DNA of 64,000 nucleotides. Source: Sinohyriopsis cumingii. Its lineage: Eukaryota; Mollusca; Bivalvia; Unionida; Unionidae. Shown here one piece after another: positions 1-64,000 of this stretch. How positions within the stretch are numbered: the stretch's first letter is position 1; each line of letters starts with the position of its first letter. The notes under the pieces are model-generated. The model did no database searches, was not told where the DNA came from, and saw nothing but the letters and a program-made list of their open reading frames with translations. The DNA is taken from the NCBI GenBank assembly GCA_028554795.2, contig CM068824.1, positions 158,856,289 through 158,920,288 on the forward strand, given 5' to 3'. The translations under genes and the position numbers were made by a program.

Positions 1-157
1 ATAAGTACATATCGTTTGTATAGATATATGTAAAAATATCCTGACAAGATGTGTACAAAGTAGAATAAATCTCTATGTCAAGGGCGCTCATTTTGTATTA
101 TTTGTCATTGTATCTGGTATTAAGGACATGTGGCCTAAAATACCAACATGTAATTTG

Positions 158-159
158 TA

Positions 160-201
<42 letters not shown>

Positions 202-282
202 GGGTAAAGTTATATTCGGATTCTTCATATGGAATTTGACGACATACATACATACATACATACATACATACATACATACATC
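158..282. repeat. ATT and CATA microsatellites
   Basis: An (ATT)n run at about 158-200 is followed by a (CATA)n run at about 241-280. Open frames across them (poly-Asn, CMYV repeats) are by-products of the repeats. Confidence 0.9.
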
Positions 283-360
283 CCTTGTTGGTCGAATGGT
301 CTGAGGCGCTCGCCTTGACACATCACTCACTCATCTCGAGTCTGGCCCAACCAACGACAC
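281..360 (+). repeat. possible tRNA-derived SINE head
   Basis: The stretch TGGTCGAATGGTCTGAGGCG resembles a pol III A box, and ATCTCGAGTCTGGCCC about 45 nt later resembles a degenerate B box. It does not form a convincing tRNA, so a decayed SINE head is more likely. No second copy was found to confirm it. Confidence 0.3.
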
Positions 361-1630
361 GAATTCAATCAAGTGACTTGGTAACCACAGTCTCACGTGT
401 ATGACTCGATTCGCATCACGTGATATAATTAAAAGCTATTTTTTAAAAAACTTATGCCTATGGTTAGCAAGGATTTTCATATACAATTTATGCCTGATTT
501 TCTTGTGTGGTGGTCACCGAGTTTGCTGTTTACCTGGTATTTCATTAATAGGCTGCTCGGAGGCTTGTTTACCACATACTTCTGCCAAATGTAAATTGGA
601 CGATTGATTTATTCGTTTCCTAGGTACGAACACTATCTGCTAATAAAACCTACCTACAGCATATAGTCCATTTGATTCCTACGAAAATCAAGTATATTGT
701 ATAGATGTATCAAAAGCTACTTGCTACTATCAAAAGTCACAACGTCATTGCCCTTGGCATACGTAAATGACCCAAACATTTTTTAAGTATAATTTATTTC
801 TGAAGTTCCTTCTTTGTGATCCATATTTGAATTAGCGAATTTTATCCTCTGTTCCCGACGGTTAAGAAATTATCTGAACGGCCAATCCTGACCTGGTATT
901 AAGAACTACGCTGCTTTTGTGTCATACGTAGTAGGGTCGTGCGCATGTGCAATACTGCTTTCATAATAGGAATCATTTGGAAGGAGATCGAGATGAGATA
1001 AGCTGAGATGAGATGACATGAGATGAAGTTAGAGTAGGCCTGATTAAAATAACAATAAAGCATAAGATCAAACGAAAACGCGTTAGAGGTCATGCCTGTT
1101 TTTTCTTTTTAGTGAGTGTGTGTGTGTGTGTGTGGGGGGGGAGTTAATTTCAGACATTGGATAAAACAATAATGACTATTTAAGAAAGATGATTCGAAAT
1201 ACATACAAATATTACAGGATGCATACCCACAATAAGAGACAAATAACTGCAGATAATTTAAAATGTAAGCAAGCAAAGTACTTTGAAAAGGGCAGTATTT
1301 AAACGTAGTTTTAGGGGCCGTCCATTTAATATTTATGCATGGAGGGGGCAGCGGGTTAACCCAAATGCGTACGCTTGCGTATGTTTTTTTTTATTTATAC
1401 TGATAATGTACGTACGCATAGGAAGCGGAGGGTTGTGGGTGAAATCGCGATAATAATTTGTCTAATACGTAACCTGTTCGACTGGGTTCAGTCGGCGTTT
1501 GCATTTTAGCGGACACCAAACTTTTTAAAGTTACGCAGCTTATTTCTTTGATGCAACTAGACATTCAACGTCGGTGGACTATCTGTTTTATTAACCACGT
1601 TAATATTATTAATCCTTGATCATTTCTGCG
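361..1630. other. gene-less host DNA
   Basis: AT-rich sequence without a recognisable gene. It holds a short (GT)n/G-run near 1117-1140 and a GAGAT-rich patch near 985-1025. All open frames are short and of random composition. Confidence 0.5.
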
Positions 1631-1648
1631 TGGATTAAATATAGGCCG

Positions 1649-1650
<2 letters not shown>

Positions 1651-1732
<82 letters not shown>
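1651..1732. repeat. (AT)n(AC)n microsatellite
   Basis: About 70 bp of alternating AT followed by (AC)n. The poly-Ile-Tyr frames on both strands are artefacts of the repeat. Confidence 0.95.
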
Positions 1733-1733
<1 letters not shown>

Positions 1734-1734
1734 T

Positions 1735-4690
1735 TTGGGTGGTGGTGGTGCGGCAAGAGTACGTACGCAGGTGGGGGTGTAAAAGAATCACGCATGTGTA
1801 CAGTAAGGGGGAAGGGGTCAAGTTTTGCCAGATTGTTACGTACGTACTAAATGGATGGCCCCTTATTGGTTAGGTATTTAAAAGAAAGCCAGGTTATGCC
1901 CTTAAACATGATTAGATGGAAGTGAAGCCTTTAAATGAACGTAAATATTGAAATATCTGTGCATCTTAAATTTATTAGGTATCGCCGGTCAGAGAAGAAG
2001 TATGCCAAGATGCGAGTTAATCCTTGATGAAAAAAGAAAAGAAAACAAAACAAAAAAACAATAACGAGAGTCCAAAGTAAGACACATGACAATGGATAAT
2101 GCAAAGCAGGTATAACAAATGGTAAAATAGATCTCAGAAACAGTTGTCGTCATAATGTCTGGGTATCTAGGGTGGATGCTTACATTATGGCTGGATAGCT
2201 GGGGTGAAGGAGATTGGATGCAAATATTACATTTTAATTGTTTACTACCCATGATACAATTAAAATGAACTGAAATCTGATTTTTATTTCAAACATTTAT
2301 ATGATGGCTCTTTATACAGAATGAGAGGTGCGTATCTATAACATTTTTCGCCATTATGATTAAGTTCTTATTTTAGGGCCATCTAACTATTTAATACTTT
2401 AAAGTTTTCCTTGTGTTCAAAACTTAACATTCATCCAAACATTCTGGAGCAATTCCATTCAGAATTTTTATAAAAGCCAGTGTTCTAAGTGCACGCACTT
2501 TCAGAGCTGGTATTTTGGGCAAATACGAGCTAAAGGTAACTTTTGGCAACATCGCCAAATACAAATCTCAGGACACGCTATTTTCTTTTTTTGTTCTTCA
2601 AGTTTAATACTGTTCTATCAATGAAAAAGCGACGAGCTAAAGGGCATAATCTGAACGTGATTGGGATAAAGGTGTGCAAAATTGTTACTTTACTGTGTAT
2701 TGTTAAATGTTAACCAAAATGCTATAAAACAGTTTCGAAGGTCTAGACAAAGATTTGTACATGCGTATCGAATTGCGTTTGGCAGTCAATATTAATTTAT
2801 TGCAGTTGGATAGTTTTGTTCAGTATATTAAGGCAACGATTTGTCCACAATTTATAGCGTCGTTGCGTTTTGAACAAATGTTTCAAACCGAATGCTTGTT
2901 TCACGACCAGTCAGTACTTGACAATTTTTATGTTTGGTTTTCATTCTGTTCGCAGTGAATCAGTTGATGAGAATAATGAACTTTTTATTCAGTGTGTCTA
3001 ACACATTGCCAAAAGCCGGGGAGGAAAATGGCAGAGTGTTATCATTAGCACAGAAATATAACGAACCAAATTTAATCAAATAATCTATAAATACCCAAAT
3101 ATTTGTTAAAACTGTTGACACAAAGTATGCCTACTGGGTTTCAATAGATTTCTTCAGAAGATTTGGATATAACGAGTAAAGGATACTGTTCTGTCGTTAC
3201 ATTCATCAAGAGGATTGTTTTATTTAAAAATTAGAACTACTTGCACTTCCGTCGAAAAATAATGGACTATATTAGACTGTAATGTTTTATTAATTTGATC
3301 AAACAACTCATACATACTTCGTACAGTTATACTGTTACACACACACGGGTATTTACTTGACCGAGCAGTTGTCAAACCCTGGCGCGATTCTCGCTAGAAG
3401 TCATAAGTTTACCCCGACTTTCCAAAGACTTCCATACAACCTCAGTTGTAAATTAGAAAGCCCGACGTGTCCATTCTATACCTAAATTTTCCTCTAATTA
3501 ACGCAAGACCACAGAAAAACCAAACTGCCAACTATCTATCAACTGTACATCTGCGTGTTTTGGCTTCATTATGTTTCCGTACCACCAACCGTTCACGCCT
3601 TAGAACATATATGAGTACTCCCTAACAATGGGAACTATTTTAACTCCGCCACCTTAGGTCAGTCAATGTATGCTTTCCAGGCACATTTCGCCCATATAAC
3701 TGCACCATATTCGCCCACATGGCGACATAAACGGTGTCTGCCAAGTCCCTTTTTATTTATGCCTTGTGTAATTAACGGTTTAATACCGTAAGTACTGTCC
3801 TTGCAGTCACGCTACCAATGTATACCACTAGATTTTAATATGTACTATTTTACGACAGGGACATTCATTCGGTTTTGCTCGGAATTCACTACTAGTGAAC
3901 CAGGACATCATGGAAACACACTAACACTTCACTCCGTGACGTTTGCTCCTATTAATTAGCTCATTAGTTCGGGCCAGGAATATTTCCATGGCGCCGAATT
4001 CCAATAATCAAACAAGCAATCACACAAATCTAAGACTTGCTTAAAACGGGGCGCTATAACCAAGTGCACATACTCTAAATTTACTACAATACGAACACGC
4101 CTACATGACAATTCTGTGCAGGACTAATACGTTTTGGCAGCCATGTGTATAAATCAACGTACAAGGAATACAATTAGAATTCAAATGTGAAGGAGAAGAA
4201 AATATATTTTCCACGTTACAGTCTTTTGCCCAGAGTCCCTTGACACAACCTAAGTAATGTCTGCACTGCTTGACCAGTCTATGAATACGATGACATATCC
4301 TTAAGGCAGGTGCGAAACCGTAAACAATTATATGTTATACACCTGTATGAGGTCAAACTTGTTGTATTAAGAAGTGGACTAGTCCCAGCTTTAAAGAGAA
4401 TCAAGTTTTTGACAATTGGCAACAGAATTACAAAACTTCAGTTAATGTATGACAAACCTTTACACTTCTTAGACTCACCTGTTACACCAAGAATGCAAGT
4501 ATTATAACTTTGCCGCTCTTAAGGGATTTTGAAACAAAGTACACCAAATGGGTCGTAATAGGAATCAAACAGATTGCACATAATTGATCTGCATACTTCG
4601 CAATAAAATATCTATTCAGATATTTCTATCCAGCTACAGACACGTTTATTTCTTGTCGATTTGTAAGTGTACTTTGTGAACATGATCAGC
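1735..4690. other. gene-less host DNA
   Basis: AT-rich sequence with no supported gene, RNA or recognisable transposon. Only scattered open frames of 60-90 codons occur and none has a motif I recognise. Confidence 0.45.
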
Positions 4691-4829
4691 CGATGTGTTG
4701 ATACAATGATATTCTAATCTATCACTCGATGATACAATGAACTGAGTTTTACGATGAAGCTACAATACAAGACCGTGACATTACAAACAAAACATGCCGG
4801 CGATAATTAGCACAAGGAAACCTTGTCAA

Positions 4830-5410
4830 ATCTTAAGACTATTCTTTCTGTCTAAATTGATGACTTTTAAGTGTCGCTGTGTCTACGTTCAAGAGCCATT
4901 TCGTTCCATACAGCTTCGCATGGATGGTAGAACCAGATTCAGTTGAGTGACTAGACTAATATATTAGGGCGTCAGCATACAATTGGTGAGACACTGGATG
5001 ACGATAATTGACACTTGAGACCGGTTGAATGTATAGAATGAAGAGACCTGGTCCACGAACAGAACCACATGGAACACCAAAATATAAATCAGTTGGCATG
5101 GAATGTTGTCATTTACGGATACAATTTATGTACTGTAGACAAAATAGGACTAGAATCATAGTGAGACTTTATAAGTGATCTCAAATGCATGCTGGAGACG
5201 GCGAAGTAATATATCATGATCTATTGTGTTAAATGCTGAAAATTGGTCAAGGACGGTGATGACTTTAATCTTTCCACTCTCCAAAGCAGAAAGAAGTACG
5301 TTTGCTACTTTCAGAAAGGCAGTGTTGTCACTTTGTAAAGGAAGAAATTTACAGATAGCTCTAGAAGGCAGACTAAAGAGAAGGTCGTTGGCAGTGGTGT
5401 ACAATTTTGA
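4830..5410 (-). pseudogene. decayed CR1/L2-like LINE reverse transcriptase
   Basis: On the minus strand, 5404-5156 encodes a block typical of CR1/L2-type reverse transcriptase: a stretch like LLSALESGK, then LDQFSAFNTIDHDILLRRL, which corresponds to the motif with the first catalytic Asp (here altered). In another frame, 5100-4990 still reads like the following conserved block (FGVP.GS..GP.LF.LY.QP, then YADD). The frame changes and deletions show an old dead copy. A second relic lies at 8050-9010. Confidence 0.7.
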
Positions 5411-5459
5411 ATGTGCATATACACCTAATATTCCTAGAACTATTGTTCCATGATGTCAT

Positions 5460-6640
5460 AATTTAAACTGTGAATAAATAATCATCTATCAATATTTACT
5501 AACATTTTCAATCGAACCACACATAAGGATATTAGAAAGTATTGAAAAATAGTTAAATTTTTAATCGATTAACAATACTCCAAAAGCTTTTATCTTTCAC
5601 TGCCTATCGTAAACATTGTTGATGTTTAGTAGAAATCGGTTGGTGTCAAATTAAAGCGATGTGAACTCTAAAGATTTACAAAATACACATAGTATCAAAA
5701 ACCAGTCTAGGTAGACGGACGCTACCGTTGCTTTCGTGGGTATATAAAATGGATATCGATTTGGATTTTCAGGAACTAACTCCAACTTAGTCCTATCTCA
5801 ATGTAATGTCGTTCGAGCCTTTTGAACCATGTGTCATTCAGCACAAAACCAGGATCTAAGCACGGCATTCTGCTAGACTAGAACCGTTGAATTGAAATGA
5901 CGTCAGGCAAATATTTAATTTTGTGAATTTGTAAATGTTGACTTAGTCTAACAATTGGATCTACAGGGTTTCTTAACGGACTGACCATATATGTGCTTTA
6001 TTACATTTTCAAGACACACATAACCCTCATCTATCGGGGCAGTTTTAATCGTGGTTTTGTTTCTGGTTTGAGTGGTCAATCGGCATGACTTTGTTAAACG
6101 TAACTCGGAGTAAATTAACATCGTGGGGAAAAAGGAAATGTGAAGAGAAATACAAATATTTAAAGACATGAAGTTTTCTATTTCTTTCATAATTTTTCAC
6201 CTCTTTACCAGCCATGAAGACTTGAATAAAATCTAAGAGGGACGTACTTATCTCACAAGTTGTTTACAACATTAAATAATTTCCTCGAAGACTGTAGAAG
6301 TTTAAAAACTCCAATCCCTGCAAAACTTAAACTTTCATTCGAGCATTCCCGGAGTTTTGCTTTGACTATGGAAGTCATTCAAGTGAATGAAATTGAAGCT
6401 ATCTTAATTTATATCCATGCTATATGAGGCATTCCACCACTCAATCACCAGTGCAAACTGATCCTTGCATATGATTTTAAAACTGAAAAAATAAATAGAA
6501 ATGACATATCCGTTGAATTGAGCCTGTTGGCGTTTAGCATAGGGCGACAAAAAGTGACATCCCATTCAGTTCTAGGCGTAAAAGGCCACTTATAGTTAGC
6601 CAAAATTGGGATATCTTTCCATTCAAAGTTTAATGATATT
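5460..6640. repeat. repeated host segment, copy 1
   Basis: Blocks here recur downstream. The GGATTTTCAGGAACTAA region near 5765 recurs near 15,495. The block at about 6205-6300 (GTACTTATCTCA.CAA...) recurs near 15,860. The block at 6470-6640 recurs at 9075-9235. No gene is visible. This is a dispersed, partly duplicated repeat of unknown type. Confidence 0.5.
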
Positions 6641-6656
6641 AAAACTGCCACTTCAG

Positions 6657-6905
6657 TTATAATGGTATGCTGTATCTGTGTGATATAAACCTGATATGTT
6701 ATCAAGGATATGTTGTACCTGTGTGATATAAACCTGATATGTTATCTTTGATATGTTGTACCTGTGTGATATAAACCTGATATGTTATCTTTGATATGTT
6801 GTACCTGTGTGATATAAACCTGATATGTTATCTTTGATATGTTGTACCTGTGTGATATAAACCGGACATTTTATTTATCATATGTTGTATCTGAGTGATA
6901 TAAAA
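6657..6905. repeat. 43-bp tandem repeat
   Basis: About six copies of a 43-bp unit containing GTACCTGTGTGATATAAACC; the first and last copies are degenerate. The larger 46-bp array at 13,905-14,605 is clearly related. Confidence 0.9.
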
Positions 6906-8040
6906 ACGGTTTCTGATATCTTCCTCCTTGCTCTATATAACATCGATCGATTTATGGATCAAATGATAGGCTTATCGATCAAATGATCAAATAATAAATT
7001 GAGTTTGTCGTAATGCTGGAATTTAAAAAAAGTTCGATGATCGTCAGTTTTTACATAATGCCTCTAAGTGAGATATTCTATAATATATCGATTCTTTTTT
7101 CATTAGACAGTCTGATTGTATGCACCTAATATTGCTAATAGCAACCACTGTACTAATATGTCATGAATTTAAATAAACCACTGTACTAGCTTGCCATAAT
7201 ATTTTTAATTGAAAAAATCGATTTTTAGGAACAAAACTCAAGTTGGTTACAAATATATATTATGTCATTTCTTTCGAACAACCATAGAGTTCTTTAACTA
7301 GTTGACAGTTGATTGTTCACGTAATATGTGGTTTAAAAGAGGTTCATAACACATGTATCCATTGCCTTTTATATTTACTTTTGAGCTTGTATGTTCCTTA
7401 CTGATGTGGGGGTATGATTGACTTTTCTATCTGTGACGTTATTGGCTTAACTAGGAATGAATTGCCATCGTGGGATTGATAGGAGTGTCAATAGGAATAA
7501 AAACGTATGTAGATTTCCATTTCTTTAAAACACTATCTCACTGAAATGTTCGACAATAACGGATGTGCATAAAAATCCCGATCTGCCAGGATGTCTCTAA
7601 AGCCACCCACTGAAGATGAATAAATAAAACCATTTGAAATGTATGTATATAAATAAGTGGGTGGGTAACTCGGTACACTAGAGAAGGCACTCAGCATTAT
7701 GTTCCCAGCAACAAGTCGTATCTGTTAAAATGTAAACTGAGTTTGCGATAAAGCTACAATGCAAAATATACTCGACAGCATGTAGTTTTTACATAGTGTC
7801 TTTGACTGAGAGATATTCTCTAAAATATCTTATATTTTATTCTTTCTTAGATAGTGTTGTTACACACTAATGATGCTAATAATGAGGACTTAGTACAGCG
7901 CTTAATCCTTTTTGAAACTCCAAGCACTTTACTGTATTAGTTAATACTTAATGACTTATGTTATAGACAAGATTGAAAGAAAAAAAGAAATACAGTGAAA
8001 TTACAAACACAAACATGCTGACAATAATTAATATAAGGAA
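6906..8040. repeat. repeated host segment, copy 2
   Basis: Sequence after the 43-bp array parallels that after the 46-bp array further on: a CTTCCTCCTTGC/CTTCCTTCCTGC start, a run of GATCAAATGAT motifs, AATAAATTGAGTTTGT, then GTTTACATAATGCC with a GAGATATTCTATAA motif. The part near 7270-7370 matches 15,540-15,650. No coding content is recognised. Confidence 0.5.
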
Positions 8041-8049
8041 AGATAGCTG

Positions 8050-9010
8050 AGTCTTAAGTCAATTCTTGCAGACTGAATAGGTGAGTTTTAAGAGCACTCT
8101 TGAATAAGGTCATAGTGTCCTTGTGTCTATGTTCGAGACATTTCTTTCGCGGTAGCTAGGCTTGATCCGCAAAAGAACTTTGTCCCTAGGACACAGTTTT
8201 CATAGTGGGAATAAAGAGAATACAAGTGTTGGAAGAGGAGCGTAATGGAACCAGAGAGATGTTTTCTACTGGAGATAGTCAGCAAAATGAGACATAGAGA
8301 ACTGATTTTGTATACGGTTCTGGAATGAGCGGCTATTCAGTGGAGGGGCAGAACAGGGTGTAGTGTTCGGTTCTTGCTACTCTAAGGATGATCCAAGCAC
8401 ACGTGGTTTGAACTTCTTAAAGCTTCTGTGGACGTGACTAAGATCGAAGATAATTACACTAGTCATATATAGAAAGTACTAAGGAACACACACGTGTTTT
8501 AGCGTCACCAGCATAAAGAAAATTGCGTACCGAGCTGATGCGACTCATCTTCATATGTGCAGTCTTACAAATTTCGTGGCATGATGGTGTAATGAGAAAG
8601 TACTGCCGAGAGAGGAACTCAGATTTCGGAACGACTGTGTGAATTTAATGTTGGTGCTGCATATACTTGCTGGTTGATGTAAAGGATAGGAATGATAAAA
8701 ATCTATGGGTATTAATGAGAACAGCTTCATTTTAGTCATCATTCGTCTGCCGTGTGTTTATTTGTCATGCGTGATCTCACATGGGTAATGCACCTATCTA
8801 CGCATTGGATGGAATCATCAACTTCAGTTCGGTTGCTAGATTTGTATATTTGGGTGTCATTAGCGTATTCTTGGTGAGATATGGGATAACATTCTATGAC
8901 ACTTGAAAAGGGCTGAGTGTATTGAATGAAGAGGACACGTCAAACAAAGGAATCTTGTGAAACACCAAAACATAGATCAACCAGGCTGCTGATATATTTT
9001 CCATTTTCAG
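8050..9010 (-). pseudogene. decayed CR1/L2-like LINE 3' part
   Basis: On the minus strand, about 8960-8850 resembles the QGS.LGP.LF..YTQPLS block of CR1/L2-like reverse transcriptases. About 8130-8050 encodes LFKSALKTHLF, which is typical of the C-terminus of this LINE group. The frame is destroyed in between. It is a second, longer relic of the family at 4830-5410, whose internal part is deleted. Confidence 0.6.
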
Positions 9011-9222
9011 GCAATTTATATCCTATTAACTAAATATCACTTGAACCAACAAAATCAAAGAGTGAAAAATTATCATTGTATATGATTACAAAACAATAAT
9101 GCTATCTAAACAGTAATGGTTTGTCTGTTGAATTCAACCTGTTGACTTTTACGTAGGACGAAAAAAAAACCTGACATGTCGGCCGGTTGCAAAAAAAGGC
9201 CACTTATGATTAAAATTGCTAT

Positions 9223-9233
9223 ATCTATCCATT
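9223..9233. repeat. target site duplication, left
   Basis: ATCTATCCATT is repeated exactly at 13,293-13,303 and brackets the LINE. It lies inside a copy of the 37-bp repeat. Confidence 0.7.
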
Positions 9234-12200
9234 CAAGGGTTTCAAGGGTTGTCATCGTCGGGGGAGGTTGTGGGAGATAAGCACCAACTTCCCTTGGAAA
9301 TCTCCCAGTGGCTTGCGTCTGATAGAGCCTCTGACAACCAAATCCAGCTCCAGGCCTTCACGAGTGGCGGAACCTATTTAAACTGACTGGAGAAGGGATG
9401 ACAGGCGAGCTTCTGGCGCCTCAAAACCAGATGCTTCGGGCAGATGGGGCTCGTTAACCTTGGGTGGTCACCCATCTAGGAGAAGGTAAACTCCGATTTC
9501 AAACCTTCGCTGCCTTGCGACTATACCCTCTTAGGGGAAAGGCTAAGGGAGTAAACCCCAACAGAAAATCCGGAGTCGGAGTCCCTAAGGCGACTTGGCA
9601 TTGATTTCAGTGTCATCTCGGCAACTCCTGCGACGCAGCTGGTGCCATGACGTATCGGCTTGTCCTTTCCCTTGGATCCATCAGCTGCGTGGAGAGGGGG
9701 GATCAGCTGCATGGGCAACAGTTGATTCTCCATATCACTCTGCCCAGTCTTGCGCCCTGGAGAGGACACTCCAGCTTCGCTCCATAGCGTCGACACAACA
9801 CGGGAAGCAGCAGTTTACCGGTTATAAGTCACCGCTCGATTGGCGTAGAGCCAGACGCCAGGGGTTGCTTCTGACGGTGGGAGAGACCAACATGTTTCAC
9901 TGGACAGCTACCGCCCGCCTCAAACTGGGCAGCCCCCAGCCAATAAGGTGCTGTCCCGCCACAGTTCGCCTGCCTTGCTGGGTGCGTAAGGCTTAAGGAA
10001 CGCGAGTACCTGACAAGCGGACTGCAACTACTGCACCAAGAAATAACAAAATAAAAATAAAAAAGAAGACTTCAATCCTCAAGCTAGGTACCTGGAATGT
10101 CCGGACCATGCTGACTGGGCTTTCAGATGATCTCCAGACAATCAGTGATGTTCGTAAGACTTCAGTCATCAGCGACCAACTTGTAAGGCTCCAGGTCGAC
10201 ATCGCCTCACTACAGGAAACAAGACTACCACATTATGGGTCCCTCAGAGAAAAGAACTACACATTCTTCTGGCAAGGAAAGAGCGCAGATGAAGCCAGAG
10301 AGTTTGGTGTTGGATTCGCTGTCAGGAACACTCTGATGGGAATGATAGAATCCTGCCAACAAGGAAATGAAAGACTGCTATCCCTCCGCCTCCACACTAC
10401 AAACGGGCCTGTCAACCTGATCAGTGTATACGCTCCCACACTAAGATCCGCCACAGATACCAAGGATGAGTTTTATGATGAGTTAAACTCGCTCGTCGAA
10501 AAAATTCCCAAGGAAGAGAACTTGATTTTGCTGGGCGACTTCAATGCTAGGGTGGGTGCCGATCATGACTCTTGGCCCTCCTGTCTTGGCAAGTTTGGCG
10601 TTGGGAAGATGAATGAGAATGGGAAGCGCCTTCTAGAGATGTGCTCGTACCACGAACTCAGCATCACCAATTCATTCTTTCAGACAAAGCCACAGCACAA
10701 AGTGTCTTGGAGGCACCCCCGGTCTAAACACTGGCACCAGCTGGACTTGATCATTACAAGACGGTCAGCCATGAAGGGTGTGCTTCTTACCCGTACCTTC
10801 CACAGTGCTGATTGCGACACCGACCACTCGCTGGTGTGCTGCAAAATGAAGCTTCAGCCAAAGAAGATCGACCGCTCTAGGCAAGAGGGTCAACCACGCA
10901 TTGATGTGAGCAAGACATCATATCCAGACAAGGCTGAGGAATTCACATGTGCTCTTTCCAAGACGTTTGATTCAGAAGCCCCCAACGGCAGTACCAAAGA
11001 AAGATGGGATTACATCAGAGAGACTGTATACAGCACAGCCACACGGATCTTTGGTAAGAAGCAATCAAAGAACAATGACTGGTTTGAGGCTAACTCTGCC
11101 ACACTCATGCCAGCCATAGACGAGCGTCGCAGTGCTCACCTGCAATACAAGCAATCCCCCTGTCAGAAGACACTACAGGCATACAGGTCTACCAGAAGCA
11201 AAGGGCAGAGATTAGCACGGCAGTGTGCCAATGAATACTGGCTTCAGCTCTGTCAGAGTATCCAGTCAGCAGCAGATATTGGAAACATCAGAGGCATGTA
11301 CGATGGCATAAAGAAAGCAATGGGTCCCACGAAGAAACTGACAGCACCACTGAAGTCCGCCACAGGCGATACCATCCACAACAAGGGCAAGCAGATGGAG
11401 CGTTGGGTGGAATACTACTCCGAACTGTACTCCAAAGAGAACCACGTGAACAATGATGCCCTCAACGCCATTGAAAACCTCCCTCCAATGGCCGAACTGG
11501 ACGAGAAACCTAATGTAGACGAACTAAAGAAGGCCTTAGAGAAACTGTCCCTAGGTAAAGCCCCAGGGAAGGATGGCATCACAGCAGAACTCATCAAGTG
11601 TGGATGTAGCGTGCTTCCCACACACCTGCACGACCTCCTCTGCCAGTGCTGGGACGAGGGGGCAGTGCCTCAGGACATGAGAGATGCTAACATCATAACC
11701 CTGTACAAGAACAAGGGCGACAGAAGTGACTGCAACAACTACAGGGGTATATCACTTCTCAGCATCGTGGGTAAAATTTTCGCACGCGTCATCCTGAACA
11801 GACTGCAGACGCTTGCTGACAGAGTTTACCCAGAGTCGCAGTGCGGGTTCCGCGCAGAGAGGTCCACAATCGACATGATCTTCTCTGTCAGGCAACTGCA
11901 GGAAAAATGCAGAGAACAACACAGACCCCTCTTCCTGGCCTTTATAGACCTCACCAAGGCATTCGATCTGGTCAGCAGAGACGGACTCTTCACAATCCTT
12001 GCGAAAATTGGTTGCCCTCCAAAGCTGCTAAGCATGATCCAGTCCTTCCACGATGACATGAAAGGCACAGTGCAGTATGATGGCTCAACATCCGACCCCT
12101 TTGACATCCGCAGTGGAGTTAAACAGGGCTGTGTCCTTGCCCCCACGCTCTTCGGCGTCTTCTTCGCAGTCCTGCTCAAGCACGCCTTTGGGACGTCCAC

Positions 12201-13292
12201 AGAAGGGATTTACCTGCACACACGATCAGACGGCAGACTGTTCAACCTGGCACGACTGAAGGCAAAGAGCAAAGTGCGTGAAGTAACTATCAGGGACATG
12301 CTCTTCGCAGACGATGCTGCTCTAGCCACCCACACAGAAGCTGAGCTTCAGCGCCTGATGGCCCGCTTTGCTAAAGCATGTGATGAGTTTGGGTTAACCA
12401 TAAGCCTAAAGAAAACAAACATGATGGTTCAGGACGCGGACCCCCCAAGCATCATCATCAACAACTACGAACTTGAGGTGGTGAGTCAGTTCATGTATCT
12501 CGGCTCTACCATCACCAACAACCTCTCGTTCGATGCTGAGCTCAACAAGCGGATCGGAAAGGCATCAACAACTCTCTCCAGGTTGTCGCAGAGACTGTGG
12601 AACAACAGCATGCCGACCATGAACACTAAGATCACCGTGTACCGTGCATGCGTGCTAAGCACTCTCATGTATGCCAGTGAAACCTGGACTCTGTACGCCT
12701 CACAAGAGAAAAGACTGAGCGCCTTTCACATGCGATGCCTCAGACGCATACTCGGGATCACCTGGAGTGATCGAGTAACAAACAACGAGGTGCTCGAGCG
12801 TGCCAAAATTCCCAGCATGATCACACTCCTCCGCCAACGCCGCATCAGATGGCTGGGCCATGTACGTCGGATGGATGACGGACGGATCCCCAAAGACATT
12901 CTTTATTCGGAACTTGCCTCTGGCAAAAGGTCGATCGGACGGCCACATCTCCGCTTCAAGGATGTCTGTAAGCACGACATGAAAGCCCTTGATATTGATG
13001 TCAACACCTGGGAAGAGCTCGCTCTAGACAGATCAAACTGGCGACATGCTCTGATCACTGGTCTGAAAGCCGGAGAGGACAAGCAACGCTTGCTAGCTGA
13101 TGAAAGACGATCGCAGAGGAAGAATAAGTAGCTTCAACCAATACCTGACACAACCTTCAAGTGTAGCAAGTGCAGCAGGGACTGCCACTCCCGCATTGGA
13201 CTACTTAGCCACAGCAGACGCTGCACAACCACCAACTGGGACATCTCTCATGGGCGCAGTTCCATCGTCTCTCGAGACTAACGGATGCCAAC
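9234..13292 (+). mobile_element. non-LTR retrotransposon, nearly full length
   Basis: A 4.06-kb element bounded by 11-bp direct repeats. It has a GC-rich 5' region (about 9240-9996), one long endonuclease/reverse-transcriptase frame and a short 3' end. Its base composition is far more GC-rich than the surrounding DNA, which fits a recent arrival. Domain content resembles RTE/CR1-like elements often annotated as 'craniofacial development protein 2-like'; the clade is my inference. Confidence 0.8.
9997..13131 (+). CDS. LINE endonuclease-reverse transcriptase
   Basis: This protein nicks target DNA and copies the element's RNA at the break. The first ATG is at 10,108, but the frame is open from 9997 and the endonuclease signature TWNVRTM ends at that ATG, so translation probably begins upstream. 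Endonuclease motifs follow: SLQETR, LLGDFNARVG and DTDHSLV. The reverse transcriptase has GKAPGKDG, NYRGISLL, AFIDLTKAFD (first catalytic Asp), GVKQGCVLAPTLF and FADDAAL (catalytic Asp pair). The thumb/C-terminal region includes RIRWLGHVRRM and GRPHLRFKDVCK. The frame ends at TAG (13,129-13,131). The same frame then stays open to 13,281 and encodes a CSKC...C.H...C zinc-finger-like tail, so the TAG is probably a nonsense mutation that removes that tail. Otherwise it looks intact. Confidence 0.9.
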   Translation, partial: GTRVPDKRTATTAPRNNKIKIKKKTSILKLGTWNVRTMLTGLSDDLQTISDVRKTSVISDQLVRLQVDIASLQETRLPHYGSLREKNYTFFWQGKSADEAREFGVGFAVRNTLMGMIESCQQGNERLLSLRLHTTNGPVNLISVYAPTLRSATDTKDEFYDELNSLVEKIPKEENLILLGDFNARVGADHDSWPSCLGKFGVGKMNENGKRLLEMCSYHELSITNSFFQTKPQHKVSWRHPRSKHWHQLDLIITRRSAMKGVLLTRTFHSADCDTDHSLVCCKMKLQPKKIDRSRQEGQPRIDVSKTSYPDKAEEFTCALSKTFDSEAPNGSTKERWDYIRETVYSTATRIFGKKQSKNNDWFEANSATLMPAIDERRSAHLQYKQSPCQKTLQAYRSTRSKGQRLARQCANEYWLQLCQSIQSAADIGNIRGMYDGIKKAMGPTKKLTAPLKSATGDTIHNKGKQMERWVEYYSELYSKENHVNNDALNAIENLPPMAELDEKPNVDELKKALEKLSLGKAPGKDGITAELIKCGCSVLPTHLHDLLCQCWDEGAVPQDMRDANIITLYKNKGDRSDCNNYRGISLLSIVGKIFARVILNRLQTLADRVYPESQCGFRAERSTIDMIFSVRQLQEKCREQHRPLFLAFIDLTKAFDLVSRDGLFTILAKIGCPPKLLSMIQSFHDDMKGTVQYDGSTSDPFDIRSGVKQGCVLAPTLFGVFFAVLLKHAFGTSTEGIYLHTRSDGRLFNLARLKAKSKVREVTIRDMLFADDAALATHTEAELQRLMARFAKACDEFGLTISLKKTNMMVQDADPPSIIINNYELEVVSQFMYLGSTITNNLSFDAELNKRIGKASTTLSRLSQRLWNNSMPTMNTKITVYRACVLSTLMYASETWTLYASQEKRLSAFHMRCLRRILGITWSDRVTNNEVLERAKIPSMITLLRQRRIRWLGHVRRMDDGRIPKDILYSELASGKRSIGRPHLRFKDVCKHDMKALDIDVNTWEELALDRSNWRHALITGLKAGEDKQRLLADERRSQRKNK

Positions 13293-13295
13293 ATC

Positions 13296-13880
13296 TATCC
13301 ATTAGAAGCTAATAATTGAAAATTGCTATATCTATCCATTAGAAGCTAATAATTGAAAACTGCTATATCTATCCATTAGAAGCTAACGATTTAAAACTGC
13401 TATATCTATCCATTAGAAGCTAACAATTTAAATCTGCTATATCTATCCATTAGAAGCTAACAATTTATAACTGCTATATCTATCCATTAGAAGCTAACAA
13501 TTTAAATCTGCTATATCTATCCATTAGAAGCTAATGATTTAAAATTGCTATATCTATCCATTAGAAGCTAACGATTTAAAACTCCTATATCTATCCCTTA
13601 GAAGCTAATGAATTAAAACTGCTATATCTATCCGTTAGAAGCTAACGATTTAAAACTGCTATATCTATCCATTAGAAGCTAACAATTTAAAACTGCTATA
13701 TCTATCCATTAGAAGCTAACAATTTAAAACTGCTATATCTATCCGTTAGAAGCTAACGATTTAAAACTGCTATATCTATCCATTAGAAGCTAACAATTTA
13801 AAACTGCTATATCTATCCATTAAAAGCTAACGATTTAAAACTGCTATATCTATCCATTAGAAGCTAATGATTTAAAACTG
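13296..13880. repeat. 37-bp tandem array
   Basis: About 16 head-to-tail copies of a 37-bp unit containing CTATATCTATCCATTAGAAG, with single-base variants. One partial unit lies on the other side of the LINE (9214-9233), so the LINE inserted into this repeat. Confidence 0.95.
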
Positions 13881-13904
13881 TCACATTACTAATAATAATG
13901 TATC

Positions 13905-14605
13905 GTTCCTGAGTGATATGAACCTGCCACTTTTTATATCATGACATGTACCTGAGTGATACAAACTCTGTCACTTTATCTATCATGATACCTTGGTGAT
14001 ATACACCTGCTACTTTATCTGTCATGCTATGTTGTACCTGGGTGATATAAACCTGCTACTTTATCTATCATGATATGTTGTACTTGGGTGATATAAACCT
14101 GCTACTTTATCTATCATGATATGTTGTACCTGGGTGATATAAACCTGCTACTTTATCTGTCATGCTATGTTGTACCTGGGTGATATAAACCTGCTACTTT
14201 ATCTATCATGATATGTTGTACTTGGGTGATATAAACCTGCCACGTTATCTATCATGATATGTTGTACCTTTGTGATATAAACCTGCCACTTTATCTGTCA
14301 TGGTATGTTGTACCTTTGTGATATAAACCTGCCACTTTATCTGTCATGGTATGTTGTACCTTTGTGATATAAACCTGCCACTTTATCTGTCATGGTATGT
14401 TGTACCTTTGTGATATAAACCTGCCACGTTATCTATCATGATATGTTGTACCTTTGTGATATAAACCTGCCACTTTATCTGTTATGGTATGTTGTACCTT
14501 TGTGATATAAACCTGCCACGTTATCTATCATGATATTTTGTACCTTTGTGATATAAACCTGCCACGTTATCTATCATGATATGTTGTACCTGGGTGATAT
14601 AATAA
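13905..14605. repeat. 46-bp tandem array
   Basis: About 15 copies of a unit containing TGATATAAACCTGC and TATCATGATATGTTGTACC. Variants (CTGGGTG, CTTTGTG) cluster in blocks, which suggests local expansions. It is related to the 43-bp array at 6657-6905. Confidence 0.95.
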
Positions 14606-14759
14606 AAGCCTTAAATATCTTCCTTCCTGCACTATATTGTTTCCCTCAATTGATGTATTGATCAAATGAAATGCTAATCGATCAATTCAATCAATCAATA
14701 AATTGAGTTTGTGAAGATGGAATACAGAATGTTTTAGACAACCCTCAGTGTTTACATAA

Positions 14760-15275
14760 TGCCTTGGAGTGAGATATATTCTATAACATATCTTCTAGTA
14801 TTTTATTTTCCATTCGACAAAATTGTTGTATCTATGAGTTTGACATATTCTTTAACAGATCTTCTGATATTTTATTTTCCATTCGACAAAATTATTGTAT
14901 CTATGAGTGAGATATATTCTATAACATATCTTCTGATATTTTATTTTCCATTCGACAAAATTGTTGTATCTATGAGTGAGATATATTCTATAACAGATCT
15001 TCTGATATTTTATTTTCCATTCGACAAAATTGTTGTATCTATGAGTGAGATATATTCTATAACATATCTTCTAATATTTTATTTTCCATTCGACAAAATT
15101 GTTGTATCTATGAGTGAGATATATTCTATAACATATCTTCTGATATTTTATTTTCCATTCGACAAAATTGTTGTATCTATGAGTGAGATATATTCTATAA
15201 CATATCTTCTGATATTTTATTTTCCATTCGACAAAATTGTTGTATCTATGAGTGAGATATATTCTATAAAATAGC
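14760..15275. repeat. 69-bp tandem array
   Basis: Seven or so copies of a 69-bp unit containing GAGATATATTCTATAACATA. Because 69 is divisible by 3, the array makes an open frame of 171 codons with a 23-residue repeat. No start context or promoter supports real coding. Confidence 0.9.
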
Positions 15276-16215
15276 TTTTTTTAGACAGTCGTGTTGTATG
15301 TATGAGTGAAATATATTCTATAACATATTTTATTTGCATGAGGCAGTCTTACTGCGTTTACTTAACAGTCCTAAAACCACTGCATTCATATTTCATAATG
15401 TTAAAAACCACTACAAATTTAAAAACCGCTGTATCGCTATGTGATAAATTTAAACCTGTCTGTACAGGTATGTCATATATTTATAACAACAATTGGATTT
15501 TCAGGAACTAATTCTAAGTTTGTCACAGATCTCTGTCTGTCGTTCCTTTGAAAAACCACAGGGTTCTTTAGCTGACTGATCATTGATTGTTCACGTAATA
15601 CGCGGTTTAACAAAGGTTCATTACGCAGTTATCCATCACATTTTATGTTTAGTTTTGTCCTGTTTATTTCTGGTTGATGTGGTACATAAATTGACTTTAA
15701 TATCGATGACGTTAGTGACTTTAACCAAGAATAAATTACTATCTTTGAAAAGAAAGAAGTGTGAACTGGAATAGAAACGTATGTAGGTTCCCATTTCTTT
15801 AACGAACTTTCACCTGCTTACCAGATGCAATGAATAGAATCGAATCAAAGAACGAAGTACTTATCTCAACAATTATTAAAGCATTTCACAATTTCTTCGA
15901 CTATAGTAGAACGTTTTGTGGAACGAAAAGAACTGACAGGTCATTCAGCCGACTCCAGTTAGGTCAATTTTAGTTAAAATTGCGAAATCTTTCAGCAAAA
16001 GTCAATAATATAAAAGCTATCACTTTACCTACGACGGTATATTTTACATGAGTGATATAAAAAATACCACTGTACCTGTAATGATATGTTTTACCTGTTT
16101 TTAATTATTAACAAAACTAAGATCCTCTTGCTTTAATTGGACTACTTACTAATGGACTCTATCTCATTCAAATGTTAAACAATGATTGATGTGCAGAAAA
16201 ATCCCAATCTGCCAC
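15276..16215. repeat. repeated host segment, copy 3
   Basis: Matches parts of copies 1 and 2 (for example 15,490-15,660 against 7250-7375, and 15,780-15,910 against 6195-6300). No gene is seen. Confidence 0.5.
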
Positions 16216-16228
16216 CCACTGAGTATGA

Positions 16229-16294
<66 letters not shown>

Positions 16295-16328
16295 TTAATA
16301 ATGATAATAATAATAAATATAATAATAA

Positions 16329-16395
<67 letters not shown>

Positions 16396-16473
16396 CAAAA
16401 TACTACTACTACTACCACTATTACTACCACTACTACTACTACTACTAACAATAAATAAAATAATAATAATAGA

Positions 16474-16561
<88 letters not shown>

Positions 16562-16617
16562 CAAAATACTACTACCACTACCACTACTACTACTACTAAT
16601 AATAATAATAATAATGC
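16229..16617. repeat. AAT/ACT trinucleotide tract
   Basis: About 390 bp of (AAT)n interrupted by two (ACT)n blocks, themselves arranged as a rough duplication (16,391-16,447 and 16,560-16,598). Poly-Ile/Tyr/Val frames on the minus strand are artefacts. Confidence 0.95.
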
Positions 16618-17024
16618 AACATTTGAATGTAGATAGGAAGGTAGCTGTTGATAGGTTGGTAGGTTGCTAGGTCGGTACATGCCAAGCAGACACAATATAA
16701 TCTACCCAGCAGGAAGTCGCATTTGTGACTATAACTGTGATAAATTATGGTGTCATAAAATATAAGTAGTGTGTGTCTTATTTAAATATAATTTTCATAC
16801 GTCTCATTATTAAATATTAAATTTCAGCGTTTTCATATGTCTATGTCCACAGGGGTTCGTTACAAAGAAAATTAGGAGTCTAACCTTTCGACTGCAAGAA
16901 CAAACTTAAAGAACTAATAATGTTTTTTACCTTAAATATTTTCAGCATGTTTTTTATGTTTTCTAATTTTATGGTATTTGTTTTTGTAATCATATCATTA
17001 TATGTCTTTATCTTACAGGTGTTG

Positions 17025-17077
17025 TCTAATGTTGTAAAGCGCTTAGAGGTTCTAAAAATTAGGCGCTATACAAAGTC

Positions 17078-17107
<30 letters not shown>
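17025..17107 (+). repeat. retroelement 3' tail ending in (ATT)n
   Basis: TGTAAAGCGCTTAGAG..., GGCGCTATACAAAG and a terminal (ATT)n resemble the 3' ends shared by SINEs and CR1-like LINEs in many invertebrates. No upstream element body is recognised. Confidence 0.5.
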
Positions 17108-17108
<1 letters not shown>

Positions 17109-17109
17109 A

Positions 17110-19325
17110 CCTGTAACAAATATTCTCTCTTTATTAATGACGGTTACTTATAGAAGGCGCTTCGTTACAATCTTTACGGAAGCGAAACTCGAAAGACATC
17201 CCTTCCTATCTCTATGTTTATCTCAACATATTTTCTGCGATCATTTAAGGCCAAAATAATATTAAAAATTAAAAGGGATAAAAATGTAATACTAATACCG
17301 ATCATGAGACATGATCCAATCATCTAATAATTTTTTTTATGTTTTATGGAAACTTTACGTTATCTTGTCATCATAATGACGTAAGACACAACCTTGTATC
17401 ACAGCCATCGAAATCTCTTTTCCATTTTTGGGGAAAGCCTCGTTCTGATTTTACGAAAACAGAAATCATTATTTCACTAGACTCTTCATTAGCCAATGTT
17501 CCGATATGATAACCCTAAATACACTTTGGCGTATCACGCAGATATTTATGTTCTTCGGGTCTATGAATTTTATTTGATGCGGCGGCAAGTCACCGCATCC
17601 GATCAAAATTAATTTATTCAAATTCGATCACTGTTCCTACATGATCGAGACAAGGGGAACTTGAATGGACTGGTAAATAAGTAATTTTCTACTGCCGGTT
17701 CGTGTTTGTTTAGAGTGTCCTTTTGAAGTCTTACAAGGTATCCCTTTCAGTCAATTGCCTCCACCATTTTCGGCGGATGTACAATGCACCGCTGTTACAC
17801 GCTATTGGCTAGTTGGCATTACATACCAAGGGAGACAACTCATGAAAATCCAACAGCTGTCGCTAGAACGAAGCGCTTAAATATCCGTTCAATCTGCCAA
17901 GGTGTAGATAGGATAGTCGTATTGGAACCTTGGCTAGCAAAGATGCTATGTAAGGGATACTAAAGCCCAAGCCTAGGGAAAAAGGAAGTGAAATGAAAAC
18001 AGGACGCCTTAAATATGAGGCGCTAGGCGGATTTGTGAGTGTTGATCATATGAAAGCAAAGCATGCCAATTCACATTTTTTAAGTTGAGTAAAATTTATA
18101 TCGTTAAGGCAGAATTTTATAATCTCTATGATGACAACACTTTTCTCAAGTAATGAGATCAAAACGTATCCGCTTGATGTAACTAGGCGGCAAATGGGCG
18201 TGGCTTTTGCATTTTTATCACCAAACTTTACATGACAAAATGATTTAGCAAATTGTGATATTTTTGTTTACAAAACAGTTTTATATTTGTCACAAATTAA
18301 TTTAGATCATTACAAATATAATTACATCTATATTCATGGTCGTTTAATGAGATGTTTAACGCGTGTCACGCATTCCGACAGATGGAATTTGTGAAAAATA
18401 TTCAATTCAGATCGAAATTTATGGGAAAAATTTCAGATTAAAAATCAAAATAAAAGCTACTTCTTAGTTATTTACTAACGTATGTTAATGTATTAAGGAC
18501 ATGTATTCCTTTGTAAGACGGAGAATCATCCAACATTTTAAGTATATCATTTGATTCTTTGAATTATTGTTATATCATCAAGTGCACTCAATATTTTCAT
18601 ATTTGGTGAATCGGTGTGTTTTATGTTCACTTCCCTTCTCTGATAGTTATCTTGCCCGGGGTTTTGCACCTCACTCGAAGTTTACCTGAATAGTACATCA
18701 ATAGTAAGCACGTAAACTGTCGATGCCAACAGTTCCCTTTTTAATCAACAAGCTCTCTGTTATCAGCACAATGTCTTTTACAGTGTCTCAATTAATAGTC
18801 AGCCTAAATAACACCATGTCGTCAGTTATTAGATTACACCTCATGTAACAATTCACACTAACATAGCGAAATTCATCTGCTATACGGTAATAACTATCTA
18901 ATGGGAGGGGGTGTGTGTGCGATTTTCTTCTGAGATACTTTTTTTCTTTTATCTCAAGACAACATTTTTTCTTCAAATAATATAATGGATATAATATGGT
19001 GTTATTTTGCTGTAAAGCAGAACATTTAATTCTTGGTCCGTAATATAACTGCGATAATCGCCCAATGTTTAGAGATACCGCGGCATACTGCGGCACCAAA
19101 TTTTGCGTGGTACCCAGCTCTGATAAATTAGTTCATCATTCATTTTTTTTTTTATGATCATTTTGAAACTTGTCATAGAAAATGATCTTTCTCCCACAGA
19201 CAGCATGACTCTCGTTGATTCAAGTGAATGGTGCAGTCTTAATGTCGGTAACGGTAAAGTCTTGGTTACGGTAATAAACACACCTACAACCTTTCAAAAC
19301 CCTTGTAAATGTCGGGCTGCTTAAT
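17110..19325. other. gene-less host DNA
   Basis: AT-rich DNA without a supported gene or repeat. Confidence 0.45.
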
Positions 19326-19327
19326 GG

Positions 19328-19478
19328 CTCTGGATGTACCAGCCTGTACCATTGACTGAAACGTAAGATCCGAAAAACCTCGAGTCCGTAGATCTGGATG
19401 TACCAGCCTGTACCATTGACCGAAACGTAAGATCCTAAAAACCTCGAGTCCGTACATCTGGATGTACCAGCCTGTTGT
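19328..19478. repeat. 64-bp tandem repeat
   Basis: About 2.4 copies of a 64-bp unit containing CTGGATGTACCAGCCTGTAC and CCTCGAGTCCGTA. The open frame across it is a by-product. Confidence 0.85.
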
Positions 19479-19849
19479 GTTTTTGCTTTTATTCATCAGT
19501 CTTATGCAAGGAACCAAAGTGCTTGCATTTTCTCGGAATTCTGATCTTAAGATATTTTTCAAGCCTAAAGATGTAATCTATCATAATACCTTATCTTAGT
19601 AGTGCGAAATAAAGAATAATTGATAGAAAGAATAAATGTGGAACATGCAGTTATTTACTGTGATGTCCATGACTATGCGTGTCGGTCAGTTTATACAAAA
19701 TACACCTGAAGATTGTCTTGAAGTACTTCATTTTATATAACCTTCAGTTTATGTAATGTTGTCTACCACTGAACCTGAAAATACCAACTATTGTAGTCTG
19801 TTTGATGTTTTAAGAGACGTGAAAACTCCATCCTTGTATGAACAAAGGA

Positions 19850-20105
19850 GTAGGAGATTGTACACGGGAGGTCGCGGGTTCCAACCCGGGCTGAGTCATA
19901 CCAAAGACTTATAAAAATGGTACTAGCTGCTGCCTCGCTTGGTGCTCAGCAATTAAGAGGTTAGTGTTAGGAGTGGTCGGCCTGGTGTCAGGGTAATGTG
20001 ACTGGGTGGTACATGATGCTACATGTCTGCAGTATGATGATACGTCAGTGCTAGACATCACTACGAACTACCACCCTGCAGACATCGTAGTAATATGATT
20101 GAAAA
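19850..20105 (+). repeat. tRNA-derived SINE, 5' truncated
   Basis: Contains a B-box-like GGGTTCCAACCC, then GAGTCATACCAAAGACTTA and a body ending GCAGACATCGTAGTAATATGA. The same body occurs in reverse at 23,480-23,757. The A-box end is degraded. A (CA)n tract follows at once. Confidence 0.75.
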
Positions 20106-20121
20106 ATCGTTCAAGCTTAGT

Positions 20122-20126
<5 letters not shown>

Positions 20127-20169
<43 letters not shown>
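20127..20169. repeat. (CA)n microsatellite
   Basis: About 42 bp of CA dinucleotides directly after the SINE. Confidence 0.95.
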
Positions 20170-20170
<1 letters not shown>

Positions 20171-20795
20171 TTTGCCTGTTGTACTACGTGTGTATACATA
20201 TATGCATGGCAACAGGCGGTTAACCTGACGTCTACTATTATGTACAAATATTCAAATTTTCCTAGTGGTGCGATGCAGTTTAAGATTCTAGAGTTTTCAA
20301 GTAAAGCAAAAACTTTAATGAAACAAGTGTTCAATATCAACAAAACACCTCAGTGAAATCAATCAATATCTCATGGGTTGTGGAGAAAAGATGAATAACC
20401 CTTCAACAAGAAATGCTTTGAAAATGAATTTCACAAGGCTAAAAGTGTGATTATGGTTATGACGAACGACAGAGTAATCGTAATAGACAGACCTGAGGCA
20501 TCGAAATTAATGATAGATATGGTGCTTTTTCCCTAATAATAATGTTTTGTTAAATATGTGTTTGGTTACATATGAGCCTTCATTAGCTCTTGATCAGACT
20601 TGCCGATGCATTCAGGGGGTTCTTCGTGCGAGTTCGTGGAAGTTAGAACGATCCCATAATTTAATCGAGAAGTTAACTAATTTGAACTGATTGCATTTTC
20701 TTTGGAAACCAGATACCAATCACCTCATATATGGTGACTTTGGGGGTGTGTGGGTATTTTAAGGTAATTTGTGTGCACACGCACGCACACAATCA

Positions 20796-20796
<1 letters not shown>

Positions 20797-20828
<32 letters not shown>
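20797..20828. repeat. (CTAT)n microsatellite
   Basis: About eight tandem CTAT units. Confidence 0.95.
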
Positions 20829-20829
<1 letters not shown>

Positions 20830-22494
20830 GGTCCAGGTTTAGAGGTATGGCCATTGGTCAGTTGCGTGTACAACACACGAGTTGCACAATACCAACTCAT
20901 TATTGATATCGATTATTTTGTATTGTATGAAGTCTTTTGACTGAAAACAGGAAAGAATGTTAATTAAAGACTGTCTGGGAAGGAAGGAGAGGGTCAAAGT
21001 AATAACTTCTAAGGATCGGCGTACGCATGTGAGGTACACTATACTGAATAATTCAATGAGCTTTGTTTATTTCGGTCTATTAAAATTTCTATCGTTTTGT
21101 TTACTGATGAAAACGTGAGTAGCATATTAGCGTACTTTGAAAACAATTAGGTTAGAAGTTACTATTGTTCCGTACATAATCTTAAATTCGACTGAAATTG
21201 GCATTGACGTTTTTCGATTTGTCTAGCAATTTTCATGCTATATCAATTGTATAGCTAGGACGTATCAAACGTTTACGCGGAAACAGTAGCGTCGAACTTT
21301 CTTGCTCTTCGTACTCTAAATATAAAGATCTTTCACTTTGATGACTGTTCGGTCGTTTTTGACTACGTCATCGGAGTATTGTGATGTCATTGTTACGATG
21401 AAAATGTAACTTTGCCTTACCCTCAATTATGTTATGATGACAAGATGGTAGATAGACGAGCGCCCGGTGACACAAGACTATGTAAGCCGCCAAAAATATA
21501 TTTAACCATTAAAATCAATAAAGTTTTTATAACAGTATTTTTCTTTTTGTAATCAAAGTAATAAGACATTCAAATAAAACTTCCACTCGTAGATGGCAGC
21601 ATATGTTAGGCCATGACTCTCGGTCAGAACAAAGTTGTCTGATCAGACAGACCATCACATGTACAGCACAGAAATTATAAGTACTTCTGCGTTTTAGGTA
21701 ACGCGTTTAAATAGTTACTTATCACGATCACAAGTTTTCTAAAGCCACCAGCCAGTGGCCTTGTCATCCAAGGCCCCTTCAAACGCTCAGTTTTACTAAC
21801 TTGTTTTTTTCTTCTAATTCGCTACATTGTATGTTTATACCTGTCAGCCATTTTCCGTATTTTAGCTGCAGGCACAGATGATAATTTGCGGTCCATGACT
21901 TACACATGTTGGTGTAAATATCACGTGAAGTTCCACCTGATGACGTAAATACTTGCAAGCGGTTTTTCAAATGTTAAAGTATCACAGCAGTTCAGTTGGT
22001 ACATAAAAGTCTGGCAAAGCTGGGTCAAAATTTGCACAGTGATCCTTGCAAAGAAAAGACAACTATTTTATTTGAAGAAAAAAAAACAAGCCTTATACAA
22101 TTTTTGAACACTTCGAAATCATTAAGAATCAGTCAGATTTTGTCAAGATGGGGTTCCAAATATAGCGAGAGTACTCCATTATGCATACGTGTTAGTACAT
22201 GTCACACGGGTCATGTAGGCATTCAACACCGATTATTTCAGTAATGTGTGTCATTTTTTTAGAAGTGGCAAGTATTCACTTCTTTTGGAGTCGCATACAT
22301 CGATATTTCTTTGGAATGTCATTATTTAGACGCCGCGAGAGGTGCATACGACAAAATCAATGTTTTTAATTTCAATTTAATTTGAAATGAGTAATTGCGC
22401 TTACATGACCCACGTGACTTGTACTATAGTTGAGCGCCATCAAATATTGATACAGAATACTTGAGAGAAAGCATGACTTATATGCAACGTCATA
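20830..22494. other. gene-less host DNA
   Basis: No gene, RNA or repeat that I can support. Confidence 0.4.
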
Positions 22495-22918
22495 TATTTA
22501 TAGGTTACTGCATTTGTATGGGAAAATATGAACGAGTTTTTTCAAATGTCAATTTTAAGTAGACCAAAATGCCATTTTTTTTTCGAAAGTTATGTCTAGC
22601 ACGCGACTAAGTTCAAGTTTATCTGGGCGCGAGTTAATAATGTTGCTTTTGTGTAATGATGAATCTGCGCATGTGTATTTAGTTTGGTATACGGCACACC
22701 TTCAGTTATTTGGTTACGTGTAGTGTATTTTTGTTTACATAATTAAGCCTTAGGTGGAATAAGAAAATTAGCATATAATAAAAAAGGTTAAAACAGTTGT
22801 GTCTGAAAATATGAACTCGTTTTGTCGGATGGATATACTGCACTCCCAAGGTCGTGCAGCATTTCCATCCGAACAACTCGTTCATATTTTTCCATACAAA
22901 TGCAGTAACCGATAAATA
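22495..22918. mobile_element. foldback/MITE-like element
   Basis: A 424-bp segment bounded by about 44-bp inverted repeats (TATTTAT.GGTTACTG...ATATGAACGAGTT) with about two mismatches. A second inverted pair lies inside the right end (CGGATGGA near 22,828 against TCCATCCG near 22,865). It has no coding capacity and no clear target duplication. Confidence 0.6.
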
Positions 22919-22919
22919 C

Positions 22920-23479
22920 TGAACAGTATCAAAGCAACAGTAATACTTATCGATGGTTGATTACGCACAATCTGTGTCTGAAAAACGTGGATTCGGCAAC
23001 GTTTGTATTCACAGTCTTTTCTTAATAAACAATGGATCATCACCTGTATCGACAGCATCAAGAACAAAGGAACATACATCTTCAAACATGAAATGCAAAC
23101 AAAAATGTATTTTGGAAGGGACTTTTTGAAGATTATTTTCAATTTCTTTACCCAAACTCGATTGCATTAGTTACCATGAATTTATAAACTCAAATCCACG
23201 ATTTGCCAGTTAAAACTGACAGATGATCAAGTATTCAAAGGAACGAAAGATTATGTATATCATGCAAAGAAGACGATTTAGGTGATGAATTTCATTGCAT
23301 TTACAATTGTCTTTAATTCTAAACTGAAAGATGCAGCGACCTAAAAAAAATGATACTTCATAAAGCTAAATATATTACATTTTAATAATTTGCTAAATTT
23401 AAAAGGCATTGAATTTTTCAAGTAATGCGTGTGTCTGTGTGTGATTTGAATTTTTAACGTAGCTTTAGAAAACATTTTC
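22920..23479. other. gene-less host DNA
   Basis: Nothing recognised. Confidence 0.4.
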
Positions 23480-23757
23480 AGTCATATTGCTACGATGTCT
23501 GCGGTGTGGCAGTTTATAGTGATGTCTAGCACTGGCGCATGAATGCGCACACATACAGCATCATGTCCCACCCAGTCACATTATTCTGACGCAAAGCCGA
23601 CCAGTCCTAACACTAACCTCTTAATGCTGAGCGTCAAGCGAGGCAGCTGCAGGTACCATTTTTGTTAGTCTTTGGTATGACTCGGCCGGGGTTCAAAACC
23701 GCGACCTCCCGCATTCGAGGTGGACACTCTAACCAATAGGCCACTGGAGCTGTCTTT
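23480..23757 (-). repeat. tRNA-derived SINE
   Basis: Read on the minus strand it starts with TCCAGTGGCCTATTGGTTAG (A-box-like), then GGTTTTGAACCCC (B-box-like) and GAGTCATACCAAAGAC. The body matches the SINE at 19,850-20,105. This copy keeps the 5' tRNA-like head. Confidence 0.8.
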
Positions 23758-23759
23758 TA

Positions 23760-24240
23760 AGTAATGTAAAATTATAAGGGCTATGTCTAAATTCAATTGT
23801 TAGTAGGGAATGTCTAATTTTTTCAAGTATAATTCCACAAGTACCATTGATATTTAATGAAATATTTTTTAAAATGTTAAACAAAATCATTATGATCACC
23901 CAAAATATAACAACGTATATGTGATATGTTTATATATTGTTTGCATAACAATTAAAATCCAATATAAGGATGCCCAGATTATAACTATAGAAAAATTTGG
24001 CATAGTGTTCAAAGCAGTTTGTATTAGTCAAACAGTGTTGTAAGAACTATTTAACTTTATTGTCCAGAACACATTATTTCCAGTACTATAATGGTAACTA
24101 AATCAATAGCCACCAGTAAAAATGTGATATCAGTGTTACATGCGTGTTTATCTACTTTTGATTTACGTTGTACTCAAAGGTGGCATGAACAACAAGCATC
24201 AACTGTCTTTTCTAATTAACTCGACTGATATATGTTAAAT
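23760..24240. other. gene-less host DNA
   Basis: Nothing recognised. Confidence 0.4.
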
Positions 24241-24242
24241 TT

Positions 24243-24372
24243 GCTTTAATAATAGAAAGTTTTCAGTGCTTTAATAATAGAACGTTTTCAGTGCTTTAAT
24301 AATAGAAAGTTTTCAGTGCTTTAATAATAGAACGTTTTCAGTGCTTTAATAATAAAATGGTTTCAAGTGCTT
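24243..24372. repeat. 25-bp tandem repeat with dimer periodicity
   Basis: Five copies of a 25-bp unit (TGCTTTAATAATAGAA...). AAAG and AACG variants alternate, implying growth by a 50-bp dimer. Confidence 0.9.
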
Positions 24373-24649
24373 TCAACAATGGAAGATTAACTAATTACGC
24401 TTTATTGTTGTATCATGGACTAGAAAATTAAAATTAAAATGTTCACGAGATATTCTTTCCTTTCTAGAATTAGTTTAATATCTTCATATCTAAAGCGGTT
24501 GTAGGGTGAGTCCAAATATACAAACTTTTTGTCTTCTTCCAAGAATGGTTTGCTTTGCTTAAACTTAAGTTTTCAAGCCCCCTTTTGTCATTAATTTTGA
24601 TAGTTTATAATTGATATTAATCGTTTTTCATGCATTATAAAAATCTACA

Positions 24650-24812
24650 CATATTGCACTCAGCCATATGATATCTATATTAAAATATTGCATATCGCAT
24701 CCAGCCACATATCGCACCTAGCGACACGTCACATATCACACCCAGCCACGCGCCACATATCGTACTCAGCCAGATGCCATATATCGCACCCAGCCAGATG
24801 AGATATATTGCT
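24650..24812. repeat. degenerate ~28-bp repeat
   Basis: Repeated CATATCGCACCCAGCCA-type motifs, about five degenerate copies. Confidence 0.7.
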
Positions 24813-25751
24813 ATATTTAAATCTGATCGTGCTTAATTTAGCAGGAGGAACGTATCAATGAGTTTTCAACATAACTCTTATTGTCTACTATTGTTGCCCT
24901 GGTAAGGTTAAAATGAATGCTTTATTTCCCACATTATCAGAGATTAACTAGATAGAATACTAATTGAACTTAGTATTTGCACAACATGTCTCTAAGCATG
25001 TCATGGCAATTTCACTTTAGGCATTTTGAACTTCACTGGAAAAGTTTTGCCGAAGATATAAGTAAGCCATTTAATTTTCTTGTAAAATGACAAGACTGAT
25101 TCACACATTTGGACATTGATGATGATTCAAAACATGAATAGTACTGACTTAGTGAATTCGTCAAGGCTTCTAAACAAGCCCCGCCCCTTCTATTATATCA
25201 TGTTGACGACAGCTAATGTTTCATTACTTAATTTGCTCAGAAAATGAAAATTCAAGTAGTTGGATCACAGCTAAAAAATGTTTATGATCGGTTTAGGATT
25301 TGACTGCTGTAATTTTGTTTAGATTGATGTAGATGAATAATGAAATTACTGTCAGCGCGCAAACAGTGCAAAGAGGAAACGGAATGTTTCACAGCAAAAG
25401 GATCAAAGAAGATAAATGTACAGCTTTTCTTTGATCAATTTAGGAAAAATACAAAGCTAACGTTTATGGAAAATTTGACACATTATCTTACCAATCTAAT
25501 GATTTAAACTGCTTGCATTCTTTCAGGTTTTATTTTAAATTTATCACGGATTTATATTTTGTCGGTGTTATAATTTATATGTTTTTATTTACTTTAATTT
25601 TTATCTCACTCTTCATTCGATATGCTATTTCCCGTTCTTTTTTGTTTTAGTCCATTTGTCTAAAGTCTATTTTACTGTCTAACTTTTTCTAAATTTCATC
25701 TTGTCCTTTGTTTATTCAGTCTCTAATGCAAGTGGGTACAGAAGCTTAGTG
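24813..25751. other. left flank of Polinton 1
   Basis: Host DNA with no recognised gene, ending at the target duplication. Confidence 0.4.
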
Positions 25752-25757
25752 AACAGT
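25752..25757. repeat. 6-bp target site duplication, left
   Basis: AACAGT, matched exactly at 44,942-44,947. A 6-bp duplication is the hallmark of Polinton integration. Confidence 0.9.
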
Positions 25758-26090
25758 AGTAGTAAGGGGGGTCACCCTACGTACAATGGGAATTAGCATT
25801 ACAGAGACCCCTGGGTCACTCTACGTACAATGGAAATTTAACATGGCGAAAAATCGTGGGTCACTCTACGTACAAGGGGAATTTAACATGGGAATAAATC
25901 GTGGGTCACTTTACGTACAAGGGGAATTTAACATGGAAATAGAGTTTGGGCTTGTTTAGGGACAAGGGGAATTGAACATGGGATTTTTTTTTTAAAAAAA
26001 ATTTGTTTTAAAAAAAGGGGTAGGCAATTGAAAGGCTATCTCTTTTCGAGAAATATGGGGGGCCCTGAAAAGGGCCTTTGGGTTTATGTT
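25758..26090 (+). repeat. left terminal inverted repeat
   Basis: About 330 bp, matching 44,612-44,941 in reverse. The outer 215 bp consist of about five iterated units of roughly 45 bp (GGGTCACTCTACGTACAA...GGAATTTAACATGG). The inner part includes a T/A-run and a stem-loop copy. Confidence 0.95.
26061..26076 (-). terminator. histone-type 3' stem-loop, minus strand
   Basis: Read on minus it is GGCCCTTTTCAGGGCC, a 6-bp stem with a TTTC loop, then CCCCA and a purine-rich CTCGAAAAGAGATAG block. It starts 24 nt after the stop codon of the minus-strand gene at 26,101-26,331. It fits the metazoan histone mRNA 3' stem-loop. Confidence 0.75.
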
Positions 26091-26110
26091 AATGTATTCA
26101 TTAACATAAA
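26083..26110. other. perfect 12-bp hairpin
   Basis: TTTATGTTAATG and its reverse complement are separated by TATT. It overlaps the stop codon of the minus-strand gene and lies just outside the stem-loop. Confidence 0.8.
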
Positions 26111-26331
26111 GGGCACCGCATTGGTCTTCTTGTTCTTAGGCTGCGTCTCACTGTTGGCCCGTAAATCAGCACTCTTTTCAGGCATCCTTGTCTTTCAACG
26201 TAGATCCTACGTATCCACAGGCTGGTGTTTGTCCTGTGGACAACGGTCCACTTGGATCGGACATACATCAGCATGTCCGTCCTAAACATCATGGAAGACA
26301 CAAGGGTGGATGACTCAACTGTGGTCCACAT
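26101..26331 (-). CDS. small basic protein, function unknown
   Basis: A 76-residue Arg-rich protein with no family that I recognise; its C-terminus is RTRRPMRCPLC. Support for a real gene comes from context: a minus-strand TATA box (26,374-26,384) lies about 45 nt before the ATG, and a histone-type stem-loop lies 24 nt after the stop. Four other terminal genes of this element have the same 3' arrangement. It is divergent from the gene at 26,551, with a 219-bp shared promoter region between them. Confidence 0.5.
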   Translation of the reverse strand: MWTTVESSTLVSSMMFRTDMLMYVRSKWTVVHRTNTSLWIRRIYVERQGCLKRVLIYGPTVRRSLRTRRPMRCPLC

Positions 26332-26373
26332 CTTGAAGCGACGAGAACAGGTGAATCAATGCAGTGAACTGCG

Positions 26374-26505
26374 CTTATTTATAGGCAGAGGAAGGATTGA
26401 AACGGATTGAGTTCATTCACCAATCCGAACACGCGTTACAAAATTCAGTCAGCTCGCATCCAATCCGAAGAGAACAGTCTGTGACGTCACGTGGTCTATA
26501 TAGAT
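26374..26505. promoter_or_regulatory. bidirectional promoter with CRE and E-box
   Basis: It contains a minus-strand TATA (CTATAAATAAG, 26,384-26,374) and a plus-strand TATA (TCTATATAGAT, 26,495-26,505). Between them lies a palindromic CRE/ATF site TGACGTCA (26,482-26,489) overlapping an E-box CACGTG (26,488-26,493). Confidence 0.6.
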
Positions 26506-26550
26506 TCGTTAGCGCTTGTGTGCAGTCAATCTATGCGACAGTGATTCAAC

Positions 26551-26832
26551 ATGACGGAAATTAAGAAAACGATCCATTGGGGTGCACCAGCAGGGGAGAC
26601 TGCCCAAGGGAACCCGGATTTACTTTCAGAAGAGGTGAATTGGGATTTTGTGGATTTTCTCTCCTCGCAAGAATTTGTTCCGGAACCTTCGTTACCTTCT
26701 TCATTACCGCAAGTGGAGAATTTTAGACAGAGGCAGAAAGAAGAATTGGAGAAATTTATGCAACGACAAAAGGAAGCGGAACAAGCTTTTCTCCTACAGC
26801 AACAGCAGCAAGAAGAAGAAGAGGTAAGAAAA

Positions 26833-26871
<39 letters not shown>

Positions 26872-27150
26872 GAAGTAGTAGCAGCAGCAAAGAAACAGGA
26901 GGGTGAAAATCAAACGGTCACGGTACTGTTGGACATTTTAGCGGAGTTAAGAAGTCTGAAACAAATGTATCAGACTTCTTTATTACGACCGAAGAGAATA
27001 CGACCTTCCCGAGCTAAACACGTCAACCCTGTGACTAAGCCTACCGTACCACCCTTAGTGATTTCAACCCAATCATCATCAACATTACGCAGTCCAGAAG
27101 TAGGCCTTGGCCGTGGCAAAGGCTTAAGGCAGTTAAAGTTGATTGCTTAA
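26551..27150 (+). CDS. Gln-rich coiled-coil protein, function unknown
   Basis: 199 residues. The acidic N-terminal third (about 1-55) includes NWDFVDFLSSQEF. Residues about 55-115 form a Q/E/K-rich predicted coiled coil with a polyglutamine run encoded by (CAA)n. The C-terminal part is basic, with KRIRPSRAKH. No known domain is recognised. A TATA box lies 46-56 nt upstream and a histone-type stem-loop lies 26 nt downstream. The proline/basic tail could bind nucleic acid; that is inference. Confidence 0.7.
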
Positions 27151-27175
27151 ACTCAGCCCTACACCAAAATAAAAA

Positions 27176-27196
27176 GGCCCTTTTCAGGGCCACCCA
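27176..27196 (+). terminator. histone-type 3' stem-loop
   Basis: GGCCCTTTTCAGGGCC followed directly by ACCCA. The downstream purine-rich block TCGAAAAGAGATAG (27,203-27,216) sits where a histone downstream element would bind U7 snRNA. This is the best match of the five. Confidence 0.8.
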
Positions 27197-27199
27197 CGT

Positions 27200-27453
27200 C
27201 TCTCGAAAAGAGATAGCCTTTCAATTTGCCAATAACTCAAAAAAACAAAATAAAACAAATAAACAACCCATTTTACCCCTATAGTACGTTTCTTTGTATG
27301 AGTGCGTGAGTGTACGTTCTTATTTTAAAATCAAAACTCAAAGACACTTACCTTCTATCATTAATTTATTTTTTATCCATTGTTACAATCCAATTCACAA
27401 TTCACAACAGAACACTTTAATAAAAAGTTCATTGACTTCTTCTTTCTCCTTGT
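27200..27453. other. intergenic between converging genes
   Basis: AT-rich; an AATAAA-like motif for the minus-strand gene may lie in the region (TTTATT near 27,366). Nothing else is recognised. Confidence 0.4.
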
Positions 27454-27924
27454 TTAGTCTCTCTGTTTTTTGAATTTCTTCACCGTCACAGGCTTTTCCT
27501 CTTCTTCCTTCTCACTTTCTTCCCTTCTTCTTTTCTTCTCCTGTTTCTTTTTCTTCACTTGTCTGCTTTCTTCCTCTGAAGAATCCCTCTCTTCTTGCGA
27601 AGAATCCCTCTCTTCTTCTGAAGAATCCTTCTTTTCTTCTGACTCCTCTTGTTTCTTTTTTGGGCAATCTGGAGACCAATGTCCTTTTTCTTGACAATAA
27701 TAACAAGTATCTTGACTTTTGTCTTTTTTAGCCCCTGTTTTTGTTCTTTTTTGACGGTCTGGACACTCTGAAGACCAATGCCCTTTCTTCTGACAGATAT
27801 AGCAAGTATCTTGACTTTTATCTCGAAAGGAAGGAGAGTAGTCCGTGGGCTGGTCTGAAGAGAATTTTCTAATGACCCCTCGCAAAGCTCTGACGAAACG
27901 TTCGATTTGGTTAGTCTCTTCCAT
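27454..27924 (-). CDS. CCHC zinc-knuckle protein
   Basis: 156 residues from the ATG at 27,924; an upstream in-frame extension lacks an ATG and approaches the TATA box. Two zinc knuckles of the form C-x2-C-x4-H-x4-C appear near residues 45-90: CYICQKKGHWSSEC and CYYCQEKGHWSPDC. They are followed by an S/E/K-rich charged tail with an EERDSS-type repeat and a basic end. Retroviral nucleocapsids and cellular RNA-binding proteins use this fold to bind single-stranded nucleic acid. The gene is divergent from the polymerase and shares its promoter interval, which suggests an early or replication role. It is not a standard Polinton core gene. Confidence 0.8.
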   Translation of the reverse strand: MEETNQIERFVRALRGVIRKFSSDQPTDYSPSFRDKSQDTCYICQKKGHWSSECPDRQKRTKTGAKKDKSQDTCYYCQEKGHWSPDCPKKKQEESEEKKDSSEEERDSSQEERDSSEEESRQVKKKKQEKKRRREESEKEEEEKPVTVKKFKKQRD

Positions 27925-27975
27925 CGTTGTGCTCGGCTTGAGAGTGAAATGAATAGTGAAAGGACAAGACACACA

Positions 27976-28010
27976 CCCTTTTATATACGCTGGTCTGCCA
28001 TGACTATAAA
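27976..28010. promoter_or_regulatory. divergent TATA boxes for CCHC gene and polymerase
   Basis: CGTATATAAAAGGG on minus (27,989-27,976) serves the CCHC gene and CTATAAA on plus (28,004-28,010) serves the polymerase, whose ATG is 49 nt further on. Confidence 0.65.
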
Positions 28011-28058
28011 TTAGTCTATGGTGTTTAAACTTGAGTTATTTGACGTTTTGCACTCAAG

Positions 28059-31000
28059 ATGAAACGATCATATTCATTCGAGAAGAAAGAAGAAGAAAGT
28101 AAGAGGCAGAAACGTGATCTATCGCCTCGAACCAGGGCTGAAATCTTGGCACAAATTCATGCCAGTGATTTTGAAGAGGACATGAGTGAACCAGAATCCG
28201 AACCCTCTAAACCAAGTTCACCACCCTTAGTCAACCCTGAAAAGTACTATTCCATTCGAGAGACGGAAAAGCGCTCCTCTAGAAAATTTAGAACCACGGC
28301 TTACACCTACACGGTGAAGTTTAAAGATTTCAAGGCCGACGTACCATTGGAGAAAGCAGAAGGGTTCATCACCGAGATGTGGGATTCTTTGCTCACCGCA
28401 CTCAAGCGACAATGTCAACCCAAAGAAGACGATCGCTTGACACTATCCATAGATCACGACGGTTTGAAATCCCCTGTTTGGATCGAGTTTAGCAGACCCG
28501 CAGAACTAACCCCTTCCAAAGTCATGGACAAGATTCAACACGTACAACAATCTAATGACCAGTTTGACATCACCGATGGTAAAGCCACACTGAAAATGGC
28601 CCACGTCTCTCCTCCTCAAGGGACTGGACGCAAGAAGATGTTATTGGTGGACGACCTTCGCAACACCAAAACAAGTATCGTTCGAATTAACAACCCTCAA
28701 GACCAGATGTGTTTAGCTCGAGCCATCGTGGTGGGACGAACCTATGCCAACAAGAACGACACGGTAGAATGGAAAAGAACCTGGAACACTATTCAACGTT
28801 CCGATCGAGCCAAACAACGAAACGAAGCAGAACTCCTGTTACAACAAGCCGGACTGTCCAAAGACACACCCTGTGGCATTCCTGAGATGCAAAAATTGCA
28901 AGATGCCCTAGCTCCACGATACACCTTGAAAGTGCACCCTCAAGAAATGCGTGGGTCTCTGTTGTTTCGAGGCCAAGATTTTAAGGATGGAAAATACATT
29001 CACCTTTATCATCACGATGAACATTTCGATACCATTACCAGTATCACCGGATTCCTGGGATATGTTTATTATTGTGAGAAATGTGACTATGGTTATAATA
29101 ATCGAGAGCAACACAAACATTGTGGACGGAAATGCTCAGGATGTTTGGCCTCTCCACCCTGTCTGAGCGAAGAACCAGTGCCTTGTTTAACTTGTCTGCG
29201 CACGTTTGTCAGCCCTACCTGTTACCAACAACACTTGAAGACGCAAGGTTCACAGAAGAAATGTGCTTGTCAACTGCTGAGATTGTGCCCTACCTGTGGA
29301 CAAGGCATACTTACCAATAAGGCCAAGGCACACGTATGTCGAGGAAAGAAAAAATGTCACATTTGTCACCACATCGTGGACTTGGAACACGAATGTTACG
29401 TGCAAAAATACCACCCCCCACCAGAGAAAGAGGACGGTCACAAGAAGAAAGGCAATTTCATCTTTTTCGATTTCGAATGCATGCAAGAGACTGGCATTCA
29501 CATTCCTAATTTCTGCGTGGCTCATCGAGCGTGCGAGAAGTGTATTCAAGAACCTATCTTCAGTCATTGCCCTCACTGCAGCAAGATTCCTGGAGGACGT
29601 GAAAAAATCTTTCGGGGACCAAACACGTTAGCCGATTTCGCCCAATGGGTTTTAGACCCCATCGACAAGACGTGGAGCCAAGAGGACATCGAACGTTACG
29701 GAGATTGTCATCGTCATGCCACGGTGATGGCTCACAATTTTTCCGGATACGATGGACAGTTTCTTTTGAGGTACTATACGGAACAAGGCACCGAACGTCC
29801 TAAAGTGACTTTGAACGGAGCCAAAATCGTTTTCATGCAAGTGGGACAAGTGCAGTTTAAAGATTCGATGAGCTATTTGGCCATGCCTTTGAGTCGAATG
29901 CCTAAAACGTTTGGAATGACAGAAATGGCTAAAGGGTACTTTCGACACTTTTTCAATACGGAAGCCAATCAACACGCCGTTCTACCCCATTTACCTGAGG
30001 CTCACTATTACGACCCCGACAACATGCGTACCGAACAACGAGAAGCTTTCTACGCTTGGTACCAGGCTCACACCTCGGACCCTTTCGACTTTCAGGAAGA
30101 AATGCTAAAGTATTGTCGTTCCGACGTGGACATTTTACGGCGTTGCTGTGGAAAATTTCGAGAACTGTTCATGGAACACGGAGGGGTCGATCCTTTGAAA
30201 GAAGCTTACACCATTGCCAAAGCGTGTTCCTTAGTGTATCGACAACGATTCATGCCTGAAAACACCGTGGCTGTCATCAGTCCTCAAACGACCCACTTTG
30301 TCAAGCGTCAATACTCGGTCAAAGCCCTACGCTGGTTACATTACTTGTGCGACAAGGAAGACAAGTGGGTTCAGCATGCCCGCAACGGAGGGGGCGAAAA
30401 GACCATCGGAACGTATTCGGTCGATGGCTGGGACTTAGAAAACCCCAAGATCGTGTACGAGTTTAACGGTTGCTTATTTCACGGATGTCCCGTCTGTTAC
30501 CCTGACCGTGGCACTAAAAATCAGTTTTTGCAACGAACCATGGAAGACTTGTACCAGGACACTTGTCAGCGACGCCGAAAGTTAGAACAGGAAGGATACC
30601 AAGTGGTGGAAATGTGGGAACACGAGTACGATCACCGTATGAAAACCGATCCCGAGTTTAAACGCCTCGTGGAAAGTTAGCAGTTCATGGACCCGCTGAA
30701 CCCGAGGGATAGTTTGTACGGAGGAAGGACCAATGCCACCTCTGTACCAAGCCGACGAAGAGAAAGGAGAAGAAATCAAATACTTGGACGTGTGTTCGCT
30801 GTATCCCTACGTGTGCAAATATTGTCGCTTTCCTGTAGGGCACCCGCAGTTGTTCACGGAACACATCGACCTGAAAAACATTCGACAATACGAAGGCTTG
30901 ATCAAATGTAAAGTTTTGCCTCCCACGAACCTATACCATCCCGTCTTACCTCACCATTGTCAAGGCAACCTGATGTTTCCCTTGTGCCGTACTTGTGCCG

Positions 31001-32091
31001 AAACGTGCAACCAAGACCAACCTTGTCAGCACACCCAGAAAGAACGTGCCTTGACGGGAACCTGGGTCAGCGTAGAATTGTTCAAAGCTCTGGACATGGG
31101 ATACCAACTGTTAGAAGTGTACGAAATTTGCCACTTTCCCAAGACACAACAATACCACAAGGGTGACCCTACTCAGAAAGGCATTTTCGCCGACTACGTG
31201 GATGCCTTTTTGAAACTGAAGCAAGAAGCCAGCGGCTATCCGTCCTGGTGTCACACTCCCGAAGACCAAATAAAATTCAAAGAGAAATACTACGAACAAG
31301 AAGGCATCTCTTTAGACCACATCGAGAAAAACCAAGGCAGGCGATCGTTTGCTAAAGTGATGTTAAATTGCTTGTGGGGTAAAATGGCACAACGACCGTG
31401 TTTACCCAAGACGGAATATTTGACAGAACCTTCCCGCTACTTCCAGATGATTCACGACAAAAACAAATACATGAAACACGTGGACGTCGTTCGCGAGGAT
31501 TTAATCTTGGTCAATTACGAAGAAGATCTGGACTTTGTACAAGACGACCCTTTTGGAAATGTCATCATTGCGGCTTACGTGACAGCCCATGCTCGCTTAG
31601 AATTGTACGAGGCTTTAGAACTGTTAGAAGAACGCGTCCTGTACTTTGACACGGACAGTTGCATTTACATCCATCACCCGATTCAACATCACCCTGACAT
31701 CGAAGGAGACCGTTTAGGAGCCTGGACAGACGAGCATCCCGACGACAAGATTCTAAGTTTCGTCAGTGGCGGCCCCAAAAATTACGGCTACGAATACCGG
31801 GACAAACAAGGAGAAGTGCACACGACGTGCAAAGTGAAAGGACTGACTCTGAATCATCGTACCAGTCGAGTGGTAAACTTTGGGGTATTGAAAGAAGCCT
31901 TACAATCGGGAGAGGATGGAAACTTTAAAGTGACCACCTATCAACCGAACAAGATTGTACGTTTACCCACTCACCACATCGTCAGTCGGCCCTTGGAAAA
32001 AGTCTATCAAATCGTGTACCAGAAGCGAGTGCGACTTCCCAATCACTTTACGTTGCCGTATGGACACATTGGTATAAAACATTGGTTGTAA
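28059..32091 (+). pseudogene. polB: protein-primed family B DNA polymerase, broken
   Basis: It replicates the linear element from its ends using a protein primer. The first frame (28,059-30,680, 873 codons) has a basic N-terminus and a conserved N-terminal domain (about 70-210). A Cys/His-rich zinc region follows (about 335-450), then a 3'-5' exonuclease with FFDFECMQ (about 470), AHNFSGYDGQF (about 565) and YCRSDVDIL (about 685). The second frame (30,733-32,091) holds the polymerase palm: YLDVCSLYP (motif A), KVMLNCLWGKM (motif B) and YFDTDS (motif C). Two lesions separate them. TAG at 30,678-30,680 stands where Polinton 2 has a Tyr codon, and the frame then shifts within 30,720-30,740, just after a YGGRT motif. 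The catalytic residues themselves are preserved. All lengths fit a full Polinton polymerase of about 1,340 residues. Confidence 0.95.
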
Positions 32092-32115
32092 GAGGATAGT
32101 TACCCTACCAGAAAG

Positions 32116-32574
32116 ATGACTTCGCCACAGCAAGAATCGAGTGAGAAACCCGATGAGAACTCCAAGTTCAAACCCTACCATTTTCCAGTCTTCTTACCTG
32201 ACTATTGTGATTGTGCCCATCGATTGGACACGTTTCAGAAATGGCCTACGGATAGGGAAGGATTACCTTCTTCGCATGTTTTAGCTAGAACAGGATTTGT
32301 CTACTTGGGACCCGAGTCAGGATTGGGATAGGAAGTACAGTGTTTCGCTTGCGGACTGAAGTTACGAATGGATCTATGTATCTATAAAGATTCAGCTATT
32401 CTGGAACATACTCGATGGTCTCCGCACTGCCCTTACCTTTCTATGGCCTTTCCGCCCATCACACTACGGTACAATGTTGACGGTACCTTAGAGACGGTAC
32501 CTTCCAGAACAGGACATAAAAAACGTAAAAAAGGAAAGATGTACAAGCTGGAGACTGCATTGCGACTAGTATAA
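32116..32574 (+). pseudogene. BIR-domain (IAP-like) gene with in-frame stop
   Basis: BIR domains bind zinc and, in inhibitor-of-apoptosis proteins, caspases or their activators. The frame starts at 32,116, about 40 nt after a TATA-like GGTATAAAAC, and reads into a BIR: RLDTFQKWP, LARTGFVYLG. It meets TAG at 32,329-32,331 and continues in the same frame with CFACGLKL and EHTRWSPHCPYL, then a basic tail ending at 32,574. The stop lies just before the first zinc-ligand Cys, so the truncated product lacks the zinc site. It is a paralogue of the next gene. A single substitution would explain the stop; a read error is also possible. Confidence 0.85.
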
Positions 32575-32633
32575 AATGGGGGTTATGGTCAAGATCGATA
32601 GTTCATTGTGACTACCAAGACCGAGCGAACAAG

Positions 32634-33272
32634 ATGAATACTTTCAGAGGAACACAGAACAAGTTGTTTAGAAAGGCACAATTCAAGTGTGAGACTTCGG
32701 AAGTGGAATGCGATTGTGAGCCTTGCGATGGATACGATGCTGTACCTTGTGACCTGAGCGATGGCGTAAAGCATCATGGGAACTTTAGTGTACCTACCCC
32801 TATCATGGAAAGTGATGCTGTGCGTGTCAAACCTGTGGGATGCGAAAGTGATGCCGCTCGTCCTCTTGGACATTTTACTGAGTTTCGTTTTAAAGGGGAA
32901 TGTTCACCTTCACGTCTACCCCCTTACGGATGTCATCCAGCCCTGAGCAAACTCCTGTTCATGTCACCCAACCCTCATCGAAACGAACCTGTGAAAGACG
33001 AATATTCGTTTCCTGTGCGTTTGTCGGAATACTGCGACTTTGAAAATCGTCTTCAATCGTTCAAAGGAAAATGGCCTAAGTATCTGGGAGGACCGACCCC
33101 CGAAGAATTAGCCAGAGCCGGATTTTTCTACTTGGGCGAAGGAGATAAAGTCAAGTGCTTCAGTTGCGATGTGTCACTTCACCACTGGGAACCGCAAGAT
33201 TCGGCCTACGTAGAACATGCTCGATGGTCACCGAATTGTCATTACTTACCCTTAGTGGGACCGAGACATTGA
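32634..33272 (+). CDS. BIR-domain (IAP-like) protein
   Basis: 212 residues with one C-terminal BIR (about 126-205). The zinc ligands are complete: C175, C178, H195 and C202 in the canonical C-x2-C-x16-H-x6-C spacing, preceded by RLQSFKGKWP and LARAGFFYLGEGDKVKCF. The N-terminal 120 residues are Cys-rich with no family I recognise. There is no RING finger. A TATA-like TATAAAATG lies at 32,570-32,578. Baculoviruses and entomopoxviruses carry IAPs that block host apoptosis, so a similar role is plausible but is inference. Capture from the host is likely; the best host relative cannot be named without a search. Confidence 0.85.
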   Translation: MNTFRGTQNKLFRKAQFKCETSEVECDCEPCDGYDAVPCDLSDGVKHHGNFSVPTPIMESDAVRVKPVGCESDAARPLGHFTEFRFKGECSPSRLPPYGCHPALSKLLFMSPNPHRNEPVKDEYSFPVRLSEYCDFENRLQSFKGKWPKYLGGPTPEELARAGFFYLGEGDKVKCFSCDVSLHHWEPQDSAYVEHARWSPNCHYLPLVGPRH

Positions 33273-33297
33273 AGTAACTTCTTACCATAATCTGTTC

Positions 33298-33753
33298 ATG
33301 GATACTTTACAAGAGAACATTAGTGCTTTGCCTGTGGAGTTGAGAGAACGCATTTACCGACAGCTGGTCAAAATACAAGTGAAACGTAAAGAACAATTGC
33401 ATCCGTTACGTCACCGGTGTTTGAACCACTGGTACCTGAAGGCTATACAAGGATTGATTCAATTGAAAGTGTTCCATCGGACAGACATTGATGAACGATC
33501 CTCTAGTTTTAAAAAGGATTGGTTTGGTATGGATGATTCTACCTACATCATTGTAAACGTACTGCATCGAATTCCAGAGGAAGAGTTAACGAATTACCAA
33601 CATCTTGAACACAATGTCAACTTGGTGAAAGAGGAAACTTCTGAACGAATTGTAATGTGTAGATTAGTGACTGAACGATTTAAATTCGACACTGAAGTAA
33701 AAGCATGTTTGTGCAAACAGTACATTTCTTGTGTCAGACCAAAGAGGATTTAG
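33298..33753 (+). CDS. MDTL-family protein, copy 1
   Basis: 151 residues. It begins MDTLQENISALPVELRERI, which faintly recalls an F-box (LP.EL...I...L), but the remainder is unrecognised. Two further copies follow at once (33,766 and 34,001) with nearly identical first 30 codons, so this is a tandem family. The function is unknown. Confidence 0.65.
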   Translation: MDTLQENISALPVELRERIYRQLVKIQVKRKEQLHPLRHRCLNHWYLKAIQGLIQLKVFHRTDIDERSSSFKKDWFGMDDSTYIIVNVLHRIPEEELTNYQHLEHNVNLVKEETSERIVMCRLVTERFKFDTEVKACLCKQYISCVRPKRI

Positions 33754-33765
33754 TATGACCTATTC

Positions 33766-34020
33766 ATGGATACTTTGCTAGAGAACATTCGTGCTTTGCC
33801 TGTGGAGTTGAGAGAACACATTTACCGAGAACTGATCAAAATACAAGTGAAACGCAAACTCAAAGTGATTCGTCCGTTTTTAAATTATGCTATGTTCCAA
33901 AGTACAAGAAGACTGATTATGAGTGGATATTACATTAGGCACAAAGTTAAACGAGGCTATTGGCCACCACCCAACGATTCCAAAAACAGTGTATATACTT
34001 ATGGATACTTTACAAGATAA
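33766..34020 (+). CDS. MDTL-family protein, copy 2, shortened
   Basis: 84 residues. The first 30 are nearly the same as in copy 1 (LPVELRE.IYR.L.KIQVKRK), after which the sequences diverge. It stops at 34,020, overlapping the start of copy 3 by 20 nt. It is likely truncated relative to copy 1. Confidence 0.55.
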   Translation: MDTLLENIRALPVELREHIYRELIKIQVKRKLKVIRPFLNYAMFQSTRRLIMSGYYIRHKVKRGYWPPPNDSKNSVYTYGYFTR

Positions 34021-34327
34021 CATTTTGGGCTTGCCTGAGGAGTTCAGAGAAAGGATTTACCGAGAGCAGTATTGCTTCCGAAACAAAGAGACTATAAAAT
34101 TAGGCTGCCATGCTTATGTCGCAAGTGATTGAACAGATTCGTGGAAGGAACTCAATGACCATATTCAAACCGTGGATCATTACCATCGATTATTACAAGA
34201 ACTGTATCCATTCAATTTGGGACGACAAGTGGTGTGTGTCTTAGTGACTTGTTTTCTGGGATTTCGTTTACCAGCCGATTCTTTGTGGACTCTTTACGAT
34301 CAGTACTTACCACCTCAATGGCCTTAA
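34001..34327 (+). pseudogene. MDTL-family protein, copy 3, in-frame stop
   Basis: It starts at the ATG at 34,001 with MDTLQDNILGLPEEFRERI. TGA at 34,130-34,132 interrupts it, after which the same frame stays open for 64 codons with a well-formed hydrophobic/aromatic composition (for example VCVLVTCFLGFRLPADSLW) up to TAA at 34,325-34,327. The end overlaps the next ATG (34,318) by 10 nt. Confidence 0.55.
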
Positions 34328-34867
34328 ATGGTCACGAAAAACTCCTTTTGCTCAAAGCCTTGCGTTTTCATCTGGATACTTCTCGACCTCAACAGGAAAA
34401 AAAGATTCGTCAACTTTTAGCTACCCAAGACGTGTATGACGATGTGTGTGTAGCTTGTGACTTACACCCCCATTGGACAGATGTTCGTGATTGGAAAAAG
34501 GGGGGTTTTGAGGCTTGGACCCAAGAAGTGGCCCAGTATGCACAAGAGTTGTTCAAGGAAAAAAGTTACTTTTCAACCTGTGTTAGTGACGGTGCCAGAA
34601 GAACCCGTCACCGAGAACAACCACTCGCTTCAGGACAGGACTGTCATGGACATGCCTGAAAGGTCATTCCGGGAGGACACTTGTGTGACAATACCTCATG
34701 TACAGACTGTAAGAACATTACACACTGTCCCTAGGACATCTTGGTTACCCAAAATATGTTGTACAGAGACTTGTTTATATTCCACTTTGATCGTTTTGAT
34801 GTGTTTTTTATTCCTGTACATCACTATTTGGGTTTTATGTATTTTTGTCTTTCGTGTTCATATTTGA
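34318..34867 (+). pseudogene. unknown protein with C-terminal membrane segment, frame break
   Basis: From the ATG at 34,318 the frame gives about 80 good residues (ALNGHEKLLLLKALRFHLD, then VCVACDLHPHW). At a six-A run (34,559-34,564) the plausible coding frame changes to one ending at 34,867. That second frame carries a 24-residue hydrophobic stretch (STLIVLMCFLFLYITIW...), a likely transmembrane anchor. The first frame instead ends at 34,659 in a composition atypical of protein. A homopolymer error, a mutation or slippage could explain this. A short membrane protein would fit a virion or egress role; that is inference. Confidence 0.55.
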
Positions 34868-34872
34868 AACAT

Positions 34873-34902
34873 TCAATAAACGTGTTCTGAAAAAGTATAT
34901 AA
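34873..34902 (+). promoter_or_regulatory. polyadenylation signal and TATA box
   Basis: CAATAAA (about 34,874-34,880) could end the previous transcript. GTATATAAAC (34,894-34,903) precedes the ATPase ATG by about 50 nt. The contrast with the histone-type 3' ends at the termini is notable. Confidence 0.6.
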
Positions 34903-34950
34903 ACTCTTGTCTTGTTTGTTTTTCGTGTCACAAGTGACATTTCTCACACA

Positions 34951-35706
34951 ATGGCTACCTCTGCTGTCTCTGCTCCCTCTTCCTCTACTGTCAAAGTCAT
35001 CGACGAACACTTAGATCGTGCCAGTTGGGAGGCTTTGTATCTTCGCCATCCCTTTAACATGCTCATTGCTGGACCTAGCGGTTCAGGCAAAACCGAATTC
35101 GTCAAACGTTTGATCGAACATAAACATCATTTGATCGATCGGCCACCTCAACGGATCGTGTGGTGTTACAAAGAGTGGCAATCGGCGTACAGCCTCTTGC
35201 GAGAAAGTCAAGGCGATTCCATCGTGTTTGTGGAAGGCATTCCTAAAGAAGACGACGGCATCGTCTCTGACTCCCGTCAAACCCATTTGGTCATTTTCGA
35301 CGACATGTTAGGAGAAGACGAAGAAGAAATTAAACTGTGGTTCACGCGCAAAGGGCATCACCGTAATGCCAGTGTCGTTTACATCACCCAAAATTTGTTT
35401 CAACAAAGTAAAGCCCATCGCACCATCAGTCTCAATGCGCATTACGTGGTCTTGTTTAAAAGCCCTCGAGATAAATCGCAAGTGCAAGTCTTAGCCAAAC
35501 AGTTAGGAACGCCTTGGCTGACTCAGGCGTACGACGATGCCACTCAAACGCCACACGCCTATTTACTCGTCGATTTGAAACCTACGACCCCCGAGGATTT
35601 GCGATTTCGTACCCACTTGTTTCACCACTGGTGCCAAGACGGAGGGCCTGTCCTGTACACGTTTCCGTCCTCGACTTCATTTCACTCCCCATCAAAAAAT
35701 CTATAA
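34951..35706 (+). CDS. FtsK/HerA-type DNA packaging ATPase
   Basis: 251 residues from the ATG at 34,951; an in-frame ATG at 34,912 lies too close to the TATA box. The P-loop GPSGSGKT is at 41-48 and Walker B THLVIFDD has acidic residues at 117-118. An NASVVYITQNLF block follows, matching the sensor region of A32-like packaging ATPases. The enzyme pumps the genome into the capsid. The length is typical for Polintons and no lesion is seen. Confidence 0.92.
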   Translation: MATSAVSAPSSSTVKVIDEHLDRASWEALYLRHPFNMLIAGPSGSGKTEFVKRLIEHKHHLIDRPPQRIVWCYKEWQSAYSLLRESQGDSIVFVEGIPKEDDGIVSDSRQTHLVIFDDMLGEDEEEIKLWFTRKGHHRNASVVYITQNLFQQSKAHRTISLNAHYVVLFKSPRDKSQVQVLAKQLGTPWLTQAYDDATQTPHAYLLVDLKPTTPEDLRFRTHLFHHWCQDGGPVLYTFPSSTSFHSPSKNL

Positions 35707-35708
35707 AA
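35699..35708 (+). promoter_or_regulatory. TATA box of the basic-protein gene
   Basis: TCTATAAAAAC overlaps the stop of the ATPase gene and lies about 45 nt before the ATG at 35,748. Confidence 0.6.
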
Positions 35709-35747
35709 ACCTCAAACCCTTTTTCGTCTGTCTCACACAGTGTGAAC

Positions 35748-36700
35748 ATGACGTCCCTTCAGTCGCATCTTCCCGTCAAATTGATTCGTGCTTGTATGGC
35801 ATCAGTCGAGAAAAAAATCCACAAACACGAGCTCGTGTCTTAGAAGCTAGTCTCAGAGAAGTCTTACGATGGTTCACGGTGACGGCACGTCAATTACTCC
35901 AAGGAATCATTCAGATTCCTCATCAAACCAAACGCTTTTTCGATCGAAACAAAGTCGCTTTGGTCCAACTGGCCGATCCCCGCATCGACACTCAAACCAA
36001 AAAACAAATCATTTTGAAACCTGGAGGGAGCGGTACTCTAGGAGGGGTCATCATTCGCTCACTCTTAAGATGGGATCCTAATGCCCCCAAAGTTATCCCC
36101 AAGACAAAAGTCCAACGAAGCCCCAAGAAGAAAAAGAAAAAGACCAGGTCCCCAAGGAGAACTTCTCCAGTGGCAGGACCCTCCTCTGACCAGACACGAC
36201 CACCCCGGAAAGAGAAAAGAAGCCCCCAGAAAAAGAAACAGAGAAAAAGTCCCCAGAAAAAGAAAAGCCCACAGAAGAAAACTAGTCGCAAGAGAGGCAC
36301 TTCGGCCAGGACGCAACCTTACATTCGCAAACCACGATCTGCCACGGCAGTGACTACGTCTCCGGCATCCTCACGTTTGTCCACTTCTCCGTTGATGACA
36401 CCAGGAACTGAAGAGTACTTGGAGACGTTGATCACACCAAGAACTTCTCCGTTGATGACCCCCAAAAGAACTTCCCCAGTGGCAGGACCCTCCAATTTAG
36501 CGGCAGTGGCTGCTGCTCACAAAGTACCTTCTCCCAAAATCAAAGTGCATGAAAGATCGGGCATGTTACAAAGTTTACTGGATTTGTCCAAGCAAGAACT
36601 GGCTCGATTTAGTCCGTTGCGTACCCCTGCACGACGTGTCATGCCTGTCCTCAAGTTGATACGACGTAAAGACAATCAGTGGCGACGCGTTCCAGTATAA
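35748..36700 (+). pseudogene. SPKK-rich basic virion/core-like protein, frame break at A7
   Basis: The ATG at 35,748 follows a TATA box and starts a frame of 31 codons. At a seven-A run (35,811-35,817) the coding frame moves to the one open up to 36,700 (about 300 residues). The N-terminal part (RVLEASLREVLRWF...) is helical. The middle (residues about 100-220 of the second frame) is packed with S-P-K-K/R motifs (SPKKKKKKTRSPRR, SPQKKK repeats), known in histones as AT-rich minor-groove binders. The repeat RTSPLMTP/RTSPVAGPS follows. Genome condensation in the virion, like adenovirus core proteins, is a reasonable inference. Confidence 0.7.
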
Positions 36701-36706
36701 AAAAGG
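36697..36706 (+). promoter_or_regulatory. TATA box
   Basis: AGTATAAAAAAGG spans the stop codon of the basic-protein gene and precedes the next ATG by about 55 nt. Confidence 0.55.
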
Positions 36707-36758
36707 CCTGTGACCGAGTAGGTATTAGTGTTTTTTTGGTGCTCCTGAAGACTCAAAG

Positions 36759-37145
36759 ATGTCACCCTCCAGAAAACCCCAAGGAAAGAAAAGGAAAGGA
36801 CTGCCACCACGTTTAGCCAAACATGGGGACATGTTATCTGTCCTGTCCAAAGCTTCTCCACCCCTACGAAAAAAACTCATTCAAACGGCCTCCAAAGAGG
36901 TCATCGATACCGTGTGCGAATGTTGTTTGAACGTTTTGAAAGGCACGATTCCTTTGTCCAAACACCAGAAACAATGCTTAGGCAAACATCGTCACGTTCT
37001 TCGCCAAATGGTTCGAAAGAAAATTCCCATTCGTCAAAAAAAGAAGATGTTGGTCCAACGTAGAGGCATTTTGCCTCTCTTGTTAGGCCCCATACTGAAA
37101 GGAGTCTTGGGAACCATGTTGGGAGGACTGGTGGGAGCAAGATAA
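36759..37145 (+). CDS. conserved Polinton small basic protein
   Basis: 128 residues, strongly basic. The middle block IDTVCECCLNVLKGTIPLS followed by KHRHVLRQMVRKKIPI is a pattern I associate with a short protein found in many animal Polintons. The C-terminus is glycine-rich and hydrophobic (LLGPILKGVLGTMLGGLV). That amphipathic/hydrophobic end is compatible with membrane activity or capsid-core linkage. The family name is uncertain. Confidence 0.75.
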   Translation: MSPSRKPQGKKRKGLPPRLAKHGDMLSVLSKASPPLRKKLIQTASKEVIDTVCECCLNVLKGTIPLSKHQKQCLGKHRHVLRQMVRKKIPIRQKKKMLVQRRGILPLLLGPILKGVLGTMLGGLVGAR

Positions 37146-37194
37146 AAAGGCCTTCGGAAGTCCCAAGATCTCAGAATCGACCCCTGACAACCCC

Positions 37195-37593
37195 ATGGAA
37201 GGACGAAAACTAGCTTTAGTGCCTTACAAACGATGGATGGAATACCATCGGTGGCAAGAACAACGCACCCCGCATTTACCTCCCAATCCCAATTTGAGCG
37301 AGATGTCCCAGTTACAACACGAATTGCAGTTCTTGATGGATCGCCAAGATTTGTCCGAAACAGAAAAATCGCAAAAGTACGGTCAACTCTTGCAACGACT
37401 GCAACTCTTTCACCAGAAAGCTTTAGACGAAACAGCTCTACCCACTCTGAAAGATTTTAAGACCTTGATGAAAAGTCCAGCACCATCACCAGTACCAGTA
37501 CCAGTATCACCAGTACCAGTGACCAAGACAGAAAAAGGAAAGAAGAAGAAGAAGAAGGGTTTCAAACTCCACCAGAAAAAGTACGCAAGTTAA
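37195..37593 (+). CDS. conserved Polinton protein with PV-repeat tail
   Basis: 132 residues: RKLALVPYKRWMEY at the start, then a helical block with LMDRQDLSETEKSQKYGQLL. I recognise this (LVP..., DLS..EK...Y...L.R) as a common short Polinton protein of unknown function. The tail has an SPVPVPVSPVPV repeat and a lysine run. The neighbouring frame after the lysine run (from about 37,545) reads well into the next ORF (37,632-37,838), so the true protein may be longer and broken at the purine tract. Confidence 0.65.
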   Translation: MEGRKLALVPYKRWMEYHRWQEQRTPHLPPNPNLSEMSQLQHELQFLMDRQDLSETEKSQKYGQLLQRLQLFHQKALDETALPTLKDFKTLMKSPAPSPVPVPVSPVPVTKTEKGKKKKKKGFKLHQKKYAS

Positions 37594-37631
37594 CAACACC
37601 ACCTACCTCCAGAATTGGATGGATTAAAAAG

Positions 37632-37838
37632 ATGATGGCCACCCCTTCTTCATCACAAGAGAAAAAGAAAGTGAAGACAGAAGTGAAGACAGAAGTGAAA
37701 CAAGAACCGATATCCCCCGGTCAGACATCCTCCTCCTCTTCAACACCTATTGCCGGTCGCATACGCAAAGCATCGCAACCCAAGAAAATACCCCAAGAGA
37801 AAAAGAGTAGCCTCTTCCAAGAGTGGGTGCCTTATTAA
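37632..37838 (+). CDS. Lys/Ser-rich ORF, possibly the end of the preceding gene
   Basis: 68 residues with KTEVKTEVKQEPISPG (a repeat and a SUMO-site-like VKQEP) and a FQEWVPY end. The frame is open upstream of its ATG back into the purine tract of the preceding gene, so it may be that gene's C-terminus after a frameshift rather than a separate gene. Confidence 0.45.
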   Translation: MMATPSSSQEKKKVKTEVKTEVKQEPISPGQTSSSSSTPIAGRIRKASQPKKIPQEKKSSLFQEWVPY

Positions 37839-37871
37839 CACACCAACCAACCAACACAAAAAAAATAAAAA

Positions 37872-39332
37872 ATGGAAAAAGTCTTAGCCAGCATTTACTA
37901 CGATCCCTCCCATCCTGCAGGTTACGCAGGAGTTCAAAAATTGTATCGTGCTGCCAAAACGCGACTGAAAAGTCTCCGTTTACCTCAAGTACAACGATGG
38001 TTACAAGAACAAGCTACCTACACTTTACACAAACCCATTCGACGCAAGTTTGCCAGAAGTCGCACCCGAGTGGAAGGCATCGATCATCAATGGCAAGCCG
38101 ATTTAGCCGATGTCTCTCATTTGGCCAGCTACAATCGTGGCTACAAATATTTGTTTTGTGTCATCGACGTCTTTTCCAAATTTGCCTGGGTCGTGCCCTT
38201 GACTTCCAAATCGAGCAGCGAGTTAGTGCGAGCCCTGCAACGGGTGCTGAAACAAAGCGGTCGTCACCCTCTTCGATGGCAAACGGACAAAGGCACCGAA
38301 TTTTTTAACCAAGCTTTCCAAAAAGAATTAAAGAAACGTGACATTCATTTTTTTACCACCGAGAATCCCGAAACCAAAGCCAGCATCGTGGAACGTTTTC
38401 AACGCACTTTGAAAGAACGCATGTGGAAATATTTTACGCATCACCACACTCTGAAGTACATCGACATCTTACCGCACCTGGTGCAAGCGTACAAACAATC
38501 TTACCATCGAAGCATCGGACGTGCCCCGCAAGACGTGACTCCCGAGAACGAAGTGTTGGTGTTTGAGTACCTGTTTGGTACGTCCCCGACGAGGGCTGTC
38601 CCCAAGAAAAGTGGAGAGTTGGTCGTAGGAGATTGGGTGCGCATTGGCAAAACCAAACGCACTTTCGACAAAGGTTACTTACCTAACTGGACGACCGAAT
38701 TGTTTCGCGTCACTGGACGAGTGCATGGCCGTCATCCTGCCGTCTATAAATTGGAAGCCATCGCTGACAAATTCTATGCAACCTTTGAGAAAGTTCTAAA
38801 AAAACGTGTCACCATCGAGTACCACAAACTGTCTCACCGTCTACTCATCAGATTTGATAGTGAGGATAGAAGTATACGTATTAAATTTTGCCCTGGATTG
38901 TATGACATTTTGGGTGGAGACCTCAATTTGGTCACGGATAAGCAGACCAAACAAATTCACATCGCAGAGATTGACAACAACTTGTATTTTGCGAGGTATT
39001 TTCGTTACCCAGTAGAACTGAACCAAGGACTGAATTTGATCTTCGTGTACTCCGATGTGGTGGAGTACAACGTGGTGGGACACACCTCCGTGCCGTTACT
39101 GCGTGTCATTCCTTTCAAAGTAAATTCTGCCATGGCCACTGACGAGGAAGGTGGAAACACTTACCACGTCCATCGCGAATTTGTCCATCCTCACTATTTG
39201 CCTGTCAGCAAGTCGTATTTGGACACGAACAACATTGCTATAAAAGGAGATTTGGGACAAAATATTCCATTCACCAAAGGAAAAGTCACGGTGAAACTCC
39301 ATTTTCGAAAACTGTTCTCTCACGACTCGTAA
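37872..39332 (+). CDS. retroviral-type integrase fused to minor-capsid C-terminal part
   Basis: 486 residues. Residues about 1-300 are a Polinton integrase: RNase H-like core with catalytic D77 (WQADLAD), D139 (TDKGTEF) and E174 (SIVERF), then an SH3/chromo-like region (GDWVRIGK, YLPNWTTELF). It would insert element DNA, making the 6-bp duplication. From about residue 320 the sequence changes to one I recognise from the Polinton minor capsid (penton-type) protein: VYSDVVEYNVVGHTSVPLLR, HPHYLPVS and PFTKGKVTVKLHFRKL. The N-terminal half of that protein is missing. The simplest reading is an in-frame deletion joining two adjacent genes; a functional fusion is less likely. Confidence 0.9.
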   Translation: MEKVLASIYYDPSHPAGYAGVQKLYRAAKTRLKSLRLPQVQRWLQEQATYTLHKPIRRKFARSRTRVEGIDHQWQADLADVSHLASYNRGYKYLFCVIDVFSKFAWVVPLTSKSSSELVRALQRVLKQSGRHPLRWQTDKGTEFFNQAFQKELKKRDIHFFTTENPETKASIVERFQRTLKERMWKYFTHHHTLKYIDILPHLVQAYKQSYHRSIGRAPQDVTPENEVLVFEYLFGTSPTRAVPKKSGELVVGDWVRIGKTKRTFDKGYLPNWTTELFRVTGRVHGRHPAVYKLEAIADKFYATFEKVLKKRVTIEYHKLSHRLLIRFDSEDRSIRIKFCPGLYDILGGDLNLVTDKQTKQIHIAEIDNNLYFARYFRYPVELNQGLNLIFVYSDVVEYNVVGHTSVPLLRVIPFKVNSAMATDEEGGNTYHVHREFVHPHYLPVSKSYLDTNNIAIKGDLGQNIPFTKGKVTVKLHFRKLFSHDS

Positions 39333-39339
39333 GTAAGTC

Positions 39340-39759
39340 ATGTATCCAGTGTACCGAGGTGTTGCACGACAGCGAGGACACGGTTTAGGAAACATGTTAA
39401 AATCCGCCTTTCGTTCGGTGGCCCCGGTGTTGAAACCGATGGTGACACGCGGATTGCACACTTTGAAAGATGCGGCACTGACGCAAGGCAAAGAATTTCT
39501 CCAAAATGTCTTAATCTACAAACAAAACCCTAAAGAAGCATTCATGAGGGCTGGCAAAAATGTCTTGCTGCAAACGGGCAAAGACATTTTAGGTCGACGA
39601 GACACACCTATAAATGCTCTGCACGCTACCGAATCAAGCATTCAGCAAGGACAAGGCAGAAAGAGACGACGAAGAAAACACCCTTTCACCAGACTTCAAG
39701 CGAGAAAGATCAAGAAAAGAAGAAGAACCGTTCGAGACTTAGACGTTTTCGATTATTGA
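39340..39759 (+). CDS. conserved Polinton protein, pVI-like basic
   Basis: 139 residues. It starts MYPVYRGVARQRGHGLGNML, the R..RG.GLG.(M/I)(L/F) pattern found beside capsid genes in Polintons. It then has an amphipathic helical part and a basic end (GRKRRRRKH, KIKKRRR). It lies 7 nt after the integrase fusion and 18 nt before the capsid gene. A role like adenovirus pVI (internal minor capsid protein) is an inference. Confidence 0.7.
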   Translation: MYPVYRGVARQRGHGLGNMLKSAFRSVAPVLKPMVTRGLHTLKDAALTQGKEFLQNVLIYKQNPKEAFMRAGKNVLLQTGKDILGRRDTPINALHATESSIQQGQGRKRRRRKHPFTRLQARKIKKRRRTVRDLDVFDY

Positions 39760-39777
39760 GACACAGCAACAAAAAAA

Positions 39778-41113
39778 ATGATGCACCGAGAGTCTTGCGC
39801 CTGTTCCAAGACGGAACTGGATCTGTTTGCCATGCCCCCCACCATGATGACGATGCAAGAATCCCAATGGGTGGAATTTCATCCCGTCTCCTCATTGGCC
39901 GATTCCGCTCCCATCGAGTTTGAAATCAAAGGACAGCCCGAAGATTACATCGATCTGAATAGCAGTTACTTGTACTTGAAAGTCAAAGTTCTAGATAAGA
40001 CTGGAACTAGTATAGACGGTAACGAGAAAGTAGCTCCCGTCAACAATTTCATGCATTCCTTGTTCAGTGGAGTGGACTTGTACTTGAATAACAAACTAGT
40101 CAGCAGCAACATGGATACATACCCTTACCGTGCCTACCTGGAAAATCTCTTGACGTACGGAATAGACGCCAAGAACACCCATCTCAATGCCTGCGTGCTA
40201 TGGGAACCTGACGAAGCGGGCGAATTCGATAAAAAAAAAACTTGAACCTGACCCCAAATCAAACATAACCGTCAATGAGGGATTTATAGAACGAAGAAAC
40301 AAAATCAAAGATGGAAAGAGTTTAGAACTGATGGATCGTTTGCATTTGGACATGTGGTTGCAAGAGAAATATTTGCTGAACGGAGTCAATGTCCGCTTGA
40401 GACTGAATCGGAGCAGTACCGCTTTCCATTTAATAGCTGATAGTGACGATTACAAAAGCAAAATCGAGGAGGCCAAACTCTACGTACGACGCGTGGAAGT
40501 GTTACCTAAAGTGGGAAATGACATCAGTCAAACGTTGAGCAGAACGACCGCCAAGTATCCCATACGACGCGTGGAAGTGAAAACGTTCACCATTCCTGCT
40601 GGACAGCATTCCATGATCGAAGATCATCTGTTTCAAGGACAGTTACCCAAGCGTTTAATCCTTGGTATGGTCTCGAATTCAGCCTTCAACGGAGCCTTCG
40701 CTGAAAATCCTTTTGAGTTTAAACACTTTTTTGTGAAGAAAGTCGAAGTCAGTCGCGATGGCAAGACCTTGTGTACCCGACCTTTCGAACCTGTCTTTAG
40801 TGACGACGAGACTAAGATGAATTACTTAAGGTCGTACTTGTCCCTGTACGAAGCCACCGGCCAGTTAGGAACCAACACCAGTCACGGCATTACGTACGAA
40901 GATTACGCAGGAGGTTATGCTTTGTGGGCTTTCGATTTCACTCCAGACCAAGGCAGCGACGAGGGACATTTCCACCCTATAAAATCTGGCCAGATTCGTG
41001 TGGAACTTCAGTTTGCAAAAGAACTGCCAGCAACAGTGAACGTCATCCTGTATGCCGAATTCGATAATACCATAGAAATCAACAGTTTGAGAGAAGTCAT
41101 TCTAGATTTTTAG
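39778..41113 (+). pseudogene. major capsid protein, frame break at A10
   Basis: A double jelly-roll major capsid protein of the Polinton type; host databases often list such copies as 'F54H12.2-like'. The first frame (39,778-40,245) has AMPPTMMTMQESQWVEFHPV, IDLNSSYLYLKVKV and HSLFSGVDLYLNNKLV. The second (open to 41,113) has DMWLQEKYLLNGVNV, AKLYVRRVEVLPKV, the IPAGQHSMIEDHLFQGQLP block and VILYAEFDN near the end. The frame changes at a ten-A run (40,231-40,240). Everything else is conserved, so a one-base homopolymer miscount or a recent mutation is likely. Confidence 0.93.
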
Positions 41114-41118
41114 AAGCC

Positions 41119-41625
41119 ATGGAAGACTGTTATCCCTCTTTACCTAGTGGAGAAACTTTAAAGATGGAATGTGAGGAGACCGCGGAAGGAGAAGAATCTC
41201 AAGACAAAGATGAAGAAGTTGTCATAATGAAGTCAAGATGGCCAGAACAAGAAGCCCATTTAGTCTCCTGTTTTGCCAAACACTTGGTCGAAAAAATGAC
41301 GGAATTGATCAAGAAAAATTGCTATGGATGTCAAAACGCTCATCCCAGTCAAATTCAACACGATAAATGTCTGATGTTAAGTCAAGAAGAAAAATTGGAC
41401 GAGTATCTGGACGAGGCTTGGAGTCTCATCTCGGACGAAGACGTGTTACACCAGTGGTATAAAGACTTGCGTGAACATTCTTGTCCACCATTAACCACTC
41501 AAGAGATCCATCGTATCGAATCTCTCCTGAATCAGAGTGAGGAGACGAAACGAAGAAACGGTTATTTGTCAGACATTTTCAAGCAAAAAGTCAGGATCGA
41601 ATTGACGACTTATTATTACCTGTGA
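41119..41625 (+). CDS. conserved Polinton protein with C-x2-C/H zinc-like motif
   Basis: 168 residues. The acidic N-terminus is followed by CYGCQNAHPSQIQHDKCL, a Cys/His cluster that I recognise as recurring in Polinton proteins between capsid and protease genes. The C-terminal half is helical. It starts 6 nt after the capsid stop. The function is unknown; a small zinc-stabilised domain is likely. Confidence 0.7.
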   Translation: MEDCYPSLPSGETLKMECEETAEGEESQDKDEEVVIMKSRWPEQEAHLVSCFAKHLVEKMTELIKKNCYGCQNAHPSQIQHDKCLMLSQEEKLDEYLDEAWSLISDEDVLHQWYKDLREHSCPPLTTQEIHRIESLLNQSEETKRRNGYLSDIFKQKVRIELTTYYYL

Positions 41626-41644
41626 AGAAGAAAAAACAACACAA

Positions 41645-42205
41645 ATGGATACCTGGGAACTTTATTACCTTTTGAACCACAGTTCGTATACGTCTTCTTG
41701 GAATCCTGTTGTCTGTGCTAAAGATGAACTCCCTCATCGCAAACCTCAAGACCATCTAGCTTACGTGATCAACACGGACGACAGTCATCTCCCAGGAACC
41801 CACTGGGTAGCCGTCTACTTTCCTCAAGAAGGATGTGTGGAATATTTCGATTCGTACGGATTGCCTCCTTTGGAAGACGATATCATCGACTTTATGAGAA
41901 GAAATGCTCAAACCACCCGATTCAATAATGTGAAATTACAAGGCACAGATTCCTTGGTGTGTGGACAGTACTGTGTGTATTTTCTGCATCATCGTAGCCT
42001 TTGCTATTCCTTAGAACATTTAGTGACTCATTTTGATCCTCGTTCTTCTTCTAGAAACGATGTGAAAGTAGATCGATGGTTTTGTGACCATTATGCTTAT
42101 CTTTTGTCTCAAGCTAGGAAACGTAGTGTCCATCAATGGCCTAATGATTTCCAACAGTGGAAATCACAATTTCATTCACAACGTTGTCAGCCCTGTTTAA
42201 AGTAG
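41645..42205 (+). CDS. adenain-like cysteine protease
   Basis: 186 residues of the C5/Ulp1-type fold that matures capsid proteins. Catalytic set: H53 (GTHWVAVYF), D69 (EYFDSYG), Q99 (LQGTDSLVCG) and C106 (VCGQYC). It lies 20 nt after the previous gene. An AATAAA-like GAATAAAAAA follows near 42,300. No lesions. Confidence 0.95.
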   Translation: MDTWELYYLLNHSSYTSSWNPVVCAKDELPHRKPQDHLAYVINTDDSHLPGTHWVAVYFPQEGCVEYFDSYGLPPLEDDIIDFMRRNAQTTRFNNVKLQGTDSLVCGQYCVYFLHHRSLCYSLEHLVTHFDPRSSSRNDVKVDRWFCDHYAYLLSQARKRSVHQWPNDFQQWKSQFHSQRCQPCLK

Positions 42206-42434
42206 ACTGTATTTGAAGAAAAAAATGTTTGATGTTATCATGTTGGATTATTGTTTAAAATATGTTAGAGTTGTTGTTGGTTAGTGTTAAGTGATTTTTG
42301 AATAAAAAATGTTGTGTTTTTAAAAAAAATGCCTTTGTGGTTTGTTTAGCTATAAGAATGTTGGATTCATGCTCTTTGACTTCTTACTATCCCTCTCATG
42401 ACACTCACTGAACGTTGCGGCTCGAAATCCGTGT

Positions 42435-42477
42435 GGGGGATGTTTTCCTTCACGTCCGCGCTTTGACTTTAAGAACC
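42435..42477 (+). promoter_or_regulatory. CACGTCCGCG promoter block, copy 1
   Basis: GGGGGATGTTTTCCTT, then CACGTCCGCGC, then TTGACTTTAAG (TATA-like). The block is nearly identical at 43,309 and 44,121, with a partial copy at 44,051. Confidence 0.75.
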
Positions 42478-42527
42478 GGGGTTGTTTCCAGTCTAACCAT
42501 CCATTGTTGACTCATCCTCCTAAGAAG

Positions 42528-42890
42528 ATGTGTTCCAAACTAGCTAAGCTAAACGAAGCCTACGTGAATTTGCATAGGGTCAGACACAGTCTGATACCGA
42601 AGCCAGAAGAAATAGAGAATGTGAGAATGTTAAAAATCACTGAAGACCTGATAGAAGAGCTCTTCAGAGAAGAAATGAACAGGGAAAAAGAAGAATGGAC
42701 AGAGAAGTACAGACTTCAGAGACAGCAGCAACAGCAGCAACAGCAGCAGCAGCAGCAGCAGCAACCTGAAGCTGAGAGAGGCTTTGTCGATTGTCGTATC
42801 GACACCAAAGAGTTCTTCTTCTCTTTCCGAAGAAGCAGACCTATCGCCAGAAAGTCTATCCTCAGAGGACATCGCATTCTTAGAAACTAA
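42528..42890 (+). CDS. coiled-coil/polyQ protein, terminal family member 1
   Basis: 120 residues from the ATG at 42,528, which aligns with the ATG of the next paralogue. The N-terminal block KLAKLNEAYVNLHRVRHSL parallels RLEKLLELHVHLEYARRIL of the neighbour. A charged helix and polyglutamine follow, then a tail with RRSRPIARKS. No known domain. It has the shared promoter upstream and a histone-type stem-loop 32 nt after the stop. Confidence 0.65.
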   Translation: MCSKLAKLNEAYVNLHRVRHSLIPKPEEIENVRMLKITEDLIEELFREEMNREKEEWTEKYRLQRQQQQQQQQQQQQQQPEAERGFVDCRIDTKEFFFSFRRSRPIARKSILRGHRILRN

Positions 42891-42921
42891 AAAAGAATGC
42901 CATAGCAAACAAAAAAACCCC

Positions 42922-42942
42922 AGCCCTTTTCAGGGCTACCCA
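42922..42942 (+). terminator. histone-type 3' stem-loop
   Basis: AGCCCTTTTCAGGGCT plus ACCCA. The outer pair is A-T instead of G-C, a compensatory change. The purine block TAGAAAAGAAATAG follows. Confidence 0.8.
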
Positions 42943-42944
42943 AT

Positions 42945-43308
42945 ACTCTAGAAAAGAAATAGCTATTGATTTGCCAATGTGTGTAGGTAGAGTAGTGTGA
43001 ATATAAACACTAACTCTTTCTTAAAAAATGTGAGGGTATGTGTTTGTGAGTTTGTGTGTTTGTGTTTGTAAGTGCTCACGTACGTTGGTGTGGATAGTAG
43101 ATTAAAATCATGTTTTTTTTTTTGGTGTTTGAGGTGTATATTTGGAGTTAGATTGGATTGCTTTGCGTATGTAAATAGTCTATTGAAGTGATTTATAAAA
43201 AATTTTTAAATAGTGATGGGTAGCATAAAAAGTGAGTGAGTGTTTCTTTTAGGTCGGCGCGTTGTTGTTTTGGGTCATGATCTAGGTAAGATCAATTTTA
43301 TGTTTTTA
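42945..43308. repeat. duplicated spacer, copy 1
   Basis: The first 90 bp (TTTGCCAATGTGTGTA.GTAGAGTAGTGTGAATATAAACAC) recur at 43,852. The end (GGGTCATGATCTAGGTAAGATCAATTTTATG) recurs at 44,085. These mark tandem duplication of promoter-gene-terminator modules. Confidence 0.8.
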
Positions 43309-43347
43309 GGGGGATGTTTTCCATCACGTCCGCGCTTTCACTATAAA
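43309..43347 (+). promoter_or_regulatory. CACGTCCGCG promoter block, copy 2
   Basis: GGGGGATGTTTTCCAT, CACGTCCGCGC, then TTTCACTATAAA with a proper TATA box. The ATG follows 53 nt later. Confidence 0.75.
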
Positions 43348-43399
43348 TTGAAACTCGTTCGGCAGTCTAGCTACCCTTGTTGATTGATCAACACCAAAA

Positions 43400-43771
43400 A
43401 TGAACACGAGGCTGGAGAAACTGTTGGAACTTCATGTGCATCTGGAATATGCCAGGCGCATATTAAATGAACTAGCCGCGGAAGCCATTGTGGAAGAGGG
43501 AAGGATAAAAGAGGAGGAAAGAAGAAACAAAGAAGAGGAGGAGAGAAGATATAAAGAAGAAGAGGAAAGAAGATACAAAGGGGAGGAGAGAAGATACAAA
43601 GAAGAGGAGGAGGAAAAGGAGAGAAGAAGAAAAAATTTCAGAATCCCAGAAACCGAAAATTGGGATTCTGAAGCCACATATCCTGCCTCTGCTCTCTCCC
43701 CCAAAAAGGTAAAAAGTAACTGGGGGACAAGATGTGTATGTGGCGCCAGGCCTGGAAGGTGCCACCATTAA
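43400..43771 (+). CDS. charged coiled-coil protein, terminal family member 2
   Basis: 123 residues. The N-terminus is related to the previous gene; residues about 38-78 are an E/R/K/Y coiled coil built from EEERRYKE repeats. The tail has a few Cys. No known domain. It has the shared promoter upstream and a stem-loop 34 nt after the stop. Confidence 0.65.
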   Translation: MNTRLEKLLELHVHLEYARRILNELAAEAIVEEGRIKEEERRNKEEEERRYKEEEERRYKGEERRYKEEEEEKERRRKNFRIPETENWDSEATYPASALSPKKVKSNWGTRCVCGARPGRCHH

Positions 43772-43804
43772 CCAGGTGTCCATGAAGTTCCAAAAAAAAA
43801 AAAC

Positions 43805-43825
43805 AGCCCTTTTCAGGGCTACCCA
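43805..43825 (+). terminator. histone-type 3' stem-loop
   Basis: AGCCCTTTTCAGGGCT plus ACCCA, then TAGAAAAGAAATAA. Confidence 0.8.
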
Positions 43826-44050
43826 ATACTCTAGAAAAGAAATAACTATTAATTTGCCAATGTGTGTAAGTAGAGTAGTGTGAATATAAACACTAACTCT
43901 TTATTATTAGTGAGAGTCTATGTGTTTGTGTGTTTTTGTTTGTAAATGTTCAAGGAAGTTTGTGTGAATAGTAGATTATGGGTTTCTTTATTGTTTCTTA
44001 GCGTATGTGGAGAGTATAGTTTGGGTTTGATTATATGAAATGAGAGAAGT

Positions 44051-44160
44051 GGGGGATGTTTTCCTTCACGTCCGCGCGTTGTTGGGTCATGATCTAGGTA
44101 AGATCAATTTTATGTTTTTAGGGGATGTTTTCCTTCACGTACGCGCTTTCACTATAAGAA
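44051..44160 (+). promoter_or_regulatory. CACGTCCGCG promoter block, duplicated
   Basis: A first copy without TATA at 44,051-44,080 and a second (CACGTACGCGC, then TTTCACTATAAG) at 44,121-44,160. They are separated by the GGGTCATGATCTAGG spacer also seen before copy 2. Confidence 0.75.
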
Positions 44161-44198
44161 CCCACAGTATTCGTCGTTCAAACCATTCTACAAAGAAG

Positions 44199-44597
44199 AT
44201 GGCTTCTAACCAAATTGACAAAATGCAAACATTGCAAGACGTTTTAGACAACTTAGGAATGATGGAGCAGATGTTAATAAGACTCGTTGAAGACCACTAT
44301 TCCTATAGTCCCCATCGTGTAAAGATGGAAATTAATAACTTAAGAAAGGTAAAGGACAAGATAAGTGGTGTCATGAAAGAGATAAAGGAGGAGAAGGAGG
44401 ATGAAGAGGAAAGGATAAGAATACGCAAATGGAACGAAAAAATTGAAAAAGAAGAAGAAAATGAGAAGAGGAAGAAAGAAGAGGAGGAAGAGAAGAAGAA
44501 AGAAGAGGAGGAAGAGAAGAAAGAAGAGAAGAAAAAAAAGAAGAGAAAGAGTGTAGGAGAGAAAATAAGAAGTTGGTTGAGAAAAAGAAGAAATTAG
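44199..44597 (+). CDS. charged coiled-coil protein, terminal family member 3
   Basis: 132 residues from the ATG at 44,199; the upstream open frame covers the promoter and is not credible. A helical N-terminus (LQDVLDNLGMMEQMLIRLVEDH) is followed by an E/K coiled coil and a basic end (KIRSWLRKRRN). No known domain. The stop lies just before the right inverted repeat, which supplies its 3' stem-loop. Confidence 0.65.
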   Translation: MASNQIDKMQTLQDVLDNLGMMEQMLIRLVEDHYSYSPHRVKMEINNLRKVKDKISGVMKEIKEEKEDEEERIRIRKWNEKIEKEEENEKRKKEEEEEKKKEEEEEKKEEKKKKKRKSVGEKIRSWLRKRRN

Positions 44598-44611
44598 AAG
44601 CAGAAGAAGAA

Positions 44612-44941
44612 AAACCAAAGGCCCTTTTCAGGGCCAGCCATATTTCTCGAAAAGAGAATGACTTTTCAATTGCCTACCTCTTTTTTTAAAAACAAATTTT
44701 TTTTTTAAAAAACATCCCATGTTCAATTCCCTTTGTCCCTAAACAAGCCCAAACTCTATTCCCCATGTTAAATTCCCCTTGTACGTATATCGACCCACGA
44801 TTTATTCCCATGTTAAATTCCCCTTGTACGTAGAGTGACCCACGATTTTTCGCCATGTTAAATTTCCATTGTACGTAGAGTGACCCAGGGGTCTCTGTAA
44901 TGCTAATTCCCATTGTACGTAGGGTGACCCCCCTTACTACT
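44612..44941 (-). repeat. right terminal inverted repeat
   Basis: Reverse match to 25,758-26,090, with the same iterated GGGTCAC...TTTAACATGG units and a small number of differences. Confidence 0.95.
44620..44640 (+). terminator. histone-type 3' stem-loop within the right TIR
   Basis: GGCCCTTTTCAGGGCC preceded by CCAAA (as in histone genes) and followed by AGCCA, then CTCGAAAAGAGAATG. It starts 22 nt after the stop codon. Confidence 0.8.
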
Positions 44942-44947
44942 AACAGT
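44942..44947. repeat. 6-bp target site duplication, right
   Basis: AACAGT, identical to 25,752-25,757. Confidence 0.9.
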
Positions 44948-45559
44948 TCGCATAAAAATACATAAGCATTTAATTCATAATATAAATGAAAACATTGGTA
45001 CTATATTACACACTTTGAAGAAATAACTTTGATCTATTTTCCTTTCTATCTTCTGCCATGATGGCTACAGAAGCTTTAATTAACAACCCGAAGATAGATG
45101 CAAGTGGGCACACTTAGGCAGTATCTTTTTGTCCGTGGAGAAAGAAAAAAATGTACAGCGGTGTGGGGCTTTACATATGTGAATGCATTGGATTCGATAT
45201 TTCTTCGTAGAACTTGTTCCAGCATTGCGACCGGAATATCCCTCTGTAATTTCCGTCAGGTCGTGAAATATTTTTGAAAGTGGATGTAGGAATACACATT
45301 GATGTGATGTGTTTGGTGATTCGCCTTTGATGGAGTATACCACACATGTTACGACAGTAAACGCCGTTATGACACAGTGACACCTCTCAACGGCGACGAA
45401 TTGCATCCGAGCTTTATTTCACAAATAAGTCGGAAATGTCCGAGCGATGTTCCAATCTCCATCATTGTTTTCTGCCTCTGCTCAGTTATATATGTTATTG
45501 TTGCCACACATTTCCCACAAGGCTTTCTGTGTTTTATAGTATGACATGATGTTTAAAAG
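44948..45559. other. right flank of Polinton 1
   Basis: Host DNA. The minus strand has two overlapping frames of 108 and 70 codons (45,080-45,406) with many Cys and His, but I recognise no family. Confidence 0.35.
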
Positions 45560-45571
45560 TCCAGAATTTGT

Positions 45572-45828
45572 TGTTGTTGTTGTTGTTATTGTAGGGTTTA
45601 ACGCCATTTTTCAGCACACGATAGGTTATACATGGCGGCAAGTATTAATGGTGGAGGAAGAACCTGGGAAAACCCCGGTAAGAACGACCGATCCACGAGA
45701 AGCTACTGGCAAGCTTTTTCACATTCCCACATTGGCCCTACCCGAGACTCGAACCCACGCAGACAGAGGTGAGATGGCAGTGATCCGTAACGGAGAGCGC
45801 TTTAGACCACTCGGCCACTCGGGGCCCC
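45572..45828 (-). repeat. tRNA-derived SINE with 12-bp target duplication
   Basis: The minus strand starts CCCCGAGTGGCCGAGTGGTC (A box of Ser/Leu-tRNA type), has GGTTCGAGTCTC (B box), a central GGGAAAACCCCGG...CGACCGATCCACGAG block and a (CAA)n tail. Direct repeats TCCAGAATTTGT flank it at 45,560-45,571 and 45,829-45,840. The insertion is recent and intact. Confidence 0.9.
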
Positions 45829-45840
45829 TCCAGAATTTGT

Positions 45841-46405
<565 letters not shown>

Positions 46406-46989
46406 TCTCTTTGTCTTTCTTCAACAGACTATCTTTATACCAGTTTAACCATTTTATTTGCCAAGTTGTGCGAGAATGGTCGGGCTACAATTTCGTGCAA
46501 CATAAGATAAGCCCGTCCCCGTGCAAATATAGTGATACAATTTAATTAAACATGCCACATGTCAGAGAAGAAAAAGAAATAATAAAAAAGCAAATGTGCT
46601 CATAAATAATGGATAGCGTTTGAAAAAGAAAGCAAAGTATCAAAGGAAAGTAATCAGTGGTTCTACCAAACTTCGCAAAGAAAAGCATTTAGCGTGTGTT
46701 GCACCTGTATCAACTATGAACTGGTCCCTCAAAGTCTGGCATTTGATCTAGCAATGTTTTATTTATGTAAATTTTATCCAGGCCTTTCTTCTACCAAAGG
46801 ATGAAGCTGTTTGTTTAAATAACTTGGTGAATCATTATAAATAATTATGTGAAAAGTATCGAGTTTATGGGATTTTCTTCATTTTTTTGGGGGGGTGGGG
46901 GGCTGCCATACTCCTCATAAATAGTGTGTGCATGGGTATTTCTGGTTAGACCAGTTACTATCCTAGCAGCCTATAAATGTAGTCTCTCC

Positions 46990-47080
46990 AGTCTATATGA
47001 ATCTGCCTTTGAACGTAGCGACATCTATATGAATCTGTCGTTGAACGTAGCGACATCTATCTAAATCTTGGTTTGAACAT
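46990..47080. repeat. ~31-bp tandem repeat
   Basis: About three copies of ATCTATATGAATCTG...TTGAACGTAGCGAC. A related single unit occurs at about 49,030. Confidence 0.7.
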
Positions 47081-47227
47081 CCATGGCAACTACATCTGAG
47101 TCTGCTTGTGAGCATCCATTCCAAACGACATCATTCTCAGAATGTATTCATGTATTCATGTGACCCTGGGTCAACGAATCCAAAACGAGGCTAAGATAGG
47201 CACCAGCTTCAGTTTACCTCGCAAACC

Positions 47228-47413
47228 ATGGCTACTACAGTTGATACCGGCAACGGAAAAAATCGTGACAATTATTGTTGTGTTGCGTTGTGCAATGGGA
47301 ATGCTAGAATTCACATAGATTTAAGCTTCCACCATATTCCATCAGTGAAGAAGATGGAGCTTCGTAGAAAATGGATTGTTGCAATACGTCGTGATGAGGG
47401 GCCGAATTTTAAG
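47228..47413 (+). CDS. THAP-domain gene, exon 1
   Basis: 62 codons: NYCCVALCNGN (C-x4-C of the zinc site), LSFHHIP and RRKWIVAIRRDEGPNFK. This is the first half of a C2CH THAP zinc finger, which binds DNA. It ends at AAG|GTAAG, a good splice donor, in phase 0. Confidence 0.8.
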
Positions 47414-47787
47414 GTAAGAAACCGCATGATTGTTGGTGTGTTTATATTTTCTTGCAACTGAATGATGTAAGAAAGAGAAATACAAACGCAAAATAGATTC
47501 TGTCGATGAAGCAAATGATTGTATGTATGTGTGTTTAAAAATGACAGGTTTCTAAAAATGTTACCGCTAGTCCCATTCCACATAACGGGGTCATCGAAAA
47601 ACTGGGCGTACCTCCACGCAGCGCATTTATATAAGAAATTATGAATTTACGTAGGAGTAGTAAGTACAGAAAAAGTTAACTTTATTACCACGTTAAAAAA
47701 AATAGAAGTAGAATGTAAATGACCACGATAGAGAAGAGAGATAGCACCAGTACAATGAAAATGATGAGAGTACAAGTTGAATGAAAT

Positions 47788-47790
<3 letters not shown>

Positions 47791-47834
<44 letters not shown>
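47791..47834. repeat. (GA)n microsatellite
   Basis: About 42 bp of GA in the intron of the THAP gene. Confidence 0.95.
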
Positions 47835-47835
<1 letters not shown>

Positions 47836-47971
47836 TGGATAAGAATTAATGAAACTGTTGATAAAACATTGATGTGTGTAACCGTAAGGGAAAACGCTCA
47901 CTTAAATCACAGGCCATTGAAATTCTATCACTGTAGTAAGTTAATGTCAGAGAATCCCCCTCCAAAGGGAA

Positions 47972-48131
<160 letters not shown>

Positions 48132-48285
48132 GTGTGTGTGATATTTTTTTCCCTCCCTTTTGTCTTCATATTCTGGAATTTTTATTTACTAGTGATATAA
48201 CTTCAACGGCCTTTGCTGAAATAACTGCTTTTTTTTTACAACTAATTATTGCAATTAACTCATGGTTTATTATTTCTTTTGTTAG

Positions 48286-48452
48286 ATTGTCACAAATACA
48301 GTTGTCTGTTCTAGACACTTTAAGCAACAGGAATATAGATGGACACCCAACAGACGTTGCTTAAACGAGATGCTATTCCATCAATTTTTACTAGGACAAC
48401 TGAAGGGAAAGCAAGAAAACCACCTGCAGTGAGACAACCAATTGCAGAGAAG
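48286..48452 (+). pseudogene. THAP-domain gene, exon 2, with 1-nt frame break
   Basis: It follows the acceptor TTTCTTTTGTTAG and continues phase 0 with VVCSRHF, the C-x2-H part of the THAP zinc site (VCSRHF). After RRC the frame must shift by one base at an A-run (48,363-48,365) to read the conserved KRDAIPSIF block. The exon ends at GAG AAG|GTGGGT. With 167 nt the exon is one base short of keeping phase. No further exons are recognised. Confidence 0.7.
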
Positions 48453-48765
48453 GTGGGTAACAACATTTTGGACGAATTTGAGATTCCATGATGCAAGCAT
48501 ACCGACATGTACCCAAAACTATTTAAAGCGATCCACAAAGTCTCTACTGGTGGGGGGGGGGGGGCGTGGTTGGTTAAAAGGGCAGTTTGTGTCACTATGC
48601 ACGTTTTGTAAATGTTTTATTCTGACCGCGTGTTTTGACCACAGTATTGATTGATCATAGCTGTACATTTGAACCATACCTAATCAGAAATAAAATTCAT
48701 GCTTTAAATAGTTTCATTTCTATATCGTTAACTTGTATTTTGTGTGCTGCAGAGAAACAGGACAC

Positions 48766-48999
48766 TCAAGATAGGACGTAAATCAACTTTCGTTTAAGAG
48801 AATGGACATATCCCTCACTGTAATACTTGAATCCTTTTGTCATCTGTTCATTCCCTGAACTGCTGGAGACACCCGTGATGAAATTCTCAACGAATGTAAA
48901 ATAAATAGCTGGCAAACAGCTCAGATCGTTACTGATGTACAGTAGGATGCCATATTTGTTTTTCAATCTGCCTATCTTAGCCTCGTTTTCGCGATACAT
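48766..48999 (-). CDS. possible exon, unknown protein
   Basis: 77 codons with a protein-like composition, including KGFKYYSEGYVHSLKRK. This faintly recalls proteins of SWIM/YqaJ-type elements, but I cannot name a family. The start overlaps the 21-bp inverted match. Weak. Confidence 0.3.
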   Translation of the reverse strand: MYRENEAKIGRLKNKYGILLYISNDLSCLPAIYFTFVENFITGVSSSSGNEQMTKGFKYYSEGYVHSLKRKLIYVLS

Positions 49000-49400
49000 T
49001 AATATTCATGAGGATCTCATTAAGAAGGGTCTATATGAGTCTGCATTTTAACATCCACCCCAAGTCTTCATATTCAAATATAAGACCTTACGTACGATAA
49101 ACAAATCATATTGAAGGATTAATTAGGACACAGTCGAGTGATATGGAACACAGTCTGATTAATATTTGTAAATCAGATTATTTCTTGCACGTAATTACAT
49201 ACATAAACGTGTTTCCTTTACATTAGTTGAAACCTCAGCATGATCTTCTTTTAAACATTGTTTTATAATTATAGGATTATGAATATTTGACTTACACGGA
49301 TTTTAGTGACGTCATTCCCATAACGTCAAGTTTGAAAACTATCTCTCAGTTTGCTTGATTTGTTTTCTGTGTAAAACTGGCTTGGTGTATAATTTTAAAA
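49000..49400. other. gene-less host DNA
   Basis: Contains one diverged unit of the repeat at 46,990 (TCTATATGAGTCTGC...AACATCCA). Otherwise nothing. Confidence 0.4.
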
Positions 49401-50595
49401 GTTCTACTGAGTGCGGCCACCACCATCACCAATTAACACAGAAGAAAGGAACAGGAAAACAAGAGCAAAGAAATAATACTAAGAAGAGGAAACGATTAGC
49501 AACCCGCCAAGCCGTGAACAAAGAAGTGCACAGAACAAAGGAACTCTCAAACAAAGGAACGATAGGAACACGTAACAGAAAACAAAGGAACAAAGGAGAA
49601 ACTTGGAGCGGAGTGCTCGACTGGGCGTTAGGACAAAAACAAAAGATAAGTCATCATTCAATGCTAGACGCAATTTAAGTAGAAGAATGCAGACTAGGTC
49701 CAAACAAATGGCTCTATTCAATCCAAACACGCAAACACACAAGCCACCAAACAACCCTATAAACAAATCAGTAAAAATAATGGATGTATCACAACTCCAA
49801 ACAGCACCAAATAAAGCATGTAAAACAAGCAAGATTAACGCAAGTCGTACCAAACACCAATTCAACCAACATCACATTGGGACCACAAATTCTGGTCACA
49901 AACACAGACCAAACAAACCACAAACCAGCAGACATAACTAACACCCCCACCCCACCAATAGAAACTACTAGAAATACAAAACTAGACTCCAGGAAACAAT
50001 ATAAATACAATGCCAATACTATCGCCAATCCTCTTCAAGGAAGCGGAAAAACCACACACAAATGAAGATATAGACACCACAATTCCAAACCTAACAAATG
50101 AATTTGACAGTAACCTACTTACCTTAAACTCCCCACAATTAGACCACATAACCATAACCAGCACCCCAAAATTCACCAAAAATGAAATAACCAATCCTAG
50201 AAACATGGAAACAAACAAACAACAGGAAATCAAGCAAAAAGCAATAAATTAAAACATTAGGAAAGAAACTATACACTCAAGCCAAACTCATGGACCATCT
50301 GGGATAATAACACAAAGGGAAACACCAACCTATGGGAACAAATCCAATGAATCAGACACTACCAAACTATCCAGCAGCATCACTAATAAGGCAACCCAAA
50401 ACCCCCAAAACACATACCTAGGTAAAGGCAAGGGCCCGCTAAAACCCAAAAACAACCAAAACCCCCAAACAAGTAAGGTTAACTCAAAACAGGAAATAAA
50501 ACAACAACAGAACCCACAATTATCATTCCATCGAACACACCATATACATAAGCAACAGGTGCAACATAATTACTAGTCTAAGTACCAATAGTATT

Positions 50596-51270
50596 ATGAC
50601 AGCACTGGCCAAAATTCACACTGGACAATTCAAACTGATAAGACCAAGGCGAAAATACCTAATTGTCCAATGCAGCACAATTCAGCAGGTGGAAAAATTC
50701 ATCCAAACTGAAACTATAGGCCCAATAAAGATCAAAGTAGAAAGACACCATAGCACTCAAAGGAAAACACGAGTCACTTCGAACTCCAAACACAGTGAAA
50801 CCACAACTAATCTGGCTCAACCCACTAAAACCACTATCTTTAAAAAAGTAACAGCACTAAACGGATACGACAAGGACATAAGCAATGAACTCCTACTTCA
50901 TAAACTCACAGCAAATGGAACACAGACCACCAAAGTCTATCGTCTTAAAAATCACAAGGGATAAGAAACAAACAAAGCAGTTCTAGAGGCTACCGAGCCA
51001 ATACCCTCAATAATAAAACTAGGACAGTCAGGAGTGTACCATAAACTGGAAAACGACATAAATAGGCCAAGATTTTGCACCAAATGACTGCACTGGGGAC
51101 ACTATGCCCTTATAAGTAGATTCAAACCAAGATGCAAGTACTGCGGAGGTCCATACAAAGGCGAATGCCACACAACTAAACAAAAATGTGCTAACTGTAA
51201 AGAAAACCATTATCCAAGATCGGCAGAATGCAGATTTACAATAAAAGAGAAACAAATAGTTGACTTAATG
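50596..51270 (+). pseudogene. LINE ORF1 (gag-like) remnant
   Basis: RNA-binding part (YLIVQCSTIQQVEKFIQ, then KVTALNGYDKDISNELLLHKL), followed after stops by two Cys-rich knuckles near 51,130-51,235 (CKYCGGPYKGEC and CANCKENHYPRSAEC). These are usual in ORF1 of I/Jockey-type LINEs. Stops at 50,962 and elsewhere kill it. Confidence 0.65.
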
Positions 51271-51689
51271 AACGGAAAACACCTCACCTACCATTCTGCC
51301 AAAAACATTATCTGTAAAAACAACCACAACACACCACAATCTACCTCTGAAACAATCAATGAGCACCAAAAATCTCCACACAGTATCAAACATTGCACCA
51401 CAAAACATACCCTCCAATCAGGAAACAAAAGAACCAAAAACTACAACCCACATTGTAACAAACAAAGACCACACTGATAACACTCCAGATACAAACAAAA
51501 CTGTCACCCAAAACACCCCCAAACCTAACACACACTCCAACACAGAATTAATACAGGAAGTAATGAAACTAACAACAGGAACCCTGATACAAGATCTTAA
51601 TAGCATAATGAGAACCCTCAAAACCATTTTCACCATACTAGCTGATTGGACCACAAGACTAACAGATAAAGACAACGTCAAAAATGGAT

Positions 51690-52630
51690 AGTACAAAAAA
51701 AAAAAAAAAATCACCATCTGGCAATGGAACTGCAGAGGAATCTTTAAAAACATATCAGAACTGCAGAACAAACTGAATAATACTGCCGTAAAACCAGACG
51801 TAATCTGCTTACAGGAAACTATCATAACACAAGAACACAAACGCCTGCCCAAACTACAAGGCTATACCCAGGGAATCTTTAAAAACAGACCCAAGGGGTG
51901 GACTAGCAATTTTTTTGATAGATATACTAATCTACTATGAAATAATAGAAATACCCCCTAACGTAAACATTAATAATAGCATCTAAATGATGTCAGTAAT
52001 GATAAATATAAACGCATACGACCCAGGGGGTACCTTCTGCCCTACCAACCTAATCTCACTAAGGGCAATCACTAATAACAACAACAACAATCTAATTACC
52101 TGTGGCGACTTCGACGCACACAGTGAATTATGGGGAGGTAAAAAGAAAGATCAAGAGGGAAAATGGTTGAAAAATGCATAACTGAGAACAATCTGGTCAT
52201 CTTAAATGACGGGCCGAACACTAGATTAAACCCTGAGGATGTCATTCTCTCAGCCCTAGACCTAACCATCACTACCCCAAAATTGGCTCAAATCACACAT
52301 TGGTGGGTGGATCAAGAAGATACGTTAGGAAGTGACCGTTTCCCCATCGCAATCAATGTTCAAACAAAAACTCAACACATTCCAAACGAAACCCAACCTA
52401 AATGGAGGTACCAACAGGAAGACTGGGACCAATTCCAATTATTACTAGCTAGAGTAAATCCAGATAACTTAGAAAGCCCAAATAATGACACATATTATGA
52501 TAACATAACAGACATAATTATACAGGCAGCTAACAGATGCATCCCAAAGACAACTAATATCCAAAATAAAAACCCTGTACCATGGTGGACTAAACAGTGC
52601 ACTATAGCACATAAAGAAAAAAGGCCTTAA
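51690..52630 (+). pseudogene. LINE ORF2 endonuclease remnant
   Basis: IWQWNCRGI start, KPDVICLQET, then ITCGDFDAHSELWGG, SALDLTITTP and GSDRFPIAI. These are the usual apurinic-type endonuclease motifs, spread over several frames. The part at 51,766-51,804 is the 39-bp stretch found again at 61,109-61,147. Confidence 0.75.
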
Positions 52631-52929
52631 ATAAATATAAACGCACCGAAAATTCTATCTACTTCCAGCAATATAAAGATAAAGAAAAAGCATTAAAACA
52701 AACTATAACAACTGCTAAAATTAGTCTATGGCAGACATTTTGCTCTAAACTGAGTCTAAAATCAAGATCAAAACAAATATGGGACAAGATAAAAGCCATA
52801 AAAGGGAAAGCAACTACCTCAGCCCCAAAAATTAAAAATGCCATAACAAATAAAGATAAGGCAGACCTACTAGCGAAGCATTTTTCGAACATGAGTAGCA
52901 ACAATAACCACACCAGAAACTTTCAAGAA

Positions 52930-53810
52930 CACAAAAAAAACTAATGGAGGAAACCCAACTTCAAATGTTTCAAGACCAAGGAACAAAAGAATCTCACCTA
53001 AATAGCGACATCACAGTACATGAATGGGAGATAGCCCTACGATCCAAAAACGAAACATCCCCTGGTCAGTTAGGTTACATTATCTATATAAAAAACTACC
53101 TATCAATATAACAATAGCCATAATCAAACTCTTTAATAGAATATGGGATAAAGGCCAACTACCCACCAAATGGAAACATGCCATAGTAATACCAATCCCC
53201 AAGCTAGGTTAAGATACCAACAACATAAATTCGTACTGACCCATCTCCCTTACAAACAATATTTGCAAAATAATGGAGACAATAGTCGCAAATAGGTTAA
53301 AACCCCACATAGAAACCAATAACCTACTCTTCATAAATAAATGTGGCTTTCGGAACAATAGGTCCACCACTAACCAACTTCTCTGATTGAAAACAGACAT
53401 CAAACTCCCTTTTAACGCACATAGGAAAACCGATCGCAAACTCATAGCGGTTTTTCTAGGCCTAGAGAAAGAATTCGACCTAGTATGGACCAATGGACTA
53501 ATGGCCAAATTAAACCAATTTGGAATAACTGGACGCTTGTTCAACTGGATTGGCGATTTCCTTACAGGCCGGAAAATTACCACAAGAATAGGCAACGCCC
53601 ATTCTGAAGAATTTTCACTTGAAAATGGAACACCGCAAGGCAGTGTAATAACTCTCCTACTATTTAAACTAATGGTAAACGACCTTGACCTCAATGCAGC
53701 CTCCACAAAAATAAACTTGTCACAATTTGCAGATGATAGTGGCATATGGAGGAATGGAAATCCTGCCAATAAAACAGTAGTTAAAGAAATCCAGCAGAGC
53801 CTAGACAAGT
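52930..53810 (+). pseudogene. LINE ORF2 reverse transcriptase remnant
   Basis: LFNRIWDKGQLPTKWKHAIV, PISLTNNICKIMETIVANRL and KCGFR..RST, then an altered first catalytic motif (FLGLEKEFDLVW with Gly for Asp), NGTPQGSV and QFADDS. It has several internal stops. It is truncated after the FADD motif. Confidence 0.8.
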
Positions 53811-54070
53811 AGTATATGGGGCCACCCTAGCGACAAGGGGACTTTACCATGCAAAAACGGTCCATGCACTCTGGTGACAATGGGAATTTAACATGGGGCA
53901 TTTTAATATGGATGGGACTATAGAGCGTCAAGGGGAATTGAACATGGAAATTGAACATGGGAATGTCACCTGGGGATCAATGGGAATTAAACATTGGTAA
54001 CGATATAGGTTTATAGGGTCAAAACCTTTTATAGGGTGAAATGTATTTGTAGGGACAAAGGGTTGATAGG
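53811..54070 (+). repeat. Polinton 2 terminal repeat
   Basis: Iterated GGGAATTTAACATGG / GGGAATTGAACATGG and GGTCACC-like units resembling the iterons of Polinton 1's ends but diverged. Repeated TAGGG.. motifs follow to 54,070. Confidence 0.65.
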
Positions 54071-54611
54071 GACAAACATAGACATACAGAACGAAACAAA
54101 TACGTATTCAAACACACAGAAAAGAGGACAGAAATATTCTAAAGAAAGACTCACAGATAGAATAGAGACTCGATAAAGAAAAGTCTGTTGTATGGGTTCA
54201 AAACATTTATTCAAGTATATACATGGGCTCTCTGGCCTGTGCTTTGGTCTAAGCACTATCCATTAAATACATAAACATTTGAACATAAAAGAAACATATT
54301 TACGAGTTGTTTAGTTATTGACTCTAGTAAACTAATGTTTAAAATTAACGTTCACTCCTTTCTAAAATCACTTCATATGCAACGAATTTACATTAAATGT
54401 TCGTTTATAAGAAAAAGCTAAAACAAAACAAGTAACAAACAATCAAATAAGAGAAAGTTCGTGTTTGTCTCTCTATCCGTCACACACGTTGTTTAAAATC
54501 TGGTCAGTTACCACTTGTGTCCCAGCATAGATGTTTCCCATCTCGTATTCCCTGTCAGTCGTAAATCTGCTGTTACGTCCATCGTGCTAGGTACACTTAT
54601 CGGTAAGCAGA
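54071..54611. other. AT-rich 3' region of the N-domain gene
   Basis: No gene seen. An AATAAA equivalent for the minus-strand gene may lie here. Confidence 0.35.
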
Positions 54612-55130
54612 TCAAGAGCAGTCATCGTCTTCTTCCCATGGAGGTACAACATGTGCCATATGAATAGTCACTTTTCCATCGGTGATGTCAAATTTTTCTC
54701 TCATCGACCGCACGTCTTCAATAGCCCTCAAAAGTTTGGAAGAAGTTATTTCTGCAGGTGTGCTAAATCCGAGACATACAGGCGAGTTCAAACTCTCTTG
54801 ATACATAGATAGGCTCAAACGCACTTCATGTTTGACTTGGCAATGACATTTGGGTTCTTCTAACAGTGAGTCAAGTAGATCCGTAATGAAACCTGATACT
54901 TCCTCGGCTGGAACGTCAGACGCGAAGTCTTTAAATTTCACCGTGTAGGTGTAAGTTGTCGTTCTAAATTTTCTCGAGGTCGCTATCTGGGTCATTTGGA
55001 TGCTAAAATACTCCTTTAGGTCTATTGAATCCTTTCCCTTCTTGAACGCACTTTGCTGTGACGGTATGGTGGTGAAAGAGGTCAATGATGTTTGTTCCTT
55101 CTCCTTTTTCTTCTGGGTAGAGTTATTCAT
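54612..55130 (-). CDS. free-standing paralogue of the polymerase N-terminal domain
   Basis: 172 residues from the ATG at 55,130. After a basic leader (NNSTQKKKEKEQ), residues about 55-165 align closely with residues about 80-195 of the Polinton polymerases: SRKFRTT.YTYTVKFKDF, then DVPAEEVSGFITDLLDSLL, GFSTPAEITSSKLL and FDITDGKVTIHMAHV.PP. It then stops, without zinc, exonuclease or polymerase parts. It has its own TATA box (TATAAAAAGG on minus near 55,185). The frame is intact while the neighbouring polymerase is broken. In protein-primed polymerases the N-terminal region relates to priming; a separate role here is inference. Confidence 0.75.
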   Translation of the reverse strand: MNNSTQKKKEKEQTSLTSFTTIPSQQSAFKKGKDSIDLKEYFSIQMTQIATSRKFRTTTYTYTVKFKDFASDVPAEEVSGFITDLLDSLLEEPKCHCQVKHEVRLSLSMYQESLNSPVCLGFSTPAEITSSKLLRAIEDVRSMREKFDITDGKVTIHMAHVVPPWEEDDDCS

Positions 55131-55155
55131 CTTTCTCGTCGCTTGTCCTCGCAAT

Positions 55156-55240
55156 GAAGTGTCGTTCTTGGAAGTCGTCCCTTTTTATACTGGGTGATAT
55201 CAGCATGTCCATAAGGTAAAGTTTTGTGGTCTGGAAGTTT
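55156..55240 (-). promoter_or_regulatory. promoter made from a duplicated polymerase tail
   Basis: The sequence upstream of the N-domain gene (ACTTTACCTTATGGACATGC, GATATCACCCAGTATAAAAAGG) parallels the last codons of the polymerase at 55,520-55,440 (LPYGH.DI.Q). A piece of polymerase 3' end containing a TATA box has therefore been duplicated and now serves the next gene. Confidence 0.55.
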
Positions 55241-55382
55241 CACTGGTTGCACGTAGTTTGTCATGGCATTAGTACATAACAACTAAGATGTGGTACTGCA
55301 TTGGTGATGTGATCGTGAGGCATAGAATCACACCCGAGTTTCTCGTTGGACTTGACTATACGCTCTATACTTGCTGTTTGAA

Positions 55383-55431
55383 AGGATTCATTTTTGTCAA
55401 TTGGTCTTGGTCGTGACAATGAACTATTGGT
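55383..55431 (-). pseudogene. relic of the BIR gene start
   Basis: AATAGTTCATTGTCACGACC...AAAATGAATCC on minus matches the leader and first codons of Polinton 1's BIR gene (32,600-32,645). The gene is cut off by a stop nine codons later. Confidence 0.55.
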
Positions 55432-58400
55432 CTTCGACGTTGTCCCTTTTTATATGCTGACCAATATCGACGTGACCGTACGGCAACGTAAAGTGATTGG
55501 GAAGTCTCACTCGCTTCTGGTACACGATTTGATAGATTTTTTCCAGGGGTCGACTGACGATGTGGTGAGTGGGTAAACGTACAGTCTTGTTCGGTTGGTG
55601 AGTGGTCACTTTAAAGTTTCCATCCTCTCCCGATTGCAAGGCTTCTTTCAATACTCCAAAGTTGACCACTTGACTGGTACGATAATTCAGAGTCAGTCCT
55701 TTCACTTTGCACTCCGTGTGCACTTCTCCTTGTTTGTCCCGGTATTGGTAGCCGTAATTTTTAGGACCGCCACTCGCGAAACTTAGAATCTTGTCGTCGG
55801 GGTGTTCGTCTGTCCAGGCTCCTAAACGGTCTTCTTCGATGTTAGGGTGTTGCTGACCCGGTCGATCGATGTAGATGCAACTGTCCGTGTCAAAGTACAG
55901 GACACGATCCCCTAACGTTCTATAGCTTCGTACACTTTTAAGCGAGCATGGGCTGTCACATAAGCCGCAATGATGACATTTCCAAATTCGTCGGTTTCTA
56001 CAAAGTCCAGATCTTCTTCGTAATTGACTAAGATCAAATCCTCACGAACGACGTCCACGTGTTTCATGTATTTGGTTTTGTCGTGAATCATCTGGAAGTA
56101 GCGGGAAGGTTCTGTCAAATATTCCGTCTTGGGTAAACACGGTCGTTGTGCCATTTTACCCCACAAGCAATTTAACATCACTTTGGCAAACGATCGCCTG
56201 CCTTCGGTTTTCTCGATGTGGTCTAAAGGAATACCTTCTTGTTCATAATATTTCTCTTTGAATGTCTTTTCGTCTTCGGGAGTGCGACACCAGGAAGGAT
56301 AGCCGCTGGCTTCTTGTTTCAGTTTCAAAAAGGCATCCACGTAGTCTGCGAAAATGCCTTTCTGACTGGGGTCACCCTTGTGGTATTGTTGTGTCTTGGG
56401 AAAGTGGCGAATTTCGTACACTACTAACAGTTGGTATCCCATGTCCAGAGCTTTGAACAATTCCACGTTAACCCACGTCCCCGTCAAGGCACGTTCTTCC
56501 TGGGTGTGCTGACAAGGCTGATCTTGGTTGCACGTTTCGGCACAAGTACGGCACAAAGGAAACATCAGTTTGCCTTGACAATGGCGAGATAGCACGGGAT
56601 GGTACAAGTCCGTGGGAGGCAAGACTTTGCACTTGATCAGACCTTCATATTGTCGAATGTTTTTCAGGTCGATGTGTTCCGTCAGCAATTGCGGGTGCCC
56701 TGCAGGAAAGTGACAATATTTGCACACGTAAGGATACAGTGAACACACGTCCAAGTATTTGATTTCTTCTCCTTTCTCTTCGTCGGCTTGGTACTCCTTG
56801 GGTTCAGGGGGTCCACCCACTGGTAACTTTCTACGATGCGTTTAAATTCGGGATCGATTTTCAAACGGTGATCGTACTCGTGTTCCCACATTTCCACCAC
56901 TTGGTATCCTTGCTGTTCTAACTTTAGTCGTCGCTGACATGTGTTCTGGTACAAGTCTTCCATGGTTCGTTGTAAAAACTGATTTTTAGTGCTACGATCA
57001 GGGTAACAGACGGGACATCCGTGAAATAAGCAACCGTTAAACTCGTACACGATCTTGGGGTTTTCTAAGTCCCAGCCATCTACCGAATACGTTCCGATGG
57101 TCTTTTCACCCCCTCCGTTGCGGGCATGCTGAATCCATTTGTCTTCCTTGTCGCACAAGTAATGTAACCAACGTAGGGCTTTGACCGAGTATTGACGTTT
57201 GACAAAGTTGGTCGTTTGAGGGATGATGACAGCCACGGTATTTTCAGGCATGAATCGTTGTCGATACACTAAGGAACACGCTTTGGCAATGGTGCAAGCT
57301 TCTTTCAAAGGATCGACCCCTCCGTGTTCCATGAACAGTTCTCGAAATTTTCCACAGCAACGCCGTAAAATGTCCACGTCGGAACGACAATACTTTAGCA
57401 TTTCTTCCTGAAAGTCGAAAGGGTCCGAGGCGTGAGCCTGGTACCAAGCGTAGAAAGCTTCTCGTTGTTCGGTACGCATGTTGTCGGGGTCGTAATAGTG
57501 AGCCTCAGGTAAATGGGGTAGAACGGCGTGTTGATTGGCTTCCGTATTGAAAAAGTGTGGAAAGTACCCTTTAGCCATTTCTGTCATTCCAAACGTTTTA
57601 GGCATTCGACTCAAAGGCATGGCCAAATATCTCATCGAATCTTTAAACTGTACTGGTCTCACTTGCATGAAAATGATTTTGGCTCCGTTCAAAGTCACTT
57701 TAGGACGTTCGGTGCCATGTTCCGTATAGTATGTGAGAAGAAACTGTCCATCGTATCCGGAGAAATTGTGAGCCATCAACGTGGCATGACGATGACAATC
57801 TCCGTAACGTTCGATGTCCTCTTGGCTCCACGTATTGTCGATGGGGTCTAAGACCCATCGAGCGAAATCGGCTAGCGTGTTCGGTCCCCGAAAGATTTTT
57901 TCACGACCTCCAGGAATCTTGCTGCAGTGAGGGTAATGACTGAAGATAGGTTCTTGAATACACTTCTCGCACGCTCGATGAGCCACGCAGAAATTAGGAA
58001 TGTGCATGCCAGTCTCTTGCATGCATTCGAAATCGAAAAAGATGAAATTGCCTTTCTTCTTGTGACCATCCTCTTTCTCTGGTTGGGGTTGGTATTTTTG
58101 CATGTAGCATTGGTGTTCCAAGTCCACGATTTGGTGACAAATGTGACATTTTTTTTTCCTGAACATACGTATGCCTTGGCACTATTGGTACGTATGCCTT
58201 GTCCACACGTAGGGCACAATCTCAGGAGTTGACAGGCACATTTCTGCTGTGAAACGTGCGTCTTGAGATGTTGCTGGTAACAGGCAGGGGTGACAAACGT
58301 GCGCAGACAAGCAGGACAATGTACTCTTTCTTGTCCTTCGTCCAGACAGGGTTGAGAGGCCAAACATCCTGAGCATTTCGAGCCACAATGTTTGTGTTGC

Positions 58401-59457
58401 TCTCGATTGTTATAGCCATAGTCACATTTCTCACAGTAATATCTATATCCCAGGAATCCGGGGATGGCGGTAATGGTATCGAAATGTTCATCGTGATGAT
58501 AGAAGTGAATGTATTTTCCGTCCTTAAAGTCTTGGCCTCGAAACAACAGAGGTCCGCGCACTTCTTGAGGGTACACTTTCAAGGTGTATCGTGGAGCTAG
58601 GGCATCTTGCAATGTTTGCATCTCAGGAATGCCACAGGGTGTGTCTTTGGACAGTCCGGCTTGTTGTAACAGGAGTTCTGCTTCATTTCGTTGTTTGGCT
58701 CGGTCGGATCGTTGAATAGTTTTCCAGGTTCTTTTCCATTCTACCGTGTCGTTCTTGTTGGCATAGGTTCGTCCCACCACGATGGCACGGGCTATACACA
58801 TCTGGTCTTGAGGGTTGTTAATTCGGACGAAACTTGTTTTGGTGTTGCGAAGGTCGTCCACCAATAAGACCTTTTTGCGTCCAGTCCCTTGAGGAGGAGA
58901 GACGTGGGCCATTTTCAGTGTGGCGTTACCATCGGTGATGTGAAACTGATCATTAGATTGTTGTACGTGTTGAATCTTGTCCATGACTTTGGAAGGGGTT
59001 AGTTCTGCGGGTCTGCTAAACTCGATCCAAACAGGGGATTTCAAGCTGTCGTGATCGATGGATAGTGTCAAGAAATCGTTTTCTTTGGGTTGACATTGTC
59101 GCTTTAGTGTGGTGAGCAAAGAATCCCACATCTCGGTGATAAACCCTTCTGCTTTCTCCAATGGTACGTCGGACTTGAAATCTTTAAACTTCACCGTGTA
59201 GGTGTAAGTCGTGGTTCTAAATTTTCTAGAGGGTCGCTTTCCGTCTCTCGAATGTGATAGTACTTTTCAGGGTTAACTGGTGGACTTTGGTTTGGAGTGG
59301 GCTCTCTATGTCTGGTCGCAGACGTGGAAGGTGTTGGTTCAGGTTTGCTCATGTCTTCTATTTGAGCGAACACTTCTTTTCGTGTGTGAGGCGATACGTC
59401 ACTTCGCTGCCTCTTACGTTCTTCTTCTCTCTCACTGAAATCGTGCGATCGTTTCAT
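55424..59457 (-). pseudogene. polB: Polinton 2 protein-primed DNA polymerase, minus copy
   Basis: Starts at 59,457 with MKRSHDFSEREEE and ends at 55,424. All domains of the Polinton 1 enzyme can be followed: N-terminal domain, Cys/His region, DFECMQ, HNFSGYDGQF, CRSDVDIL, DVCSLYP, VMLNCLWGKM and DTDS. Breaks: a frameshift near 59,225; one base missing at an A9 run (58,149-58,157); a 35-nt deletion near 56,785 relative to Polinton 1 that removes the YGGRT motif and shifts frame; and a one-base deletion near 55,918, just before motif C. The product cannot be functional. Confidence 0.93.
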
Positions 59458-60921
59458 CTCGATTGCTGATTCAGAATGATTTAACCAAGTTCATTCTCTC
59501 CATATATACCCTCTCTACCCCTTGTTGTCACAATGGCTTGGTATATTTCACAAGGGCAAGTGAAAGCCAAGCATATAGGAACCCAACGACAGCGGTGCGT
59601 CTTAAACACCTCAAGCATCTTGACGACCCTTCGATTCAGACCCTACCACGAAAGAAAAAAGTTGCAAGAAAAAAACCCAGACAGTTGGTGTCTTCAAGAG
59701 AGCTAGAGACGCCGGCACTGTGTCGCTGGGACACGTACGTACTCCAGAAAACTCCGCCACTCGACAACGTTGTCTCCTTCTCTCAGTCACCTCTACTTTG
59801 TCGCTGAATACATTCTACCAACCCTGTTTTGACACACGTTTTCTTAATCTGATATTTTAAAAAATATACTAAACTCATTTTTAAAAGAACTACCCTTTTT
59901 CGACAGCAGTGACGGCGTCTCCTCCTGCTGTTACCACTGTTGCTGGACATAGATGATCTTTCCTTAAGATCAAAATATGAGACAGAGCAAGTAAGTTGTG
60001 AAGTTGAGCGGAGGTGTCTAAACAATAACTGTCAAGCCCCTATGTTCCATTTCTGTTTGTGATAATAACTTGTGATACTTCACATTTTCTAAAGTAGAAA
60101 TCTTTACAAACCATACGAAAGTTATATGACTTTGGCTTCTGACAGTTGTACAGACTCTTCACTTTATAAATGTCACGAGAAAATTGTGTATCCAAGTTTT
60201 ACCATTTTCCAAAACACGCACACACTTGCAACGTGACCAGAATCTGTACTTCTTTATTTGTGGATATCCAACAGACCAGTCCCAGCATATATAGCTGGTT
60301 AAGCACTGTAGGAATATCACCTCATTTTTTTCAGAAATATCAAAGCTTTTATGTGTATCTTCCCTGTTCCACTCTTTATTAGTGCTTAGGTATATTCCCT
60401 AAAGACATAAACAATTTGGAACAAAATTAAATTTTGAATTAAGGTTTCGCTCTGTTTATACATTTTTTCAAGTTGTTGGTACATGGCATATGACATCCAA
60501 ATACTTTCTCAAACTGAGAGGGATTTCTACACATGTCATTGCCTTTGTTAAATTCGGTTTTGTTGGTTAGTCATCGTTAATGTTTAATTCTATTTTTATG
60601 ATGTATTTCTTTTTTGCTAGAAGATTTAATTTATTTATGTTGTTTAGTCTGTTGCTGCGAAAGAAAATATCTATAGCAAGGTGTTTAAGTTTGTTCAGTT
60701 TTTTATTTCAAGCTCTACAAAAGGTACCAAGTTTGTCTTGCAAGGGGATTGAAACTTTAAGTTACGCGGACGTGAAGGAAAACATACCTTTGTTACTACA
60801 ATTTGCTGTCTTTGTGTTCGTTCTAATCATGATTGCCTTATATCTTTTTGTTTTAGGATCATATTTCTTCTGATGTAAATACATACATCAATGGACAGAC
60901 AGCTTGGGTTATCATCCTAGA
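59458..60921. other. spacer between inverted polymerase copies
   Basis: Next to the minus-strand polymerase start is a TATA (CCATATATACC, about 59,501-59,511) that could act both ways; a small plus-strand frame from the ATG at 59,533 (58 codons, basic) is unsupported otherwise. The rest is AT-rich. A two-helix hydrophobic frame at 60,580-60,873 overlaps a promoter block on the other strand and is not credible. Confidence 0.4.
60765..60785 (-). promoter_or_regulatory. CACGTCCGCG promoter block in Polinton 2
   Basis: On minus: ATGTTTTCCTT followed by CACGTCCGCG, an exact 21-nt match to the Polinton 1 blocks at 42,440 and 44,055. It shows that the spacer is Polinton sequence. Confidence 0.7.
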
Positions 60922-63900
60922 GCAAGATGCCCTAGCTCCACGATACACCTTGAAAGTGCACCCTCAAGAAGTGAGCGGACCTCTGTTGTTTCGAGGCCAA
61001 GACTTTAAGGACGGAAAATACATTCACTTCTATCATCACGATGAACATTTCGATACCATTACCGCCATCCCCGGATTCCTGGGATACAAATATTACTGTG
61101 AGAAATGTGAACAAACTGAATAATACTGCCGTAAAACCAGACGTAATTGTGGCTCGAAATGCTCAGGATGTTTGGCCTCTCAACCCTGTCTGGACGAAGG
61201 ACAAGAAAGAGTACATTGTCCTGTCTGTCTGCGCACGTTTGTCACCCCTGCCTGTTACCAGCAACATCTCAAGACGCACGTTTCACAGCAGAAATGTGCT
61301 TGTCAACTCCTGAGATTGTGCCCTACGTGTGGACTATACGTACCAATAGTGCCAAGACACACGTATGTTCAGGAAAAAAAAGTCACATTTGTCACCAAAT
61401 CGTGGACTTGGAACACCAATGCTACATGCAAAAAAACCAACCCCAACCAGAGAAAGAGGATGATCACAAGAAGAAAGGCAATTTCATCTTTTTCGATTTC
61501 GAATGCATGCAAGAGACTGGCATGCACATTCCTAATTTCTGCGTGGCTCATCGAGCGTGCGAGAAGTGTATTCAAGAACCTATCTTCAGTCATTATCCTC
61601 ACTGCAGCAAGATTCCTGGAGGACGTGAAAAAATCTTTCGGGGACCGAACACGCTAGCCGATTTCGCTCGATGGGTCTTAGACCCCATCGACAATACGTG
61701 GAGCCAAGAGGACATCGAACGTTACGGAGATTGTCATCGTCATGCCACGTTGATGGCTCACAATTTCTCCGGATACGATGGACAGTTTCTTCTCACATAC
61801 TATACGGAACATGGCACCGAACGTCCTAAAGTGACTTTGAACGGGGAGCCAAAATCATTTTCATGCAAGTGAGACCAGTACAGTTTAAAGATTCGATGAG
61901 ATATTTGGCCATGCCTTTGAGTCGAATGCCTAAAACGTTTGGAATGACAGAAATGGCTAAAGGGTACTTTCCACACTTTTTCAATACGGAAGCCAATCAA
62001 CACGCCGTTCTACCCCATTTACCTGAGGCTCACTATTACGACCCCGACAACATGCGTACCGAACAACGAGAAGATTTCTACGCTTGGTACCAGGCTCACG
62101 CCTCGGATCCTTTCGACTTTCAGGAAGAAATGCTAAAGTATTGTCGTTCCGACGTGGACATTTTACGGCGTTGCTGTGGAAAATTTCGAGAACTGTTCAT
62201 GGAACACGGAGGGGTCGATCCTTTGAAAGAAGCTTGCACCATTGCCAAAGCGTGTTCCTTAGTGTATCGACAACGATTCATGCCTGAAAATACCGTGGCT
62301 GTCATCATCCCTCAAACGACCAACTTTGTCAAACGTCAATACTCGGTCAAAGCCCTACGTTGGTTACATTACTTGTGCGACAAGGAAGACAAATGGATTC
62401 AGCATGCCCGCAACGGAGGGGGTGAAAAGACCATCGGAACGTATTCGGTAGATGGCTGGGACTTAGAAAACCCCAAGATCGTGTACGAGTTTAACGGTTG
62501 CTTATTTCACGGATGTCCCGTCTGTTACCCTGATCGTAGCACTAAAAATCAGTTTTTACAACGAACCATGGAAGACTTGTACCAGAACACATGTCAGCGA
62601 CGACTAAAGTTAGAACAGCAAGGATACCAAGTGGTGGAAATGTGGGAACACGAGTACGATCACCGTTTGAAAATCGATCCCGAATTTAAACGCATCGTAG
62701 AAAGTTACCAGTGGGTGGACCCCCTGAACCCAAGGAGTACCAAGCCGACGAAGAGAAAGGAGAAGAAATCAAATACTTGGACGTGTGTTCACTGTATCCT
62801 TACGTGTGCAAATATTGTCACTTTCCTGCAGGGCACCCGCAATTGCTGACGGAACACATCGACCTGAAAAACATTCGACAATATGAAGGTCTGATCAAGT
62901 GCAAAGTCTTGCCTCCCACGGACTTGTACCATCCCGTGCTATCTCGCCATTGTCAAGGCAAACTGATGTTTCCTTTGTGCCGTACTTGTGCCGAAACGTG
63001 CAACCAAGATCAGCCTTGTCAGCACACCCAGGAAGAACGTGCCTTGACGGGGACGTGGGTTAACGTGGAATTGTTCAAAGCTCTGGACATGGGATACCAA
63101 CTGTTAGTAGTGTACGAAATTCGCCACTTTCCCAAGACACAACAATACCACAAGGGTGACCCCAGTCAGAAAGGCATTTTCGCAGACTACGTGGATGCCT
63201 TTTTGAAACTGAAACAAGAAGCCAGCGGCTATCCTTCCTGGTGTCGCACTCCCGAAGACGAAAAGACATTCAAAGAGAAATATTATGAACAAGAAGGTAT
63301 TCCTTTAGACCACATCGAGAAAACCGAAGGCAGGCGATCGTTTGCCAAAGTGATGTTAAATTGCTTGTGGGGTAAAATGGCACAACGACCGTGTTTACCC
63401 AAGACGGAATATTTGACAGAACCTTCCAGCTACTTCCAGATGATTCACGACAAAACCAAATACATGAAACACGTGGACGTCGTTCGTGAGGATTTGATCT
63501 TAGTCAATTACGAAGAAGATCTGGACTTTGTAGAAACCGACGAATTTGGAAATGTCATCATTGCGGCTTATGTGACAGCCCATGCTCGCTTAAAAGTGTA
63601 CGAAGCTATAGAACTGTTAGGGGATCGTGTCCTGTACTTTGACACGGACAGTTGCATCTACATCGATCGACCGGGTCAGCAACACCCTAACATCGAAGAA
63701 GACCGTTTAGGAGCCTGGACAGACGAACACCCCGACGACAAGATTCTAAGTTTCGCGAGTGGCGGTCCTAAAAATTACGGCTACCAATACCGGGACAAAC
63801 AAGGAGAAGTGCACACGGAGTGCAAAGTGAAAGGACTGACTCTGAATTATCGTACCAGTCAAGTGGTCAACTTTGGAGTATTGAAAGAAGCCTTGCAATC

Positions 63901-64000
63901 GGGAGAGGATGGAAACTTTAAAGTGACCACTCACCAACCGAACAAGACTGTACGTTTACCCACTCACCACATCGTCAGTCGACCCCTGGAAAAAATCTAT
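60922..64000 (+). pseudogene. polB: Polinton 2 polymerase, inverted plus copy, 5' truncated
   Basis: Starts abruptly at 60,922, inside the sequence equivalent to 58,610 of the minus copy, and runs off the window end. It is nearly identical to the minus copy, including the loss of the YGGRT motif. Own lesions: 39 bp of foreign sequence at 61,109-61,147 replacing about 33 bp and bringing a stop; small deletions near 61,335 and 61,380; and a 2-nt insertion near 61,845. It lacks the one-base deletion before motif C found in the minus copy. Confidence 0.92.
61109..61147 (+). other. 39-bp patch identical to the LINE
   Basis: Starts GAACAAACTGAATAATACTG and ends CCAGACGTAAT. It is identical over 39 bp to 51,766-51,804 in the LINE endonuclease and absent from both other polymerase copies. 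Confidence 0.9.

Follow-up and report, generated by a model that had tools for sequence, protein, structure and literature searches.

Polinton 1 and its terminal genes

The window (the whole 64-kb stretch of DNA that was analysed) contains a virus-like mobile element, Polinton 1, whose features are collected in Table 1. Like other Polinton/Maverick (adintovirus-like) elements, it has inverted repeats, a 6-bp duplication, a type B DNA polymerase, an rve integrase and an A32-type ATPase. The polymerase domain PF03175 was found by Pfam in two ORFs (E 5e-15 and 3.4e-24), the integrase matched PF00665 (E 2.9e-14), and the ATPase matched PF04665 (Pox_A32; E 7.5e-8). For the ORFs called capsid-like and protease-like, Pfam returned nothing, and both names are our own reading. 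No relatives were recovered from IMG/VR with the integrase, the ATPase, the C-terminal polymerase piece or the capsid-like piece, or from the phage collection searched with the ATPase. Polinton 1 differs from known Polintons/Mavericks in that its terminal genes bear histone-type 3' ends and a histone-type promoter element, features that we followed in one host.

The five terminal genes (P1a, P1b, P3, P4 and P5) had dN/dS values of 0.10-0.52, and purifying selection acts on them. None of their products matched a histone family in Pfam, in agreement with the initial annotation, which had held that these proteins are not histones. A sequence search of the PDB with P1a and P1b returned nothing useful.

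Table 1. Coordinates of Polinton 1, its terminal genes and their candidate control signals in the window
Feature	Position	Strand	Remarks
Polinton 1	25758..44941	+	19,184 bp; terminal inverted repeats; 6-bp duplication AACAGT on both flanks
P1a gene	26101..26331	-	76 aa; conserved in 16 sequences, mean dN/dS 0.10; no Pfam match
P1a hairpin	26061..26076	-	RF00032 37.0 bits; host-histone model 45.9 bits
P1a downstream element	26039..26050	-	CTCGAAAAGAGA
P1b gene	26551..27150	+	199 aa; mean dN/dS 0.47 over 11 sequences
P1b hairpin	27176..27191	+	RF00032 37.1 bits; host-histone model 49.8 bits; aligned across 17 copies
P1b downstream element	27202..27213	+	CTCGAAAAGAGA
P3 promoter element	42439..42461	+	one mismatch to host H2B element
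P3 gene	42528..42890	+	120 aa
P3 hairpin	42922..42937	+	outer pair A-T; RF00032 27.6 bits; host-histone model 37.9 bits
P3 downstream element	42948..42959	+	CTAGAAAAGAAA
P4 promoter element	43313..43335	+	exact; 24 nt common with host H2B promoter
P4 gene	43400..43771	+	123 aa
P4 hairpin	43805..43820	+	outer pair A-T; RF00032 31.0 bits; host-histone model 53 bits
P4 downstream element	43831..43842	+	CTAGAAAAGAAA
P5 promoter element, upstream copy	44055..44077	+	one mismatch
P5 promoter element, near copy	44124..44146	+	two mismatches
P5 gene	44199..44597	+	132 aa; length counted from ATG common to other copies
P5 hairpin	44620..44635	+	RF00032 33.9 bits; host-histone model 49.3 bits
P5 downstream element	44646..44657	+	CTCGAAAAGAGA

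Hairpins, downstream elements and their host counterparts

The exact string [A/G]GCCCTTTTCAGGGC[C/T] was present five times in Polinton 1, each time in sense orientation and 3' of the stop codon of a terminal gene. The initial annotation had placed five such hairpins 22-34 nt past the stop, with a constant TTTC loop, a covarying outer pair, variable flanks and a purine-rich block behind each, and every part of this description was confirmed. All five lay exactly where it had put them; the gap from the stop was 24 nt for P1a, 25 for P1b, 31 for P3, 33 for P4 and 22 for P5. A 6-bp stem and a 4-nt UUUC-type loop were found in all five, the outer pair being G-C in three and A-T in two, and the flanks read, in site order, CCCCA, ACCCA, ACCCA, ACCCA and AGCCA. 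The purine block took one form in three genes and another in two (Table 1), and GAAAAG stood exactly 13 nt past the hairpin in every gene. When the 14-nt hairpin core was searched in the window with up to three mismatches, 15 matches were obtained, compared with a mean of 2.97 (maximum 8) in 100 shuffles; the only five matches with zero mismatches were the Polinton hairpins. RF00032, the Rfam stem-loop model that the initial annotation had proposed for scanning Polinton genomes, matched all five hairpins in the window (E 3.2e-7 to 1.2e-3). Only two of them reached the gathering score of 34 bits; the others scored 33.9, 31.0 and 27.6 bits.

Near-identical 3' hairpins were found in the host H1, H2A, H2B, H3 and H4 genes, where GAAAAG follows the hairpin at 13 nt (H4, H2B and H3) or 14 nt (H2A and H1), so that the purine element of Polinton 1 stands at the host spacing. 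A covariance model was trained solely on these five host histone 3' ends and run on the window with filters off and E<=1; it returned exactly five sites, the Polinton hairpins, at 37.9-53 bits. With RF00032 on the host genome, the eight best copies scored 44.1-45.6 bits and the host histones 35.0-39.4 bits. The initial annotation had read the element as a user of the histone 3'-end machinery. This reading is supported by the resemblance to host histone 3' ends, because the stem, the loop, the core of the downstream element, its spacing and the stop-codon distance are those of the host genes, and because a model built from host histone 3' ends alone finds only the five Polinton sites. A search of the host for U7 snRNA (RF00066), in which only 65 of 801,960 candidates were scored and the control gave no signal, returned no match.

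Poly(A) signals, promoter element and controls

Poly(A) signals were scanned as AATAAA or ATTAAA up to 250 nt past the stop. Such signals followed four of the 14 non-terminal ORFs (the zinc-knuckle ORF, orf34481, orf37195 and the protease); the ATPase gene had none in this range. The earlier statement that core genes such as the protease and the ATPase have AATAAA-like signals thus held for the protease but not for the ATPase. Among the terminal genes, P1b had an AATAAA 17 nt past the stop, ahead of the hairpin, and further signals at 98 and 107 nt, and P3 had a single signal at 210 nt. These signals would suit a gene with dual 3' ends, normally polyadenylated and turning to its hairpin only on occasion, in S phase or during active infection. 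We regard this as not very likely, since P1a, P4 and P5 have no signal within 250 nt of the stop, and since the downstream element and its 13-nt spacing, which are relevant only to U7-type cleavage, have been kept.

A promoter element, GATGTTTTCC(A/T)TCACGTCCGCGC, was found with zero to two mismatches upstream of the three right-end genes P3, P4 and P5 and was absent from P1a and P1b. The host H2B promoter contains this element unchanged, and the host H1 promoter has it with a single base different; the H3 and H4 promoters had no copy within five mismatches. When the starts of nine other ORFs were tested for exact substrings alongside the five terminal genes, only P4 stood out, with 24 nt against 15 or fewer in shuffles. 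P3 and P5, which carry the element at one or two mismatches, showed no long exact string, and P1a, P1b and the nine other ORF starts did not stand out. Histone-like control of the terminal genes gains independent support because a histone promoter element precedes three of the five. The element occurred at 45,743 places in the genome (reversed control, 0), far above the number of histone genes. This abundance, its absence from H3 and H4, and the fact that the host genes sampled were histone genes only would fit a promoter element in general use in this animal, one uninformative on histone-like timing. Such a reading is unlikely: each of the 20 places sampled by the promoter element alone was followed by a histone-type hairpin with its downstream element, and in no case did the element lead to an unrelated gene.

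Among copies of the P1b 3' end, the hairpin was exact in 13 of 17 and AAAAG was present in all 17, and the hairpin/downstream region was kept where the adjoining untranslated sequence varied. Some copies were missing parts; in one (L109) the downstream element was gone. Such losses, and the closeness of the sequences to host signals, are what would be expected if a host histone gene had once been the source of the 3' ends and they were now functionless. This is very improbable. The excess of conservation in the signals over their untranslated neighbourhood speaks against it, as do the flank ACCCA (56/67), which is unlike that of any of the five host histone genes, the presence of a separate copy in each of the five genes, and the retention of hairpin and downstream element at every one of the 20 sampled sites.

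The exact hairpin string was present in 107 IMG/VR stretches, with a crude purine-motif or AC-flank match in five of these and both in only one, L036, which was also the sole stretch returned by a search for the hairpin-plus-element pattern. L036 was rejected as a true histone-type 3' end and judged a chance occurrence because its outer pair is broken and it scored only 19.2 bits with the host-histone model. That model was also run on 100 stretches of the viral collection that contain the exact hairpin string, where it gave a maximum of 28.8 bits; the best-scoring control stretches examined, four in number, read as terminators or plain hairpins without a downstream element. Identical hairpins do arise by chance as phage terminators in the viral collection, but the idea that the Polinton hairpins act in DNA or as plain transcription terminators, histone-like by accident, is hardly credible, since the chance hairpins have no downstream element and reach no more than 28.8 bits, compared with 36.1-54 bits, and the Polinton hairpins in the window always stand 3' of a stop codon in sense orientation.

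A proposed link to the host histone programme

The hairpin, the downstream element, their spacing, the match to host signals, the shared promoter element, the conservation among copies and the coding constraint are all read directly from the DNA, and the sequence evidence for histone-type 3' ends is very strong. Polinton 1 resembles the metazoan replication-dependent histone mRNA 3' end (RF00032 hairpin, downstream element, SLBP and U7 snRNP) in its 6-bp stem, 4-nt UUUC loop, ACCCA-type flank, purine core AAAAGA at 13 nt, hairpin 22-33 nt past the stop and short ORF. It differs in that its genes match no histone family and sit in a mobile element, and in that the outer pair is A-T in two of the five hairpins.

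The five terminal genes very probably mimic histone genes: host SLBP and U7 snRNP would process their 3' ends, and they would be expressed as part of the histone programme. The hairpin on each short transcript would be a ligand for host SLBP, and the purine element 13 nt beyond it would be the target of host U7 snRNA through pairing with CTAGAAAAGA. CPSF73 of the U7 snRNP would then cut a few nucleotides past the hairpin, and the product would be a stable mRNA without poly(A), present chiefly during cellular DNA replication. On the three genes with the H2B/H1-type promoter element, transcription too may follow the histone programme. Binding by SLBP and U7, cleavage, absence of poly(A) and S-phase timing of these mRNAs are what we infer from the signals.

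With viral histones, for example bracovirus H4, DNA viruses make use of the histone system of the host. The viral protein in that case is itself a histone, whereas in the Polinton the regulation appears histone-like and the protein is not. Histone-type 3' processing is regarded as all but exclusive to replication-dependent histone genes. PMC7026596 gives the mammalian purine core as AAAGAG, with cleavage at a fixed distance from it. Our literature search, which covered its sources in part, met no description of histone-type 3' ends in Polintons; the only related line met, in PMC12220804, counts six Rfam 'histone 3'UTR stem-loop' matches in polinton-like virus and virophage genomes. In a term search, 'stem-loop' and 'SLBP' were both absent from the review PMC9145170.

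A stronger form of the proposal, held tentatively and somewhat short of probable, is that the terminal genes are full mimics (promoter element, short ORF, hairpin and U7 element) that would be transcribed in or recruited to histone locus bodies, with an S-phase peak when the DNA of the element can be copied. If so, with perhaps 10,000-20,000 right ends per genome, these pseudo-histone units could compete with histone genes for SLBP and U7.

The findings suggest that Polinton 1 borrows the DNA-replication-linked histone expression system of its host. The many Polinton copies would also offer naturally occurring variation in the hairpin and the downstream element, and the rules of recognition might be read from it. 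If the proposal is true, it would represent a new way of linking the expression of a mobile element to host DNA replication, one that dispenses with polyadenylation.

Terminal genes of Polinton 1 and their 3' ends

Two ORFs of Polinton 1 encoded type B DNA polymerase sequence; its other products included an rve integrase, an A32-type ATPase and a BIR-domain protein. The five hairpins sat behind its five outermost genes: P1a and P1b, divergent at the left end, and P3, P4 and P5, in series at the right. The hairpin positions claimed in the initial annotation were exact and all lay within Polinton 1, 22-33 nt after the stop codons. Scores against RF00032, the Rfam histone 3' stem-loop model, were 37.1, 37.0, 33.9, 31.0 and 27.6 bits, with two of the five passing the Rfam cut-off of 34; no other match was found in the window at E ≤ 5. 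No hairpin was found within 250 nt after any of 14 non-terminal ORFs. AATAAA-like signals, attributed in the same annotation to core genes such as the ATPase, were present behind 4 of these 14 ORFs (AATAAA or ATTAAA within 250 nt), but the ATPase was not among them.

Features of the window and hairpins of the host histone genes
Feature	Position	Strand	Size	Remarks
Polinton 1	25758-44941	+	19,184 bp	terminal inverted repeats; 6-bp duplication AACAGT
P1a	left end	-	76 aa	
P1b	left end		199 aa	divergent from P1a
Zinc-knuckle (CCHC) ORF	27454-27924	-		beside polymerase; AATAAA/ATTAAA signals 3' of stop, no hairpin
BIR (inhibitor of apoptosis) domain protein	32634-33272			PF00653, E 9.9e-24
LINE-type ORF	10108-13131		1,007 aa	endonuclease and reverse transcriptase domains
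Tandem repeats	~13.3-15.3 kb			after LINE-type ORF
Two more polymerase-gene copies	55472-64000			inverted, head-to-head; 55532-58610 vs 60922-64000 reversed, 98.5% match; both 92-94% like Polinton 1 polymerase
Host H4 and H3 hairpin	L146			GGCCCTTTTTAGGGCC
Host H2B hairpin	L146			GGCCCTTTTCAGGGCC
Host H2A hairpin	L146			GGCCCTTTTAAGGGCC
Host H1 hairpin	L146			GGTCCTTTTCAGGACC

No Pfam family scored above its cut-off for any of the five terminal proteins. Charged residues were abundant in P3-P5, which by our reading look like coiled coils. Mean pairwise dN/dS was 0.10 for P1a (16 sequences), 0.47 for P1b (11), 0.52 for P3 (6), 0.21 for P4 (10) and 0.17 for P5 (6), in a sample restricted to ORFs with the expected start and minimum length and thus excluding broken copies. 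A search of IMG/VR for relatives found none.

Match to host histone genes and conservation among copies

In the host genome (2.9 Gb, 1,138 contigs), histone genes formed tandem repeats of about 8.3 kb; of the 119 candidates scored in a search for H4, 114 matched, and 109 of these were full length with a protein identical to the query. In L146, a host stretch, H4, H2B, H2A, H1 and H3 each had a terminal hairpin 27-38 nt past the stop. The offset of GAAAAG after the hairpin was 13 nt in H4, H2B and H3, 14 nt in H2A and H1, and 13 nt at each of the five Polinton hairpins. When the window was scanned, filters off, with a covariance model trained on these five host 3' ends alone (the host model), five matches were obtained at E ≤ 1, each below 1e-5, and these were the five Polinton hairpins. 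As a control, 100 of 107 IMG/VR stretches containing the exact hairpin string reached at most 28.8 bits, and most matched by the hairpin alone (18.7 bits); the downstream element (the purine block 3' of the hairpin) was absent from four of them that were inspected. A conserved TTTCAA..TTGCCAAT lay a few nt past the downstream element in most aligned P1b copies (27220-27240 in the window, and homologous places); TTTCAA likewise lay 3' of the host H2B downstream element.

Among 589,472 first-look RF00032 candidates genome-wide, 75 were scored and all exceeded the cut-off; the eight best loci were ends of Polinton 1's family, at 44.1-45.6 bits vs 35.0-39.4 bits for host histone genes. A census of 28 loci (8 + 20; ≤1 mismatch, or ≤3 with the purine element) counted 67 hairpins: 43 GGCCCTTTTCAGGGCC, 15 AGCCCTTTTCAGGGCT and 9 variants. 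The flank was ACCCA in 56, and AAAAG occurred at offset 14 in 60 and at 15-16 in 4, being missing in 3; since the loci were gathered via RF00032, these counts are biased to intact sites. A less biased sample was the P1b hairpin, located from the coding region of the window copy and of 16 others, two of which (L150 and one of two in L151) had been gathered via that hairpin itself. Stem and loop were exact in 13 of the 17 and the other four had one or two stem changes; loop TTTC and AAAAG were kept in all 17, and nearby untranslated sequence varied in sequence and length. In an alignment of 18 sites, a choice that took in variants as well as the five host histones, the outer pair was formed by G-C in 12 and by A-U in 4, with no pairing in the remaining 2. 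The covariation score (0.157) was above all 500 shuffles; the number of pair types was not exceptional (reached by 494 of 500), and A-U occurred mostly in the P3/P4 type, indicating few independent events.

A promoter element common to three terminal genes and host H2B and H1

The promoter element GATGTTTTCC(A/T)TCACGTCCGCGC was found, with 0-2 mismatches, upstream of P3, P4 and P5 at distances of 89, 87 and 75 nt from the ATG, with an additional copy further upstream of P5; it was absent from P1a and P1b. It was exact at -107 in the host H2B promoter, which had 24 nt in common with P4 (longest match in 200 shuffles, 15), and had one mismatch at -105 in H1. A reversed copy with four mismatches lay between H2B and H2A; none was found at H3 or H4 with up to 5 mismatches. 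A lone copy with 3 mismatches lay at 60764-60786 (-), between the inverted polymerase copies; no ORF of at least 100 aa followed it.

Genome-wide, 45,743 places (22,594 + 23,149) matched with ≤1 mismatch, and the reversed control matched none. The 100 places listed, all exact and in the first 7.7 Mb of contig 1, formed 45 groups, 33 with at least two, as expected of right ends of Polinton 1's family. The density of these first groups suggests, roughly, on the order of 10,000-20,000 such ends; the count is of ends, not whole elements, and if these were full elements the expansion would be exceptionally large.

The first-listed place in each of the first 20 groups was sampled, picked by promoter element alone. 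In about 700 nt, a script recovered hairpin and downstream element at 16 of the 20 places and the host model at 17, two of which were cut by the stretch end; the four script misses, read 600 nt further, all contained both (47.4-52.6 bits). All 20 thus led to hairpin and downstream element, 427 to about 850 nt 3' of the promoter element. The longest ORF began 85-90 nt into the stretch in 18, some stopping well short of the hairpin; two had no normal ORF there. A further terminal gene type, with an N-terminus like MEVTKLFNDLRHSYFWIMDG (stretches L173, L177, L182 and L183; longer L189-L191), had the same promoter element and ended in a histone-type hairpin.

Predicted processing by the host

According to PMC7026596, the histone hairpin is bound by SLBP and the downstream element base-pairs with U7 snRNA; CPSF73 of the U7 snRNP cuts between hairpin and element, at a fixed distance from the latter. 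Processing of mouse H2a was severely inhibited when its AAAGAG core was replaced. In the one host species covered, sequence comparison established the cis parts, their match to the host parts, their conservation, the coding constraint and the linkage to a histone promoter element. Because every cis part was present in the Polinton sites at the host's spacing, the simplest reading is processing by host SLBP and U7. With RF00066, no U7 match was found among 65 scored of 801,960 host candidates, and no control gave a signal, so the result does not bear on absence.

A search of open-access literature (preprints and most subscription journals outside) for Polintons, adintoviruses, Mavericks, viruses or transposons with a histone stem-loop or SLBP gave one relevant line. 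The section concerned of PMC12220804 lists six 'histone 3'UTR stem-loop' matches among collected genomes of polinton-like viruses and virophages and does not discuss them further; its cryptophyte elements had none. Within the literature searched, histone-type ends on Polinton genes appear to be new.

We infer protein binding and cleavage for the terminal-gene mRNAs: host SLBP and U7 would process them, and the mRNAs would lack poly(A) and rise in S phase. The gain for the element would then be that its products are made while host replication runs.
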